Shown here: one piece after another, positions 1-55,611 of the stretch
Position numbering within the stretch: the first letter of the stretch is position 1
Layout of the letters: every line of letters begins with the position of its first letter
Position numbers and translations under genes: made by a program
Assembly: GCA_022508445.1 (NCBI GenBank)
Contig: JAFLVG010000004.1
Location: 1 to 55,611, forward strand
Direction of reading: 5' to 3'
Origin: Clostridiales bacterium
GTDB taxonomy: Bacteria; Bacillota; Clostridia; Christensenellales; Pumilibacteraceae
DNA: 55,611 bases
Notes under the pieces: model-generated
The model's input: the letters and a program-made list of their open reading frames with translations, nothing else
Told to the model about the DNA's origin: nothing
The model's database searches: none

Positions 1-55
1 GAGCGCTTGAATGGCATTCAAGAGGTCAGCGGTTCGAACCCGCTTATCTCCACCA
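1..55 (+). tRNA. tRNA-Ala (anticodon GGC), 3' part only
   Basis: The window opens inside the D arm. The anticodon arm CTTGA/TCAAG encloses the loop ATGGCAT, giving anticodon GGC at 14-16. The T arm AGCGG-TTCGAAC-CCGCT is perfect, followed by the acceptor strand TATCTCC, discriminator A and an encoded CCA at 53-55. Position 70 of the acceptor strand is T, as expected for the G3-U70 identity pair of alanine tRNAs. The 5' half lies outside the window, so the G3 partner cannot be seen. Confidence 0.93.
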
Positions 56-100
56 CGAAATGCACCGCTATGCGGTGCTTTTTTCGTGGTGGAGATAAGC
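42..100. repeat. 19-bp perfect inverted repeat overlapping the tRNA 3' end
   Basis: Bases 42-60 (T-stem end, acceptor strand, CCA and CGAAA) are exactly complementary to bases 82-100, with the terminator hairpin between them. A transcript reading through could form a nearly continuous hairpin of about 26 bp that would sequester the tRNA acceptor and T-stem strands. The second arm is an inverted copy of the tRNA 3' end outside the gene. Its origin is unknown; an integration scar or selection for a strong hairpin are both possible. Confidence 0.85.
62..84 (+). terminator. Rho-independent terminator after tRNA-Ala
   Basis: A perfect 7-bp GC-rich stem GCACCGC / GCGGTGC with a 3-nt loop is followed directly by six T residues. 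It starts only seven bases after the encoded CCA, so it ends the tRNA transcript. It lies inside a larger inverted repeat (42-100). Confidence 0.85.
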
Positions 101-172
101 AAAGGATAGTGAGAACGCGCGGCGCACTCATTATTATCAAGCACACGCCATAGTGTCATTTGTGTTTTATAC

Positions 173-201
173 TTGCATTGACTTTATAAATACGCTATAA
201 T
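173..201 (+). promoter_or_regulatory. Sigma-A-type promoter of the deaminase gene
   Basis: TTGCAT (173-178), a 17-nt spacer and TATAAT (196-201). Predicted transcription starts near 208, and an AAGGAG-like site at 225-230 precedes the ATG at 242. A TTGACT overlapping at 178 has only a 12-nt spacer and is the less likely -35. Confidence 0.7.
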
Positions 202-241
202 GATAGTACGATAAATTAAATTTAAAGGAGTTAAAGCGAAC

Positions 242-652
242 ATGAACACAGATATTTGGGAAAAGCTATATAGGGAGGCACGCCGTGTTCAAAATGCGCG
301 AACGATTTCTCCTTTTATAGAGGCTGGTGGTGTTGCGGCCGCGCTTATTACCAAAGCGGGAAATATCTATGTTGGGGTGTGTATTGACACTGCATGCACG
401 CTTGGAATGTGCGCCGAGCGAAATGCGATTGCCAATATGATTACAAACGGTGAACATGAGATAGATAAATTCGTAGCAATCGAAGAAGACGGAAGTGTTG
501 TTTCTCCATGCGGGGCTTGTCGTGAGTATATGATGCAGTTATCGAACGACAGTGGAGAAATTGAAATACTTATAAACTACGAAAGTCGTACGACGATACG
601 CTTGAAAGAATTAATTCCCGATTGGTGGGGGAAAAGCCGTTTTCAAAAATAA
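242..652 (+). CDS. Cytidine deaminase family protein (blasticidin-S deaminase-like)
   Basis: A 136-residue zinc-dependent nucleoside deaminase, expected to hydrolyse the amino group of cytidine or a related base in the cytoplasm. The zinc-binding and catalytic motifs are both visible: CAERNAI near residues 59-65 (Cys ligand, catalytic Glu) and PCGACR near 90-95 (two Cys ligands). The length fits the small tetrameric cytidine deaminases. The C-terminal IRLKELIPDWWG resembles the corresponding end of blasticidin-S deaminases, so the substrate may be cytidine or a nucleoside antibiotic; the sequence alone does not decide. The gene is single, with its own promoter, an SD at 225-230 and a terminator at 707-735. 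Confidence 0.85.
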   Translation: MNTDIWEKLYREARRVQNARTISPFIEAGGVAAALITKAGNIYVGVCIDTACTLGMCAERNAIANMITNGEHEIDKFVAIEEDGSVVSPCGACREYMMQLSNDSGEIEILINYESRTTIRLKELIPDWWGKSRFQK

Positions 653-706
653 ATTTCAATTTATAGTAGAATATTAGTTTTATAATAACAATGCGCCACC
701 ATATAG

Positions 707-735
707 ACGACACGCTTATGCGTGTCGTTTTCGTT
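707..735 (+). terminator. Rho-independent terminator after the deaminase gene
   Basis: A 9-bp stem ACGACACGC / GCGTGTCGT with loop TTAT is followed by a T-rich tract (TTTCGTTT). It separates the deaminase gene from the aldo/keto reductase operon. Confidence 0.75.
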
Positions 736-803
736 TAATTGTAGGTGTGGTGGGAATAGCGATAACGGAACGACGATAGCATTTTTGATTGTAAAAAAAT
801 ATC

Positions 804-832
804 TTGCCTACGGTTCGATTCTATGCTATAAT
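804..832 (+). promoter_or_regulatory. Sigma-A-type promoter of the aldo/keto reductase operon
   Basis: TTGCCT (804-809), 17-nt spacer, TATAAT (827-832). The predicted start is close to 839, just at the AAGGAG (838-843) that serves the ATG at 851. This rules out the longer reading frame that begins upstream at 722. Confidence 0.8.
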
Positions 833-850
833 CAAAAAAGGAGATTCATT

Positions 851-1960
851 ATGTTTAGTGAAGTACATAAAAATTTGGGGTTCGGTTGTATGCGCCTGCC
901 CATGCGCGGCGGCAAAGTCGAGTACAATCAGTTTAATAAAATGATTGATGCGTTTATTGAAAACGGCTTTAATTATTTCGACACGGCGCACGGGTATTTA
1001 AACGGTGAAAGCGAAATCGCTCTTCACGACTGCCTTGTAAAGCGCTATCCGAGAGAAAAATACGTTCTAGCAAATAAGCTATCCGATTCTTATTTCAATT
1101 CGGAATCGGACGTTCGTCCGTTCTTCGAGAGTCAGCTTAAAATCTGCGGCGTCGATTATTTCGATTTCTATCTTATGCACGCGCAGAACAAACACAATTA
1201 CAAGCAATACAAACGCTGTCTGGCCTACGAGCAAGCGTTTGAGTTAAAACAAGAGGGCAAGGTCAAGCACGTCGGGATTTCGTTTCACGACACGTCCGAC
1301 GTGCTCGACGCGATCTTGACCGAATATCCGCAAATAGAGTTCGTACAAATCCAGCTCAACTACGTTGACTATGACGATCCGGCCGTGCAGTCGAGAATGT
1401 GCTTGGAGGTTTGCAACAAGCACAACAAGCCGGTCATCGTAATGGAGCCGGTCAAAGGCGGAAACCTCGTCAATCTCACATCGGACGCGAAAAGGTATTT
1501 CGACGAGCTTGGGAGCAACAGCTCTGCCAGCTATGCCATTCGTTTTGCCGCAGGACAGCAAGGCGTGTTTATGGTGCTGTCGGGAATGAGCGATATGGCG
1601 CAAATGAACGACAACATTTCGCACATGAAAGACTTTAAGCCGCTTGACGAGCGAGAAATGCGCGCAGTAAAAAGTGTGTGCGCAGTCCTCAAAGGCAAGA
1701 ACATAATTGCTTGCACCGCTTGCCGCTATTGCACGGCAGGTTGCCCCAAGAGCATTTCCATTCCCGATTTGTTTGCGTGCATGAACACAAAGAACATCTA
1801 TCACGATTGGAACGCAGATTACTATTACGAGGACGTGTATACAAAAGCCGGCGGAAAAGCGTCGGCATGTATCGGTTGCGGAAAATGCGAAAGCGCGTGT
1901 CCGCAGCATTTGCAGATTAGAAAATTATTGAAAGACGTTGCAAAGGAATTCGAAAAGTAA
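851..1960 (+). CDS. Aldo/keto reductase with C-terminal [4Fe-4S] ferredoxin motifs
   Basis: A 369-residue protein with an aldo/keto reductase TIM barrel and a ferredoxin-like C-terminus. The catalytic elements are present: Asp and Tyr in FFDTAHGY, Lys in LANKL and His in YLMHAQN. Two cluster-binding motifs follow, CTACRYCTAGCP and CIGCGKCESACP, each with the CxxCxxCxxxCP spacing of [4Fe-4S] sites. Family members are cytoplasmic oxidoreductases that probably couple a barrel-bound substrate to electron transfer; the substrate is not known. The start at 851 is set by AAGGAG at 838-843 and the promoter just upstream. The stop TAA overlaps the ATG of the next, paralogous gene by one base, so the two are translationally coupled. 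Confidence 0.88.
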   Translation: MFSEVHKNLGFGCMRLPMRGGKVEYNQFNKMIDAFIENGFNYFDTAHGYLNGESEIALHDCLVKRYPREKYVLANKLSDSYFNSESDVRPFFESQLKICGVDYFDFYLMHAQNKHNYKQYKRCLAYEQAFELKQEGKVKHVGISFHDTSDVLDAILTEYPQIEFVQIQLNYVDYDDPAVQSRMCLEVCNKHNKPVIVMEPVKGGNLVNLTSDAKRYFDELGSNSSASYAIRFAAGQQGVFMVLSGMSDMAQMNDNISHMKDFKPLDEREMRAVKSVCAVLKGKNIIACTACRYCTAGCPKSISIPDLFACMNTKNIYHDWNADYYYEDVYTKAGGKASACIGCGKCESACPQHLQIRKLLKDVAKEFEK

Positions 1961-3066
1961 TGGAATACAGAAAATTGCCGCGCGGCGGTGAGAAGATATG
2001 CACGCTCGGGCTCGGAACGAGCAGTATTCACGAGAGCGCGCCCGACGAGATTCAAGCGATTATAGAAAAAGCTATTGACAGCGGCATTAACTTTTTCGAT
2101 TTGGCCGCAGGTTCTAACCGCATGTTCGAGCCGTTCGGCAAGTCGATAAAGGGTAAGCGCGAAAAAGTGTATTTTCAGCTACACTTCGGCGCGGTGTATA
2201 AAGAAAACGGCGAGTACGGCTGGTCTCGCAACCTAACCGAAATTAAAAACACTTTCGAGTGGGAGATGAAAGCGCTCGGCACCGATTACGTCGATTTCGG
2301 GTTTTTGCATTGTATAGACGAGGAGAGCGACTTTAAAGACGTTATAGATAACGGCATTTTCGACTATGTCAAAGGTTTGAAAGATAGCGGCATAGTTCGG
2401 CATATAGGATTTTCTTCGCACACGCCGAGCGTCGCGAACATGATGCTCGACACTGGCATAGCGGACATTATGATGTTTTCGATAAACCCCGCTTACGATT
2501 TGGAATGCGGCGACGAGTACGGAATAGGCACGACTGTCGAGCGCGCCGAGTTGCTTAAACGCTGTGAAGCGGAAGGAATTGGCATATCGGTAATGAAGCC
2601 TTTTCACGGCGGACAGCTTTTATCGGATGAAACGTCACCGTTTAAAAAAGCTCTTACGAGAAATCAATGCATTCAATATTGCCTCGATAGGCCTGCCGTT
2701 ATTACCGTAGTGCCGGGTGTCAGGAATATGAGCGATCTCACGGAGTTGCTCGAATATCCGACTTCCGCAAGCTCCGAGCGCGATTACTCTTTGATCGGTG
2801 GATTCACGCCCCAAGCGGCGGTGGGTAACTGTGTTTATTGCAACCATTGTCAGCCTTGCCCTGTGGGGATAGACATAGGTATCGTCAATAAGTACTACGA
2901 TCTTGCGCTCGTCGGCGACAATATGGCGGCTAATCACTACGACAAACTTACGGTCAAAGCGGACGCGTGTATCAAATGCGGTCATTGCGACAAGCGGTGT
3001 CCGTTCAAGGTCAAACAACAAAGCAAAATGAAATCAATCGCCGAGTATTTCGGCAAAGGAGTTTGA
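1960..3066 (+). CDS. Aldo/keto reductase-like [4Fe-4S] protein with altered catalytic residues
   Basis: A 368-residue paralogue of the preceding protein, with barrel and two cysteine clusters (CVYCNHCQPCP and CIKCGHCDKRCP). The usual catalytic Tyr, five residues after the Asp of FFD, is Ser here (DLAAGS), and the position of the usual catalytic Lys reads YFQLHFG, with His in place of Lys. The His of FLHCID remains. As judged by hand alignment the protein should be a weak or inactive classical reductase and may work as an electron-transfer or regulatory partner of its neighbour. The start ATG overlaps the previous stop. An ECF S-like gene follows after 2 bases, so the operon continues. Confidence 0.82.
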   Translation: MEYRKLPRGGEKICTLGLGTSSIHESAPDEIQAIIEKAIDSGINFFDLAAGSNRMFEPFGKSIKGKREKVYFQLHFGAVYKENGEYGWSRNLTEIKNTFEWEMKALGTDYVDFGFLHCIDEESDFKDVIDNGIFDYVKGLKDSGIVRHIGFSSHTPSVANMMLDTGIADIMMFSINPAYDLECGDEYGIGTTVERAELLKRCEAEGIGISVMKPFHGGQLLSDETSPFKKALTRNQCIQYCLDRPAVITVVPGVRNMSDLTELLEYPTSASSERDYSLIGGFTPQAAVGNCVYCNHCQPCPVGIDIGIVNKYYDLALVGDNMAANHYDKLTVKADACIKCGHCDKRCPFKVKQQSKMKSIAEYFGKGV

Positions 3067-3068
3067 TT

Positions 3069-3650
3069 ATGATTGAAAATGTTTTGGCAAGAAAAAACTT
3101 GTCTTTCAAATTGAAGATAACGGTTAAGAGCCTTATATCTTTGGGAATCGTAGTGCTCGCGGTAGTCTTACCGCAGCTCGTTCACCTCGCTTTGGGAAAG
3201 GCGGGCGGCGTACAGTGGCTTCCCATGTATCTGCCCGTGCTGCTCGGCGGATGTCTTTTGGGGTGGACGTGGGGACTCGGTGTAGGCATTGCGTCGCCCA
3301 TAGTCAGCTTTTTGATTACGCTTGCTTTCGGTAATCCTATGCCTGTTGCGGCACGGCTTCCGTTTATGATTGTTGAGCTTGCCGTATTCGCCGCGGTATC
3401 GGGTTTGTTCACGAAAAAGATTGCGCAAAACGGCTGGATGGCGTTTCCTGCCGTACTGCTTGCCCAAGTATCGGGAAGAACGGTCTTCATGCTACTCGTT
3501 TTAATTTTCAAGTCGGTAACGCCGTTTACTCCTGCAATGATATGGTCGCAGATTCAAGCCGGATTACTCGGCATGGTGCTTCAAGCTGTGCTTGTTCCGT
3601 TCGTCGTTATGGGCTTGAAGTTGCTTTTGGACAGGGGCGGAAATGACTGA
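3069..3650 (+). CDS. Predicted ECF transporter S-component-like membrane protein
   Basis: A 193-residue, strongly hydrophobic protein with about six membrane segments, the size expected for the substrate-binding S subunit of an energy-coupling factor transporter. The segment after residue 45 (GGVQWLPMYLPVLLGG) and the glycine-rich helix that follows are typical of this superfamily. S subunits bind a vitamin or other micronutrient and rely on a shared EcfAAT module that is not encoded here; the substrate cannot be read from sequence. The ATG at 3069 is preceded by the GGAGTT that overlaps the end of the upstream gene. The 3' end overlaps the DUF1893 gene by 8 bases. Assignment rests on hydrophobicity, length and neighbourhood. 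Confidence 0.6.
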   Translation: MIENVLARKNLSFKLKITVKSLISLGIVVLAVVLPQLVHLALGKAGGVQWLPMYLPVLLGGCLLGWTWGLGVGIASPIVSFLITLAFGNPMPVAARLPFMIVELAVFAAVSGLFTKKIAQNGWMAFPAVLLAQVSGRTVFMLLVLIFKSVTPFTPAMIWSQIQAGLLGMVLQAVLVPFVVMGLKLLLDRGGND

Positions 3651-4071
3651 TCTTAACGTAGCTAAAAATAATCTCGAAGGGCATACGATTTGCCTATGTA
3701 GAGACGGTAATTGCTTGTTCAGCGAAAAACGGGGCATTTCTCCCATGATGACGTTTATCGCGGACGGAATCGATCTTGCAGGATATTCGGTCGCCGATAT
3801 CGTTGTCGGAAAGGCGGCGGCTATGCTGTTCGTTAAGTGCGGCATAAAGCAAGTGTTTGCGAAAACGCTTTCACAAAGCGGCAAAAGAGTGCTTGAAAAA
3901 TACGGCATTCATTACGAGTACGAAACCTTGACGGACAAAATAATAAACCGCGCAGGCACAGACATGTGTCCTATGGAAAAAGCGGTATTTGAAGTAGACG
4001 ATCCGGAAACCGCGTACTCCGTATTAAAAGAAAAACTGCGGCTTATGTCCGCATCTTCGAATTTGACGTAA
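3643..4071 (+). CDS. DUF1893 family protein
   Basis: A 142-residue soluble protein that I recognise as DUF1893, a family with a deaminase-like fold known from a Thermotoga structure but with no established function. The features typical of it are visible: the N-terminal half with SEKRGISPM, the central GKAAAMLFVKCGIKQVFAKTLS and the CPMEK segment near residue 110. The zinc-binding CAE/PCxxC motifs of active deaminases are absent. It overlaps the ECF S-like gene by 8 bases and is the last gene of an operon with two [4Fe-4S] aldo/keto reductases. This arrangement suggests a shared, unknown job, perhaps uptake and processing of a small redox-active compound. Confidence 0.75.
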   Translation: MTDLNVAKNNLEGHTICLCRDGNCLFSEKRGISPMMTFIADGIDLAGYSVADIVVGKAAAMLFVKCGIKQVFAKTLSQSGKRVLEKYGIHYEYETLTDKIINRAGTDMCPMEKAVFEVDDPETAYSVLKEKLRLMSASSNLT

Positions 4072-4102
4072 CAATGGTTACATAGCATATCGGACTTATT
4101 AG

Positions 4103-5431
4103 ATGAACATCGGCGATATAATCGAAATCGAAATACTTTCAAACGGCATGGACGGCGAGGGCGTTGCAAGGTGCGACGGCAAAGTCGTCTTTGTGCCGTA
4201 CACGCTAAAAGGCGAGCGCGTCCGCGCGGTCGTAAAGCAGGTGAAAAAGAAATACGCCGTAGCCTCGGTCATCAAGGTTTTAGCCCCGTCAGAAAACAGA
4301 ATAACGCCCGAATGTCCGTATTACTACAAGTGTGGCGGTTGCGATATGGGGCATATCTCGCCCGAGTACCGCGAAAGTATTTTAAAAGCCGAGCTTGAAA
4401 ACAATCTCAAAAAAATAGCCGGCATCGACATGCGTGTCGAAAAATTCGTGCGTTGTTCAGATGAATCGTCGCTACGCAACAAGCTGTCAATGCCGTTCGG
4501 GTATGAGGGCGGCAAGGTGGTTTTGGGGCTTTATAGGCAAAATACGCACGCTGTGGAGCGTGTCGAATGTGCGCTCGGCAAAAAAGCTTCCAATTCGATT
4601 GCCGAAATTGTGTGCGGTTATGCAAACGAACGCTGTCTTTCCGTGTACGACGAACGTAGCGGAAAAGGGCTTTTGCGCCACCTCGTGTTGCGCGAAATCG
4701 GTGAGCGTATATCTGTCACACTTGTCATAAACGATACAAAGTTCGACGGCGAGAACGAGCTCGCGCGCCGTCTTCCCGATCATGCCGATTTCTTTGTATG
4801 TCCGAACATGCAACGCAATAACGTTATTTTAGGCGATACCGTTCGTCTGATAAAAGGCAAGCCTTGCATAGACGTTAACGTTCTCGGCGTCAAGGCCGAG
4901 CTGTCGCCGCTGTCGTTTTTTCAAGTGAACGACGACATTCGCGACAAGCTTTATACCGCCGCGATAGGAGCCGTTAGGTCTGACGTACTTATCGATTTGT
5001 ACAGCGGAATAGGGATAACGAGCAACCTTGCCGCGAGAAAGTGCGAGAGGGTGTTTGCGGTCGAGGTCGTGCCGCAAGCGGTTAAAGACGCCGACAGAAC
5101 GGCTGAGCTAAACGGCAACGCGCAAAAAATAACAAACGTTTGCGGCAGGGTTGAAGAGGTTTTGTCAGGACTGCCTAATTGTGACGGTGGCACTGACGTT
5201 CTTATCGATCCGCCGCGCAAGGGTTGTGGGGAAAAGGTTGTGCAATCAATTGCGGAGCTTCACCCCAATACACTCATATACATTTCATGCAATCACGCCA
5301 CCATGTGCAGGGATATTCGCGCGTTTCTCGATGTATCGTCCGACTACGAAATTTCGGACTGCTGTATTTTCGATATGTTTCCAAACACGCACCATGTGGA
5401 AACGCTCGTTATTCTCACGAGAAAAGGCTGA
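4103..5431 (+). CDS. rlmD: 23S rRNA (uracil-5-)-methyltransferase, RlmD/RlmCD type
   Basis: A 442-residue TrmA/RlmD-family enzyme that methylates C5 of a uridine in 23S rRNA using S-adenosylmethionine. An N-terminal TRAM domain covers about residues 1-60. Cysteines 71, 77 and 80 (CPYYYKCGGC) plus a later one match the [4Fe-4S] site of the family. The SAM-binding motif LIDLYSGIGIT lies near residue 297, DPPRKGCG near 368, and the catalytic cysteine is in YISCNHATM near 397. Low-GC Gram-positive members (RlmCD) modify two sites, so the single-target name is provisional. No clear SD precedes the ATG, which lies 31 bases after DUF1893, and translation may depend on upstream reading. Confidence 0.88.
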   Translation: MNIGDIIEIEILSNGMDGEGVARCDGKVVFVPYTLKGERVRAVVKQVKKKYAVASVIKVLAPSENRITPECPYYYKCGGCDMGHISPEYRESILKAELENNLKKIAGIDMRVEKFVRCSDESSLRNKLSMPFGYEGGKVVLGLYRQNTHAVERVECALGKKASNSIAEIVCGYANERCLSVYDERSGKGLLRHLVLREIGERISVTLVINDTKFDGENELARRLPDHADFFVCPNMQRNNVILGDTVRLIKGKPCIDVNVLGVKAELSPLSFFQVNDDIRDKLYTAAIGAVRSDVLIDLYSGIGITSNLAARKCERVFAVEVVPQAVKDADRTAELNGNAQKITNVCGRVEEVLSGLPNCDGGTDVLIDPPRKGCGEKVVQSIAELHPNTLIYISCNHATMCRDIRAFLDVSSDYEISDCCIFDMFPNTHHVETLVILTRKG

Positions 5432-5457
5432 AAAACAGACGAGCGCAAATAAACCGC

Positions 5458-5486
5458 TTGATAAAATAATATGCGCGTGATATAAT
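5458..5486 (+). promoter_or_regulatory. Sigma-A-type promoter of the phosphonate operon
   Basis: TTGATA (5458-5463), 17-nt spacer, TATAAT (5481-5486). The AGGATGG at 5513-5519 is the ribosome site for the ATG at 5527. The three phosphonate genes that follow are closely spaced and have no further promoter. Confidence 0.75.
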
Positions 5487-5526
5487 AGAACAAATCGCAG
5501 TATTCAAATGATAGGATGGAAAAACA

Positions 5527-6840
5527 ATGCCGAAAGTATATATCGCAATGAGTGCGGACGTGCTTCACCAAGGGCACATAAACGTAATTAACGAAGGGCA
5601 AAAATACGGAGAAGTCATTATCGGGCTTTTGACAGATGAGGCAATTGCCACATATAAAAGGCTTCCCATTATTTCATACAACGAGCGCAAAGTTATTTTC
5701 GAAAATATCAAGGGCGTGTCGCAGGTGGTACCGCAAAAAACGCTCGACTATACCGAAAATCTCGAAGCTTTAAAGCCTGATTACGTCGTTCACGGTGACG
5801 ACTGGCGCTCGGGCGTTCAAAAAATCATACGCGAAAAGGTTATAGCAACGCTTGCAAAATGGGGCGGAAAGCTTATAGAAGTCGCGTACACCAAAAACGT
5901 CAGCTGTTCCGAAATAGAAACAAAGGTCAGGATATTGGAAAACACCCCCGATAACCGCCGAGCAAAGCTCAGAAGAATGCTCGCGCTAAAACCTTATGTC
6001 AATGTGATGGAAGCCTCCAACGGACTGACGGGACTTATTTGCGAGAATTCGAAATACGTAGACGAAGAAGCCGGCACTTCGCGAGAGTTCGACGGCATGT
6101 GGGTATCCTCTCTTTGCGACTCGTCTTTTAAAGGCAAGCCCGATATCGAGCTTGTCGATCTCACGTCGCGCATAAGAACAATCGAAGAAATCATGGAGGT
6201 CACCACAAAGCCCATAATTTTGGACGGCGATACGGGCGGCAAGACCGAGCACTTTACCTACAATGTGAAAACTTTGGAGCGCTTGGGCGTTTCGGCTATT
6301 ATAATTGAGGACAAGACAGGCTTGAAGCAGAACTCACTTTTCGGCACAGACGCAAAACAAGTGCTCGACGATCCTCACGAATTCGCAAAGAAAATCAAGG
6401 CCGGCAAAACCGCACAGGTCACGAGAGACTTTTTGATATTCGCACGCATCGAGGCATTGATTGCCGGGTACGGCATTGACGAGGCGATTACGCGCGCCAA
6501 AATCTACGTCGAGGAAGGTTGCGCCGACGGCATTATGATTCACTCAAAGGAAAAGGACGGCGCGGAAATCAAAGAGTTTCTCCGTCGGTTCAGAGAATAC
6601 TCCAAGGATATTCCTGTCATTCTCGTTCCTACGTCTTACAATCAATTTACGGAAGACGAGCTGTGCAAATGGGGCGCGAACATCATTATTCACGCAAACC
6701 ACATGCTTCGGAGCGCTTACCCCGCAATGAAGAATTGCGCCGAGTCCGTTCTTAAACATCACAGGTCTTTGGAGGCTTCGGAAAAATATTGTATCGGCAT
6801 CAAAGAGGTTTTGTCATTGATTCCCGGAACGAAGCAGTAA
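5527..6840 (+). CDS. aepX: Phosphoenolpyruvate mutase with N-terminal nucleotidyltransferase domain
   Basis: A 437-residue enzyme that makes the carbon-phosphorus bond, rearranging phosphoenolpyruvate to phosphonopyruvate. Residues 1-135 form a cytidylyltransferase-like domain with the HxGH motif (LHQGHINVI near 13-21). The C-terminal two thirds carry the isocitrate lyase-type barrel with the mutase signature EDKTGLKQNS (EDKx5NS) near 260, which separates true mutases from phosphonopyruvate hydrolases and lyases. The N-terminal fusion is known in several bacterial AepX proteins, where it may activate a headgroup. The decarboxylase gene follows after 10 bases. Since the mutase equilibrium favours PEP, that coupling is expected to pull the pathway forward. 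Confidence 0.93.
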   Translation: MPKVYIAMSADVLHQGHINVINEGQKYGEVIIGLLTDEAIATYKRLPIISYNERKVIFENIKGVSQVVPQKTLDYTENLEALKPDYVVHGDDWRSGVQKIIREKVIATLAKWGGKLIEVAYTKNVSCSEIETKVRILENTPDNRRAKLRRMLALKPYVNVMEASNGLTGLICENSKYVDEEAGTSREFDGMWVSSLCDSSFKGKPDIELVDLTSRIRTIEEIMEVTTKPIILDGDTGGKTEHFTYNVKTLERLGVSAIIIEDKTGLKQNSLFGTDAKQVLDDPHEFAKKIKAGKTAQVTRDFLIFARIEALIAGYGIDEAITRAKIYVEEGCADGIMIHSKEKDGAEIKEFLRRFREYSKDIPVILVPTSYNQFTEDELCKWGANIIIHANHMLRSAYPAMKNCAESVLKHHRSLEASEKYCIGIKEVLSLIPGTKQ

Positions 6841-6850
6841 GGAGAAACAG

Positions 6851-7966
6851 ATGATCGACACGCTAGCGTTTTACAATTATTTAGCCGACAATTCAATAGA
6901 TTTTTTTGCAGGCGTACCCGATTCGCTTTTGGCGGATTTTTGCGCCTGCATAAAGGCGAACTGCCGAAAATCGAAAAATATCATAACTGCCAACGAGGGC
7001 AATGCCGTTGCGATGGCGGCGGGATACCATATTTCCACCGGCAAAATCGGCTGTGTGTATATGCAAAATTCGGGCGAGGGAAACGCCGTAAATCCGTTGC
7101 TTTCACTTGCGGACGAGGACGTTTATTCAATACCCATGCTTTTGATAATCGGCTGGCGCGGACAGCCCGGCAAGCATGACGAGCCACAACACGTCAAGCA
7201 GGGCAAGGTCACATGCTCGTTGCTCGACGCAATGGGCATTCGTTACGTTGTACTTTCAGACAATTACAAAGATGAGCTTCAAGCCGCAATCAAGTACATG
7301 AACGAGCAAAACAGTCCGTTTGCGCTCGTCGTGCAAAAGGGTTTGTTCGGCCCGTATAAAATGGAAAAAGAATCCTCCGAGTATGCCTTAACGCGTGAGG
7401 ACGCATTGAAAGAAATTATATCGCGTCTTACGCAAGACGACGTGATAGTTTCCACGACAGGCAAGACATCGCGCGAGATATTCGAAATAAGGGAAGACAA
7501 CAAGCAAGGGCATTCCAACGATTTTCTGACGGTAGGCTCTATGGGGCATACGGCGTCCATAGCTTACGGCATAGCTATCGGGACGGACAGGAATGTGTGG
7601 TGCATAGACGGCGACGGCTCGCTCATTATGCACATGGGAAGCCTCGGCGTAATCGGCTCTGATATACCCGATAATTTCAAATACATCGTCAACGACAACA
7701 ATGCGCACGAGTCGGTAGGCGGTCAGCCCACTTGCTCTAAAAACATAGATATTCCCGCGATATTAAAGGCATGCGGATTCAAGGACGTTATAGTCGCCGA
7801 AACCGCAGAGCAGATACGAGCGGGGATAGAGCGGCTTAAAAGAGAGAGCGGCGTCGCTATGGTGCTTCACACCAAGCAGGGATCGAGAGCCGATCTCGGC
7901 AGACCTACGACTACTCCGCAAGAAAACAAAAAGGCTTTAATGAAAAAACTGGGAGCAATCAAGTGA
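6851..7966 (+). CDS. aepY: Phosphonopyruvate decarboxylase
   Basis: A 371-residue thiamine diphosphate enzyme converting phosphonopyruvate to phosphonoacetaldehyde and CO2. The activating Glu of the cofactor site is in ITANEGNAVAMAAGY near residue 48. The cofactor and metal motif starts at GDGSLIMHMGSLG near 254 and continues to NDNNAHESVGG. Length and domain order (PYR-like then PP-like) fit single-chain AepY proteins. GGAGA precedes the ATG by a short gap. The last four bases overlap the start of the reductase fusion gene (GTGA at 7963-7966), so the pathway enzymes are made together. Confidence 0.93.
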   Translation: MIDTLAFYNYLADNSIDFFAGVPDSLLADFCACIKANCRKSKNIITANEGNAVAMAAGYHISTGKIGCVYMQNSGEGNAVNPLLSLADEDVYSIPMLLIIGWRGQPGKHDEPQHVKQGKVTCSLLDAMGIRYVVLSDNYKDELQAAIKYMNEQNSPFALVVQKGLFGPYKMEKESSEYALTREDALKEIISRLTQDDVIVSTTGKTSREIFEIREDNKQGHSNDFLTVGSMGHTASIAYGIAIGTDRNVWCIDGDGSLIMHMGSLGVIGSDIPDNFKYIVNDNNAHESVGGQPTCSKNIDIPAILKACGFKDVIVAETAEQIRAGIERLKRESGVAMVLHTKQGSRADLGRPTTTPQENKKALMKKLGAIK

Positions 7967-9654
7967 AGGCTTTGATTTTTAATTCCGGCGTCGGAAAGAG
8001 AATGGGCGAGCTTACGCGCAATACGCATAAGTCGCTTGCCGTATTGAACGACGGCGAAACCATTTTGGAGCGGCAAATCAGAATTCTGTCCGAATGCGGA
8101 ATACGTGAATTCGTAATTACGACAGGTCCGCACGAGGAGAAGCTCAAAGCTGTCACCGCACAATATCCGCAGCTTACGTTTAGGTTTGTGCGCAACGAAT
8201 TGTACGACAAGACCAATTATATCTATTCCTTTTATCTCACAAAGGAATATCTTGATGACGATTTTTTGCTATTGCACGGAGATCTTGTGTTCAACAAGAG
8301 GCTGGTTACCGATTTGCTTAATCACAGCGCGCCGTCGGTCGGGCTTATAAATAAATCAATAAAAAAGCCCGAAAAGGATTTTAAGGCGAGGGTTATAAAC
8401 GGATGTATTAAGGAAGTCGGCATAAACATCTTCGACGCCGATTGTTTTGCTTTCCAGCCGCTCTATAAGCTGTGCAGAAAAGATATAAACGCTTGGTGGG
8501 AGCGTGTTTCCGATTTTATTGCCCAAGGCACGAACGGGTGCTATGCGGAAAACGCACTAAACGAAATTACCGAAAAAGTCATGATTAAAGCTATGCGTTA
8601 CGACGACTATTTCATCGACGAAATAGATTGTCCCGAGGATTACGCGAGAGTGACCGCATGCATTCGCATATTCGACTTCGACGAGCAGGAAACGGCGTAT
8701 TCTCTCGACTTTTTGAAAGCATTGAACAATCCTCTTGTGGTCGTCGACAGTTTTTTGAAAGATGGATTCTCAACGTACAAGACGTTTTGCGATTTCAAGC
8801 CCAATCCCGTTTACGAAGACGTCATGAAAGGAGTTAAGGCATTCGAAGGTTGCGACAGCATAGTGTCCGTGGGCGGAGGAAGCGCCATCGACGTAGCGAA
8901 GGCCATTAAGTACTTTTTGTGCTTGGACGCGGACGGCAACTTTGTTTACAAAAATATCAAGCATTATTCGGTGCCGACAACGGCAGGTACGGGAAGCGAA
9001 TCTACGAGATATGCCGTTATCTACAAAGACGGCGTCAAGCAAACCCTTACCCATGACGCGCTTTTCCCGGACGTTGCAGTATTAGTCCCGCAATTGTTGG
9101 AGTCGTTGCCGCCGTATCAAAAGAAATGCACACTGCTTGACGCATTATGCCACGCAATCGAATCGATCTGGTCGGTAAATGCAACGGAGGACAGTAGACA
9201 GTACGCACGCGAGGCAATTGAACTCATAAAATCAAACTACAAAGCGTATGTGTCGGGTGAGGCATCGGTTATTCCCAAAATGCTAAAAGCGGCAAACCTT
9301 GCAGGCAGGGCAATCAATATTTCGCAAACGACGGCGGCGCATGCAATGAGCTATAAGCTCACTTCGCTTTACAAAATTCCGCACGGTCATGCCGTGGCGC
9401 TCACTCTGCCGTATCTGTGGCAATTGCTGATTGAAGCCGATTGTCAGTCTTTACAGTACGAGAATATTACCGTCACTGAATTCAACGAAATATATAACGA
9501 TCTCGGTCTTGACAGCGCGCTCGATATAAGCGAAGAGCAAATGGATATTCTCGTAAGTTCGGTCAATCTATTGAGGCTCGGGAATTTCCCATTGAAATTA
9601 AGCAAAGACGATATAAGGGGCTTGTACATGCGGATACGCAAACACGTCCGTTAG
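7963..9654 (+). CDS. LicC-like nucleotidyltransferase fused to iron-dependent phosphonoacetaldehyde reductase
   Basis: A 563-residue fusion. Residues 1-235 are a sugar-phosphate/phosphocholine nucleotidyltransferase: nucleotide loop NSGVGKRMGELTRNTHKSL, YSFYLTKEYL as in LicC, metal Asp in LLHGDLVFN and the acidic pair FIDEIDCPEDY. Residues 240-563 are a group III iron alcohol dehydrogenase: SVGGGSAIDVAKA, TTAGTGSE, and metal-binding His in LCHAIES, AAHAMSY and PHGHA. After aepX and aepY, the dehydrogenase half is most simply a phosphonoacetaldehyde reductase giving 2-hydroxyethylphosphonate, and the LicC-like half could load it with CMP. This replaces the usual transaminase branch to 2-aminoethylphosphonate. 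Start is GTG, overlapping aepY. No headgroup transferase is in the window. Confidence 0.82.
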   Translation: MKALIFNSGVGKRMGELTRNTHKSLAVLNDGETILERQIRILSECGIREFVITTGPHEEKLKAVTAQYPQLTFRFVRNELYDKTNYIYSFYLTKEYLDDDFLLLHGDLVFNKRLVTDLLNHSAPSVGLINKSIKKPEKDFKARVINGCIKEVGINIFDADCFAFQPLYKLCRKDINAWWERVSDFIAQGTNGCYAENALNEITEKVMIKAMRYDDYFIDEIDCPEDYARVTACIRIFDFDEQETAYSLDFLKALNNPLVVVDSFLKDGFSTYKTFCDFKPNPVYEDVMKGVKAFEGCDSIVSVGGGSAIDVAKAIKYFLCLDADGNFVYKNIKHYSVPTTAGTGSESTRYAVIYKDGVKQTLTHDALFPDVAVLVPQLLESLPPYQKKCTLLDALCHAIESIWSVNATEDSRQYAREAIELIKSNYKAYVSGEASVIPKMLKAANLAGRAINISQTTAAHAMSYKLTSLYKIPHGHAVALTLPYLWQLLIEADCQSLQYENITVTEFNEIYNDLGLDSALDISEEQMDILVSSVNLLRLGNFPLKLSKDDIRGLYMRIRKHVR

Positions 9655-9679
9655 TCCGTTAAATGCGAGGCGCAAAACA

Positions 9680-10147
9680 ATGCTCAAAAATGCAATATCT
9701 TTAATAGTCGCGCTGCTCTTGTGTTTGTCAGTTTGCGGATGCACAGACAATAGCAAAAAACCGAACAATGGCGGACAGCTCGGGGAAGACAAAATGTATA
9801 TTACGATTAACGACAATAAGCTCGATGTCGCACTTGCGGATAACTCCGCCGTCGCCGCGCTTATGGATATACTCGAACAGGGCGATATCGTGTACACTGC
9901 TGACGATTACGGCGGATTCGAGAAAGTAGGAGCATTGGGACACACTTTGCCGAGTAACGATTCCAGAATCACGACTACTGCGGGAGACGTAATACTTTAT
10001 TCGAGCAATCAAATCGTGCTGTTTTACGGAAGTAATACTTGGTCATATACTCGGCTCGGCAGAATCGAAGGATATTCGGCGAGTGAGCTTGCCACTCTAC
10101 TCGGCGCAGGCAAGGGCGCGCTCCAAGTTACAATCAGTTTGCAATAA
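9680..10147 (+). CDS. Lipoprotein with cyclophilin-like fold domain
   Basis: A 155-residue exported protein. Residues 1-20 are a signal peptide ending in a lipobox around Cys (LSVCGC). The rest matches the cyclophilin-like domain found in many small bacterial proteins, with the recognisable stretch DDYGGFEKVGALGHTLPSND, then ITTTAGDVILYSSNQIVLFYG and the closing SYTRLGRIEGY. It is a beta-barrel with no evidence of prolyl isomerase activity; family members have unknown or flavin-related functions. GCGAGG upstream is a weak ribosome site. The gene is 25 bases after the phosphonate operon and may share its transcript, but a functional link is not shown. Confidence 0.8.
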   Translation: MLKNAISLIVALLLCLSVCGCTDNSKKPNNGGQLGEDKMYITINDNKLDVALADNSAVAALMDILEQGDIVYTADDYGGFEKVGALGHTLPSNDSRITTTAGDVILYSSNQIVLFYGSNTWSYTRLGRIEGYSASELATLLGAGKGALQVTISLQ

Positions 10148-10193
10148 ATAAATAACCGAATTAAAATATCTTTAAAAGCCAATCATAGTAGAT

Positions 10194-10823
10194 ATGTTTG
10201 GCTCTAATATTAAAATCAAAGCAACTGTCAGTATTGTTCTTTCGGCATTGTTTTTGGGCGCTGTGGTTTTCTGTTATATAGACTGCCTTGGCAAATGCGT
10301 CGAAATGACGTTTTTATCAAACGTAACAATCGGTCTTTTATTGTTGTGCGCCGGCGTAAAGCTGCTGATAACAAATAAGGATATTCCGCAATTTCTGTAT
10401 CTCGATTGCGCAGTACTTATGGCGTCGGTGATGTGCGCGTGCTCGATATTCGCGCCCGAGGTGTGCTTTGTCGGTAGTTCTGTTTTGCTGCATATCGTTA
10501 CGCCCGTTTGCATGATGTCGTTCTTCTTTTTGTTTTGCGACGCTACGAAGTGCGGAAAAGCAAGCATTGCCACATCGCTCGTTTTTCCGAGCTTGTACTA
10601 TATTTTCATGATTGTTTACGGGCGTTTTGCCGACGTAAGCGTCTACGTCTATTTCGATACTAACGCTGTTGCGTTATTTAAACTTGTTCTTGTCGGGTTA
10701 TCTGCCGTTGTTATGCTCGGCGTGATTGCGGCAGTACTTCTTTTTTGCAATAGGTTTATGATAAGCAAGTTCTCGCGTCGCGCTTTCGCCGTCATTCAAA
10801 CGGAAAAAAGCAATGACAAATGA
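10194..10823 (+). CDS. Six-helix membrane protein, possibly Pr6Pr family
   Basis: A 209-residue polytopic protein with about six membrane helices. Short features recall the Pr6Pr group of bacterial membrane proteins: FLSNVTIGLLLLCAG in helix 2 to 3, LLHIVTPVCMMSFFFLF around residue 100, and PSLYYIFMIVYG near 125. These families have no known activity. No SD of note precedes the ATG at 10194. It ends 117 bases before the malic enzyme gene and has no clear terminator. The family call is tentative; that it is a real membrane protein gene is supported by continuous hydrophobic helices and no competing frame. Confidence 0.6.
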   Translation: MFGSNIKIKATVSIVLSALFLGAVVFCYIDCLGKCVEMTFLSNVTIGLLLLCAGVKLLITNKDIPQFLYLDCAVLMASVMCACSIFAPEVCFVGSSVLLHIVTPVCMMSFFFLFCDATKCGKASIATSLVFPSLYYIFMIVYGRFADVSVYVYFDTNAVALFKLVLVGLSAVVMLGVIAAVLLFCNRFMISKFSRRAFAVIQTEKSNDK

Positions 10824-10861
10824 ATTTGAAATATTAAACACAGCACGTGCAAATCAATCGA

Positions 10862-10890
10862 TTGACATTTGTCGAATATTCGGTTAAAAT
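10862..10890 (+). promoter_or_regulatory. Promoter of the malic enzyme gene, followed by an inverted repeat
   Basis: TTGACA (10862-10867), 17-nt spacer and TAAAAT (10885-10890). Directly downstream, ATTAGCGG (10892-10899) and CCGCTAAT (10912-10919) form a perfect 8-bp inverted repeat spanning the predicted start, followed by TTTTG. It could be an operator, a 5' hairpin or a weak terminator for the upstream gene. Confidence 0.7.
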
Positions 10891-10939
10891 TATTAGCGGT
10901 GACGGTTGTTGCCGCTAATTTTGTGTTCGGTGGTTTATT

Positions 10940-12112
10940 ATGGACGTTTACGAAAAATCATTGCAAAAGCATTACGAATGGGCAGGCAAGCTCGAAACGA
11001 CGCTTCGCGCCCCGATAGAAACTCTCGAAGATCTTGCGCTTTGTTACACGCCGGGCGTGTCGCGTGCTTGCACAGTAATAGCAGAGGATAAGAGCAAAGT
11101 ATTCGAGCTTACAAGAAGGCACAATACAGTCGCGGTAATAACCGACGGCACTGCGGTTTTGGGACTCGGCGATATCGGACCGGAAGCGGCGATGCCCGTT
11201 ATGGAAGGCAAGTGCGCCCTTTTCAAGGCGTTTGCCGATATCGACGCAACCCCTGTTTGCCTTGCTACCAAAGATACAGACGAGATAGTTAATACCGTTG
11301 CGAAAATCTCCAAAAGCTACGGTGGTATAAATCTCGAAGACATTTCGGCACCGCGTTGTTTCGAGGTGGAGCGCAGACTCAAAGAGCTGTGCGATATCCC
11401 TATTTTCCACGACGATCAGCACGGCACGGCAATCGTTGCCGGCGCGGCGCTGATCAACGCACTGCGCGTTGTGGGAAAGCGCATGCAGGATGTTCGCGTG
11501 ATTATAAACGGTGCAGGCAGTGCAGGCATTGCAATTGCCAAATTCTTCTTGGATATGGGGGTAGGTGATGTCGTATGCGTCGGCAGATACGGCGTTATTA
11601 CAGAAGATCAAAATTACCCCAATCCGGCACATAACGAGATAGCAAAACTCACTAACAAAAGCAAATTAAAGGGTTCGCTCACGGACGCCCTGCGCGGCTC
11701 GGATGTGTTTTTGGGCGTCAGTGTGCCCAAGATAGTGAGCCGGGATATGATAAGAGTTATGGCGAAAAATCCTATCGTTTTTCCGCTTGCAAATCCGGTG
11801 CCCGAAATCACGCGCGAAGAAGCGCTTTCGGGCGGCGCGGCGGTCGTCGGTACGGGCGCGTCCAATCAGCCCAATCAGATAAATAACGTACTTATTTTCC
11901 CCGGTATATTCAGGGGCGCGCTTGACGCGCGTGCGAGCGATATCAACGATGAGATGAAACGTGCGGCGGCACATGCGCTCGCTTCGCTCGTAACCGAAAA
12001 AGAGCTTTGCGCCGATTATATAATACCCAATCCGCTCGATAAGCGCGTCGTGCCTGCGGTTTCGGCGGCGGTCATAGAGGCGGCGAAAAAAAGCGGCGTT
12101 GCGCGCAAATAG
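10940..12112 (+). CDS. NAD(P)-dependent malic enzyme (malate dehydrogenase, decarboxylating)
   Basis: A 390-residue cytoplasmic enzyme oxidising malate to pyruvate and CO2. The N-terminal domain carries CYTPGV near 35, [13 protein letters not shown] near 70 and the metal-binding region [13 protein letters not shown] near 155, all hallmarks of the short bacterial malic enzymes. The Rossmann loop is [10 protein letters not shown] near 190. The length fits the single-domain type without the phosphotransacetylase-like extension. CGGTGG at 10928-10933 precedes the ATG. It has its own promoter and is followed after 12 bases by a HAD phosphatase gene. NAD versus NADP preference cannot be decided. 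Confidence 0.92.
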
Positions 12113-12124
12113 TCGCGGCTCGAA

Positions 12125-12835
12125 ATGAAGACGGTACTGTTCGATCTTGACGGCACGCTTTTGCCGATGGATCAAAATGTTTTTATGAAGGCGTATTTCG
12201 GCGGCATTACGAAAAAGCTGTCACCGCGCGGATATGAGCCCAAACAGCTCGTAGACGGGATTTGGCGAGGCACCGCCGCAATGGTCAAAAACGACGGTAC
12301 AAAAACAAACGAGCAGGTGTTTTGGGCGGCGTTTTCGCGCATTTTCGGCGAAAAGGCCTATTCGGATATTCCGTATTTCGATGAGTTCTACAAGACCGAT
12401 TTCAATCTCATCAAGAACGCTTGCGGCTTCGATAGAAAAGCCGGCGAGACGATTAAGAACTTGAAGTCAAAAGGCTATAAGATTATAGTGGCTACAAATC
12501 CGTTCTTTCCCATGATTGCACAGCAAAGTAGATTGCAATGGGCAGGGATTGATTTAAGAGACGTCGATTACATAACCTCTTATGAAAACTCCCGTTATTG
12601 CAAGCCGAACATTCTTTACTATTCCGAGATAATGAACGTTTTCGGCCTCGATCCGCGTAATTGTGTTATGGTGGGTAACGACGTCACCGAGGACATGATT
12701 GCCGAAAAGCTCGGAATGCGCGTGTTTTTGATGACAAGGTGTTTGATAAACAAATCGAATGTAAATATCGATAATTACGCACACGGCGGATTCGACGAGC
12801 TTTCGGCGTTCATCGATTGTGAGGTGGCGCTGTGA
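12125..12835 (+). CDS. HAD-superfamily hydrolase
   Basis: A 236-residue haloacid dehalogenase-type phosphatase. Motif I is FDLDGTLLP at residues 5-13 (nucleophile Asp and acid/base Asp), motif II the Thr of VATNPFFP near 120, and motif IV MVGNDVTEDM near 181. A helical cap lies between motifs I and II, as in subfamily I. The substrate is unknown. The last four bases (GTGA) overlap the start of the next membrane protein, so these two are coupled, and the malic enzyme gene is 12 bases upstream. Confidence 0.85.
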   Translation: MKTVLFDLDGTLLPMDQNVFMKAYFGGITKKLSPRGYEPKQLVDGIWRGTAAMVKNDGTKTNEQVFWAAFSRIFGEKAYSDIPYFDEFYKTDFNLIKNACGFDRKAGETIKNLKSKGYKIIVATNPFFPMIAQQSRLQWAGIDLRDVDYITSYENSRYCKPNILYYSEIMNVFGLDPRNCVMVGNDVTEDMIAEKLGMRVFLMTRCLINKSNVNIDNYAHGGFDELSAFIDCEVAL

Positions 12836-13743
12836 TAAAGCGCGGCATCAAAAATTATTTTATCAGCTTGAAATATGTATTCACCATACTCGGTACTCTC
12901 GCGCTCGGTGTGGTTTTCGGTTTGAGCATTCTCATACCGGGTGTGATTTCGGCTTTTTCCGATCTTTACGAGGATATCGTCAAGGTAGTAAGCTCTACCG
13001 ATATCGATGTTGACGCATTGCGAACGTTTGTTTTAAGCTCCGTAAGAGCGCTCGATTGGAGTAATCCTATCGAAGCGGTCAAAACGATTTTTTCGCAGAA
13101 ATGGCTTACTGCCGAACTAGGCGGTTTTTTGGACGCGCTAGTGGGCGACACTTCGCAATTCGAGGCGCAGATACTTTCCGCCGTTCAAACTTGCCTCGAC
13201 GCTATCTTCGGATACGTTGTGGCTTTCGGCGTATTGACATTGCTCGGTCTGATAGGCGGATTCTATTTCACGAAATGGCTTGTAAGGCGAGGAATAGCAA
13301 AGCGCAAGTTCCGCATGTTTATAGCGGTGACCTTTGTCGAGACAATTCTTTCCGCTACGCTTATCGCAGGAACTTTGTGGCTTGCCGCAGTATGGTGGAA
13401 GAGCGTGTTTATAACTACGGTCGCCATGATACTTTTGGGCGGCGCGATTTCGCTTGTCGGGGCGTACATAGTACACGGAAGAGGAAAAATAGGATTTAAA
13501 AAAATTGTAAACGTCAAGAATATATTATTGTTGACGGTTACGAACGCAATAGTGTTTTTGCTGTCGTTGGCGTTCACCGTGGCGGCGATGTTTATCAATA
13601 TTGCGGCAGGTGTCTTTATAGGCATGGCGTTTGTCGCGCTTGCGTTTATCGTAATCGGGCTTAACGCCGAGGCATATGTTAAAGGTCTTGCCGAAGAGTG
13701 TGAAACAAAAGCCGAAAGCGGTGAGACGTGCGGCGCAGAATAG
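12832..13743 (+). CDS. Polytopic membrane protein of unknown function
   Basis: A 303-residue protein starting with GTG. It has one N-terminal membrane helix (about residues 14-40), a loop of roughly 80 residues rich in Asp and Ser, then about five further helices, and a short acidic cytoplasmic tail. I do not recognise a family. The layout of a first helix, a long loop and a helix bundle recalls the two unknown membrane proteins after ftsW (32946-34932), though no clear residue identity is visible. It overlaps the HAD gene by four bases. Confidence 0.6.
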   Translation: MIKRGIKNYFISLKYVFTILGTLALGVVFGLSILIPGVISAFSDLYEDIVKVVSSTDIDVDALRTFVLSSVRALDWSNPIEAVKTIFSQKWLTAELGGFLDALVGDTSQFEAQILSAVQTCLDAIFGYVVAFGVLTLLGLIGGFYFTKWLVRRGIAKRKFRMFIAVTFVETILSATLIAGTLWLAAVWWKSVFITTVAMILLGGAISLVGAYIVHGRGKIGFKKIVNVKNILLLTVTNAIVFLLSLAFTVAAMFINIAAGVFIGMAFVALAFIVIGLNAEAYVKGLAEECETKAESGETCGAE

Positions 13744-13766
13744 CTATTGCAGCTAACGGCAAACAG

Positions 13767-13795
13767 TTGTATTTTGTTCGTAAATGTGCTATACT
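13767..13795 (+). promoter_or_regulatory. Sigma-A-type promoter of lon
   Basis: TTGTAT (13767-13772), 17-nt spacer, TATACT (13790-13795). I see no CIRCE or CtsR-type heat-shock operator around it. Confidence 0.65.
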
Positions 13796-13811
13796 TATTC
13801 AAGGAGTAAAT

Positions 13812-13862
13812 TTGTTTGATATGGCAAGTTTATTGTGTTTAGGTGAAAGAAATGGAAAATAA
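13812..13862 (+). CDS. Short leader ORF overlapping the lon start
   Basis: A strong AAGGAG at 13801-13806 lies 5 bases before a TTG at 13812 that opens a 16-codon frame with an internal ATG at 13821 and a TAA at 13860-13862. The stop lies 8 bases inside lon, so ribosomes finishing this frame end next to the lon ATG at 13852. The predicted peptide (MFDMASLLCLGERNGK) has no known relatives. Its value, if real, is translational coupling. An alternative is that AAGGAG is a chance sequence and lon uses only AGGTGA at 13841-13846. Confidence 0.4.
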   Translation: MFDMASLLCLGERNGK

Positions 13863-16206
13863 GATAGCTTACGATGTAGAAGAAACGCAAATAATGCAGC
13901 CTGTCAAGGCGTACAAGATGATAGCGTTCCGCGGAAAAGTTGTTTTCCCGGGACAGTCCGTGCATTTCGATTTGGTGCGCGACAAATCGTACACCGCAAT
14001 CATGCAAGCCGTGGAATCGGGCGAGAGCGTGTTCCTCGTTGCGCAAAAGCGTGCGACAATGGTAAATCCGGCGCCGCAGGATATTTACCGCGTGGGCGTT
14101 CTTGCAACGATAAAGAATGCACAGCGCTTGCCGGGCGACGCCATGCGCGTAGTGTTTACGGCAGGACGGCGCATGCAGATAGACAGCTATGTTTCGCTTA
14201 CGCCGTACTTCGAAGTAACGCTCAAAGAGTACGAGTACGAGCCCGACGATCCGCTGTACTTGGAGGCGATAAAGCGTCGGCTCGACGAGCAATTCAAAGA
14301 ATACCGCAGAATAGACACGAAAATGCCGGGCGATGTTTTGAGCACGCTGTCCGTTGACGACGGCGAGCGTTTTGTATCCACGATTGCCGGCTATATCTTT
14401 TCTACCGACAGCGAGAAGCAGGCGGTGTTACAGACCAAAACGCTTTCGGGCCAGTACGAGCAGATTCTTACGGCGCTCGCAAAGGAAACGGAAATACGCG
14501 CAATGGAAAAGCGCATCTCGGCAAAGGTGCGCCAGAACATCGACCAGAATCAAAAAGAATATTACCTGCGCGAGCAGATACGCGCGCTCAAAGAGGAGCT
14601 CGGCGAGGACGCGGACGAGATTGACGAGCTGCGCGAAAAACTTCGCGGCATGAAAGACGCGATGCCCGAAATCGCATACGAGAAAGCCGAGAAGGAAATA
14701 AGCAGGCTCGAAAAAATGAATTCGTCAACGCCCGAGGCGAGCGTATCGAGATCGTATATTGAGCTTCTCCTCGATATGCCGTGGCAGCAATCGACTGTGG
14801 ACGACATTTCGCTCGAAAAGGCGAGGAAGGTGCTTGCCGAGGACCATTACGGGCTTGAAAAGGTCAAGGACAGAATACTCGAATATCTCGCGGTGTACAA
14901 GCTGACGCAAAATCTCAAAGCGCCTGTGCTGTGTTTTGTGGGACCTCCGGGTGTGGGCAAAACGTCTATTGTGCGCTCTATTGCGCGTGCGGTGAATAAG
15001 GAGCTTGTTACGATGTCGCTGGGCGGCATACATGACGAAGCGGAAATACGCGGTCACCGCAGAACTTATGTCGCCGCAATGCCGGGGCGTATCATCAACG
15101 GTATTCGTCAAGCAAAGGTTAACAATCCCGTGTTCCTTCTCGACGAGATTGACAAGATGACGGCGGATATTCACGGCGATCCGGCGTCGGCGCTTCTCGA
15201 AGTGCTCGATCCCAATCAGAACTATAATTTCAAAGACAACTATCTCGACATGCCGTTCGATTTGAGCAAGGTCATGTTCGTAACTACCGCAAACTCACTC
15301 GATCCGCTTCCGCCGGCGCTACTCGACAGATTGGAAGTCATCGAGCTTTCGGGTTACACCTACGAAGAAAAATTGCAGATTGCAAAGCGCTATCTCAAAC
15401 CCAAAGAAATAGCGGCAAACGGACTTTCGGGAGTCAAAGTGGAAATGAGCGACGCGGTTATATCGCACATCATTTCGGCGTACACACGCGAGAGCGGCGT
15501 CAGAAATCTCGAACGCGAAATAGCGACGGTAATGCGCAAGATCGCGCTCAAAGTCGTAGAGCAAAAGGAACAGCCCAAGTCATTTAAAGTCACCAAAAAG
15601 GATTTGGCGGAGTTCCTCGGCCCCGAAAAATTCAAAGAAAGCTCGGCAGTCGAGACCGACGAGGTCGGCGCGGCTACGGGGCTTGCTTGGACGAGCGTGG
15701 GCGGCGTTACTCTCTCAATCGAAGCAGCAATCATATCGGGCGGAAAAGGCGAGCTCAAACTCACGGGCAGTCTCGGCGACGTAATGAAAGAATCGTGTCT
15801 TGCCGCGCTTTCGCTCGTAAGGTCCAGAGCAGGTGTGTACGGCGTCAATGAATCTGCTTTTACCGATAATGACGTGCATTTGCATTTCCCGGAGGGCGCG
15901 ACGCCCAAGGACGGGCCGAGCGCAGGCATTACAATCGCCACCGCGCTTATGTCCGCTTTTTCCAAGATACCGGTCGCCCACGACGTCGCGATGACTGGCG
16001 AGGTTACGCTTCGCGGAAAAGTACTCGCTATCGGCGGACTGAAAGAAAAATCACTCGCGGCGTTCCGTGCCGGATATAAACGGCTGATTATTCCGCGCGA
16101 CAACGAAAAAGACCTAGTCGACGTTCCTGCCGAGGTCAAGCAAAAAATACAAATTATTCCCGTCGAGAATATCGATCAAGTGTTCTCGACCGTGCTTGTG
16201 AAATGA
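13852..16206 (+). CDS. lon: ATP-dependent protease La (Lon)
   Basis: A 784-residue cytoplasmic AAA+ serine protease that degrades damaged and regulatory proteins. The N-terminal substrate-binding domain (about 1-200) and coiled segment (about 200-280) are followed by Walker A GPPGVGKTS near residue 364 and Walker B VFLLDEIDKM near 425. The C-terminal protease domain holds the catalytic Ser in PKDGPSAGIT near 690 and the Lys of GGLKEK near 732. I chose the ATG at 13852 because AGGTGA lies 5 bases upstream; an in-frame GTG at 13843 would add three residues. It overlaps engB by four bases, the same lon-engB (ysxC) order seen in Bacillus. Confidence 0.96.
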   Translation: MENKIAYDVEETQIMQPVKAYKMIAFRGKVVFPGQSVHFDLVRDKSYTAIMQAVESGESVFLVAQKRATMVNPAPQDIYRVGVLATIKNAQRLPGDAMRVVFTAGRRMQIDSYVSLTPYFEVTLKEYEYEPDDPLYLEAIKRRLDEQFKEYRRIDTKMPGDVLSTLSVDDGERFVSTIAGYIFSTDSEKQAVLQTKTLSGQYEQILTALAKETEIRAMEKRISAKVRQNIDQNQKEYYLREQIRALKEELGEDADEIDELREKLRGMKDAMPEIAYEKAEKEISRLEKMNSSTPEASVSRSYIELLLDMPWQQSTVDDISLEKARKVLAEDHYGLEKVKDRILEYLAVYKLTQNLKAPVLCFVGPPGVGKTSIVRSIARAVNKELVTMSLGGIHDEAEIRGHRRTYVAAMPGRIINGIRQAKVNNPVFLLDEIDKMTADIHGDPASALLEVLDPNQNYNFKDNYLDMPFDLSKVMFVTTANSLDPLPPALLDRLEVIELSGYTYEEKLQIAKRYLKPKEIAANGLSGVKVEMSDAVISHIISAYTRESGVRNLEREIATVMRKIALKVVEQKEQPKSFKVTKKDLAEFLGPEKFKESSAVETDEVGAATGLAWTSVGGVTLSIEAAIISGGKGELKLTGSLGDVMKESCLAALSLVRSRAGVYGVNESAFTDNDVHLHFPEGATPKDGPSAGITIATALMSAFSKIPVAHDVAMTGEVTLRGKVLAIGGLKEKSLAAFRAGYKRLIIPRDNEKDLVDVPAEVKQKIQIIPVENIDQVFSTVLVK

Positions 16207-16799
16207 AAATCAAGTCGGCGCGGTTTGTAAAAAGTTGCGTCGAGCCTACTGCGGCGTGTGAATTCACGCCGCAGATTTGCGTTGCCGGAAGGTCAAATTG
16301 CGGAAAGTCCACGCTTCTTAATTTATTGATGGGCGCAAGACTGTGTAAAACGTCGCAAACCCCGGGGCGCACAAGACTGATAAACGTGTTCGAGGTAAAC
16401 GCGGACATACCTTTTTATTTCGTCGATCTTCCGGGATACGGTTACAGCAAAGCTACGAAAAGCGAAGCGGCGGAGTGGAACGAGCGCACTGACAAGTATT
16501 TCCGTTGCGGCAACGATATAGCGCAAACTCTCTGCCTTATGGATATACGCCGTGATCCGTCCGATCTCGATAAAGCTCTCATAAATTATCTGCGCGATCT
16601 CGGCTTGCCGTTCACGGTTGTGTTGACAAAAGCGGATAAGTTGAGTAGAGCGCAAGCAGGGGTTTCGGTAATGAAAATCGCCGCCGCACTCGGACTTGCG
16701 CGCGATAACCTCATTGTGACGAGCGGCGACAAAGGTACGGGCAGGGATGCGCTTTTAGACAGGCTTTATGAAATCCTATCCGCACACGAATCGACTTGA
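16203..16799 (+). CDS. engB: Ribosome biogenesis GTPase EngB (YsxC/YihA)
   Basis: A 198-residue TRAFAC-class GTPase needed for assembly of the large ribosomal subunit. All G motifs are readable: G1 GRSNCGKST near 28-36, G2 Thr in TPGRTRLINVF, G3 DLPGYGYSKA near 75, G4 TKAD near 142 and G5 SGDKGTG near 176. The Cys in G1 replaces the usual Val. Length and motif spacing are those of EngB and exclude larger GTPases such as Era or Der. The ATG overlaps the lon stop (ATGA), so the two are coupled. A terminator follows at 16874. Confidence 0.95.
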   Translation: MKIKSARFVKSCVEPTAACEFTPQICVAGRSNCGKSTLLNLLMGARLCKTSQTPGRTRLINVFEVNADIPFYFVDLPGYGYSKATKSEAAEWNERTDKYFRCGNDIAQTLCLMDIRRDPSDLDKALINYLRDLGLPFTVVLTKADKLSRAQAGVSVMKIAAALGLARDNLIVTSGDKGTGRDALLDRLYEILSAHEST

Positions 16800-16873
16800 T
16801 ACCGACATATAACGTCAGATAAGTTGTTGTCAAAAAAAGTCGCATGATAATCAACTTTCGGTTGAGTTATGTG

Positions 16874-16908
16874 AAAAACCGCGGAAACAAAGTTTTCACG
16901 GTTTTTTT
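16874..16908 (+). terminator. Rho-independent terminator after engB
   Basis: AAAAACCG (16874-16881) pairs with CGGTTTTT (16899-16906), with an inner pairing of GAAAC with GTTTTC, followed by a run of T. It ends the lon-engB transcript. Confidence 0.7.
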
Positions 16909-16982
16909 CGTAAAAAAATTACGGAAATACCTAAATTCAACTGAAAGTAAAGCGATTTCAACCGACAGTTTAGCCCGAAATG

Positions 16983-17011
16983 TTTACATATTCTCGCGAG
17001 CATGATATAAT
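16983..17011 (+). promoter_or_regulatory. Sigma-A-type promoter of the XRE regulator gene
   Basis: TTTACA (16983-16988), 17-nt spacer, TATAAT (17006-17011); GAGGTG at 17024-17029 is the ribosome site for the ATG at 17035. Upstream, AACTG and CAGTT copies around 16927-16971 form a loose inverted arrangement that might be an autoregulatory operator. Confidence 0.7.
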
Positions 17012-17034
17012 TTGACAGTATTCGAGGTGCGAAA

Positions 17035-17892
17035 ATGCAAATAAGTGAAAAAATATCCGCATTAAGAAAGTCTAATAATATGACGCAAGCAGAGCTTGGA
17101 ACAAAGCTGAACGTCACATTCCAAGCGGTGTCAAAGTGGGAGCGCGGCGAATCGTATCCCGATTTCGAGACTCTGTCGAAAATGGCAAAGATTTTCGGAG
17201 TTTCGATTAGTTACTTTGAAGACGGCGGCGAAAACGTTACGGAAACTGCCGCAATCGCCAACGAAGCGTTCGACGGAACGAGCAATGTTGTCGGGTTCTG
17301 CAAGGACTGCGGCAAGCTCGTGCGAACGGGCGAGGAGTCTTGCACTACGCCCGTGGTCATCTGTAAGCAATGCGCTCTTCGTAGAGAAAATATAAAGATA
17401 GCGCAAGAAAAGGAGCGTATACAGCAAAAACAGCAGGCCGAACGCGCTATAAAGGCGAAGCAGCAAGCTGTGATTGCAGGTGCATTAGCCCGCCGCAACC
17501 GCGGCCTTATAGCGTCTATATTTCTTACTGCGGCGTTTTTGCTGGTGACCGTTATAACTTCAATCACGAATTCGGAAAGCGCAGGAACGACCGCAGGACT
17601 TGTTATCACTAATCTGATTTTCGGGTATACGTTCTTTGCACAGCTATTTTGGAACGGAACCGTTGTAGATATCATTTTGTGCGGCGGAAAGATAGTGGGC
17701 ATGCCGGGCGTAATATTCACGCTCGACCTCGACGGATTGGTATTTTTGATCGGCGTAAAAATCTTGTTTGCAATAATCAAAATGCTCATTTTTATACTAA
17801 CATTCTTGTTTATGATATTTGTCGCATTGTTAGTTGCGCCGTTCACGTTCGTACCGCAACTGTTAAAGCTCAATAAGGGCATGGAATTGTAA
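17035..17892 (+). CDS. XRE-family regulator with zinc-ribbon and C-terminal membrane helices
   Basis: A 285-residue protein. Residues 1-62 are a Cro/C1-type helix-turn-helix (MTQAELGTKLNVTFQAVSKW spans the two key helices). Residues near 84-120 hold two CxxC pairs (CKDCG, CKQCA), likely a zinc ribbon. A Lys/Gln-rich helix follows, then about four membrane helices to the end. It should therefore be a membrane-anchored DNA-binding regulator whose signal is sensed in or near the membrane. Its target is unknown; the lipoprotein gene 28 bases downstream on the same strand is the obvious candidate, perhaps in the same transcript. Confidence 0.8.
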   Translation: MQISEKISALRKSNNMTQAELGTKLNVTFQAVSKWERGESYPDFETLSKMAKIFGVSISYFEDGGENVTETAAIANEAFDGTSNVVGFCKDCGKLVRTGEESCTTPVVICKQCALRRENIKIAQEKERIQQKQQAERAIKAKQQAVIAGALARRNRGLIASIFLTAAFLLVTVITSITNSESAGTTAGLVITNLIFGYTFFAQLFWNGTVVDIILCGGKIVGMPGVIFTLDLDGLVFLIGVKILFAIIKMLIFILTFLFMIFVALLVAPFTFVPQLLKLNKGMEL

Positions 17893-17920
17893 ATATCGGT
17901 TAATTAGTAAGGAGAGTACT

Positions 17921-20179
17921 ATGAAGAAATTTTTAACCGTAATAACCGTAATTTTGTCGGCAACATTGTTAGCGCTTTGCGCTGTCGCTTGCGGCGGTGG
18001 TGATAAAGACAAACCGGACGGCGATAAGACGCCTGAGTATAATATATCTTGGTATGACGAAGAGGGAAACCTTCTTACAACGCAAAAGTTAAAAGAGGGC
18101 GCTACACCTTCGTACACATACAACAAGCAGGACACCGACGAGTGGGACTACACGTTCGAGGGTTGGAGCGAAACAAAAGGCGGCAGGGTGCTTCAAACTT
18201 TGCCTGCCGTCAGCGGTGACGCTTCTTACTACGCGATAGTACGAAAAGTTAAGCAAGTCTACACCGTAACATTCGACAGTCTCGGCGGAAGTAAAGTTCC
18301 GTCCGTGGACAAAGAATACGGCGATACGGTGGACGAGCCCGATGCACCAACGCTTAGCGGCAAGAAGTTATTGGGTTGGTGCAAAACCGAAAACGGAACA
18401 GATGCCGTTACTTTCCCGATAACCGTCACAGGCCACATCACGTTGTACGCGATTTGGGAGGACGATCCCACTCCCGAATATACAGTTAAATGGTACGACG
18501 AGGAGGGAAACCTTCTTGCAACGCAACAATTAAAAGAGGGCGCCACACCTTCGTATACATACAATAAGCAGGACACCGATGAGTGGGATTACACGTTCGA
18601 GGGTTGGAGCGAAACAAAAGGCGGCACTGTGCTTCAAACTTTGCCTGCCGTCAGCGGCGACGCATCGTACTACGCGGTGGTCAGCAAGGTCAAGCAAGTC
18701 TACACCGTAACATTCGACAGCCTCGGCGGAAGTAAAGTTCCGTCCGTGGACAAAGAGTACGGCGGTACGGTGGACGAGCCCGCTAAACCCACTCTTAACG
18801 GCAAACGATTTTTGTCATGGTGCTATAACGCGGACGGAACAAACGTTGTGACTTTCCCGATAACAGTCAGAGGCAACATAACTCTTTATGCGGCTTGGGG
18901 GGATAATATCGACGTAAAGGCGCTGTTGAACTCACTTATTTCGGGATACAAGCTCGATCCGTATTCGTACATTCCCGAAGCTATGCTTCCTTCATATACG
19001 GCAAACTTCATAAACGCCGATACGATAAAGAAGAGTGAAGCCGATTATTCGTCATTCGTTAGCAAGGCGCAAATGCCGAGCAGGGGATTCGGCGAGCAGT
19101 GGCACATGATAGCCGACAACCTCAAACAGTCGCAGACTTTCTTTAACGCATTGTCCGTTGTTGAAACGATAAGCACCGCTACGGTCACGATATTCAACAA
19201 TCATGTAGATAGCAATCCTGCCGACTACGCGCACTATGCGTTTAAGCACGGAATATACGACGTAACTATCGATTGCAGCGGCGGCAAAATCTACTATGTT
19301 CTTGACTTTTCGGGTACATTCCCTGTATTCGGTGAGCAGAAAGCACAGATAGCGTTAAGCATGGGAATATTGAGCGGCGAGCGCGAAGTGCGCATACAGC
19401 TCGGCAACCCAAATGTACTTGCGTACACGATAAAGGACGACGGATATACGTTTGCGCTCAAAATGCTCGGAGTGCGCCGCTCAATGTTCGACGTGTCGCG
19501 CGACTCTTCGGGCAAGGTCACAGGACATATCAACGAGTTTTTGACGGCGAGCGGCGTCACAGACAAGGCGGTAGCGAGCGCGGCAGACTTTTACGTGGAC
19601 GGAGCTTACGTTTCCGCAGTGGGGAACAAGGCGAGCGGCATTCCCGGATTTACGGGGTATATCAGCGAGCTTTACAACAAGAATACAGGCAAGCTGATTT
19701 CCTACGAGGTGCGCGAAACACTATCGGCAATCACGTACAACACACTGTGGTTCGACCTTGCCGATATAACAGGAATAAATTCAATCAAATACGACAGCAA
19801 CGGGAAAAACTTTTACGTAAACGGCTCGTCAACAGAATGGAAAAATAAAAAGGTGGGCGGAATCAGCACAAAAACCGCGTCGCGCAGATTCGATATAGAG
19901 TTCCGCTCGCAGTACTTCTACGCGCAAGAGGACGGCGAGGTTGTCGAGGTTGAAGTAAAGGTACCCATGCTGTTTGTGCAAGAAGAGGTTTACGATACTC
20001 TCGCAAGCGACGTGGCAAGTGTTAATTCCGGCGTGAACATCAGCGTCGGAGTGTCCACGGCAGCTCTCAACAAACAAAAAGCCGATTACGCCACGCTCGT
20101 GGACGTGTTTATCGCCAACAAGGATACGATAACTCCCGAATATATAATCGAGTTTATCGGTGATCCGATTGAGTTTTAA
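17921..20179 (+). CDS. Lipoprotein with InlB-type (Listeria-Bacteroides) repeats
   Basis: A 752-residue surface lipoprotein. The signal peptide ends in a lipobox at AVACGGG (Cys near residue 24). Residues about 38-330 contain four beta-grasp-like repeats of the InlB B-repeat type, each with a central FDSLGG-, FEGWSE- or LGWCKT-like block and ending in a tryptophan. They are arranged as two copies of a 147-residue double unit. Residues 335-752 are a larger domain without Cys that I do not recognise. Proteins of this kind are anchored to the membrane face and often act in adhesion or binding; the ligand is unknown. AAGGAG at 17909-17914 is an optimal ribosome site. Confidence 0.82.
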   Translation: MKKFLTVITVILSATLLALCAVACGGGDKDKPDGDKTPEYNISWYDEEGNLLTTQKLKEGATPSYTYNKQDTDEWDYTFEGWSETKGGRVLQTLPAVSGDASYYAIVRKVKQVYTVTFDSLGGSKVPSVDKEYGDTVDEPDAPTLSGKKLLGWCKTENGTDAVTFPITVTGHITLYAIWEDDPTPEYTVKWYDEEGNLLATQQLKEGATPSYTYNKQDTDEWDYTFEGWSETKGGTVLQTLPAVSGDASYYAVVSKVKQVYTVTFDSLGGSKVPSVDKEYGGTVDEPAKPTLNGKRFLSWCYNADGTNVVTFPITVRGNITLYAAWGDNIDVKALLNSLISGYKLDPYSYIPEAMLPSYTANFINADTIKKSEADYSSFVSKAQMPSRGFGEQWHMIADNLKQSQTFFNALSVVETISTATVTIFNNHVDSNPADYAHYAFKHGIYDVTIDCSGGKIYYVLDFSGTFPVFGEQKAQIALSMGILSGEREVRIQLGNPNVLAYTIKDDGYTFALKMLGVRRSMFDVSRDSSGKVTGHINEFLTASGVTDKAVASAADFYVDGAYVSAVGNKASGIPGFTGYISELYNKNTGKLISYEVRETLSAITYNTLWFDLADITGINSIKYDSNGKNFYVNGSSTEWKNKKVGGISTKTASRRFDIEFRSQYFYAQEDGEVVEVEVKVPMLFVQEEVYDTLASDVASVNSGVNISVGVSTAALNKQKADYATLVDVFIANKDTITPEYIIEFIGDPIEF
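18032..18906 (+). repeat. 441-bp tandem duplication within the InlB-repeat lipoprotein gene
   Basis: Unit 1 (18032-18472) and unit 2 (18473 to about 18906) are near-identical in long blocks, for example both contain the codons for WYDEEGNLL, then TPSYTYNKQDTDEWDYTFEG, at exactly 441-base spacing. Differences are scattered, many synonymous, with the last quarter more diverged. This is a recent in-frame duplication of 147 residues and could expand or contract by recombination. Confidence 0.9.
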
Positions 20180-20255
20180 GTAACGCCACCGCTTTATTTC
20201 GCATATAAATTTTTAGCCGTAAGGCGAGAAAAAGTATTTAAAGGCGGAATCGCGT

Positions 20256-20834
20256 ATGGCAGTAAAAGCGGGTTGCGGTGGAAATTTCGAAGACGGCTTG
20301 TGCTGTCGCATGGTTATCGAAACGAAACGCGTGTTCGACGGTTGCGCGTTTACCGACGAAAATATCACGCTCACATTAACGACACAGCAACAAATACCGC
20401 AAGACGCGGTGTTTGTATCTGCGCGAATAGTGAGTAGCGAGTTTGTCGATTTTATCGTAACGAACGGAAACGACGGTTGCAGTAACGTTATCGGCGACAT
20501 TGTTATGACCTTTGCGGTGACCTATTCGTCGGGCGGTGTTCTGACCACCGTTCAAGCGACGCACCGCGATAGCAGAAACGTTTTACTGCGCCTGCCGAGC
20601 GGCAATTCGCTTGTGCCGTATTCAATAGAGGTGCAGTCCAACATGGCGATAGGCAGCGGCGCGATAATAGGTCCGAACGCGGTGAGCGTATCGGGGTGTC
20701 TGCTCCAAATAATCAAGGTAACCGCGCCCGTGGATATTCTCATTCCGACATACGGATATTGCAAGTATCCGCCCTGCACGGGCAGTGTGTGTCCCGGAAT
20801 AAGAACAAACGTATTTCCGTCGTTTGACGAGTAG
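20256..20834 (+). CDS. Cysteine-rich hypothetical protein
   Basis: A 192-residue protein with no signal peptide or membrane helix. Cysteines cluster at both ends (positions 7, 16, 17 and 30; then YCKYPPCTGSVCPG near 168-181), around a central beta-rich, Thr/Val-rich section. The pattern, MVIETKRVFDGC followed by an all-beta core, vaguely recalls small spore-coat-like proteins of Clostridia, but I do not recognise a family and give no function. The AGGCGG upstream is a weak ribosome site. It follows the lipoprotein gene after 76 bases and is followed by the repeat region. Confidence 0.6.
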   Translation: MAVKAGCGGNFEDGLCCRMVIETKRVFDGCAFTDENITLTLTTQQQIPQDAVFVSARIVSSEFVDFIVTNGNDGCSNVIGDIVMTFAVTYSSGGVLTTVQATHRDSRNVLLRLPSGNSLVPYSIEVQSNMAIGSGAIIGPNAVSVSGCLLQIIKVTAPVDILIPTYGYCKYPPCTGSVCPGIRTNVFPSFDE

Positions 20835-20859
20835 ATTTAGTGAATTTTCTTCATTGCAA

Positions 20860-21170
20860 GAATGGCGATGAGCAATTATTATAATAATAACGCACTTATT
20901 CGGATGAAAACCAAACTCGCACAGACTATCGAACGAGTGGCATCCAAGCAATTATAATAAAAATGCCATTACTCGGGTGCAACTTCAAACGAATCACAGG
21001 AGCCAACACACGACGCTTAAAAGTTTCTTGCCACTGCTTAACAGAGTGGGGTCCAAAGCAATTATTATAAAAATGCCATTATTCTGGTGCAACTTCAAAC
21101 GAATCACCACAGCCCACACACGACGCTTAAAAGTTTCTTGCCTACTTCTTTTCAAAGAAGTAGGTTGACT
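20860..21170 (+). repeat. Array of three dispersed-repeat units upstream of the metallophosphoesterase gene
   Basis: This is the 366-base gap between genes. Unit R1 (20935-21043, 109 bp) and R2 (21044 onward) share long blocks such as GGTGCAACTTCAAACGAATC and CGCTTAAAAGTTTCTTGCC; R0 (20860-20934) is a diverged, shortened copy. R2 ends in a perfect hairpin with 11-bp arms CCTACTTCTTT / AAAGAAGTAGG (21141-21164), directly abutting TTGACT (21165-21170). An inverted relative of R2 lies at 23194-23318. No coding capacity is evident. Confidence 0.88.
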
Positions 21171-21193
21171 TTTTTATAGGGCAGTGGTAAAAT
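21165..21193 (+). promoter_or_regulatory. Repeat-borne promoter of the metallophosphoesterase gene (leaderless)
   Basis: TTGACT (21165-21170) at the edge of the repeat, 17-nt spacer, TAAAAT (21188-21193). Only 7 bases separate the -10 box from the ATG at 21201 and there is no SD, so the transcript should begin at or next to the start codon. Confidence 0.75.
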
Positions 21194-21200
21194 AACGCGT

Positions 21201-21887
21201 ATGAAGGTATACGCAATATCCGACTTGCACTTATCGATAAACAACCCGAAACCGATGGACATATTCGGTGCGGTGTGGGATAACTATCTCGACGACATAG
21301 AAAAATCGCTCGAAAGCGTTGCGGCAGACGACCTCGTGCTTTTAGCCGGCGATTTGAGCTGGGCAATGACTCTGGACGCGGCAAAACCCGACCTTGAATA
21401 CATAGGCAGATACAACGGCAAAAAGATAATCACGCGCGGCAACCATGACTATTGGTGGAAGGGCATTACGGCAGTCCGCGCGGCATTGCCGAACAATACG
21501 TACGCCGTGCAGAACGACTGCATCAAGTTCGGCGATATCATCGTATGTGGCAGTCGAGGTTGGAGCGTGGACGATAGGAGCGAGGACGGAAAGCGCCTGT
21601 ACGCGCGCGAGCAACTGCGCATAGAAATGTCGTTGCAGGCCATGCAAAAATTACGCGAGCCGAACGACCGCGTGATATTCATGATCCACTATCCGCCGTT
21701 CAATGTTCGGTTTGAAAGCTCGCCCGTGATCGAGCTTTTCGAAAAATACCAAGTAAACGCCGTGGTCTACGGTCATCTTCACGGTAAAAACTGTTACGCA
21801 AAAAAACACATCGTCAAAAACGGAATCAAATACTACTTGACATCCTGCGACCAAGTAGGGAACAGAGCCGTGAGAATCGATATTTAA
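21201..21887 (+). CDS. Calcineurin-like metallophosphoesterase
   Basis: A 228-residue cytoplasmic phosphoesterase of the two-metal type. The five motifs are in order: SDLHLS (7-12), AGDLSW near 49-54, RGNHDYWW near 79-86, IHYPP near 162 and YGHLHG near 190-195. Members hydrolyse phosphomonoesters or diesters including nucleotides; the substrate here is unknown. It is monocistronic: promoter boxes lie at 21165-21193, with an almost absent 5' leader, and a two-way terminator follows at 21914. It faces the threonine ammonia-lyase gene, and the pair is bounded by inverted repeats. Confidence 0.9.
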   Translation: MKVYAISDLHLSINNPKPMDIFGAVWDNYLDDIEKSLESVAADDLVLLAGDLSWAMTLDAAKPDLEYIGRYNGKKIITRGNHDYWWKGITAVRAALPNNTYAVQNDCIKFGDIIVCGSRGWSVDDRSEDGKRLYAREQLRIEMSLQAMQKLREPNDRVIFMIHYPPFNVRFESSPVIELFEKYQVNAVVYGHLHGKNCYAKKHIVKNGIKYYLTSCDQVGNRAVRIDI

Positions 21888-21913
21888 GCGATTGGCGCTA
21901 TATCAAAGCAAAT

Positions 21914-21956
21914 AAAAATGCTTGCGAGTTCGAGAACAAGACTCGCAAGCATTTTT
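21914..21956. terminator. Bidirectional terminator between convergent genes
   Basis: AAAAATGCTTGCGAGT (21914-21929) and ACTCGCAAGCATTTTT (21941-21956) form a perfect 16-bp stem with an 11-base loop. A/T runs on both flanks let it serve the metallophosphoesterase (+) and the threonine ammonia-lyase (-). Confidence 0.92.
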
Positions 21957-21967
21957 TGCACTGAAAA

Positions 21968-23161
21968 CTATTGCAATTTATAGCCGGCTTTTTTGAGCGC
22001 GTCTATAACGCGTTTACCGTGTTCGACGCCCGAAACCTCGCACGTTATGTGCAGTATGGTTTCATTTAGCGACAGCTCGGCGTTCACTCGGTCGTACTGA
22101 ATGGCAATGACGTTTGCGCCGTGTATGGCAAGAATGCGGCTGACCGCTTCGAGCGAGCCGGGTTTGTCGGACAGAATGACCGAAAGCCGCACCTGTCTGC
22201 CGCGGCTAACAAGACCGCGCTCGATGATTTTGTGTATAAAGCTGACGTCGATGTTTCCGCCCGAGAGCAGACACACCGTCTTTTTGCCGCGCAAGAACGG
22301 ATAGCGCTCGCAAAGCACCGCCGCAAGCCCCGCCGCGCCTGCCGGTTCGACTATTTCCTTTGCGCGCTCTATGAGCGAAATAATAGTGGATGCGATCTCG
22401 TCATCGGTGACGGTAAGAATGCCGTCGGCGCAATCGTTGATGTACTTCATCGTGATGTTTCCGGGGCGCTTGACCGCAATACCGTCGGCAATGGTGAAAA
22501 TATTATCAAGCCCGACGGGTGAATGCCCGAACGACTTGGCGATTGCCGCCGCGCCGCTCGCTTGCACGCCGTAAACCTCTACGTCAGGCCGCAGACTTTT
22601 GACGGCATACGCTACGCCGGCAAGCAGTCCGCCGCCGCCGGCCGGAACGAGAATTGTCTGAACGTCCGGCATGTCGTTCAATATTTCCAAGCCGACAGTG
22701 CCTTGGCCCGCAATGATGTCCTCGTGATCGAACGGGGGAATGAACACGCCGTGCTGTTCGTCGCACGCCGCTTTCGCCGCGGCTTGCGCGTCGTCGAACA
22801 CGTCGCCGCAAAGCACAACCTCAGCGCCGTATCCCTCGGTCGCCGCTATCTTTGCAATCGGCGTGGAAAGCGGCATGTAGATAACGGCTTTCACGCCGCG
22901 CCGCGCCGCCGCGTATGCCACGCCCTGCGCATGGTTGCCGGCGGAACAGCTGAAAACCTTGGCGTTGTCGTCGAGGTCGAGCTTGCTTATCATGTTGAAC
23001 GCGCCGCGCACCTTGAACGATCCGGTCTTTTGCAGGTTTTCGCATTTGAGATAAACCTTTCCGCCCGAAATCCGCGAAAAGGTTTCGGACAGTTCGAGCG
23101 GCGTGTGGTGAACAGTCCCGTCGAGCCGCTTTTGTGCTTCGTATATGTCTTTGAGCTCCAT
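21968..23161 (-). CDS. ilvA: Threonine ammonia-lyase with C-terminal ACT domain
   Basis: A 397-residue pyridoxal phosphate enzyme deaminating threonine to 2-oxobutanoate, the first step towards isoleucine or a catabolic step. The PLP lysine is in GSFKVRGA (Lys50). The substrate loop SGNHAQGVAYAA lies near 73-84 and the phosphate loop PAGGGGLLAGVA near 172-183. An ACT domain occupies about 325-397. The length fits the short IlvA type with one ACT domain, usually allosteric; the catabolic TdcB would lack ACT. It reads leftward from a promoter whose -35 lies at the edge of the inverted repeat, with only 9 bases from the -10 to the ATG. Confidence 0.93.
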   Translation of the reverse strand: MELKDIYEAQKRLDGTVHHTPLELSETFSRISGGKVYLKCENLQKTGSFKVRGAFNMISKLDLDDNAKVFSCSAGNHAQGVAYAAARRGVKAVIYMPLSTPIAKIAATEGYGAEVVLCGDVFDDAQAAAKAACDEQHGVFIPPFDHEDIIAGQGTVGLEILNDMPDVQTILVPAGGGGLLAGVAYAVKSLRPDVEVYGVQASGAAAIAKSFGHSPVGLDNIFTIADGIAVKRPGNITMKYINDCADGILTVTDDEIASTIISLIERAKEIVEPAGAAGLAAVLCERYPFLRGKKTVCLLSGGNIDVSFIHKIIERGLVSRGRQVRLSVILSDKPGSLEAVSRILAIHGANVIAIQYDRVNAELSLNETILHITCEVSGVEHGKRVIDALKKAGYKLQ

Positions 23162-23170
23162 AACGTGTTC

Positions 23171-23199
23171 ATTATAATATACTCTAAAAATAAAGTCAA
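23171..23199 (-). promoter_or_regulatory. Repeat-borne promoter of ilvA (leaderless)
   Basis: Reading leftward: TTGACT (23199-23194), 17-nt spacer, TATAAT (23176-23171), then 9 bases to the ATG at 23161. The -35 directly abuts the repeat hairpin, exactly as in the promoter at 21165 on the other strand. No SD is present. Confidence 0.78.
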
Positions 23200-23343
23200 C
23201 CTACTTCTTTGAAAAGAAGTAGGCAAGAAACTTTTAACCGTCGTGTACGGGCTGTGATAGTTTATTAGAGTTTGCAGCCGAGTAATGGCGTTACTGTGCA
23301 AATTGCTCGACGCCACTTTGTAAAAGATGTAGGCAAAAAGTTA
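23194..23343 (-). repeat. Inverted copy of the dispersed repeat, upstream of ilvA
   Basis: Read on the minus strand this contains AGTTTCTTGCCTACTTC, the same hairpin (23200-23223) and TTGACTTT as the plus-strand array near 21130-21171. About 60 bases are nearly identical and the homology continues, more weakly, to about 23318. A further partial unit with TTTTTGCCTACATC follows to 23343. The remaining gap to 23551 shows no repeat or gene that I can support. Confidence 0.85.
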
Positions 23344-23551
23344 AATGTCAAATACCGCAATCTCGTTGTCATTCCGAAAATCACGAGTAATTTCAACCGC
23401 TTATAGGCGAACCGACATACTTTTCCGAAAAACCGCCGTAATTCGACCGTTTTCCCCTGTAAACACAACCGTTCGTTAGGGTATTATGCCGAACTTTGTA
23501 TTCTGCGCGGACAAGAATGCAAAAAAGTGCATTAAATTTGGTTAAAAAGGG

Positions 23552-23580
23552 TTGACAGTGGTCATCAAGTATGCTAAAAT
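23552..23580 (+). promoter_or_regulatory. Sigma-A-type promoter of the mraZ division/wall cluster
   Basis: Consensus TTGACA (23552-23557), 17-nt spacer, TAAAAT (23575-23580), 43 bases upstream of mraZ. G-rich blocks around it (TTTGG, AGGG, GTGG, TGTGGG) might be MraZ contact sites, but no clean direct repeat is visible. Confidence 0.8.
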
Positions 23581-23623
23581 ACATCCATGTGGGCGCATTA
23601 CGCCAAAGGAACTGACAAGCACA

Positions 23624-24052
23624 ATGTTTTACGGGCAGTATCATCACCAATTAGACGATAAGGGACGGCTTAGAATACCGCCCGCTTTTCGCAAGCTGCT
23701 CGGCGACAATCCCATGCTGTTTTGCAGCTTCGAAAAGTGCTTGTTCATTTATACGGGAGAGGATTTCGACAAGCTCGTCAAAGAGCGGTTCAGCAATGCC
23801 GATCTTCTTGACACCGACATGAACGACATCAAGCGTGCTATCTTTGCCTCCACACAACCTCTTGTAGAGGACAAGCAGGGCAGGGTTTCGCTCAATTCTT
23901 CGTTCATAGAGCAATGCGGCATGGGCAAGAACATCATCTCGATAGGCGCGCTCGACCGCGTGGAAATCTGGGACGAGGAAGTCTACAAAGCGCACATGCA
24001 AGCTCTCGACTACAAGAAGATAGTCGCGCCGTTCACGTCAAGGAACAATTGA
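23624..24052 (+). CDS. mraZ: Transcriptional regulator MraZ
   Basis: A 142-residue AbrB-like, ring-forming DNA-binding protein that regulates its own division/wall cluster. The two half-repeats each carry the signature: DDKGRLRIP near residues 11-19 and EDKQGRVSLN near 83-92. The frame extends upstream to 23552, but that would overlap the promoter. The ATG at 23624 with AAAGGA upstream gives the usual MFYGQY-type start and length. The stop overlaps the rsmH start (TGATG). Confidence 0.95.
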   Translation: MFYGQYHHQLDDKGRLRIPPAFRKLLGDNPMLFCSFEKCLFIYTGEDFDKLVKERFSNADLLDTDMNDIKRAIFASTQPLVEDKQGRVSLNSSFIEQCGMGKNIISIGALDRVEIWDEEVYKAHMQALDYKKIVAPFTSRNN

Positions 24053-24948
24053 TGTATCACATTCCGATAATGCGCGAGAAGATTGTCGAGCTTCTTAACG
24101 TCAAGCGCGGCGGACTGTATCTGGACGCAACGCTGGGCGGCGGCGGACATTCGCAAGCGATACTCGACGCAGGCGGTAGGGTGGTCGCCATCGACCGCGA
24201 CGACGACGCGATAGCATATTGCAAGGCCCATGTTTCGGGCGACATTACGTACATTAAAGGCACATACGAGAATGCGACAGAGCTACTTAAAAATGTCGGC
24301 ATTACGGAGCTTGACGGAGCGGTCATGGATCTGGGCGTATCGTCGCACCAGCTTGACGACGGCGCGCGCGGATTTTCGTACATGCACGACGGTGCGCTCG
24401 ACATGAGAATGGATAGAACGCAAAAGATGAGCGCCTACGACGTCGTAAACGGTTATTCGCAAGAAACGCTGGAAGAAATCATAAGGCGTTACGGCGAGGA
24501 GAGCTTTTACAGGCGCATCGCACAAGAGATTGTTAAGCGCAGACAGCAAAAGCCGATTGAGCGCACAATAGAGCTTGCGGAGCTGATACGCGCGTCGGTG
24601 CCGTACAGGAAGAACGGACACCCGGCAAAGAAGACCTTTCAAGCGATTCGCATAGAGGTCAACGGCGAGCTCAAAGGCTTATACGACGCGGTATGCTCGA
24701 TTTTCGGACTAATAGTCCGCGGCGGACGGTTAGCGATACTGACCTTTCACTCATTGGAGGACCGCATAGTCAAATCCGCATTCAAGGAGTTCGCGACAGA
24801 CTGCATCTGTCCCAAACAATTGCCCGTGTGCGTATGCAACCACCGCGCGATAGGAAAAACGGTATGCAAGCAAAAGCCGTCCGAACTCGAACAAAGTCAA
24901 AATCCGCGTAGCACAAGCGCTACGCTCCGCGTATCGGAAAAACTTTAA
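24052..24948 (+). CDS. rsmH: 16S rRNA (cytosine-1402-N4)-methyltransferase RsmH
   Basis: A 298-residue SAM-dependent enzyme methylating N4 of C1402 in 16S rRNA. Visible family blocks are LDATLGGGGHS near 24, DLGVSSHQLDD near 99, LDMRMDRT near 120, FQAIRIEVN near 194, LTFHSLEDRIVK near 230 and the terminal NPRSTSATLR. Cysteines in CICPKQLPVCVCNH sit where other members also have a Cys-rich loop. The ATG at 24052 overlaps the mraZ stop by one base; AAGGAA lies just upstream. It is followed after 13 bases by the ftsL-like gene. Confidence 0.96.
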   Translation: MYHIPIMREKIVELLNVKRGGLYLDATLGGGGHSQAILDAGGRVVAIDRDDDAIAYCKAHVSGDITYIKGTYENATELLKNVGITELDGAVMDLGVSSHQLDDGARGFSYMHDGALDMRMDRTQKMSAYDVVNGYSQETLEEIIRRYGEESFYRRIAQEIVKRRQQKPIERTIELAELIRASVPYRKNGHPAKKTFQAIRIEVNGELKGLYDAVCSIFGLIVRGGRLAILTFHSLEDRIVKSAFKEFATDCICPKQLPVCVCNHRAIGKTVCKQKPSELEQSQNPRSTSATLRVSEKL

Positions 24949-24961
24949 GGAAGGTTACATA

Positions 24962-25711
24962 ATGATTACTACAAAGCGTCAAATACGCAATGAGTCCGAC
25001 CGCTTCGGCGGATACGTTACGGAGAACAACCGTTCTCCGCTTATTTCCAAATTCGACAATATAAGAAATGTCGAGCCTTCCGAAACGTCGAGCAACAGCG
25101 TCGGGAGCGGCAAGACTGTGGCGGAAGTCGATATGAATATCAAAAATACCGAAATCAAGCAGCCGTTATATACAACTATCGCCGCGCCCCAAAACGCGGT
25201 AACAAAGAGTGTAGAACTCCCTAAGCGCCCCGTTAAGGAAGAGAAGCCGAAAGAGCGTGAAGATATCCTTCCCACGGTCAAAACGCGCAAGTACGCCACC
25301 GAAAATGTAGCGGCGAGCGAGGAAAAGGCGGCGGCGCCCGTTAGAAGAGAACGCCGTGCGCTCGACGCGCGCACAAAGGTTTTGCTGTGCGTGTACATTG
25401 CGGTTGCAATCGTGCTTGCAATAGCGGTTATCGCAACGGGCGTATCCATTTCCAAAGCGAGCGCGCAAGCCGACATGATTTCAAGACAAGTCGTGCAAAA
25501 GCAATCGATAATCCGCGAACAAGAAGCGGCGCTTGCAGGCCTACTCGACGACGACGTGATTCGCGCCAAGGCTATGGAGCAGGGCATGGTACAGGCAGGC
25601 GATCCCGAGTATACCGCGCCTTCGACCGAAACTGTCGAGTATCCCGAGGCCACCGAGCACACCAACGCATTCGATGAATTTTGCGATTGGATGTCAAAAA
25701 TGTTCGGTTAA
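24962..25711 (+). CDS. FtsL-like division protein with long cytoplasmic domain
   Basis: A 249-residue bitopic protein in the ftsL position between rsmH and the PBP gene. Residues 1-135 are a polar, low-complexity cytoplasmic segment rich in Lys, Glu and Pro; one membrane helix spans about 139-163. A short coiled coil (about 168-196) and a flexible acidic tail lie outside. FtsL proteins are usually near 100-120 residues, so the N-terminal extension is unusual. FtsL/DivIC-type proteins activate FtsW and the PBP at the septum; the assignment rests on position and topology, since the family has little sequence conservation. AAGGAAGG lies upstream of the ATG and a terminator follows. Confidence 0.72.
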   Translation: MITTKRQIRNESDRFGGYVTENNRSPLISKFDNIRNVEPSETSSNSVGSGKTVAEVDMNIKNTEIKQPLYTTIAAPQNAVTKSVELPKRPVKEEKPKEREDILPTVKTRKYATENVAASEEKAAAPVRRERRALDARTKVLLCVYIAVAIVLAIAVIATGVSISKASAQADMISRQVVQKQSIIREQEAALAGLLDDDVIRAKAMEQGMVQAGDPEYTAPSTETVEYPEATEHTNAFDEFCDWMSKMFG

Positions 25712-25737
25712 ATGTTTGGTTATTAAAATAATAAAAC

Positions 25738-25765
25738 ACCGCTGGCATACGACAGCGGTTTTTAT
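25738..25765 (+). terminator. Rho-independent terminator after the ftsL-like gene
   Basis: ACCGCTG (25738-25744) and CAGCGGT (25753-25759) form a 7-bp stem with an 8-base loop, followed by TTTTTATTTT. It splits the cluster into a mraZ-rsmH-ftsL unit and a PBP-led unit. Confidence 0.85.
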
Positions 25766-25796
25766 TTTGCAGCGATAAAAGTCGATGGTACATCCA

Positions 25797-25826
25797 TTGC
25801 TAAACTTGCGCCCGTTGGCATATACA
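25797..25826 (+). promoter_or_regulatory. Possible promoter of the PBP gene
   Basis: TTGCTA (25797-25802), 18-nt spacer, TATACA (25821-25826). A promoter is expected here because a terminator lies just upstream; the boxes are only moderate matches. Confidence 0.45.
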
Positions 25827-25847
25827 TAACCGATAGAGGTGAAGTAT

Positions 25848-27734
25848 ATGAAAGCGAGTGCGTCGCTTATGCGAAAAAGAATACTGGTAGCGTTCATTGC
25901 GCTTGCGGTTGTTTTTGCCGCGCTGTTCGGACGGCTGTTTTACATTCAAGTAATCGACGGCGCGTGGTTGCGCTCAAAGGCGGCGGAGCAATGGTACCGC
26001 GATCTTCCGCTCAAAGCCGCGCGCGGCAAGATCTTGGACAGAAACGGCGAGGTGCTTGCAGACAGCCGCGACGTGTTCACGCTGTACGCGCGGCCAAACG
26101 CGGTAAAGGATAAGTCGGCGGCGGCGGCGGAGATTTCGGAAGCTCTCGGCATGGAATATCAAACGATATTAGACAAGCTGAATACCAATGTAGGCGAAGT
26201 GACGATAAAGCGCAAGATAGCCGCAAACGACGCCTATACGCTTCGCAAAAAGAACATCGACGGCTTGTACTATACGCTCGATACGACGCGCAATTATCCT
26301 TACGGCGGCTCGATGTCGCAAATACTCGGTTTTACCAATATCGACAACGTGGGGCAGTCGGGGCTGGAAAGCTATTACGACAAGTATTTGACGGGCGTAG
26401 ACGGATTTGCGTACACCTCGACGGATATGGCGGGGCGCGAAATAGATTCGAGCGTCACGCGGTATGTGCCGAGCATACCCGGTTGTAACGTCACACTGTC
26501 CGTGGATAGCAACATTCAGAGCTTTGCGGACAGCGCAGTCACTGCGGCGGCGACCGAATTTTCGGCAAAATCGGCGTCGATGATAGTAATGGACGTCAAC
26601 ACTGGCGGAATACTCGCAATGGCAAAAAGCCCGTCGTTCGACCTAAACAATCCGCCGCGCAACGACCTCGATCTCTTGAACGAGCTGTCGCGGAACACCA
26701 TGATAGTCGATATGTACGAGCCCGGCTCCACGTTTAAGATATTCACTACGGCGGCGGCGCTCGAAGCAGGCGTCGTGACCGACAACGATTCGTTTTTTTG
26801 CGCCGGATCGCGCACGGTGGACGGTCAGCGAATACGCTGTTGGAGATCGATAGGTCACGGCAGTCAGCACCTTGCCGACGGCGTTAAAAACTCGTGCAAC
26901 TGCGTGTTTATGGACTTGGCGCTTCGGCTTGGCACGTCTAGGTTTTATTCCGCGCTCAAATCGTTCGGACTGGGCGAAAAAACGGGCGTCGATTTCACCG
27001 GCGAAAGCAAGGGCATGCTCATGAAAGAGGGCAACGTGAAAACTGTCGACCTTGCGCGTATCGGATTCGGTCAAGCGGTCGCCGTCACGCCACTGCAACT
27101 GATATCGGGCGTTTGCTCGGTAGTAAACGGCGGCACGCTGTATAAGCCATATCTGGTCGCTTCGGTAGATTCGTACGACGGAGTTAACCTCGCGACAAGA
27201 ACTCCGCAGGCAGTGCGAAGAACGGTGAGTGAAAGCACGTCCAAAAAAATGCGCGAGTACCTCGTCGGCGTGGTGGCAAACGGCGGCGGAAGCAAGGCAG
27301 GCGTGAGCGGTTACGCGGTGGGCGGCAAGACGGGCACCGCGCAAAAATACGCAAACGGATCGATTGCGCAAGGCAAGTACATCTCTTCGTTTATCGGCTT
27401 TGCGCCTGCAAACGATCCCAAGTATGCCGTTTTGATGATTGTAGACGAGCCGCAAGGATATGTGTACTACGGCAGTCTTGTCGCCGCACCGTATGCAGGC
27501 AATGTGTTTGCCAAAATATTCGACTATACCGCACTCCCTCCGACGCTCCTTCCCGAAACGGAGTACACAATCATGCCCGACGTGATAGGTAAGCCAACGG
27601 AGCAAGCTGTTTCGGAGCTTGAACAAATGGGGCTTCACGTGGAGCTTGTGGGCGAGGGCGAGACCGTGACTGCGCAAACGCCTATACCCAATACCAAAAT
27701 CGCAGTAAACGACACGGTGCTGTTAAGATGTTAA
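25848..27734 (+). CDS. Class B penicillin-binding protein with PASTA domain (FtsI/SpoVD type)
   Basis: A 628-residue transpeptidase that cross-links septal or spore peptidoglycan. One N-terminal membrane helix (about 12-32) is followed by the dimerisation domain. The transpeptidase domain has the active-site Ser in GSTFK (Ser294), SxN in KNSCN near 350 and KTGT starting at Lys494. A single PASTA domain (about 576-628, MPDVIGKPTEQAV) closes the protein. Position after rsmH and ftsL fits the septal PBP; SpoVD shares this layout. AGAGGTG upstream selects the ATG at 25848, while an in-frame GTG at 25839 is part of that SD. Confidence 0.93.
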   Translation: MKASASLMRKRILVAFIALAVVFAALFGRLFYIQVIDGAWLRSKAAEQWYRDLPLKAARGKILDRNGEVLADSRDVFTLYARPNAVKDKSAAAAEISEALGMEYQTILDKLNTNVGEVTIKRKIAANDAYTLRKKNIDGLYYTLDTTRNYPYGGSMSQILGFTNIDNVGQSGLESYYDKYLTGVDGFAYTSTDMAGREIDSSVTRYVPSIPGCNVTLSVDSNIQSFADSAVTAAATEFSAKSASMIVMDVNTGGILAMAKSPSFDLNNPPRNDLDLLNELSRNTMIVDMYEPGSTFKIFTTAAALEAGVVTDNDSFFCAGSRTVDGQRIRCWRSIGHGSQHLADGVKNSCNCVFMDLALRLGTSRFYSALKSFGLGEKTGVDFTGESKGMLMKEGNVKTVDLARIGFGQAVAVTPLQLISGVCSVVNGGTLYKPYLVASVDSYDGVNLATRTPQAVRRTVSESTSKKMREYLVGVVANGGGSKAGVSGYAVGGKTGTAQKYANGSIAQGKYISSFIGFAPANDPKYAVLMIVDEPQGYVYYGSLVAAPYAGNVFAKIFDYTALPPTLLPETEYTIMPDVIGKPTEQAVSELEQMGLHVELVGEGETVTAQTPIPNTKIAVNDTVLLRC

Positions 27735-27889
27735 TAGTTAATAATTATTAAGTATAAGTTGTGAAGTGGATATTATCGATACAAGTGAAACAAGCTATGC
27801 TTGTCGAATAATGCTAATGTTTGCAAAACTGTGCCGTGCCGATATTTGAAGGCTACAATAGACATATACTAACGTCAAGGAGAACTATT

Positions 27890-29317
27890 ATGCGTTTATC
27901 GGAATTGGGATTCAGTGACGACGAGACCGAGATAACGGGGCTTGCGATAGACAGCTCGAAGGTGCGGCACGGCGACCTGTTCTTTTGTCTTGTCGGGCGC
28001 GAGAACGACGGTCATACTTTTGCGGCGGACGCCGTTTCTCGCGGTGCGGCGGCGATAGTGGTGGAGCGGCGGCTTGCGCTAGACGTAAAACAGATCGAGG
28101 TCGAGGATACTCGGCACGCACTTGCGCTTGCGGCGTCGGCGTTTTACGGTCACCCATCCAAGCGCCTCAAAATGATAGGTGTGACGGGTACGAACGGCAA
28201 AACGACCACAACGTATATAGTAAAGAGCATAATCGAGGCGGCAGGGCACAGTTGCGGTCTCATCGGCACAAACGCGATAGAGTATGATGGCAACAAACTT
28301 GACGCATGGCTTACGACTCCCGACCCGATCGAACTGCACGCGACGCTCAAAGACATGGCGGACGCCGGTGTCGAGTACGTGGTCATGGAGGTTTCCGCGC
28401 ACGCGCTCGCACTCAAAAAAGTGAACGGAATCATGTACGAAACGGCGGCGTTTACGAATTTTTCGCGCGACCATCTGGACTTTTTCGGCGATATGCAGTC
28501 GTATGCGGAATCGAAAAAGAGCTTTTTCACCACCGAACACGCACGCTCGGCGGTGATTAACGTAGACGATACGCTCGGCGATGAAATCGCACACGAAACA
28601 AAGCTGTCCACAGTGACATACGGCGTAGAAAACCCGTCCGACGTTTTCGGAATCGACCTCGAAATGAGCGCATACGGTCTGGAATACGTGATAAACATGT
28701 CCGACAGTGTGGGAAAAATAAAATTCAATCTCACGGGCAGATTCAATATGTACAACACGTTGTGCGCCGCGGCGATAGCGCAGTCGCTCGGATTTTCTCT
28801 TCCTTCGGTTATAAGCGGAGTTCGAAACATCAAAAAGATAGACGGGCGGTTCAACATAATAAACACCGTCAAATGCAGTGTTATAATCGACTTTGCGCAT
28901 ACCGACGACGGAATAGCGAACATACTCCGCGCGATCAAAGAGTTTGCGCCGGCACGTATAATTACGGTGTTCGGCTGCGGCGGCAACCGCGACAAGACCA
29001 AGCGCGCGGTCATGGGTAAGATAGTTTCACAAATGAGTGACTATTGCTTTGTCACGAGCGACAATCCGAGATTCGAGCCGCCGCAGGAAATCATAGGCGA
29101 GATAGTGTCGGGCATAAAGGAAATAGGCGGAAAAAATTACACGGCAATTGTGGATAGAAAAGAGGCGATAAAGGCGGCGCTCGAAATGGCGGAAAAGGAC
29201 GACATAGTGCTTATTGCAGGTAAGGGTGCGGAACGGTACAACGACGTTATGGGCGTCAAACAGCCGTACAACGACGAGCAGTATGTGCTTGAAATTGCGA
29301 GGGAATTCGGATTTTGA
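27890..29317 (+). CDS. murE: UDP-MurNAc-tripeptide synthetase MurE (meso-DAP type)
   Basis: A 475-residue cytoplasmic ligase adding the third residue to UDP-MurNAc-L-Ala-D-Glu. The ATP loop is VTGTNGKTTTTY near residues 100-111. The third-residue specificity motif reads DNPR (SDNPRFEPP near 390), which in characterised enzymes marks meso-diaminopimelate rather than lysine. The ATG at 27890 has AAGGAG at 27877-27882; the frame opens earlier but without an SD. The stop overlaps the TTG start of mraY, with no murF between them. In the 155 bases upstream, ACAAGC-TAT-GCTTGT forms a small hairpin of unknown role. Confidence 0.94.
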   Translation: MRLSELGFSDDETEITGLAIDSSKVRHGDLFFCLVGRENDGHTFAADAVSRGAAAIVVERRLALDVKQIEVEDTRHALALAASAFYGHPSKRLKMIGVTGTNGKTTTTYIVKSIIEAAGHSCGLIGTNAIEYDGNKLDAWLTTPDPIELHATLKDMADAGVEYVVMEVSAHALALKKVNGIMYETAAFTNFSRDHLDFFGDMQSYAESKKSFFTTEHARSAVINVDDTLGDEIAHETKLSTVTYGVENPSDVFGIDLEMSAYGLEYVINMSDSVGKIKFNLTGRFNMYNTLCAAAIAQSLGFSLPSVISGVRNIKKIDGRFNIINTVKCSVIIDFAHTDDGIANILRAIKEFAPARIITVFGCGGNRDKTKRAVMGKIVSQMSDYCFVTSDNPRFEPPQEIIGEIVSGIKEIGGKNYTAIVDRKEAIKAALEMAEKDDIVLIAGKGAERYNDVMGVKQPYNDEQYVLEIAREFGF

Positions 29318-30303
29318 TAAGCGTTATTTGCGGATTCTTGGCGGCGTTTGCAGTGGGCATGCTCATCTTGCCGCTCAATATTCGGCTCGTAAAGCGACTC
29401 AAAGCCGGACAACCCATACTGTCGTATGTGGACAACCATAAGGCGAAGCAAGGCACCCCGACAATGGGCGGGGCAAGCATAGTGATAGCTATATTTGCGT
29501 CGCTGTTTTTTATTCGTCACGGCGATAAGACCGCATACGTAATAATCATCGTGACCGTGGGATACGCGCTCGTCGGGTTTATCGACGATTTCATAAAGGT
29601 CAGATACAAGAACAACAAAGGGCTTTCGCCCGTCCAAAAAATAATATTCCAGCTTCTTCTCGCGGCGATAGTGTCGGTGTATGCGTACTACACGGAAACA
29701 GTCGGGTCTTCGGTCTATGCGCCGTTCGCGCCCAAACAAATAGAGCTCGGTCGATTTGCGCCCGTTTACTATATCTTTATATTTTTGGCGTTTACCAACT
29801 CTGTAAATTTGACCGACGGGCTTGACGGACTTGCCGCGTCGGTGACGGCAACCAACGCGCTTTTTTGCTCGGTCATGCTGGGCATAGCGTTTTTTGCCGG
29901 CGTGCTTGTCGGCGACGGCGCGTACAACATGATAGTGCTTTGCGCCGCGCTCTGCGGAAGTCTTTGTGCGTTTTTGTGCTACAATACGCACCCTGCGAAA
30001 ATTTTTATGGGCGACACCGGATCGCTCGCGCTCGGCGGATTTTTGGCGTGCGTTGCGGTGCTTGGGAAGATGTCGCTTTCCATGCTGCTCGTCGGCATTA
30101 TGTACATCGTGACAAGCGTATCTGTGATAATTCAAGTAGCGTATTTCAAGCTGACGGGCGGAAAACGCGTATTTTTGATGGCGCCTTTACATCATCACTT
30201 CGAGCGCAAGGGAGTGTTCGAGGGTAAAATTGCCGTTGTGTATACGCTTGTGACGTTTGTCTGCGGCGCAGTGACAGTTGCGCTTATGCTAACGCTATAT
30301 TAA
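29314..30303 (+). CDS. mraY: Phospho-N-acetylmuramoyl-pentapeptide-transferase MraY
   Basis: A 329-residue integral membrane enzyme with about ten helices that transfers phospho-MurNAc-pentapeptide to undecaprenyl phosphate, giving lipid I. Motifs visible are GTPTMGGASI near 48, GFIDDFIKV near 88, NLTDGLDGLA near 168, MGDTGSLALGG near 231 and APLHHHFERKG near 289. The start is TTG at 29314, overlapping the murE stop (TTGA), with GAGGGA upstream as a weak SD. This close coupling leaves no room for the murF that usually lies between the two. Confidence 0.95.
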   Translation: MISVICGFLAAFAVGMLILPLNIRLVKRLKAGQPILSYVDNHKAKQGTPTMGGASIVIAIFASLFFIRHGDKTAYVIIIVTVGYALVGFIDDFIKVRYKNNKGLSPVQKIIFQLLLAAIVSVYAYYTETVGSSVYAPFAPKQIELGRFAPVYYIFIFLAFTNSVNLTDGLDGLAASVTATNALFCSVMLGIAFFAGVLVGDGAYNMIVLCAALCGSLCAFLCYNTHPAKIFMGDTGSLALGGFLACVAVLGKMSLSMLLVGIMYIVTSVSVIIQVAYFKLTGGKRVFLMAPLHHHFERKGVFEGKIAVVYTLVTFVCGAVTVALMLTLY

Positions 30304-30385
30304 AAAGAATCATATTCCGTAATTGTGAAGTTAAATATAGGCATCAAATGGGCATGGAATAACATGCTCCGTCATACAATACGGT

Positions 30386-31657
30386 ATGGGCGTTTTCGAC
30401 GGAAAAAGATATTTTGTTTACGGCAACGGCGTTTCGGGCAAATCGGCATGTCGCGCAATCAAAAAGAACGGCGGCAAGGCAAAGCTGTTTGCCGACGACC
30501 GCGGTAGGTTTATCGCACCGCGAGAGAATCACTACGACGGAGCAATTATAAGCCCCGGCATCAAACCCACTCACGCGGTGTACGAGTACTGCAAAGAGCG
30601 AGCAATCCCCACACTCGGCGAGGTCGAGATTGGGTTTGAGATAGCAGGTGAGCGTCGTATCATCGGCGTGACCGGCACTAACGGTAAGACCACCGTAACA
30701 AGGCTCATAGCCGACATGGTTGGCGGCGTGGCGTGCGGAAATATCGGTTATCCGATATCGACGGCGGCTATGAAAACCGACAAAACCCTCGTATGCGAGC
30801 TTTCGAGCTTTCAGCTTAACAAAGCAAATATTTCGCCCGATGTGGCGGTCATAACAAATATCGCGCCAGATCATCTGGATTGGCACGGCTCATTCGAGAA
30901 TTATTGCGCGAGCAAATGCAATATCGCCGCGAACATGGACGGCGGATATCTTGTCTTGGGCGAGGATGTGCCGGTAGGCGCTATATCTTCGCTGTCTACG
31001 CGCGCGGAAATAGTGCGGTGCAGTTCTAGCTCTATGTGCGACGGGGCGTATATCGCAGGCGATTATTTTTGTTTTATGGGAAAACGCGTGTGTCCGACAG
31101 ACTATTTAAGGCTTCCGGGCGTTCATAACGTCAAAAACGCGTTGTGCGCGATAGCCGCCGCTATGTGCGCCGGCGCGGACAACTCCGCCGTGCTTTCCGC
31201 GCTTTCGACGATTGCGCCGTCGCCGCACCGAATAGAGTACGTCGGACGCACGTGCGGAAAAGTGTGGATAGACGACTCAAAAGGCACAAACGTTTCGGCG
31301 TGCCTTGCCGCTGTCGCGCAAACGGTAGGGACGGTGTGCCTTATAGCCGGTGGGCGCGGCAAAGCGACTGACTTTTCGGAGCTTTTCGAAAATATAGATA
31401 AGCGCGTGATAGAAGTAGTGGCGATGGGCGAAACGTCGCAAGCCATTCGCGACAGTGCGGCGAGTATCACGCCCGAGCTTAAAATCACCGTAGTGAACGG
31501 ACTTGCCGACGCCGTTCGCGCGGCTGCTTTGTCGAGCGCGGAAACGGTACTGTTGTCACCGGCTTGTGCGTCCTTCGACGAGTTCAAAAGCTATGCCGAG
31601 CGCGGCGAAAAATTCCAAGAGGAAGTAAAATCGCTCTGTAAGCGTGACTGCAAATGA
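30386..31657 (+). CDS. murD: UDP-MurNAc-L-alanine:D-glutamate ligase MurD
   Basis: A 423-residue cytoplasmic ligase adding D-glutamate to UDP-MurNAc-L-Ala. The N-terminal UDP-binding Rossmann fold has YGNGVSGKSA near 12-21. The central ATP-binding loop GVTGTNGKTTVTR is near 92-104 and the C-terminal domain carries WIDDSKGTN near 290 and LSPACASFDEF near 392, both typical of MurD. It is 82 bases after mraY with no clear SD, and its stop overlaps the ftsW start (ATGA). Confidence 0.94.
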   Translation: MGVFDGKRYFVYGNGVSGKSACRAIKKNGGKAKLFADDRGRFIAPRENHYDGAIISPGIKPTHAVYEYCKERAIPTLGEVEIGFEIAGERRIIGVTGTNGKTTVTRLIADMVGGVACGNIGYPISTAAMKTDKTLVCELSSFQLNKANISPDVAVITNIAPDHLDWHGSFENYCASKCNIAANMDGGYLVLGEDVPVGAISSLSTRAEIVRCSSSSMCDGAYIAGDYFCFMGKRVCPTDYLRLPGVHNVKNALCAIAAAMCAGADNSAVLSALSTIAPSPHRIEYVGRTCGKVWIDDSKGTNVSACLAAVAQTVGTVCLIAGGRGKATDFSELFENIDKRVIEVVAMGETSQAIRDSAASITPELKITVVNGLADAVRAAALSSAETVLLSPACASFDEFKSYAERGEKFQEEVKSLCKRDCK

Positions 31658-32886
31658 AAAAGTCGTTCGCACCCGAATTATTTTCGGGCAAGGTAAAAAA
31701 TACGGTCGGCAAATCTGACGTTCCGCTCATCATAGTCACGGCGGCGCTAATACTTTTCGGAGTTTTAATGGTGCATTCTGCCGGATCGTATACGGCGGCA
31801 CGCATATACGGCACGCAGTATTACTACGTGTACAAGCAGCTCATGGGCGCAGGGCTTGGAGCGGCGGCGATGTTCTTGTTTTCGCGCATAGATTACCGAG
31901 TACTTCACAAACTGCGGTATGTTATACTCGCAGTGTCGATAATCATGCTTGCAATAGTCTTTATCCCGGGCGTCGGCATAACAAATTACGGCGCTCGGCG
32001 GTGGATAAACCTGCCGTTTTTTACCATTCAAGCGAGCGAAATATCCAAATTCGGGTTTATAGTATTTGCCGCGTCGTACATAGGCTCGCGTGAGCACAAG
32101 ATACAGACCTTCAAAGGGATTTTGCCCGTCGTACTCGTCGGCGGAGTGATTTGTCTTTTGATAATACTCGAACCGAATATGTCGGTTACTATCTGCATGG
32201 CTACGCTCATGATAGTTATGCTGTTTTTGGGCGGAGCTAAAATAAAGCACTTACTCGCAATAATTTTGCCGCTCGTCGCGGCGGCTGTCGTTCTTATACT
32301 TGTCGAGCCGTACAGGTTTGCTCGGCTCATGGCGTTCATCGATCCGTGGGAAAGTCCGCTCGAAGAGGGATATCAGCTGATTCAGTCGTATTACGGATTG
32401 GGTGCCGGCGGATTTTTCGGCGTTGGGCTTTTCAATTCGCGTCAAAAGTATCTTTTTCTCCCGTTTGCAGAAAGCGATTTCATATTCAGCGTAATAGGCG
32501 AGGAGTTCGGACTGTTGGGCTGTATGACAGTGATGTGCGGATATTTATTTATGATTCGCCGCGCATTGAAGATATCGATGGGCGCGCCCGACAGATTCGG
32601 CTCGCTTTTGTGTTCGGGTATAGCCGCAATCATAGCTATACAAGTTATGGTAAACATCGCGGTGGTGACGGGCAGCATTCCGCCCACGGGCCTTCCGTTG
32701 CCGTTTATAAGCAGCGGAAGCTCGGGACTTATCGTTTTCATGTCGAGTATCGGCGTACTCAACAGTGTGAAGCGCCGCAGTCATAAGAGCAGCGAGCTTC
32801 TTTTCGCGCGCGTTTCGAAAACAGAAAGATCGGTAAAATTGCGTAAACACGACATTAACCGCGAGAAAAAGACGGTAAAAGTATAA
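31654..32886 (+). CDS. ftsW: SEDS glycosyltransferase FtsW
   Basis: A 410-residue polytopic membrane protein (about ten helices) that polymerises lipid II at the division septum together with the class B PBP. Family blocks are NYGARRWI near 110, LIILEPNMSV near 168 and GVGLFNSRQKYLFLPFAESDF near 258, which ends in the conserved Asp, and then GEEFGLLG; PTGLPLPFISSGSSG near 348 is also diagnostic. A basic cytoplasmic tail follows. The position after murD in a division cluster supports FtsW over RodA. It is the last recognisable wall gene here; murG, murC, murB, ftsQ, ftsA and ftsZ do not follow. Confidence 0.95.
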   Translation: MKKSFAPELFSGKVKNTVGKSDVPLIIVTAALILFGVLMVHSAGSYTAARIYGTQYYYVYKQLMGAGLGAAAMFLFSRIDYRVLHKLRYVILAVSIIMLAIVFIPGVGITNYGARRWINLPFFTIQASEISKFGFIVFAASYIGSREHKIQTFKGILPVVLVGGVICLLIILEPNMSVTICMATLMIVMLFLGGAKIKHLLAIILPLVAAAVVLILVEPYRFARLMAFIDPWESPLEEGYQLIQSYYGLGAGGFFGVGLFNSRQKYLFLPFAESDFIFSVIGEEFGLLGCMTVMCGYLFMIRRALKISMGAPDRFGSLLCSGIAAIIAIQVMVNIAVVTGSIPPTGLPLPFISSGSSGLIVFMSSIGVLNSVKRRSHKSSELLFARVSKTERSVKLRKHDINREKKTVKV

Positions 32887-32910
32887 AGCCTGCCGAATGT
32901 ATGTAAACTG

Positions 32911-32939
32911 TTGATTTTTGACTGCGAAAGCGGTATAAT
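32911..32939 (+). promoter_or_regulatory. Sigma-A-type promoter of the membrane-protein pair after ftsW
   Basis: TTGATT (32911-32916), 17-nt spacer, TATAAT (32934-32939). Only 6 bases lie between the -10 box and the GTG at 32946, again suggesting a leaderless transcript. Confidence 0.72.
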
Positions 32940-32945
32940 ACAGAT

Positions 32946-34040
32946 GTGAAATATTTTGGGCAGACATTTTCATATCTGAAAAGAAACTTTCTTTTGCCCG
33001 TGATAGCCATGCTCGTGCCGTCGCTTGTAGCATGCTTTTTGTCCACGCCGTATTGGGAAGTGTCGTTTGTGGCGGCGTTCGACTACGCGCCGTATATTTC
33101 GGTTGCGCAGACATTTCGCATAATGTTCGGCGATTCGTGGCAGTATCTGTGGCCGGTCGTGGTGATAGCCACAGTGCAGGTATTCGGCGCTTCACTCGTC
33201 ATGTCCGCAATCGACAGACATTTCAGAACGGGTAGGCTGTCGCTTCGCGATCCGTTGCGGCTTATAAACAATTCGATATTTCCGCTCGCTATCGGCGTTA
33301 TAGTCATGAGCGTTTTTTCCATACTGTGGCGGTTTTTGCTGTTCGGACTTGTAACGCTCGTGCAAGTAGCTACGTCGGCGATGAGCTTGCCGTCGGGAGC
33401 GGCGCTTGCTATTATTTCCGCCGTTGCGGTGGGAATGTTCATACTGCATGTAATGATTATAACGCCCATGCTGTTCTGGGCGCCCATAATGTTCGTATAC
33501 GGTTACGGGTTTCGCGACGCCGCCGCGACGTCGTTTAAAATGCTCGCCGGCAAGCGCGTGTTTATCGAGCTGTTTTTGCCGATGGTGGTGTGCGTGGGTG
33601 TACAGCTTCTTGTCGGATTTTTGCACGCTCACACGGCGGTAGCCGTCATCATCAACTTCTTTGTGTTTCTCGTAACCAACGTGTACGCGATTGTATACAC
33701 AATGATGGTGTTCAATGAAATAAGCGGTCTTGACCGCCGTGACGTAAAGCCGTATCACAATGCGCCGCTGCCTCCGCCCATTCGCAAGACGGAAGCGGAC
33801 GCCGATAGGCAACAAAAATCGCCGCAAAAGCATCAGCAGACGCGCAAATCCTCACAAAAGCACGAAAAGAACAGTATAGCCGCGACAGATGAGGCTTTGA
33901 AAGTCAACCAAACTGATTCCGATGTCGCAACCACCGATACGGCAGTTAACGCCAAGACACAAGAAAAAACCGAAAAGACCGCGGCAACAAAGCAACGCAC
34001 TCGAAAATCATCGGACAAAGGGGAAGAGAATGGCGTTTAA
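32946..34040 (+). CDS. Polytopic membrane protein of unknown function with charged C-terminal tail
   Basis: A 364-residue protein with about six membrane helices in the first 265 residues, followed by a cytoplasmic tail of about 100 residues very rich in Lys, Gln, Thr and Ser. I do not recognise a family. The start is GTG at 32946 without an SD, only 6 bases from a consensus -10 box. The frame overlaps the next gene, which has a similar membrane architecture, by 11 bases, so they are made together and may form a complex. Their place directly after ftsW suggests a role at the envelope or septum, but nothing in the sequence proves it. Confidence 0.65.
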   Translation: MKYFGQTFSYLKRNFLLPVIAMLVPSLVACFLSTPYWEVSFVAAFDYAPYISVAQTFRIMFGDSWQYLWPVVVIATVQVFGASLVMSAIDRHFRTGRLSLRDPLRLINNSIFPLAIGVIVMSVFSILWRFLLFGLVTLVQVATSAMSLPSGAALAIISAVAVGMFILHVMIITPMLFWAPIMFVYGYGFRDAAATSFKMLAGKRVFIELFLPMVVCVGVQLLVGFLHAHTAVAVIINFFVFLVTNVYAIVYTMMVFNEISGLDRRDVKPYHNAPLPPPIRKTEADADRQQKSPQKHQQTRKSSQKHEKNSIAATDEALKVNQTDSDVATTDTAVNAKTQEKTEKTAATKQRTRKSSDKGEENGV

Positions 34041-34932
34041 AAATGCGTTTAAGAATCTGATTACGCATTTCGGCATTGTATGGGCATTACTGCTCTATAT
34101 AGTGATATGTACGGCGATAATCGTGGGATTGAGCTTGCCGTTCATACTTCCGATAGCGCAAGCGTTCGGCGAAGCTGGCGTATTCGACGGGATAGGCAAC
34201 GCGTTTTCGTCGCTTTTCAACGAAGGCGGATGGAACGGATTTTGGGACGAGCTTTACGGAGTTTACGCGGCGATTGTCGGCGTGTTCGAGAATAACGGAC
34301 GCGTGAAATCGCTTACCATGTTTTTCCTTATATTTATAGTCATTTTGGCGTTTCGCTTCCTTTTCGGACTGTACGAAATACCGCTCGCGACCGTGCTCGA
34401 CGGCCGGCTTTCGTGCAATGCGCAGTACGGCTTCGGCGGAAAATTCTTTTCGACGCTTTCGGTGTCTGTGCGGTATACGCTTGCGCGTATGCCGATAACA
34501 ATATTGTTCGACGGGCTGATGTACGGAGCGATATACGGTTTGAGCATGGCAATCGGCATAAACGTGGCATTGCCATTCGTAGTGATTGCGGTAATACTCG
34601 TGTTCACGGCGTTCAAACGCTCGCTGCTTGCGTGCTGGGCGCCGTGCATAGTGGACGGAACGGGTGTAGTCAGAGGATTTTTGCGTTCTTGCGAAATTTG
34701 CTTTAAACGATTCGGTTCGATATACTCTACGTACTTTGTAGTGGAGTTGTTGATGTTGGCGTGCGGACTGTTTTTATTGGTGTTCACGCTCGGCGTGGGG
34801 CTTGTCGTGGCCGTTCCTTTTGCCGTGGCGTGCATGAGCTATCTCAACAGCACGGAGTTTTATAATAAAACGGGCAAAAGATACTATATCGACAGCAACG
34901 TATTCACGCCGCCCACCGAAAACGTGCTTTAA
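34030..34932 (+). CDS. Polytopic membrane protein of unknown function, partner of the upstream gene
   Basis: A 300-residue protein with an N-terminal helix (about 14-42), an extracytoplasmic loop of about 50 residues with aromatic residues (NEGGWNGFWDELYG), and about five further helices. It looks like a distant paralogue of its upstream neighbour in helix spacing (both have a first helix, loop and a helix bundle with a cytoplasmic Arg/Lys-rich turn), though identity is low. The chosen ATG at 34030 is preceded by a purine-rich AAAGGGGAAG; the frame itself opens upstream inside the neighbour. Function unknown. A terminator follows at 34978. Confidence 0.65.
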   Translation: MAFKNAFKNLITHFGIVWALLLYIVICTAIIVGLSLPFILPIAQAFGEAGVFDGIGNAFSSLFNEGGWNGFWDELYGVYAAIVGVFENNGRVKSLTMFFLIFIVILAFRFLFGLYEIPLATVLDGRLSCNAQYGFGGKFFSTLSVSVRYTLARMPITILFDGLMYGAIYGLSMAIGINVALPFVVIAVILVFTAFKRSLLACWAPCIVDGTGVVRGFLRSCEICFKRFGSIYSTYFVVELLMLACGLFLLVFTLGVGLVVAVPFAVACMSYLNSTEFYNKTGKRYYIDSNVFTPPTENVL

Positions 34933-34977
34933 CGATAACAATTATCGGAATAATGATCCAATAAAATCTCAAAATAA

Positions 34978-35011
34978 AACAACCGCTCGAAATCGTTCGG
35001 CGGTTGTTTTT
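34978..35011. terminator. Terminator between convergent membrane-protein and serA genes
   Basis: AACAACCGC (34978-34986) and GCGGTTGTT (35000-35008) form a 9-bp stem with T residues on the plus side. A-rich sequence on the other side allows it to serve serA as well. Confidence 0.85.
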
Positions 35012-35035
35012 CTATCCTTATATAATATAGCCGTA

Positions 35036-36193
35036 CTATATCTTTCGCACTTTTATCACGTTGTCGCAAGCGGCAATAGCCGAAATGAGCTTATCGTCCG
35101 CCATGTTCGCGATGTCGAGAATGGTGTAAGCGTAGTCGCCGCGCGATTGTGAAACAAAGTTCTCGATGTTGATGCCTGCGTTCGACACGATATCTGTTAT
35201 TGAATTGAGCACAAACTTGACATTGCGATGAATGACCGTTACGCGCTGTTTGCCTGCGCGCGGCGATGAGCATGCGGGGAAATTGACCGAGTTTTTGATA
35301 TTGCCGTTGTCTATGAAATCAACAAGCTCTTGCGCCGCCATAACAGCGCAGTTGTCCTCGGCCTCTTCGGTGGACGCGCCGAGGTGGGGAAGCACGGTGA
35401 TACCTGCGACGTTGAGAAGCTCCGGCGCGGCAAAGTCTGTGATGTACGAGTGGATCTTGCCCGACTTGACCGCGGATATAATGTCGGCATTGACGCACAG
35501 CTCGCCGCGCGACAGGTTGACGATGTTCACTCCGTCCTTCATCTTGGCGATTGTCTTTGCATTTATGAGTCCGCGTGTGCCGTCGGTGAGCGGAACGTGC
35601 AGTGTGATGTAGTCGGCGTCCTCGAACAGATTGTCGAGACTTTCTATCTTGGAAATATTGTGATTGAGCTTCCAAGCGGAGTCGATGGTGATGAAAGGAT
35701 CGTAGCCGAGAACGTTCATGCCGAGACGGACTGCATTATTGCCCACTTGAACGCCTATTGCACCGAGTCCGACAACGCCAAGCGTTTTTCCCATAATTTC
35801 ATGACCGGCGAATTGCTTTTTTCCGTTTTCCGCTTGTTTGGCAACGTCGTCGCCAGTCAGCTTGTTCGTCCACTGCACGCCGTCTATTATTCCGCGCGAG
35901 GCGAGAAGAAGAGCGGCAAGACACAGCTCTTTGACGGCGTTCGCATTAGCTCCTGGCGTGTTGAAAACCACAACGCCCTTTTCGGCGTATTCGGCAACGG
36001 GAATATTGTTCGTACCTGCGCCGGCGCGCGCTACTGCCAGAACGGAGTCTGGGAGAGCAAAATCGTGCATAGAAAACGACCGAAGCATTACGGCTACCGG
36101 TGATTTCGCCGATTCGGTGAGTTTATAGTCCTTGCCGAGTATCTTTTCGGCAAGTGGCGATATAGAATTAAGTTTGAGAATTTCTTTCATCAT
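35036..36193 (-). CDS. serA: D-3-phosphoglycerate dehydrogenase with ACT domain
   Basis: A 385-residue NAD-dependent enzyme that opens serine biosynthesis by oxidising 3-phosphoglycerate. The nucleotide-binding loop VVGLGAIGVQVGN is near 139-151, the catalytic Arg in VNLSRGEL near 227 and the catalytic His in LPHLGASTEEAE near 279. About 70 residues at the C-terminus form an ACT domain, usually the serine-sensing site. Length is that of the short class. The start ATG at 36193 overlaps the serC stop by four bases; a second ATG follows immediately. The order serC-serA forms a two-gene operon on the minus strand. Confidence 0.93.
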   Translation of the reverse strand: MMKEILKLNSISPLAEKILGKDYKLTESAKSPVAVMLRSFSMHDFALPDSVLAVARAGAGTNNIPVAEYAEKGVVVFNTPGANANAVKELCLAALLLASRGIIDGVQWTNKLTGDDVAKQAENGKKQFAGHEIMGKTLGVVGLGAIGVQVGNNAVRLGMNVLGYDPFITIDSAWKLNHNISKIESLDNLFEDADYITLHVPLTDGTRGLINAKTIAKMKDGVNIVNLSRGELCVNADIISAVKSGKIHSYITDFAAPELLNVAGITVLPHLGASTEEAEDNCAVMAAQELVDFIDNGNIKNSVNFPACSSPRAGKQRVTVIHRNVKFVLNSITDIVSNAGINIENFVSQSRGDYAYTILDIANMADDKLISAIAACDNVIKVRKI

Positions 36194-37272
36194 GCTTTAT
36201 TTTCCTTTTTGAATTTTTCCATAAACGCTATGAGTGCGTCCACGCCTTCTTCGGGCATTGCGTTATAAATGGAAGCTCGCATGCCGCCTACAAGCCTGTG
36301 TCCTTTGAGCGACACGAGTCCGTTTTCAGCCGCTTGGGCGACGAATTTCTCGTCAAGCTCCTTGCTCGGCGATACGAACGGCACGTTCATTATCGAACGG
36401 TACTTCTTTTGAACGGAATTGACGTAGTAGGAAGAGTTGTCGATGTAATCATACAGTTTTTTCGCTTTTTTCTCATTGACCTTTTGTATAGCTGAAATGC
36501 CGCCGCGCTCTTTGAGATAGTTTAACACCTCCATAACAACATATGTGGAAAAACAGGGCGGCGTGTTGTAAAGGCTCTTGTTTTTGACCTGATTATCGTA
36601 GCGGAGCATGACGGGGCATTTGGCGTCGGCGCGCTCCGTCAGATCGTGTCTTACTATTACAAGCGTGACGCCGGCAGGTCCGATGTTTTTTTGCGCGCCG
36701 GCATAAATGAGCGCAAAATCGGAAACGTTAACCTCTTGACTGAGTATCATGGACGACATGTCGCAGGCTAAGGGGATTCCGTCGGTATCGGGCGGAGCTA
36801 CGTAGCGCGTTCCGAAAATCGTGTTGTTGTAGCAAATATGCACGAAATCGGCGTCGCGGCGGAACATGTCTGGCGTAAGCTCCGGTATATAAGTGAAATT
36901 TTTATCTTCCGACGACGCGGCTACGGCGGCGTCGAGATGGATTGCGCCTTCTTTGTATGCGTTCTTTGCAAAGTTTCCGGTGACGACGTAGTCGGCTTTG
37001 CGGTTTTGTGTTCCGATATTGAGCGGAACGGCGGAGAATTGGTTTGTCGCGCCGCCCTGAACGAACAGGATATCGTAGTTATCGGGAACGCGCATCAGCT
37101 CGCGCAACAGAGCTTCCGTGCGGTCGTTTATCTTTTGATACGGCTTGGAGCGATGACTCATCTCCATAACCGACATACCGGATCCGTCGTAATCGGTTAT
37201 TTCTTTTTGCACGCGTTCGAGTACTTCGAGCGGAAGCATTCCGGGCCCTGCCGAAAAGTTGTAAACTCGCAT
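36190..37272 (-). CDS. serC: Phosphoserine aminotransferase
   Basis: A 360-residue PLP enzyme converting 3-phosphohydroxypyruvate to phosphoserine. The N-terminus NFSAGPGMLP is diagnostic. GMSVMEMSHRS lies near 34-44, and the PLP Lys is in AGAQKNIGPAGV near 192-203. Length matches the family. AGAGGTG upstream selects the ATG at 37272 over an in-frame GTG at 37278. A TTGATT-17-TATAAT promoter precedes it at 37330-37302, and serA follows with overlap. Confidence 0.94.
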   Translation of the reverse strand: MRVYNFSAGPGMLPLEVLERVQKEITDYDGSGMSVMEMSHRSKPYQKINDRTEALLRELMRVPDNYDILFVQGGATNQFSAVPLNIGTQNRKADYVVTGNFAKNAYKEGAIHLDAAVAASSEDKNFTYIPELTPDMFRRDADFVHICYNNTIFGTRYVAPPDTDGIPLACDMSSMILSQEVNVSDFALIYAGAQKNIGPAGVTLVIVRHDLTERADAKCPVMLRYDNQVKNKSLYNTPPCFSTYVVMEVLNYLKERGGISAIQKVNEKKAKKLYDYIDNSSYYVNSVQKKYRSIMNVPFVSPSKELDEKFVAQAAENGLVSLKGHRLVGGMRASIYNAMPEEGVDALIAFMEKFKKENKA

Positions 37273-37301
37273 ATTCACACCTCTACAATAATGATGCGGA
37301 T

Positions 37302-37330
37302 ATTATATCACAACGGCGAGTAAAAATCAA
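37302..37330 (-). promoter_or_regulatory. Sigma-A-type promoter of serC-serA
   Basis: Reading leftward: TTGATT (37330-37325), 17-nt spacer, TATAAT (37307-37302), about 30 bases before the serC ATG. Confidence 0.75.
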
Positions 37331-37421
37331 TCACTTGCGCCGCTATAATGAACGGTTATGATGGCAAACGAGCGGGGAATGAAACAGTGTTCGGCGAGCT
37401 GGATTACGGTAAATTTATCAA

Positions 37422-37512
37422 TATAAAGGCAAAAAGGCCGTTTTTACCTTTATAATAGTGTTTGATTATGAATAAACTACGGATATAGCCTAAAAATTTG
37501 CTCAAATTTTTA
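37422..37512. promoter_or_regulatory. Two inverted repeats upstream of the giant-gene promoter
   Basis: In the 372-base gap between serC and the first giant gene, TATAAAGG (37422-37429) and CCTTTATA (37447-37454) flank an inner AAAAA/TTTTT pairing around GGCCG, giving a 13-bp stem with one mismatch. Separately, TAAAAATTTG (37491-37500) and CAAATTTTTA (37503-37512) are perfect 10-bp arms with a 2-base centre, ending 11 bases before the -35 box. The second is a good operator candidate. A hairpin ATGTCGAA/TTCGGCAT (one mismatch) lies in the 5' leader near 37566-37592. Confidence 0.6.
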
Positions 37513-37523
37513 AGCGGTTTATA

Positions 37524-37552
37524 TTGACAATTGCAAGTAAATGTATTATAAT
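37524..37552 (+). promoter_or_regulatory. Consensus promoter of the first giant gene
   Basis: TTGACA (37524-37529), 17-nt spacer, TATAAT (37547-37552): the only perfect match to both boxes noted in the window. A leader of about 80 bases follows, with AAAGGG before the start codon. It suggests strong expression of the giant proteins. Confidence 0.88.
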
Positions 37553-37644
37553 TATCAAATGAATAATGTCGAATAGTATACACGTTCGGCATTATCTCAT
37601 ACTTTTTCGGCAAAACATTCATTTAAAAAGGGTTGATGATCGAT

Positions 37645-40600
37645 ATGAAGTCGACAAAACAATCAAAGAATCTTGCAGCACGTGCAGTGTCGATTGCTAT
37701 TAGCATAGCGATGTTTCTATGCGCCGTGTTTTCGTTTGTTTTCATCGGACATACGGAGACTTATGCGGCCGAGGCAAATAAGGAACATGTCGGCAGAAAT
37801 TCGGAAACCGTTAAGAACGAAAACGGAATACGCTTCGTTCAGGTAGCGGCAGGTGATGACTTTGCGATTGGTCTTACCTATGACGGCAAACTCTACGGTT
37901 GGAGCTTGCTCCCCGGTTCGAACGGCGGCAACACCGATGTAAGCACATCCACACTCGGCAGATACTATTCTACCGTGCCTACGGAGATTAAAGTCACGTT
38001 CAGGGCAGGCCCCGGAGGAAGCGGTACCAATATTTGGGCAAATACGCAGGGTGAAAACAACTACCATGCCGAGGTTGCAAGCGGAAATATAAAATACATT
38101 GCGGCAACTCGCACGACCGCGGCGTTCATTACGGATGACAATTTCATTTATACTTGGGGCAACGACTCCGGAAAGGAGGGCGTCACTCTCGGCGAGGCGG
38201 CTGCCGGCAATCCGAATTACTTATTGTTGCGCGATTATACCACGCGAGGCAATTGGTATGAGCCGTATATAATAGATTATCATTATTATATGCAGGGCGG
38301 AGTTGACGATTCTGCGTTCGAAAGACTTATTCCTACCAAGACCGGCAGAAATTTCAGCGAGATGTCTATCGCTGCCGGTGAGTATAACTATATAGTCGGT
38401 TTTAAAGACGGCGCTCAATTTTACACTTACGTTTGGGGTTCGCTGATGTACTCGGTACCCAATACGCAAGTGGATAACGACGGTTATGAGTATACCGCCG
38501 GTTCTTCGGGCAGTGTTTTGTACGGCGGACGCGTCAGGAACGTTTTTAAAACGCAATACGATAACGGCGGCGATAAAATGACGGTAGTTGCGGGCGGTTA
38601 CACCGTAGGGTATAACGGCTCTGGCGTGGGTTCTTCGTCTAACGCCACGACTTTGCAGCTTCGCGGCCGAAACGTGTTGACTTCGACGTATCCCTATACC
38701 AATACCGTAGCGGTAGCCGGCGCGGGCAGTTCGACGTTGAAGTACAGCCAAGGCACGGCATATAATGTAACGGGCGGTATTATCGGCGCCCATGCCACAG
38801 GTGCCGACATGGGACAACTCAGCAGTGGTCTTGCTTCTTACAATACCGAAGAATATTACGGCAGACAGCAAGGCAATTCTTCAATCACATACAATCAGAA
38901 TTCGTTTATCAATGTATATAATTCGAGAAATAGTGAGCTTACTCTAAAAAGTGCTGATGCTTCTACTGCCGCAAGGCAGGTGGTGCGCTTTGGCGTTTCG
39001 CTCGGCAACGACATAGGTTACGGAGTTTCGAGCGGCGCGCTTTACGCCTGGGGTGACAATGCCTACGGTCAGCTCACGAATGCCGTTACCGGAAATAAAG
39101 ATAAACCGCAATTGATTTTAAGCGGCAAAAGTATAGATTCGGTTGCGGCAGGCAAGCAGCTTTCCGCAGCATCCAAACCTTTCTACACGGCGGCAAGCTC
39201 TACTGGCAGTACCCTTGTGACAGAGGGCAGTGTGGCATTTAATACATCTGTTCAAAATGATCCTGCATTCATTTCGGGTGCCGTAACGGAAGACGGCGAG
39301 TTGTTTGTGTGGAGCAATAAAAATTCTACGCCCAAACAAATCAAATACGGCCTTAGCGATGAAGGTACGGCTACCGATGCGGATAAATTCATAGCGGTCT
39401 ATTCCGGTTACGGCAACTTTATATTCGCGATTACTAAAATAGGTAAGCTTGTACAAATTTCTTACGACGACAGCTCTTCCGGATATACTCAACTTATACA
39501 CGATAATTTCAAAAAGTATTCGACCGAGGGCACTCTCCAAGATGTTAAGTGGGAAGTGGCGGAGGAGAATATTGCTACGTTTACGGTAGTCGTTCCCACG
39601 GCGGGCGATGGCGTTTCCGATGACGATATAAAGTCTCCCAACCTCGGCTCCGCCACATTCTATATATGGAATGCGTTTACGACTGCCGACACTGTCATGA
39701 TCAACGGCAGAGAGAGTTCTTCGGGCTGGACGCAAGGCGTGTATGATTCGCTCGTAAGCAGAAACGACTACGGTGACATTTACCGAATCCTCAAAGAAGA
39801 TGACGCCGGCAAAAAGTTTTTGAGCGTCGATAATGAGGTGCAAAACCCGTCGTTCGCGCCGGTGTTCAAGTTCGACGGCGAAGTTATGACGCCCACGCAA
39901 CAGAAGAACATGTTTGAAATGGCGGTAGCAACCGACGCAAGCGGTAACGGCGTCGGTATCACGATAACGCCCAAACAATCGTCAAAGGGCAAGACCGTGA
40001 CGGTGGAGTTCTATATCGGACGCTACAATTGCAACGAGAATTTCAGTAGCTCTACCGACACTGCGCTGTATTACGATTACAAGCACTGCACGATTTCATT
40101 TGTTATAAAGGACACCCCGTCGGTAATTCACTATAAGGCATTCCGCGACGGAGAACCCGTCGAGGGCGACGACGGTGTGGGCAAGGGTAATTCGAATATA
40201 CCTCTTCTCGATCCCAATAACGATTACAATAAATTCTATTCGCTCGCTATTCAAGACGTTTCAAGCGGTATCGACAGCCTCATAAAGTATATTACGGGCA
40301 AAACGTCGGAAACATCCGCTCAGCCCGACTCCGACATTAAGGCGGCCGTTCTTGCTGCCGCAAACGCTGTCGAGCGCGACGCAGATAACAATAATAAGTT
40401 AATAAAGGGCGATCCCGGTTTCCCGAGCGATACCAAAATAAGCGCCGGCGATCTCACATATTATCTCGGCAGTGACGCGGCGTTAAAATACAGGAACGTA
40501 TATCAGTTCTTGTTCGAGGATCGTGATGCGGACAGAATAGTCATCAGCTCCCCGAGCGGCGGAATACTCGCTCAATCGGCCGCAAATGCAGATTTGAGAG

Positions 40601-43254
40601 CGGTTACCGCAACCATAGAAAGAATTAATATAATTGCGGATATTACCGCGTATTCGAGCAAGCTCAATCAGTCCATGATTGATGCGCTGGCGACCGATTT
40701 CGACAACAAGTATGGATTGTACGATATTTCCGTAGAAGAAAACGTGTTGAAATTCTCGTATGACGTGTTGCTTTTCGAAGCAAAGGGTGCGACCGGTCCG
40801 ATCAATTACAAAGATACGAAAGGGGTGGCGGACTATCAAACAACAAACACCAATCCGCGCCTTTTGGCTACTGTTACGGCGACAACGTATACTAATTACA
40901 ATACGGATTACGTTCCGCAACCGTCCGGCAGCGACCCCGTGATTCCCGCAAGAAACATCGCGGCAGTATACTCGATTCCGTCGCTTCGCATTAAAAACAA
41001 CGGTTCCATTGTTACGGGTAAGAACGACGGAAGCGGCAGTAATGCCATCACGGTAAGAGATGACACCGCTATCCCCGTAGGAACGTCTGTGCAGATTAAC
41101 CTGTCGGAATATGTCCCCATTTACGGAGATCAGATCAGATTCTCATACAACAACAGCACAAGTGCGGCGGAATACAATAACTTCATGAATCAGTTCGCCG
41201 ACGAAATGGGTATGGGTCTGACCACCAGAGTCGTGGAGCTTACCGGAACGTACATCAAAATAACCCCGACGACAGCTCAGCCTCTTGACTTTACCGTTAC
41301 AGTACAGCGGTTTACGAATATAACTAACAACACATATTTTGCTAACGGATATGAGGCGCCGGGAATACATCCCAACGAAACAATCACAATAAGGTTTATA
41401 TTCACAAAGATTCAAGGCTTCGAGCTTGTAAGACAGTCTACGGTTACTACGTATCTCATTACGAAGGAAGAAACCTTTGATATTCTCGGTAGGAAAGACG
41501 GCATCAAAAATCCTGCGGCGTTTGTAAACATAGTCGCCGATCAGAGATCGTTGGCTGCAATCGAGAACGATATAAGAATACACAATATTTCAAGCTCGGG
41601 AAGCGGCATATTCCGCTACTCCGAGATTGACCGCACGTCGTTCAGAATAATTCCCGTTTCTTCCGGTACGGGCGTTGTGCAGTTCACGGTAGTTGCTTAC
41701 GGTCAAACACTGACGTTCTCGCTCACGTTCAACGTTTCTTACATCACTACTATCTATGATGAAGTAAGGACGCAGAACGGCGTGTCACAAGAAGCGCGCG
41801 TTATAACAGTCGTAGAAGATCAAACTATCGATATCAGTGACATCAAAAACAAGCTCGAACAGGCAAACGACTTCGGCGATAACAATATTTCTAATTACAT
41901 CGTGCTTGTTAACGACATCGATAATCCGGGTGTAAAAGACTCCGAAAAGATTTTCAATGCGGTATACTTTACAGAAAGTCTCGATGAGAATGCTCCTCGT
42001 TTGCGTTCGTTGCCGTTTGTCAAAAACGTCATCATCGAAGATAGAGGAACGTCACATCCTTCGATAAGAATACTCGCGCAAGACACGTCGGTTACCGAAA
42101 GCGGATCTTACTATCTGCACATCCTTTTCACTAACGCATTTACAGATTCGACAGATACAAGCGCCAAATATGCCGATGCCCCCAACGGCACAATCCTTCA
42201 AGCTATATTGACCGTAAAGTCGGGCAGAGTTTCTTTGCCGAAATCGGTTGATATCGACGTTAAAAATCCGAAGAAAGATGGCAACTGGTGGACTACCGAG
42301 GGCTCGGGCATCGATATCAGAGTTATTATCAAGGTTGAAGATCTCGTAAACGACGTTCTTCCGGGTACCGATTACAGTGCAATTCTGATAACGGCTTCAA
42401 GTGAGGCTGCTCACTACTTCAACTATTCCATTTCCAAGGCTAAGGACAAAATAGAGATAGAGCCGCTTTACAATACGCCCGATACTTATAAGAAGGATGT
42501 CAAGCCGTATTCGCTCAACATAACGGTTTCGAGAGCCGGTTCGGACGAATACAACGTTCTTTCGTTGGACGTTTCCGTAAGAGGTATCTTGACAGAGCTG
42601 CCCGTTAAGACGGATGATGACGGTGTAATCGGTTACGCCAATATATGGCTGTACTCGTTCATCATAGTGTTCGGCGTCCTTACCGTAATATTTATAATCA
42701 GATTTATAATTTATTTCAGAAGACGCGCAAAGCAACGCGCCATCATCAAGCGCAATCAAGCACTTATTCGTATGCGTGACCGCATGCACAATAAAGCGAA
42801 TATTGCGTCCAAAGAGCAGGTTGTGCGTACAAAGATGAAGATGGACGATCCCAAGTACGCAAAATTGTTCAACGATATGCGCAAGAGCAAGGAAGAGGAG
42901 AGCGGCGTTGTGCTTGCAAACTCCGACCTTGCCGCAACCGCAAGTTCCAAGTCCAAGAAAAAGAAGAAGGGCGGCAAGAAGTCTGTTGCCGAGCTCAAAG
43001 CCGAGTTGGAGGCGAAAAAGGCAGCGTTCGCGGCCGCACAGCAGGGCGGTCAGCCCGTCAACCCGTTTGGCGGCGATGCTCCGTTCGGTGGTGAAGCTCC
43101 GTTTGGCGGCGAAGCACCGTTCGACGCCGCGGGCGGCGGGTTCGAGGCGCAGCCTATTGACGGCTTTGCCACACCCGTAGAAGATTTCGGTGCCCAAAAC
43201 ATCGATGGCAATGAAATCATATTCGATGCGTCCGATATCGGCGGCGGAATGTAA
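37645..43254 (+). CDS. Giant secreted membrane-anchored protein with RCC1-like repeats
   Basis: An 1869-residue protein of unknown function. Residues 1-42 are a signal peptide (hydrophobic core SIAISIAMFLCAVFSFVFI, likely cut near TYAA). Residues about 60-500 contain RCC1-like propeller repeats: VQVAAGDDFAIGLTYDGKLYGW, IKYIAATRTTAAFITDDN and YAWGDNAYGQLT are typical strands. The remaining exterior, to about 1660, is a series of beta-rich, probably Ig-like domains. One membrane helix (about 1666-1690) is followed by a basic stretch and a 170-residue cytoplasmic tail ending in PFGGEAPFGGEAPF-type repeats. Start codons at 37633, 37636 and 37645 are all possible; 37645 has the most plausible spacing from AAAGGG. 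The second giant gene follows immediately. Confidence 0.82.
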   Translation: MKSTKQSKNLAARAVSIAISIAMFLCAVFSFVFIGHTETYAAEANKEHVGRNSETVKNENGIRFVQVAAGDDFAIGLTYDGKLYGWSLLPGSNGGNTDVSTSTLGRYYSTVPTEIKVTFRAGPGGSGTNIWANTQGENNYHAEVASGNIKYIAATRTTAAFITDDNFIYTWGNDSGKEGVTLGEAAAGNPNYLLLRDYTTRGNWYEPYIIDYHYYMQGGVDDSAFERLIPTKTGRNFSEMSIAAGEYNYIVGFKDGAQFYTYVWGSLMYSVPNTQVDNDGYEYTAGSSGSVLYGGRVRNVFKTQYDNGGDKMTVVAGGYTVGYNGSGVGSSSNATTLQLRGRNVLTSTYPYTNTVAVAGAGSSTLKYSQGTAYNVTGGIIGAHATGADMGQLSSGLASYNTEEYYGRQQGNSSITYNQNSFINVYNSRNSELTLKSADASTAARQVVRFGVSLGNDIGYGVSSGALYAWGDNAYGQLTNAVTGNKDKPQLILSGKSIDSVAAGKQLSAASKPFYTAASSTGSTLVTEGSVAFNTSVQNDPAFISGAVTEDGELFVWSNKNSTPKQIKYGLSDEGTATDADKFIAVYSGYGNFIFAITKIGKLVQISYDDSSSGYTQLIHDNFKKYSTEGTLQDVKWEVAEENIATFTVVVPTAGDGVSDDDIKSPNLGSATFYIWNAFTTADTVMINGRESSSGWTQGVYDSLVSRNDYGDIYRILKEDDAGKKFLSVDNEVQNPSFAPVFKFDGEVMTPTQQKNMFEMAVATDASGNGVGITITPKQSSKGKTVTVEFYIGRYNCNENFSSSTDTALYYDYKHCTISFVIKDTPSVIHYKAFRDGEPVEGDDGVGKGNSNIPLLDPNNDYNKFYSLAIQDVSSGIDSLIKYITGKTSETSAQPDSDIKAAVLAAANAVERDADNNNKLIKGDPGFPSDTKISAGDLTYYLGSDAALKYRNVYQFLFEDRDADRIVISSPSGGILAQSAANADLRAVTATIERINIIADITAYSSKLNQSMIDALATDFDNKYGLYDISVEENVLKFSYDVLLFEAKGATGPINYKDTKGVADYQTTNTNPRLLATVTATTYTNYNTDYVPQPSGSDPVIPARNIAAVYSIPSLRIKNNGSIVTGKNDGSGSNAITVRDDTAIPVGTSVQINLSEYVPIYGDQIRFSYNNSTSAAEYNNFMNQFADEMGMGLTTRVVELTGTYIKITPTTAQPLDFTVTVQRFTNITNNTYFANGYEAPGIHPNETITIRFIFTKIQGFELVRQSTVTTYLITKEETFDILGRKDGIKNPAAFVNIVADQRSLAAIENDIRIHNISSSGSGIFRYSEIDRTSFRIIPVSSGTGVVQFTVVAYGQTLTFSLTFNVSYITTIYDEVRTQNGVSQEARVITVVEDQTIDISDIKNKLEQANDFGDNNISNYIVLVNDIDNPGVKDSEKIFNAVYFTESLDENAPRLRSLPFVKNVIIEDRGTSHPSIRILAQDTSVTESGSYYLHILFTNAFTDSTDTSAKYADAPNGTILQAILTVKSGRVSLPKSVDIDVKNPKKDGNWWTTEGSGIDIRVIIKVEDLVNDVLPGTDYSAILITASSEAAHYFNYSISKAKDKIEIEPLYNTPDTYKKDVKPYSLNITVSRAGSDEYNVLSLDVSVRGILTELPVKTDDDGVIGYANIWLYSFIIVFGVLTVIFIIRFIIYFRRRAKQRAIIKRNQALIRMRDRMHNKANIASKEQVVRTKMKMDDPKYAKLFNDMRKSKEEESGVVLANSDLAATASSKSKKKKKGGKKSVAELKAELEAKKAAFAAAQQGGQPVNPFGGDAPFGGEAPFGGEAPFDAAGGGFEAQPIDGFATPVEDFGAQNIDGNEIIFDASDIGGGM

Positions 43255-43268
43255 TGGAGGGCGCGAAA

Positions 43269-46200
43269 ATGCAAAAGTTTACAACTATTAAGCGTAATAT
43301 ATTACTGTGTGTCATGGCAGTTCTCGCCGTTCTTTTCGCGAGCTTTATTCTCATTCGTCAGAGCACCGCAAAAGCCGAGGGCAACAATGCCGGTAGCGGA
43401 TCTGTAAATACTATCGCAATATCGGTGGATGTCAACGGTAGATCGGCAAACAACACGCGCGACAATACTTCTCAAATCATCAATGATAATAACGCAAAGC
43501 ATTACAAAACGAGATATGTCACGGCAAACGCCGTCATGGGAAGAGTAAGACCGGACGGAGGCGATAACGCCGACTACACGTTTGTTCCGGAAACAATAGT
43601 CAACGGCAGCCGCTATTTTACCGTTGAGTTAGAGGGCGGCGGAAGCAACGATACTATCATAATAGAGGCACTTGCACTGTCAGAGCCTGCTCCCGCTAAT
43701 TTCTCTGTGCAACTATGGAAAAACAGAGATAACAGTTCTAAGGTTACCGCATATTTCACGGTTACGGTAACGGATACATTCGTTCCGCTTTTGGCAACCG
43801 AAGCCGGCGGATCGGAAAATATCACTGAAACAACGCTCTACGTCGGCAATCCGGTTAATCCCGATAATCCCACAGAGGAAACAACGCCTTCGCTTTCAAA
43901 CGAGGTGCATACGTCTATTTTGGATGTATATAACTATTCGAGCGTTACTATCGATTTGGGTACCCTTTTGCAGGGAAGAGCGCTTTACAGCGACAACGTA
44001 AAGGTTGTCAAAGACGCAACAAGCAATCATTTTTGGTCGATTAATTCCGTTACCAACTTTGAAATTCCGGTAGGGGGTGTGTCCTTCGTCGGTCTTACCG
44101 GTTTCGGACTCAAAAACCCCATTTATCGTTCGTCCACTCCGTATGCGCAAGGAGTTCGCCCCGTGCGCATTGCGCCTTCCGTCACCGGAAGATTGGAAGT
44201 CACTTCCGAAACGATAAACCGCTACAATGCACTTGTCGGCGATGATGCTCCGCACTTCTGGGAAGCTACGCACAGGCTTTCGGTCGAAATCAAAGAAATC
44301 GGCAATTCACAGTCGTCGTACCATATCTATATACCCATCAAGTTCATTCCTGCCAATCCGCAGGTTAAAATGATTCAGTCCAGTCGGTTGCGTTTGAACG
44401 CCACATCTAATTATACTTACAGATTGGCCGACAGGGCATACTTCGACGCAGACAACAATTCGACGATTGAAGCCAGCGATTACAACTCTATCATAATTCA
44501 GCCCGAAGACTTGATTGAGTATTCTTGTCCCACCACATACAGAAGCATGGCGTTTGTGGACGAAAATACCTTTTATGACGATTCGGCGTTGGACGTTGTC
44601 AAGATAACCGGCGATTTGCAACCCGACACCACAAACCCTCTTCCCACGGCGTACAAAATTACGGTGAAGAAGAATACCAATATCACCAACAGATCGTACA
44701 ATTGCACATTCAGTGTAATGTACGGGACAGGCACTGATAAAGCTGCGGACGTCAAAGACAAGGAAATTTCAATCGCAATAGAAATCTACGGCGGTTATGA
44801 TGTCCAATTCTCTCCGATTCAAGGCAAAAAGGCCGTTACGTATAATATCTTAACGTCCAGTGTTTTTGCCGATTTGCAAAGAGACGGTTACCAGCTTACC
44901 GACGCGCACTCAAACAACACTAAGGTGCTTGACGCGACGCTCGAAAACAATGTTCTCACGCTTACTCCCAATGTTGACAATATAAAAGGTCAAGCGACTG
45001 TTTCCATCAGGCTGACATTTACAAACAACAACAACCAAACGATTACTTTCGATTCGAGAGATGTCAATATCGACGTAAATGCGGGTAGCTTGTTTGCCAG
45101 GTTCGAAGATTGGCAGGCGTGGCTCATTATTGCCGGTGCCGCAATAGGCGGTATCATAGTGATACTGATCATCGTTTGGATATTCATTCATTCCATTTCC
45201 AAGCATAAGCAAGACGAGCTCGCAACGCAAGCGCCGGTATCGTCGTACATCATCAAGCTCAATTCGACGATTGCGGCAAACCAGGCTCAACAGCGAATGC
45301 AAAATCAGGCCATATCGCAAATGAGCTCGCAAATGTTGCTTGGCGCAGGCGCTGCGAACAATCCTGCCGCGCCTCCGCCCGATACGCTTCAACTTGCGAC
45401 CGGTATGCCTTCCGCTCCGGCAACACCTTCTACTCCTGCGGCCCCTGTCATGAGCGAGCCGCAAGCGGCGATTCCGCCCGATCAAGGCGAAGATCTCGAA
45501 GCGTTGATTGCCAAGTACATTTCGGACGAAGAGCTTTTGGAACGCATTTTCACAGAAAAGTACGAGCCGAAGGGCATGATTCGCCGCACGTTCTTCAAAT
45601 CCAAGGATTTGCAGGCGCGCGAGCTCGAAAAAGAAAAGAAACGCATTATCGATCGCTACAAATCGCCCATGCCTATGGACGAGGCGATTATGAGCGAGAA
45701 CGAGGCAAAGAACAACGGTCAGTCCTCGTCGCCCGAGGAAGCGGCGCCGCAGACCTCCGAACCTCAGACAGTCATGCAGTCGTTCGAGCTCGATTTCGAT
45801 CCCGACGCACCGTTGTACGTCGAAGAGCAGAGCGCGCCCGACGAATTCTCCGAAGAGAAGATCGATCTCGATTCTTCGCCCGAGGAAAGCACGCTCAAAG
45901 ATACGGAGCGCCGCAACAAGATAATCATGAAAGAGCTTGCCGAGCTTCGTTCGCGTATCAACAAGGTTCAAGCCCAAATCGATCGCGCAAGCTCGCTCGA
46001 ATCAGAGCTTCGCGAGAAGATCGAAAAAGCGGAAAACGACGATTCGCAGTACTCTAAGGATATCGAAGAGCTCGAATTCAAGCTCGCTTCGGCGAAGAGC
46101 AAAGATAAAGATCGCATCACTCGCGACATCGGTATCAAGGAAGAGAAGAAGAAGCGCAATCTCGAAGACCTCGACAAATTGCGTGCCCAGCTCGACGCCT

Positions 46201-48452
46201 TGCTCGGAAACAGCGAGAAGCTCAATACCGTCAGCTCGCAACTCAACGATACTCAAACTCAAAAGATCGCGGAGCAAGAAAAAATCGCTGCCGAACTCGA
46301 AAAGGCAAAAGCCGATTACGATGCGTACATGGATCGACTTGCCAAAGTTCAAGCGCGTCAAGAGCTTGAAGCCAAGGTCGAAGGGCTTATGCCGCTACTC
46401 GTTGATGTAAACAACACAGATTACGAGTTGCGCAAAATCGAGTCCGAACACGAAAAGCAGGAGACCGAGCGCGCATCGCTCAAAGCCACAGTCGCCGCCG
46501 CCAAGTCGCATATTTTGGGGGCTACCGACTTTGACGTCATCAACGATCTCAACACGCAGATTGCTGATGCAAACGCACGGTTGTCCGAGCTCGACAAAGA
46601 AGTTACCAAAACGACAAAACGCAAATCCGAACTCAATATCGAGTTCAACGCTCAACGCCGCAAGGCTAACGATTTCGTCGAAAAGAACGATATTCCGGTC
46701 GAAGAGGTCGTTAAAGCCGAAGATAAGGTCATCGGCGACATTGAGTTTGAGCTTCTCAAAGCCGCGCGCGAAAAAGATCGCGAGGAAGCCGAACAAGCAG
46801 TTGCAAACGCACAAGCGGTGTTCGAGGATCTCAACGCTTCGTCCAGCGATGTGACATTTATCGCCATGGAAGTTGCGGCAAATATCAAGGCGTTGGAAGA
46901 GGAGATCGAAGCTGCGCAGGCCGAGCTCGACGCTGTCAACGCGCAGATGGAAAGCGCAACAGAAGACGAAAGACTTCTCCTTATGGTCGATCAAGGCGAC
47001 AAGTCCGATAAACTCGAAGAGCTTAAATCCAGGCTTGAACAAGAGAATGTCGAAGGCACAAAACGCAAGATGGAAGCCCAGAGCGATCACGACGCCCAGC
47101 TCGAAGAGGCACGTCAACATCTCGACGAAGTCAACGCCGAATTCGAGAAAGCGTGTGCGGCTTGCGACGACCTTATAAACAATACCGATCCGCTCGACCT
47201 CATTGTTTCGGGCAGTGGTATTATCAGTAAGGATCAGAAGAAGCTCGAAGCCGAAAATTACAAGAAGCAGCTCGAACGTTCAAAGAACGAGATCGAACAG
47301 GCAAGACTCGCGGCGCAAATGGCTCAGCAAGAAGCCGAGCAAACCCGTGCCGATGCGGAACGTGCGGCAGAGCAAGCGCGTATGGAAGCTGAGCAAGTTC
47401 GCTTGGAAGCGGAACGCGCGGCAGAAGAAGCTCGCTTAGAGGCGGAACGCGCGGCAGAAGAAGCTCGCATGGAAGCGGAACGCGCAGCAGAAGAAGCTCG
47501 TTTAGAAGCGGAACGCGCGGCAGAAGAAGCCCGCTTGGAAGCAGAGCGTGCGGCAGAGGAAGCTCGCATGGAAGCGGAACGCGCGGCAGAAGAAGCCCGC
47601 TTGGAAGCAGAGCGTGTTGCGCAAGAGGCGATAGAGCGCGCAGAGCAAGCTCGTTTGGAAGCGGAGGAAAAGGCACGTGCCGACGTAGAAGCCGCGGAAC
47701 GCGCCAAGCAGGAAGCCGCAGACGCTCTTGCCGCCGAGGCGGAAGAAGCGAAGCGCAAAGCTCAAGAAGAATCCGAAGAAGCCAAACGTTTGGCAATGGA
47801 AGAGAGTGAAGAAGCGAAGCGCAAAGCCCAGGAAGAAATAGATGAAATGCGCCGCAAAGCGGAGGAAGAGGCGGAAGCCAAGCGTTTGGAAGAAGAAAAC
47901 AAGCGCAAGGAAGACGAAGAACGCCAGAAAGCCGAGAACGAGCGCAACGAAGCTATTGCAAAGAAAGTCGCTATGCGCAAAGAACAGATCGTAGCAATCC
48001 GCAACGATATGAAAGAGCTTAAAGGCGACGAAGACGCGAAACATTTGCGCGAAAGACTGTACAACATTCAGCTTGCCTTCGACGAAGACGAACGCGGTTC
48101 TACGGAGCTCATGGACTTCTACAACAAGACCATGGACGATATTCAGAACAGCGGTGAGATTGCAAGGTTAAAAGCCGAAAATGCCAAGAAACCTCAGCGC
48201 ATTGTTCGCAAGGTCACAGAGCGTGTAAACCGTATTCCCAAACGTCGTCCCGGTGCCGGCAAAAACGGAGCGCGTATGAAAGCAAGACCGGGCGCACGTC
48301 CGGGAGCAAGACCCGGCGCGAGACCGGGGGCAAGACCGGGCGCACGGTCGGCAGCAAGACCGGGAGCAAGACCGGGCGCACGTCCGGGAGCAAGACCCGG
48401 CGCGAGACCGGGCGCACGTCCGGGAGCAAGACCGCCCAGACCGCGGCAATAG
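43269..48452 (+). CDS. Giant transmembrane coiled-coil protein with basic Pro-Gly-Ala-Arg tail
   Basis: A 1727-residue protein of unknown function. Residues 1-36 are a signal peptide, 37-612 a beta-rich exterior without Cys clusters, and 617-643 a membrane helix (WLIIAGAAIGGIIVILIIVW). The cytoplasmic part is about 1080 residues: a Pro/Gln-rich linker, a small domain near 745-800 (EALIAKYISDEELLERIF), and from about 876 an almost continuous coiled coil. This includes six perfect 11-residue repeats (LEAERAAEEAR type, about 1379-1444). The last 55 residues are tandem RPGA units, strongly basic. GGAGGG at 43256-43261 selects the ATG at 43269 over the ATG at 43254 that overlaps the upstream stop. 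It is organised like the first giant protein but with a far larger interior. Confidence 0.82.
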   Translation: MQKFTTIKRNILLCVMAVLAVLFASFILIRQSTAKAEGNNAGSGSVNTIAISVDVNGRSANNTRDNTSQIINDNNAKHYKTRYVTANAVMGRVRPDGGDNADYTFVPETIVNGSRYFTVELEGGGSNDTIIIEALALSEPAPANFSVQLWKNRDNSSKVTAYFTVTVTDTFVPLLATEAGGSENITETTLYVGNPVNPDNPTEETTPSLSNEVHTSILDVYNYSSVTIDLGTLLQGRALYSDNVKVVKDATSNHFWSINSVTNFEIPVGGVSFVGLTGFGLKNPIYRSSTPYAQGVRPVRIAPSVTGRLEVTSETINRYNALVGDDAPHFWEATHRLSVEIKEIGNSQSSYHIYIPIKFIPANPQVKMIQSSRLRLNATSNYTYRLADRAYFDADNNSTIEASDYNSIIIQPEDLIEYSCPTTYRSMAFVDENTFYDDSALDVVKITGDLQPDTTNPLPTAYKITVKKNTNITNRSYNCTFSVMYGTGTDKAADVKDKEISIAIEIYGGYDVQFSPIQGKKAVTYNILTSSVFADLQRDGYQLTDAHSNNTKVLDATLENNVLTLTPNVDNIKGQATVSIRLTFTNNNNQTITFDSRDVNIDVNAGSLFARFEDWQAWLIIAGAAIGGIIVILIIVWIFIHSISKHKQDELATQAPVSSYIIKLNSTIAANQAQQRMQNQAISQMSSQMLLGAGAANNPAAPPPDTLQLATGMPSAPATPSTPAAPVMSEPQAAIPPDQGEDLEALIAKYISDEELLERIFTEKYEPKGMIRRTFFKSKDLQARELEKEKKRIIDRYKSPMPMDEAIMSENEAKNNGQSSSPEEAAPQTSEPQTVMQSFELDFDPDAPLYVEEQSAPDEFSEEKIDLDSSPEESTLKDTERRNKIIMKELAELRSRINKVQAQIDRASSLESELREKIEKAENDDSQYSKDIEELEFKLASAKSKDKDRITRDIGIKEEKKKRNLEDLDKLRAQLDALLGNSEKLNTVSSQLNDTQTQKIAEQEKIAAELEKAKADYDAYMDRLAKVQARQELEAKVEGLMPLLVDVNNTDYELRKIESEHEKQETERASLKATVAAAKSHILGATDFDVINDLNTQIADANARLSELDKEVTKTTKRKSELNIEFNAQRRKANDFVEKNDIPVEEVVKAEDKVIGDIEFELLKAAREKDREEAEQAVANAQAVFEDLNASSSDVTFIAMEVAANIKALEEEIEAAQAELDAVNAQMESATEDERLLLMVDQGDKSDKLEELKSRLEQENVEGTKRKMEAQSDHDAQLEEARQHLDEVNAEFEKACAACDDLINNTDPLDLIVSGSGIISKDQKKLEAENYKKQLERSKNEIEQARLAAQMAQQEAEQTRADAERAAEQARMEAEQVRLEAERAAEEARLEAERAAEEARMEAERAAEEARLEAERAAEEARLEAERAAEEARMEAERAAEEARLEAERVAQEAIERAEQARLEAEEKARADVEAAERAKQEAADALAAEAEEAKRKAQEESEEAKRLAMEESEEAKRKAQEEIDEMRRKAEEEAEAKRLEEENKRKEDEERQKAENERNEAIAKKVAMRKEQIVAIRNDMKELKGDEDAKHLRERLYNIQLAFDEDERGSTELMDFYNKTMDDIQNSGEIARLKAENAKKPQRIVRKVTERVNRIPKRRPGAGKNGARMKARPGARPGARPGARPGARPGARSAARPGARPGARPGARPGARPGARPGARPPRPRQ
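47403..47633 (+). repeat. 33-bp tandem repeats coding 11-residue coiled-coil units
   Basis: Six consecutive 33-bp units from 47403 to 47600 encode [L/M]EAERAAEEAR, and a seventh, degenerate unit runs to 47633. Codons vary between units (GCG/GCA, CTT/CTC, TTG/TTA) while the protein is nearly invariant, so the peptide repeat is under selection. An 11-residue period is a hendecad, giving a slightly right-handed or straight coiled coil. Confidence 0.9.
48285..48440 (+). repeat. 12-bp tandem repeats coding the Arg-Pro-Gly-Ala tail
   Basis: About twelve units of the type AGACCGGGCGCA / CGTCCGGGAGCA encode RPGA, interrupted once by RSAA. A higher-order unit, starting GCAAGACCGGGCGCACGTCC, occurs twice about 85 bases apart. 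The region is much richer in G+C than the rest of the gene and could change length by slippage. Confidence 0.9.
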
Positions 48453-48503
48453 TAGGTAGTAGCTTGCGCGAATAGCGCTAAAAAAGATTCAACACGCACA
48501 CAT

Positions 48504-48532
48504 TTGCGGTTAGAATAAAGCATTATTATAAA
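48504..48532 (+). promoter_or_regulatory. Possible internal promoter of the third giant gene
   Basis: TTGCGG (48504-48509), 17-nt spacer, TATAAA (48527-48532). GAGGA at 48542-48546 is the ribosome site. I see no strong terminator after the second giant gene, so read-through is also likely. Confidence 0.6.
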
Positions 48533-48552
48533 TACAAATGCGAGGAACATTT

Positions 48553-51500
48553 ATGGACAATCAGGACAAGACAACTTTTTCGTTGGACGATGAAGTCGTA
48601 GAGGAAGAAGTTATCGAACGCGACGAAGAGTACGAGGACGACGAGGACTACGACGACGAGTACGATGACGAGTACGATGATGAAGAGTACGACGAAGAAG
48701 ACTACGGCGACGAGGATTATGACGACGGCTACGACGACGATTACGACGATGGCGGCTACGACGATCCTCTGAACAAGGTTCTCGACGAAATCGCAGAGCT
48801 TAAACGCGGAATGGTTCCGGCTACTGTGCAACAGCAACAGCAGCAGCCTTTGCCGCCGATTATGCCTCCGCAGTATATCTATCAACCGACTGCTCCGCCT
48901 GCGAGCAGCGAGGTTGTTATATACAACGAGATTGCTCGGTTGCGTGATGAGCTTGCGAAGAACCAAAGCAGCCTTGAAATGCAAAAAGAGTTAACTCGGC
49001 TTAAAGACGATATGGCGCGCGACCAAAAGTTCGCCGAATCGCAATATAATGCCGAAATCCAACGGTTGCAGAGTCGTATTGACGATTTACTAAAAAACGC
49101 GTCAAGCCCTCAAGGTGATTATTTGTCCGATCAAGAATCGGCACACGTTGAGGGCGCAAACTCTACATTGGATTTTGATAAGATTCTCTCTGTAAACGAG
49201 GCAGTTCTTCGCGCTATGCGCGACAGTGACGCTCGATTGCAAGCGGACATCAGTCAGCTCAAAAAGCAGCTTGACGAGATTCCGTCGTTAAAAGAACTTA
49301 ACGGCGCGGTTTCGGCATTCAAAAAAGCGGCGAGCAATATCGGTGGCTTGAACGCGGAAACGCTCGATAAACTTTCGGGTGATATCGGCACACTTCTTAC
49401 TGCACTTGATGAGAAGGAAGTAATGTCCGCGCCTGCGACACCCACTGCCAATGCCCCTAAAAAGGCTTCGCCGGCTATCGATGCAAGCGAGCTTTTGCGC
49501 CAGCTTTATGACATCAAAACAGTCCTCGGCAACGTTTCCGAGGCTGCGGTAAAACGCACGCAGGTTTTGTCCGACCTCGTAAACGATTTCAAGAAAGTCA
49601 ATTTCATTGTTCATTCGCATTCTGCTTTGTACAAAGATAAGCTTGCAGCCGTATACGGTTACGCGAAGAAGCTCAATGAGTGCAATGAGCAAGACGCTGT
49701 TGATTTTGTCAACGCGACAAACGATATTATCACAGAGCTTGCGTTGCAACCGCTCACGCGTTCTACATTTGCCGACCTCGTGGCGTACTGCTCGGAGAGC
49801 GGTGCGGCGTCGATAACCACGGCTATGCGTGACAGCGCAGAGCGTTTCTTCAACCTCAAAGAAAAGCTTGCCTCTTCACCGGTAAGTGCTTATGCCGACA
49901 GCTTGACGGATATCAATTCTGCAATCAATATTTTGCAGAATAACAGAAACGAGTCCGAAAACGCAAAGACTGTTGCTATGGTAATCGAAGCACTCGCCGA
50001 TGAAAAGCGTGACGAAGACGCTATCAAAGCGGTAGTTACCAGCTTTGTCGACGTCTCGGCTTCCGAAGTTGTGGATTTTCCGCTTATAGACGGTCCAAAG
50101 ACGTATACGCCCGTGCATACCGCTGCCGATGAGAGCATAATCTCAAAGCTTAACGAGCTTAAATCTACATTACTCGACAGCATGTCCGCGCAAATGTCCG
50201 CAATCGAGCAAGCGAGTAGCAAAATTGCGACGGAAGTGACACAGGCGCAGGCACAAGCACAGGCGCAGGCACAGCCTGCGGCCGAAGAACCCAAGCCCGT
50301 TGCGGAAGAGCCGCAAGCGCAGCCGGTTACTTTGGATATAGACGATGACAAGGCCGCCCAGTTGCTCGCCGCAATGGAAGAGCTTAAAGCTTCGCTCGGC
50401 GTAGTTACGGACGCATCCGATGTCGCTAGTGCGCTCGGTGCTATCCGCGGCAACTACGTCGAAATATCCGAAAAGCTCGTCGATATTTCCGAAAAAATTC
50501 AGCAGCCCGTTTCCGTTCAAGTCGATTCGGAAGCGCCTGCAATGTCCGATGAGGAAAGACAACAGGCGCTTGACGACCTAGCTTACATTCGCGCTAAGCT
50601 CGACGAACACGACGAGTTCATCAACCAGATAGGCGACATCCGTGCGGATATAGTCAGCTTGAATGCACAATCCGAGGTTGTCGACCAGACGGAGCAAATA
50701 AATTCGGTTATTGCCGAAATCAACGCTCAGTTTGATAAGCTGTATGAAGACATTTCCAATGTGCTTATCGAATCGGAGTCCAATATCATTGCTCGCATGG
50801 GCGAGAACGGCGAAAACAACACGCTCGATCTTATCGAGGCCGCAAAGAGCGAAATACTCGCAGAAACGCAGGCTATAAGAGACTCGTTGCTAACCGTTTC
50901 CGAAAATTCGTCGGCGCCGCTTCTTACCGACTCGGTAGAGCAGCTTCGTGCCGATATTGCCGCATTCTCCGAGCTCATCACGAGCAACACCGACGTGGCT
51001 ACGGCGGATAGGCTTAAAATACTCGACGATGTAGCTTTCTTGCGTGAGCAAGCCGAGCTTGCGCTCACGGAGAGCGAGCAGGCCGAGGCGGCTGCAACTT
51101 CTGCCGACGGCGATAAGATGATCGGGTATCTCGAAGATATCTCATCGCAAGTAACTAATCTCGCCACCGTTGCGGAAGACGTACTGTCAACCAAGGAAAC
51201 GGTAGGCGTCATTAACGAAAACTTATCGGTCGTATCCGATAACATTATGACGGTTGCCGACAATATGACGGCGATCAACAATAATATATCGGCGGTCGCC
51301 GACAGTGTTACGGCACTCGGTGACAGTGTTGCGACACTCGGCGATACGGTCAGGCCCATTGCCGAAAATGCGCTTGCTTCACGCGACGCGGCGACAGCAG
51401 CGCTGGACGCAATAACTCCCATCGCAGAAGATGTGCTTGCTTCACGTGATGCGGCGACAGCAGCGCTGGACGCGTTAACGCCGATCGCAGAAGACGTGCT

Positions 51501-54500
51501 TGCTTCACGCGACGCGGCAACTGCGGCACTCGACGCATTAACGCCCATAGCCGAACAGCTCAATGTCATTATCGACAGACTCGATTCGGCAAATACCGCA
51601 CAGGATTTTGCGGAAGAGGGTGAAAATGCCGAAAATGAGGGCGCGACGGCAATTATGTCCGATGAGGAATTGGTCGAGCTTAAAGACGCGCTCAATACTA
51701 TTCTCGACACACTCCCGTTGTTCCCGCAAGCGGATGACGTAGTTACTATACGCGACAACACGTACTCCATTCTCGATACACTTGCGCTCATGCCGCAATC
51801 GGAAGACGTATCTGTCACACGCGACAATGTTTCGGCAATGCTCGATATATTGACGTCGCTTTCCGACAGTATCGACGCTGTTCTCGGTACAGGTGGTAAT
51901 CAGCAGGTCGCAGAGGATATTACGGCGCTTCGCGAGGCTGTCGACGCCACGAGCGAGGACGTTAAGTTCATTCGTCAGAAATTGGAAGAGACGCCGCAGT
52001 CCGAAGATCAAATCGAAGACCTTGCGAATATCATGCAAGATCTCGGTCTTGTCCTCGACAAGATAGAAGAGTATGAGCGTACCGCTGTTGCCAATAAACA
52101 AGAGATTATCGAAGCCGTAAGCGGTATAAGAGAAGAAGTACACATCAGCACGCTCGACGAGACAATGTCTGCGGAGGGCATGGACGCCGAAACGCGCGAC
52201 GCGCTTGTAGGCGAGATTGCGGATATTCGTGAGCGCCTTGTAAATATCGAGAGCGCTACGCAAGCGGTCAGCGAGCTTAACGCCGTATCGCTTGACGGTA
52301 TCAGCGAGAAAATCGCAGAGCTTCAAGCCGCGCTCGAAGAACGCGTAACTTCGGCGGAGCCTGCGCAAGCAGTAGACTTGTCCGGCGAAAACATGCAAGC
52401 CCTTATCGAAGAGCTTTCGGCTATTAAAGAAAAACTCGATGCCGGTACCGAATACGACACAGTCGAGGAAATTCTTGCGCTTCGCGAAGATGTCAAAGCC
52501 GCTCGCATAGTCGATCAAGACGAAATATCGAGCGAACTCGAAGCCATCAAGAACGAGCTTGCCTCCATTTCTTCGGGCAACATTCTCGATGAGATTCGTG
52601 CATTGCGCGAGGACATAGTCAATCTTCCCGGCGGCGACGGTGCATCCGCTCCGACCGAAGGCGAGATCAATCTCGTACTCAACGAGATAGTGTCTTTGCG
52701 CGACGAAGTGTTTGCTTTCAAAGACGAAGTACTCAATGCAACCGCAGATATCAATCCTCAGCAGACAGGCGAAGAGACGGAGCATGTCGAGGGCGACGAA
52801 ATCAATACGATTCTCGACGAGCTTACGGCATTGCGTGCCGATCAGACCGCGCTCACCGACAATCTCGACGAGCTCAAAGACATGATCAGCCGCAGAACGA
52901 GCATTTCTCATGCCGAAGGCGAAGCACAAGATGGTGCTAATAATGCCGAGGGTGAGCTCAATGTCGTTCTCGATGAAATCATCAATCTTAAAAACGATAT
53001 AGTCAGAATAGAAGAAAGTGTTGGCAGCGACAGACTCAATGCAATTTCCGAACAAGTGGATGACATTCGCGCCATCATAGAAGAGCTTCGCGGAGTCGAA
53101 TCCGCAGAGAGCGCGGTGGACGAGCAAGCCGTTGCTGTTGACCTTACTCCCATAATGGAGCAATTCGAAGCGGTCAACGCCGCCCTCAACGATATTAGGC
53201 TTAACCGTGAAGTGGTCGGAGCAGGCGTCGAGAATGACGTGGTGCAAAGCACGCTTGACGAGCGTTTCGATGAGCTTCGTGACGATATCGACGATATCAA
53301 GCAGACGATAGAAGACCTTGCCATACCGCAACAAGATTATTCCAACGAAATTGCGGAGCTTCGCGCGGAAATCGCGGAACTCAAAGCAGAGAACGAACAG
53401 CTCAAACAGGCGAGCGCCGATGCGCTCGGATCGGATATTGCCGAGCTCAAAGACCTTGTACGCAATATGGCGCTTTCGTTTACTCCTGCCGCCGCGACTG
53501 ACGACAGCGCGTATACCGCGCTCATTGATGAAATTCGCGGTCTCAAAGAGCAGGTCGCCGCAACGGCGCAACAATCGCTTGCGGCTACTTCCGGTGCTTT
53601 GAACGAAGAGACTTTGCAGGCAATACGCGACGCACTCAACGCTCAACCCGAAGAGCAGGTATTTGCCGATGAGCTTGCGGAAATACGCGACGAAATCGCA
53701 CAGCTTCGTTCGCTCACCACTTTGACGGCAGAGAACGGAAGCAGTGCGGAAGTTGCGGCAATGCGCGACGAGCTTGCCGAACTCAAAGAGATGCTTTCGG
53801 GCTCCGGTCACTTAATGGGTGTTGCCGAGGACCTTACCGCTATCAAGAGCGATGTTCAGACCTTGAAAGAAGAGCCTGACCTCGGCGTTATGAACGAGAT
53901 TCTTGCGCTTCGCGACGAGTTCCAATCCTTGCGCGAGCAGATTGAGGATGTCAAGCGCATAGCAGGTGAAACGAATAGAGAGGCTGACGATTCGCTCATG
54001 AACGAGGTTCAGTCTTTGCGCGATCAGCTGTTTGCCATCAGCATGGCCAATGTGAACGATCCTGCGTCCGGTGAGTCCAATTACGAGAGCTACAACAATA
54101 TAATACTCGACGAGATTGCATCGTTGCGCGACCAAGTCAACACGGCAGGCAGTTCAATCGATTTGTCCGCCGTAACCGACGAGTTCAACGAATTGAAAGC
54201 CACGCTCGAAAAGCGCGAGGCAAAATACGACGAGCTTGCCGCGCGCGTTGCTCAGCTCAATAACAACACGGCAAACGACAAGATTCTCGAAGAGCTTGCA
54301 AGCCTGCGCACCGATATGGCTAACCAACGCGACGCAGACTTGACGACGCTCAACTTCATGTCCGAAATGGCGCATCTTGTGGAGCGGCAGAATCAATACC
54401 TCACAGAAAATGCCGGAACGAATATCAGCGACGAAATAGAAAGCCTCAAAGCCGAAATTGCGTCGTCCGATGCAGTTGCCGAAGAGGTGGCAAAGCTACG

Positions 54501-55335
54501 CGAGATTATGACTCAATCGGGTAATTCCTCCGATAACGATACCATTTTGAACGAGCTTGCCGAATTGCGCGAAGATTTACAACGCGAAAAGCCGAGCCGT
54601 GGCAACGAGCTCATTCTCGACGCAATCGAACGCCTCCGCAACGAAGTAACAATGATTGCAGAGCGCGAGCAAGCTCGCGATATGCAATCGGATGCCGGAC
54701 TTTCCGACTCGCTGTCCGATTTAAGAGAACAGCTCAACGAGATTGCAGGCATTGTAGAGCCGACGGAAAAGAAGCATGCGACGGAAAAATCGACCGTGAA
54801 TAAGCCTGCAACTGGCGCAAAACGCGGCAGAAAACCCGGACCGAAGAGCAAGTCAAACGCCGCGGCTAATAGAGCTTCCACCGCAAGCAAATCCACAACG
54901 GGCGCAAAACGCGGCAGAAAGCCCAAGGCGCAAGCCGAACCTGTTGCCGTAATGCCCGAAGTAAAGACCGAACCGTCTGTTACGGATTTAGACGCACAGA
55001 TTGATGAGCAGTTGGCTTACCTCGGCGGTGACGACGAAATGTCGCTCAACCTCCAAGCCGTGACCACGGCAGACGCCATGGACGTTGCAGACAAGCTCGC
55101 AAAGCAAGTCGCAAACAAGCTGATAATGGAACAGCTCGTGGAACAGCTCGGCGACGGCGGTGTCAGCGAGGAACGCGTCGATGAAATTCTCCGCGACATC
55201 CTTCCGCAAGAGTTCACTACGATAGCGGAAACCGAAGCGTCCGATAAAGTAAGACGTCTTGCAAATCAACTTGTACTCGATAAGCTTCGTTCGCGCCTGA
55301 ACGCTCAACGCACTTCCGATGACGACGAAGAATAA
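48553..55335 (+). CDS. Giant cytoplasmic coiled-coil protein with acidic N-terminus and AT-hook-like motifs
   Basis: A 2260-residue protein with no signal peptide or membrane helix. Residues about 11-73 are almost only Asp, Glu and Tyr. A Gln/Pro-rich linker follows to about 115. The rest is predicted helix and coiled coil, with a recurring motif of the form ILDEIxxLRDE seen at least a dozen times (for example VLNEIVSLRDEV, IILDEIASLRDQ), and a 21-residue repeat near 935-997. Near the C-terminus two copies of TGAKRGRKP (KRGRKP at 2090-2095 and 2119-2124) resemble AT-hooks, followed by a helical domain of about 100 residues. GAGGA precedes the ATG at 48553; an ATG at 48538 lacks an SD. I infer a cytoplasmic scaffold that may contact DNA. 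Confidence 0.82.
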   Translation: MDNQDKTTFSLDDEVVEEEVIERDEEYEDDEDYDDEYDDEYDDEEYDEEDYGDEDYDDGYDDDYDDGGYDDPLNKVLDEIAELKRGMVPATVQQQQQQPLPPIMPPQYIYQPTAPPASSEVVIYNEIARLRDELAKNQSSLEMQKELTRLKDDMARDQKFAESQYNAEIQRLQSRIDDLLKNASSPQGDYLSDQESAHVEGANSTLDFDKILSVNEAVLRAMRDSDARLQADISQLKKQLDEIPSLKELNGAVSAFKKAASNIGGLNAETLDKLSGDIGTLLTALDEKEVMSAPATPTANAPKKASPAIDASELLRQLYDIKTVLGNVSEAAVKRTQVLSDLVNDFKKVNFIVHSHSALYKDKLAAVYGYAKKLNECNEQDAVDFVNATNDIITELALQPLTRSTFADLVAYCSESGAASITTAMRDSAERFFNLKEKLASSPVSAYADSLTDINSAINILQNNRNESENAKTVAMVIEALADEKRDEDAIKAVVTSFVDVSASEVVDFPLIDGPKTYTPVHTAADESIISKLNELKSTLLDSMSAQMSAIEQASSKIATEVTQAQAQAQAQAQPAAEEPKPVAEEPQAQPVTLDIDDDKAAQLLAAMEELKASLGVVTDASDVASALGAIRGNYVEISEKLVDISEKIQQPVSVQVDSEAPAMSDEERQQALDDLAYIRAKLDEHDEFINQIGDIRADIVSLNAQSEVVDQTEQINSVIAEINAQFDKLYEDISNVLIESESNIIARMGENGENNTLDLIEAAKSEILAETQAIRDSLLTVSENSSAPLLTDSVEQLRADIAAFSELITSNTDVATADRLKILDDVAFLREQAELALTESEQAEAAATSADGDKMIGYLEDISSQVTNLATVAEDVLSTKETVGVINENLSVVSDNIMTVADNMTAINNNISAVADSVTALGDSVATLGDTVRPIAENALASRDAATAALDAITPIAEDVLASRDAATAALDALTPIAEDVLASRDAATAALDALTPIAEQLNVIIDRLDSANTAQDFAEEGENAENEGATAIMSDEELVELKDALNTILDTLPLFPQADDVVTIRDNTYSILDTLALMPQSEDVSVTRDNVSAMLDILTSLSDSIDAVLGTGGNQQVAEDITALREAVDATSEDVKFIRQKLEETPQSEDQIEDLANIMQDLGLVLDKIEEYERTAVANKQEIIEAVSGIREEVHISTLDETMSAEGMDAETRDALVGEIADIRERLVNIESATQAVSELNAVSLDGISEKIAELQAALEERVTSAEPAQAVDLSGENMQALIEELSAIKEKLDAGTEYDTVEEILALREDVKAARIVDQDEISSELEAIKNELASISSGNILDEIRALREDIVNLPGGDGASAPTEGEINLVLNEIVSLRDEVFAFKDEVLNATADINPQQTGEETEHVEGDEINTILDELTALRADQTALTDNLDELKDMISRRTSISHAEGEAQDGANNAEGELNVVLDEIINLKNDIVRIEESVGSDRLNAISEQVDDIRAIIEELRGVESAESAVDEQAVAVDLTPIMEQFEAVNAALNDIRLNREVVGAGVENDVVQSTLDERFDELRDDIDDIKQTIEDLAIPQQDYSNEIAELRAEIAELKAENEQLKQASADALGSDIAELKDLVRNMALSFTPAAATDDSAYTALIDEIRGLKEQVAATAQQSLAATSGALNEETLQAIRDALNAQPEEQVFADELAEIRDEIAQLRSLTTLTAENGSSAEVAAMRDELAELKEMLSGSGHLMGVAEDLTAIKSDVQTLKEEPDLGVMNEILALRDEFQSLREQIEDVKRIAGETNREADDSLMNEVQSLRDQLFAISMANVNDPASGESNYESYNNIILDEIASLRDQVNTAGSSIDLSAVTDEFNELKATLEKREAKYDELAARVAQLNNNTANDKILEELASLRTDMANQRDADLTTLNFMSEMAHLVERQNQYLTENAGTNISDEIESLKAEIASSDAVAEEVAKLREIMTQSGNSSDNDTILNELAELREDLQREKPSRGNELILDAIERLRNEVTMIAEREQARDMQSDAGLSDSLSDLREQLNEIAGIVEPTEKKHATEKSTVNKPATGAKRGRKPGPKSKSNAAANRASTASKSTTGAKRGRKPKAQAEPVAVMPEVKTEPSVTDLDAQIDEQLAYLGGDDEMSLNLQAVTTADAMDVADKLAKQVANKLIMEQLVEQLGDGGVSEERVDEILRDILPQEFTTIAETEASDKVRRLANQLVLDKLRSRLNAQRTSDDDEE
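51355..51543 (+). repeat. 63-bp tandem repeats (21 residues) in the third giant gene
   Basis: Three units at 51355, 51418 and 51481 encode PIAE[N/D][A/V]LASRDAATAALDA[I/L]T, with a truncated fourth start at 51544. DNA identity between units is very high, so the duplication is recent or maintained by gene conversion. Confidence 0.9.
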
Positions 55336-55350
55336 TAATGTAGACTAATA

Positions 55351-55385
55351 AAACAGCGTACCGAACAAAACGGTACGCTGTTTTT
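55351..55385 (+). terminator. Strong terminator after the third giant gene
   Basis: ACAGCGTACCG (55353-55363) and CGGTACGCTGT (55371-55381) form an 11-bp stem, extended by A/T pairs, with a 7-base loop and a run of five T. It closes the giant-gene locus. Confidence 0.93.
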
Positions 55386-55511
55386 GTATGAGAAATATTA
55401 AATAATTTTTGACAGCGCGATTTTCCCGGATTTCTCCGAAGGGCAGAAAACGCTCGCAAGCTCATTTCAGTCGAAACGACGAATGATTAGATTTTGCACT
55501 GTTTAGAACGC

Positions 55512-55611
55512 CGTTAAAGCAATTACACTTGTAACGCAATTTTTCAGGTGGAACGTAAAACCGCGTGCCTCGGTAAATCAAAGCCCAAAAATAATAGCGT
55601 TAAAGCAATTA
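55512..55611. repeat. Direct repeat at the window end, possibly of the dispersed family
   Basis: CGTTAAAGCAATTA occurs at 55512-55525 and again at 55598-55611, where the window stops, 86 bases apart. The segment after the first copy (AGCAATTACACTTGTAACGC) resembles AGCAATTTGCACAGTAACGC of the repeat upstream of ilvA, so it may be a diverged unit of the same family. No gene is evident between 55336 and the end. Confidence 0.55.

Follow-up and report, generated by a model that had tools for sequence, protein, structure and literature searches.

Several described systems share features with the locus that we analyze here. ZapG/YhcB is a small protein. In the description given in PMC8163987, ZapG/YhcB and other small membrane coiled coils of the divisome combine a transmembrane (TM) helix with a coiled coil and link the Z-ring to septal wall synthesis; they are gamma-proteobacterial and are not known to have an exterior or a partner like the soluble protein P0003 discussed below. 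EzrA, from the Bacilli, is a spectrin-like regulator of the FtsZ ring (as outlined in PMC4243239). The attachment organelle of Mycoplasma pneumoniae (P1/P40/P90, P30, HMW1-3, and P65) is outlined in PMC4923136 as surface proteins connected across the membrane to a core of large proteins, both coiled-coil and disordered; the core protein HMW2 is a coiled coil of 1818 residues, and formation of the organelle is coupled to division.

The locus lies on contig C34 of a 1.78 Mb genome in 45 contigs from the genus Anaerocaecibacter (placed by NCBI in the Pumilibacteraceae, Clostridia), within a stretch of 55,611 nucleotides that we will term the window. It encodes three giant proteins, P0001, P0002, and P0003. 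By analogy, the Mycoplasma attachment organelle appears to be the closest counterpart of this giant form, and EzrA, as a membrane link of the ring, appears to be the closest functional counterpart of the short forms found in other genera. Unlike the organelle, the locus sits among wall-synthesis genes in the division and cell wall (dcw) cluster, has RCC1 repeats outside, and shows no sequence relation to the organelle proteins over cut-offs. Unlike EzrA, the giant P0002 has a signal-like N-terminus, a large exterior, a 1000-residue interior, and an Arg-rich tail, and it has a separate soluble partner in P0003. By the profile tests that we made, neither system appears to be a relative.

A giant operon within the dcw cluster

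The setting of the three genes is as follows.

23552..32886, + strand: upstream dcw genes (mraZ, rsmH, an ORF at 24962-25711, a spoVD-type PBP, murE, mraY, murD, and ftsW)
35036..37278, - strand: a serA-type dehydrogenase gene and serC, divergent neighbours at the 5' edge of the site
37524..37552, + strand: consensus sigma-A promoter of the operon, TTGACA-17-TATAAT
55350..55386, + strand: intrinsic terminator, made up of a hairpin (55353-55381) followed by Ts

Three consecutive ORFs on the + strand (37633-43254, 43254-48452, and 48538-55335) encode P0001, P0002, and P0003, which have 1869, 1727, and 2260 residues if translated from ATG codons at 37645, 43269, and 48553. GGAGGG or GAGGA lies directly 5' of the ATG codons at 43269 and 48553. 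Directly beyond the downstream end of the window are murA, a gene for an FtsQ-type POTRA protein, ftsA, ftsZ, spoIIGA, and sigE. Thus, the giant operon splits the dcw cluster, with ftsW on one side and murA on the other. This position is the strongest clue to the role of the system, and it falls outside the coordinates of the earlier note on this DNA.

The linkage to mur and fts genes is conserved, with G023, G035, and G066 as exceptions. Among the 18 genomes with giants and a readable downstream flank, murA is next to P0003 or at most three ORFs away in 16 (our own, G001, G004, G006, G009, G016-G020, G033, G183, G207, G267, G306, and G345), with intervening ORFs in G001, G004, G006, G018, G019, and G306. 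(G003, G013, and G014 are outside this count because the contig ends 0.4-3.1 kb past P0003 without reaching murA, and other contig-cut loci were treated likewise.) The other two, G023 and G035, carry giants away from murA; in G023, P0003 is directly followed by spoIIGA-sigE, and a different contig carries murA, ftsQ, and ftsA. We also compared six genomes from outside the family (G037, G048, G041, G038, G052, and G066). In the first four, ftsW adjoins murA, and the interval contains no further listed ORF of 150 residues; G052 is arranged differently at ftsW/murA.

The promoter is the sole 12/12 site within 36000-55611. A sigma-A-type site that matches at 11-12 of 12 positions, with 17-nt spacing, is found upstream of P0001 in 20 of the 21 relatives for which 100 nt or more of upstream sequence were available (in G035, it is 301 nt upstream). 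The sole relative without such a site is G023, whose upstream stretch spans only 138 nt. As a control, 4 of 300 mononucleotide shuffles of our own upstream region reached 11. The promoters in the relatives point to strong vegetative expression, as judged from their match to the consensus. At the other end, the 70 bases 3' of P0003 fold at −22.3 kcal/mol, and the terminator stands between the giant operon and murA. (The scan of 36000-55611 did not list the hairpin; pairing of the T run with A residues upstream is the probable cause.) So, the description in the earlier note of three neighbouring same-strand genes, served by the best promoter in the window and closed by a strong terminator, is borne out by the ORF listing, the start codons, and these signals.

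Two membrane ORFs lie between ftsW and the serA-type gene (32946-34932); they match no Pfam or NCBIfam family, and they are kept next to the giant locus in several relatives and also appear in some genomes with short forms. Among the tested genes between ftsW and serA, a common location of murG, there was no MurG match.

Architecture of the three proteins

Topology was assigned from a hydropathy scan, without a signal-peptide predictor. P0001 has these features.

37645..43254, + strand: P0001, with a signal-like N-terminus, RCC1 repeats, a long exterior with beta-type composition, one TM helix, and a conserved basic cytoplasmic tail (ORF, Pfam, hydropathy)
37789..39171, + strand: RCC1 repeats, given as the span of Pfam matches (PF13540 and PF00415 over cut-off, PF25390 below)
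42655..42711, + strand: TM helix, residues 1675-1693 counted from 37633 (hydropathy), then YFRRRAKQRAIIKRNQ
42712..43251, + strand: cytoplasmic tail, the best conserved part of the protein (alignment A2)

The RCC1 assignment rests on two families, RCC1_2 (PF13540, E = 2.1e-13, 50.1 bits against a cut-off of 22) and RCC1 (PF00415, E = 6.3e-10, 39.9 bits against a cut-off of 21.7). Immediately next to the TM helix on its inner side, P0001 is strongly positive, both in our protein and in its relatives. The repeats in its exterior recall the RCC1-repeat surface proteins of Bacillota. P0001 differs from the known proteins of that kind in its conserved TM helix and basic cytoplasmic tail and in its operon with coiled-coil partners.

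P0002 has these features.

43269..48452, + strand: P0002, with a signal-like N-terminus, an exterior with beta-type composition, one TM helix, a cytoplasmic part of over 1000 residues with coiled coil, and an Arg-rich tail (ORF, hydropathy, periodicity)
45126..45182, + strand: TM helix, residues 625-643 counted from 43254 (hydropathy)
45183..45743, + strand: conserved juxtamembrane stretch, APVSSYIIKLNSTIAANQAQ ... ISDEELLERIFTEKYEPKGMIRRTFFKSKDLQ (alignment A1)
47886..48257, + strand: C-terminal helical module (A7), common to short homologues
48258..48449, + strand: Arg-rich (RPGA)n tail (net charge of +21 in the last 70 residues)

Neither P0002 nor P0003 has a Pfam or NCBIfam match over the curated cut-off; for P0003, there are SMC-type matches that are all sub-threshold. 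Two side observations concern P0002. On contig C41 of G000 (L063, 986-12025) is a gene for a type I membrane protein of 3679 residues with an ALK/LTK glycine-rich domain, and several relatives have similar proteins of about 3700 residues. Its cytoplasmic tail and P0002 both carry a motif of the type LMLGxGxxNPxPxxLQLAxG. Also, three genomes of genus g2 (L211 6735-8402, L212 8066-9613, and L213 7951-9510) encode a second, soluble protein of 515-555 residues that consists of the P0002 C-module followed by a histone-like Lys/Arg-rich tail.

P0003 has these features.

48553..55335, + strand: P0003, a soluble helical/coiled-coil protein with the widest distribution among the three (ORF, hydropathy, homologues)
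48571..48777, + strand: Asp/Glu/Tyr-rich head (net charge of −40 in the most acidic 60 residues)
49450..50232, + strand: helical domain A5, present in giant and short forms (AlphaFold2 model)
50569..54645, + strand: repeat region, in which a helical motif of the type ILDEIxxLRDE occurs 17 times (mean of 0.5 in shuffled sequences; the pattern was picked after reading the sequence)
54790..54987, + strand: basic stretch, rich in Lys, in which the AT-hook-like motif KRGRKP occurs twice
55015..55332, + strand: C-terminal domain, A4 (71% mean column identity)

The A5 model has ten helices (mean pLDDT of 83.5, pTM of 0.68) and no assignable fold. The repeat motif, again with the post hoc pattern, occurs 10-23 times in the giants that we counted and 0-9 times in the short forms and G066. 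The KRGRKP motifs, which resemble AT-hooks, are confined to part of genus g1.

Most of the architecture proposed earlier for these proteins holds. For P0001 and P0002, hydropathy supports an exterior, one membrane helix, and a cytoplasmic tail, as each has an N-terminal hydrophobic segment and one internal helix; the RCC1-like repeats outside are confirmed by Pfam. In P0002, the claim of over 1000 cytoplasmic coiled-coil residues is consistent with heptad-type periodicity above that of composition shuffles across residues 650-1660 (weak in 1340-1560). P0003 was described as wholly cytoplasmic coiled coil, and indeed, the hydropathy scan found no TM segment and the periodicity exceeds that of shuffles across residues 110-2090. 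A beta-rich nature of the exteriors is plausible from composition: they are rich in V/I/Y/F/T/W and show no heptad periodicity.

Conservation and charged ends

Within the genus, the exteriors of P0001 and P0002 have a mean identity to our protein of 37-43%, versus 64-84% for the tail, interior, head, and C-domain. More specifically, the values are 73% for the TM helix and tail of P0001 (residues 1666-1800); 71% for the juxtamembrane stretch, 64% for the coiled coil, and 84% for the C-module (1560-1660) of P0002; and 82% for the head, 65% for the distal coiled coil, and 83% for the C-domain of P0003. Two parts of P0003 are hardly better conserved than the exteriors, namely the A5 domain at 46% and the mid coiled coil at 49%; its basic stretch is at 39%.

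Three charged ends (the P0003 head, the P0002 tail, and the P0003 basic stretch) are present or absent together. In giants, the P0003 head has a net charge of −34 to −42 in 60 residues, with 7-12 Tyr; the last 70 residues of P0002 are at +16 to +24; and the basic stretch is at +10 to +19 in 19 of the 19 proteins with a complete enough C-terminal region (the incomplete P0003 of L038, L045, L051, L056, and L137 are left out). In non-giants (genera g8, g12, and g16 and family f19), the head is at −9 to −26, the basic stretch is at +8 or below, and, where there is a P0002-like gene, its tail is at −5 to 0. (For P0003, we left out L055, which has a stretch of N, and a 206-residue fragment of L060, and G054 was not entered; for P0002, we left out the incomplete rows L048, L050, L052, L054, L055, L062, and the first ORF of L039.) This correlation is largely phylogenetic. 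Because most giants are related, G066 (family f31), with a head of −29, a P0002-like tail of +13, and a basic stretch of +12, is the only partly independent case of the charge pairing.

Distribution and short forms

The N-terminal 700 residues of P0002 were found in 25 of 61 genomes: all 20 from the same genus (our own included) and 5 of the 41 others. With this part of P0002 present in all 20, the observation is not due to chance. The A1 profile (TM helix and juxtamembrane stretch of P0002) matched 34 of 74 family genomes in 7 of 18 genera (G022 is weak, E = 9e-4). A2 (P0001 tail) and A4 (P0003 C-domain) each matched 15 of 297 genomes of the order. They have 14 of these in common, all from the family; the remaining match is to G310 in the case of A2 (41 residues, E = 5e-4) and to G066 in the case of A4 (E = 2.6e-8). 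A7, built with short forms included, matched 16 of 297. The A5 profile, which was built with the short forms of G034, G030, and G026 included, had matches in 29 of 396 order genomes; 25 of them are family genomes, from nine genera, and the other 4 belong to family f19. In a sample of the class, our own genome alone matched A5 among 391. A5 had no match in 8 of the 33 family genomes listed, including G326 and G339, although giants are present elsewhere in the genera of these two.

P0001, P0002, and P0003 are consecutive in 20 of 26 loci, and the other six (L048, L050, L052, L054, L061, and L062) are cut at a contig end. Two further loci (L136 and L137) also hold all three genes side by side. 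The earlier note asked whether the genes stay adjacent across related genomes, and in these loci they do. In G011, the P0001-P0002 pair is present twice, on contigs C83 and C109; contamination of 7% is the likely cause.

In other genera, shorter genes occupy the same site, between serC and murA. There, a membrane coiled coil of 636-708 residues is paired with a soluble partner of 636-841 residues (672 and 723 in G034, with three more genes before murA; 708 and 841 in G238; 636 and 636 in G030). These pairs, from g12 and g16, comprise a membrane-anchored P0002-like protein and then a P0003-like one, without an exterior and without an RCC1 protein. Five g8 genomes have a P0003-like gene (983 residues in G026, 1134 in G170, 1030 in G278, 1031 in G330, and 1093 in G327). 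Because serC is directly upstream of this gene in G170, G278, and G327, these genomes carry nothing else of the set at the site; in G026, the contig starts at P0003, and in G330, a 673-residue ORF that is dissimilar to our queries precedes it. A1 had no match in the five g8 genomes, nor did A2 or A7 in the three that were in those samples (G026, G170, and G278). Family f19 has a P0003-like gene of 1207 residues in G137 and G081, where serC is upstream, and of 1170 residues in G054, where it is contig-cut; these genes are near a convergent murA, and no ftsZ was seen on the short f19 contigs. Also, beside serC, G102 has genes of 431 (TM), 652 (TM), and 398 residues, with a weak A5 match in the last only (E = 2e-5). 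Finally, in G027 (same family, 97% complete), the site is empty, with serC directly beside murA.

As shorter homologues occupy the same site, including the soluble protein on its own, the core of the system is the cytoplasmic protein P0003. In most carriers, the gene for P0003 or its shorter homologue has serC on one side and murA-ftsQ-ftsA-ftsZ on the other. The three genes are not an obligatory unit: single genes, which the earlier note itself named as contrary evidence, occur in g8 and f19. P0003 stands without the other two in g8 loci L201, L202, and L204 (serC directly upstream) and in f19 loci L197 and L198; L175 and L203 are less certain.

In G066, the P0003-like protein has 1775 residues, and its P0002-like companion, of 1172 residues, has the KVTER motif and an RPGA-type tail and lacks a TM helix or exterior. 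The two genes are on a different contig from ftsZ. Beside the P0003-like gene is one for an 1842-residue protein (L117, 774-6302) with a zinc-ribbon-like N-terminus, a long coiled-coil-like middle, four C-terminal hydrophobic segments, and no Pfam match.

The short P0002 resembles EzrA in its N-terminal TM helix (at residue 17 in G034, 50 in G030, and 21 in G102, by hydropathy and sequence), and in its cytoplasmic helical part, and the gene for the short P0002 is near ftsA-ftsZ. In 15 genomes, including G000 and short-form carriers, EzrA (PF06160) was over its cut-off in none. Sub-cut-off matches lie inside P0003 of G020 (E = 3.7e-4) and in G027 (E = 7.6e-4), and EzrA is absent among the families with E up to 0.1 for eight short-form proteins.

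A proposed role at the division site

With moderate confidence, we propose from sequence and gene context that the locus encodes a coiled-coil scaffold of the division and wall machinery, linked to the membrane and expressed in vegetative cells, which in Anaerocaecibacter and its relatives would form a trans-envelope chain. P0002 would hold P0003 against the membrane close to the division ring, with the Arg-rich tail of P0002 docking on the Asp/Glu/Tyr-rich head of P0003 by opposite charge and Arg-Tyr contacts. Through its repeated helical motif, P0003 would be multivalent and could build a submembrane layer. If the tails of P0001 and P0002 bind this layer, then the outer domains would be patterned by the division machinery or would report wall geometry to it. 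We infer these steps, from the recruitment of P0003 to the coupling with the outer domains, from context, and the tails and domains could act on quite other partners.

Division as such does not depend on the system: the site is empty in G027, and 8 of the 33 family genomes gave no A5 match (assembly gaps may explain part of this). The earlier note suggested a scaffold for shape, division, polarity, or adhesion. The dcw site supports division. MreB is present in all 15 genomes tested, so nothing indicates that the usual shape machinery has been replaced by the system.

We know of no described system with this architecture, in agreement with the earlier note; our searches yielded no described counterpart, and those in openly licensed PMC papers listed none whose title describes these proteins. 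The proteins match no described family beyond the RCC1 repeats, and the three-part chain has no counterpart known to us. The kind of job that the system does may prove familiar. This undescribed family of some gut Clostridia varies widely in size among related genera: at one extreme is a single soluble protein of about 1000 residues, and at the other is a trans-envelope chain of three proteins with about 5850 residues in total. The size series is a natural set for asking how the two sides of a membrane are coordinated in division. The question is open to test because a carrier of the giant form, Anaerocaecibacter muris CLA-AA-M11 (G016, from the same genus as our genome), has been isolated, from a mouse.

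Alternative explanations

The anatomy of the giant form is like that of the M. pneumoniae organelle, with a surface protein, a membrane link, disordered segments, and a coiled-coil core, so the locus might instead encode an attachment or polarity organelle whose internal core arrays surface proteins; the dcw site would then reflect duplication of the organelle at each division. The P0002-like tail of G066 even resembles Cytadhesin_P30, below threshold (E = 2e-5, 24.8 bits versus a cut-off of 40), but this match sits in low-complexity Pro/Gly-rich sequence, and searches of Pfam and NCBIfam with P0001-P0003 at E up to 0.1 gave no mycoplasma organelle family. Also, forms that lack an exterior altogether still occupy the dcw site, which makes adhesion unlikely as the core role, and we consider an organelle unlikely overall. 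Those same forms bear on the idea that the exteriors are a surface coat or decoy, evolving fast through contact with phage or host and fixed by an anchor in the cytoplasm; the dcw site would then provide nothing more than strong and constant expression. The exteriors do diverge fast while the tails are kept, and the genome has another giant type I membrane protein with the P0002-type tail motif. However, P0003 and the short P0002 exist at the site without exteriors, and over 3000 cytoplasmic residues far exceed the needs of an anchor, so this explanation seems very improbable.

A scaffold of the asymmetric septum or the engulfing membrane during sporulation would account for the nearness to spoIIGA and sigE, which follow ftsZ (and in G023 directly follow P0003), and clostridial dcw genes can be specialized for sporulation (as reported in PMC10693644). 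But the sigma-A-type promoter is kept in nearly all of the relatives, and ftsZ-spoIIGA-sigE also occurs with short forms only (L200, L202, and L204). Bacillus subtilis has the same gene order. Hence, nearness to sigE is not specific, and a sporulation structure seems improbable. A further reading, which we hold to be distinctly unlikely, is a bacterial counterpart of a nucleus-to-surface bridge: outer RCC1/beta domains, a membrane helix, a charge-zipped joint of two giant coiled coils, and a putative AT-hook end that would grip the chromosome. If true, a single dcw operon would mechanically couple the wall, the division ring, and the nucleoid. A LINC-type chromosome-envelope tether would have a DNA-binding tail on its cytoplasmic member. 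In the giants, the basic stretch of P0003 is at +10 or more in 19 of the 19 proteins with a complete enough C-terminal region. A DNA-specific role for it is weakened because only some members of the genus have the AT-hook-like motifs; a general basic tail is kept.

Other genes in the window

Two other regions of the window may concern the cell surface. At 5527-9654 are genes for a PEP mutase with a cytidylyltransferase-like domain, a TPP enzyme, and a fused NTP-transferase/Fe-alcohol dehydrogenase; this looks like a set for phosphonate synthesis (of the hydroxyethylphosphonate type), perhaps for surface decoration. At 17921-20179 is a gene for a 752-residue protein with Listeria-Bacteroides repeats, which is probably another surface protein.
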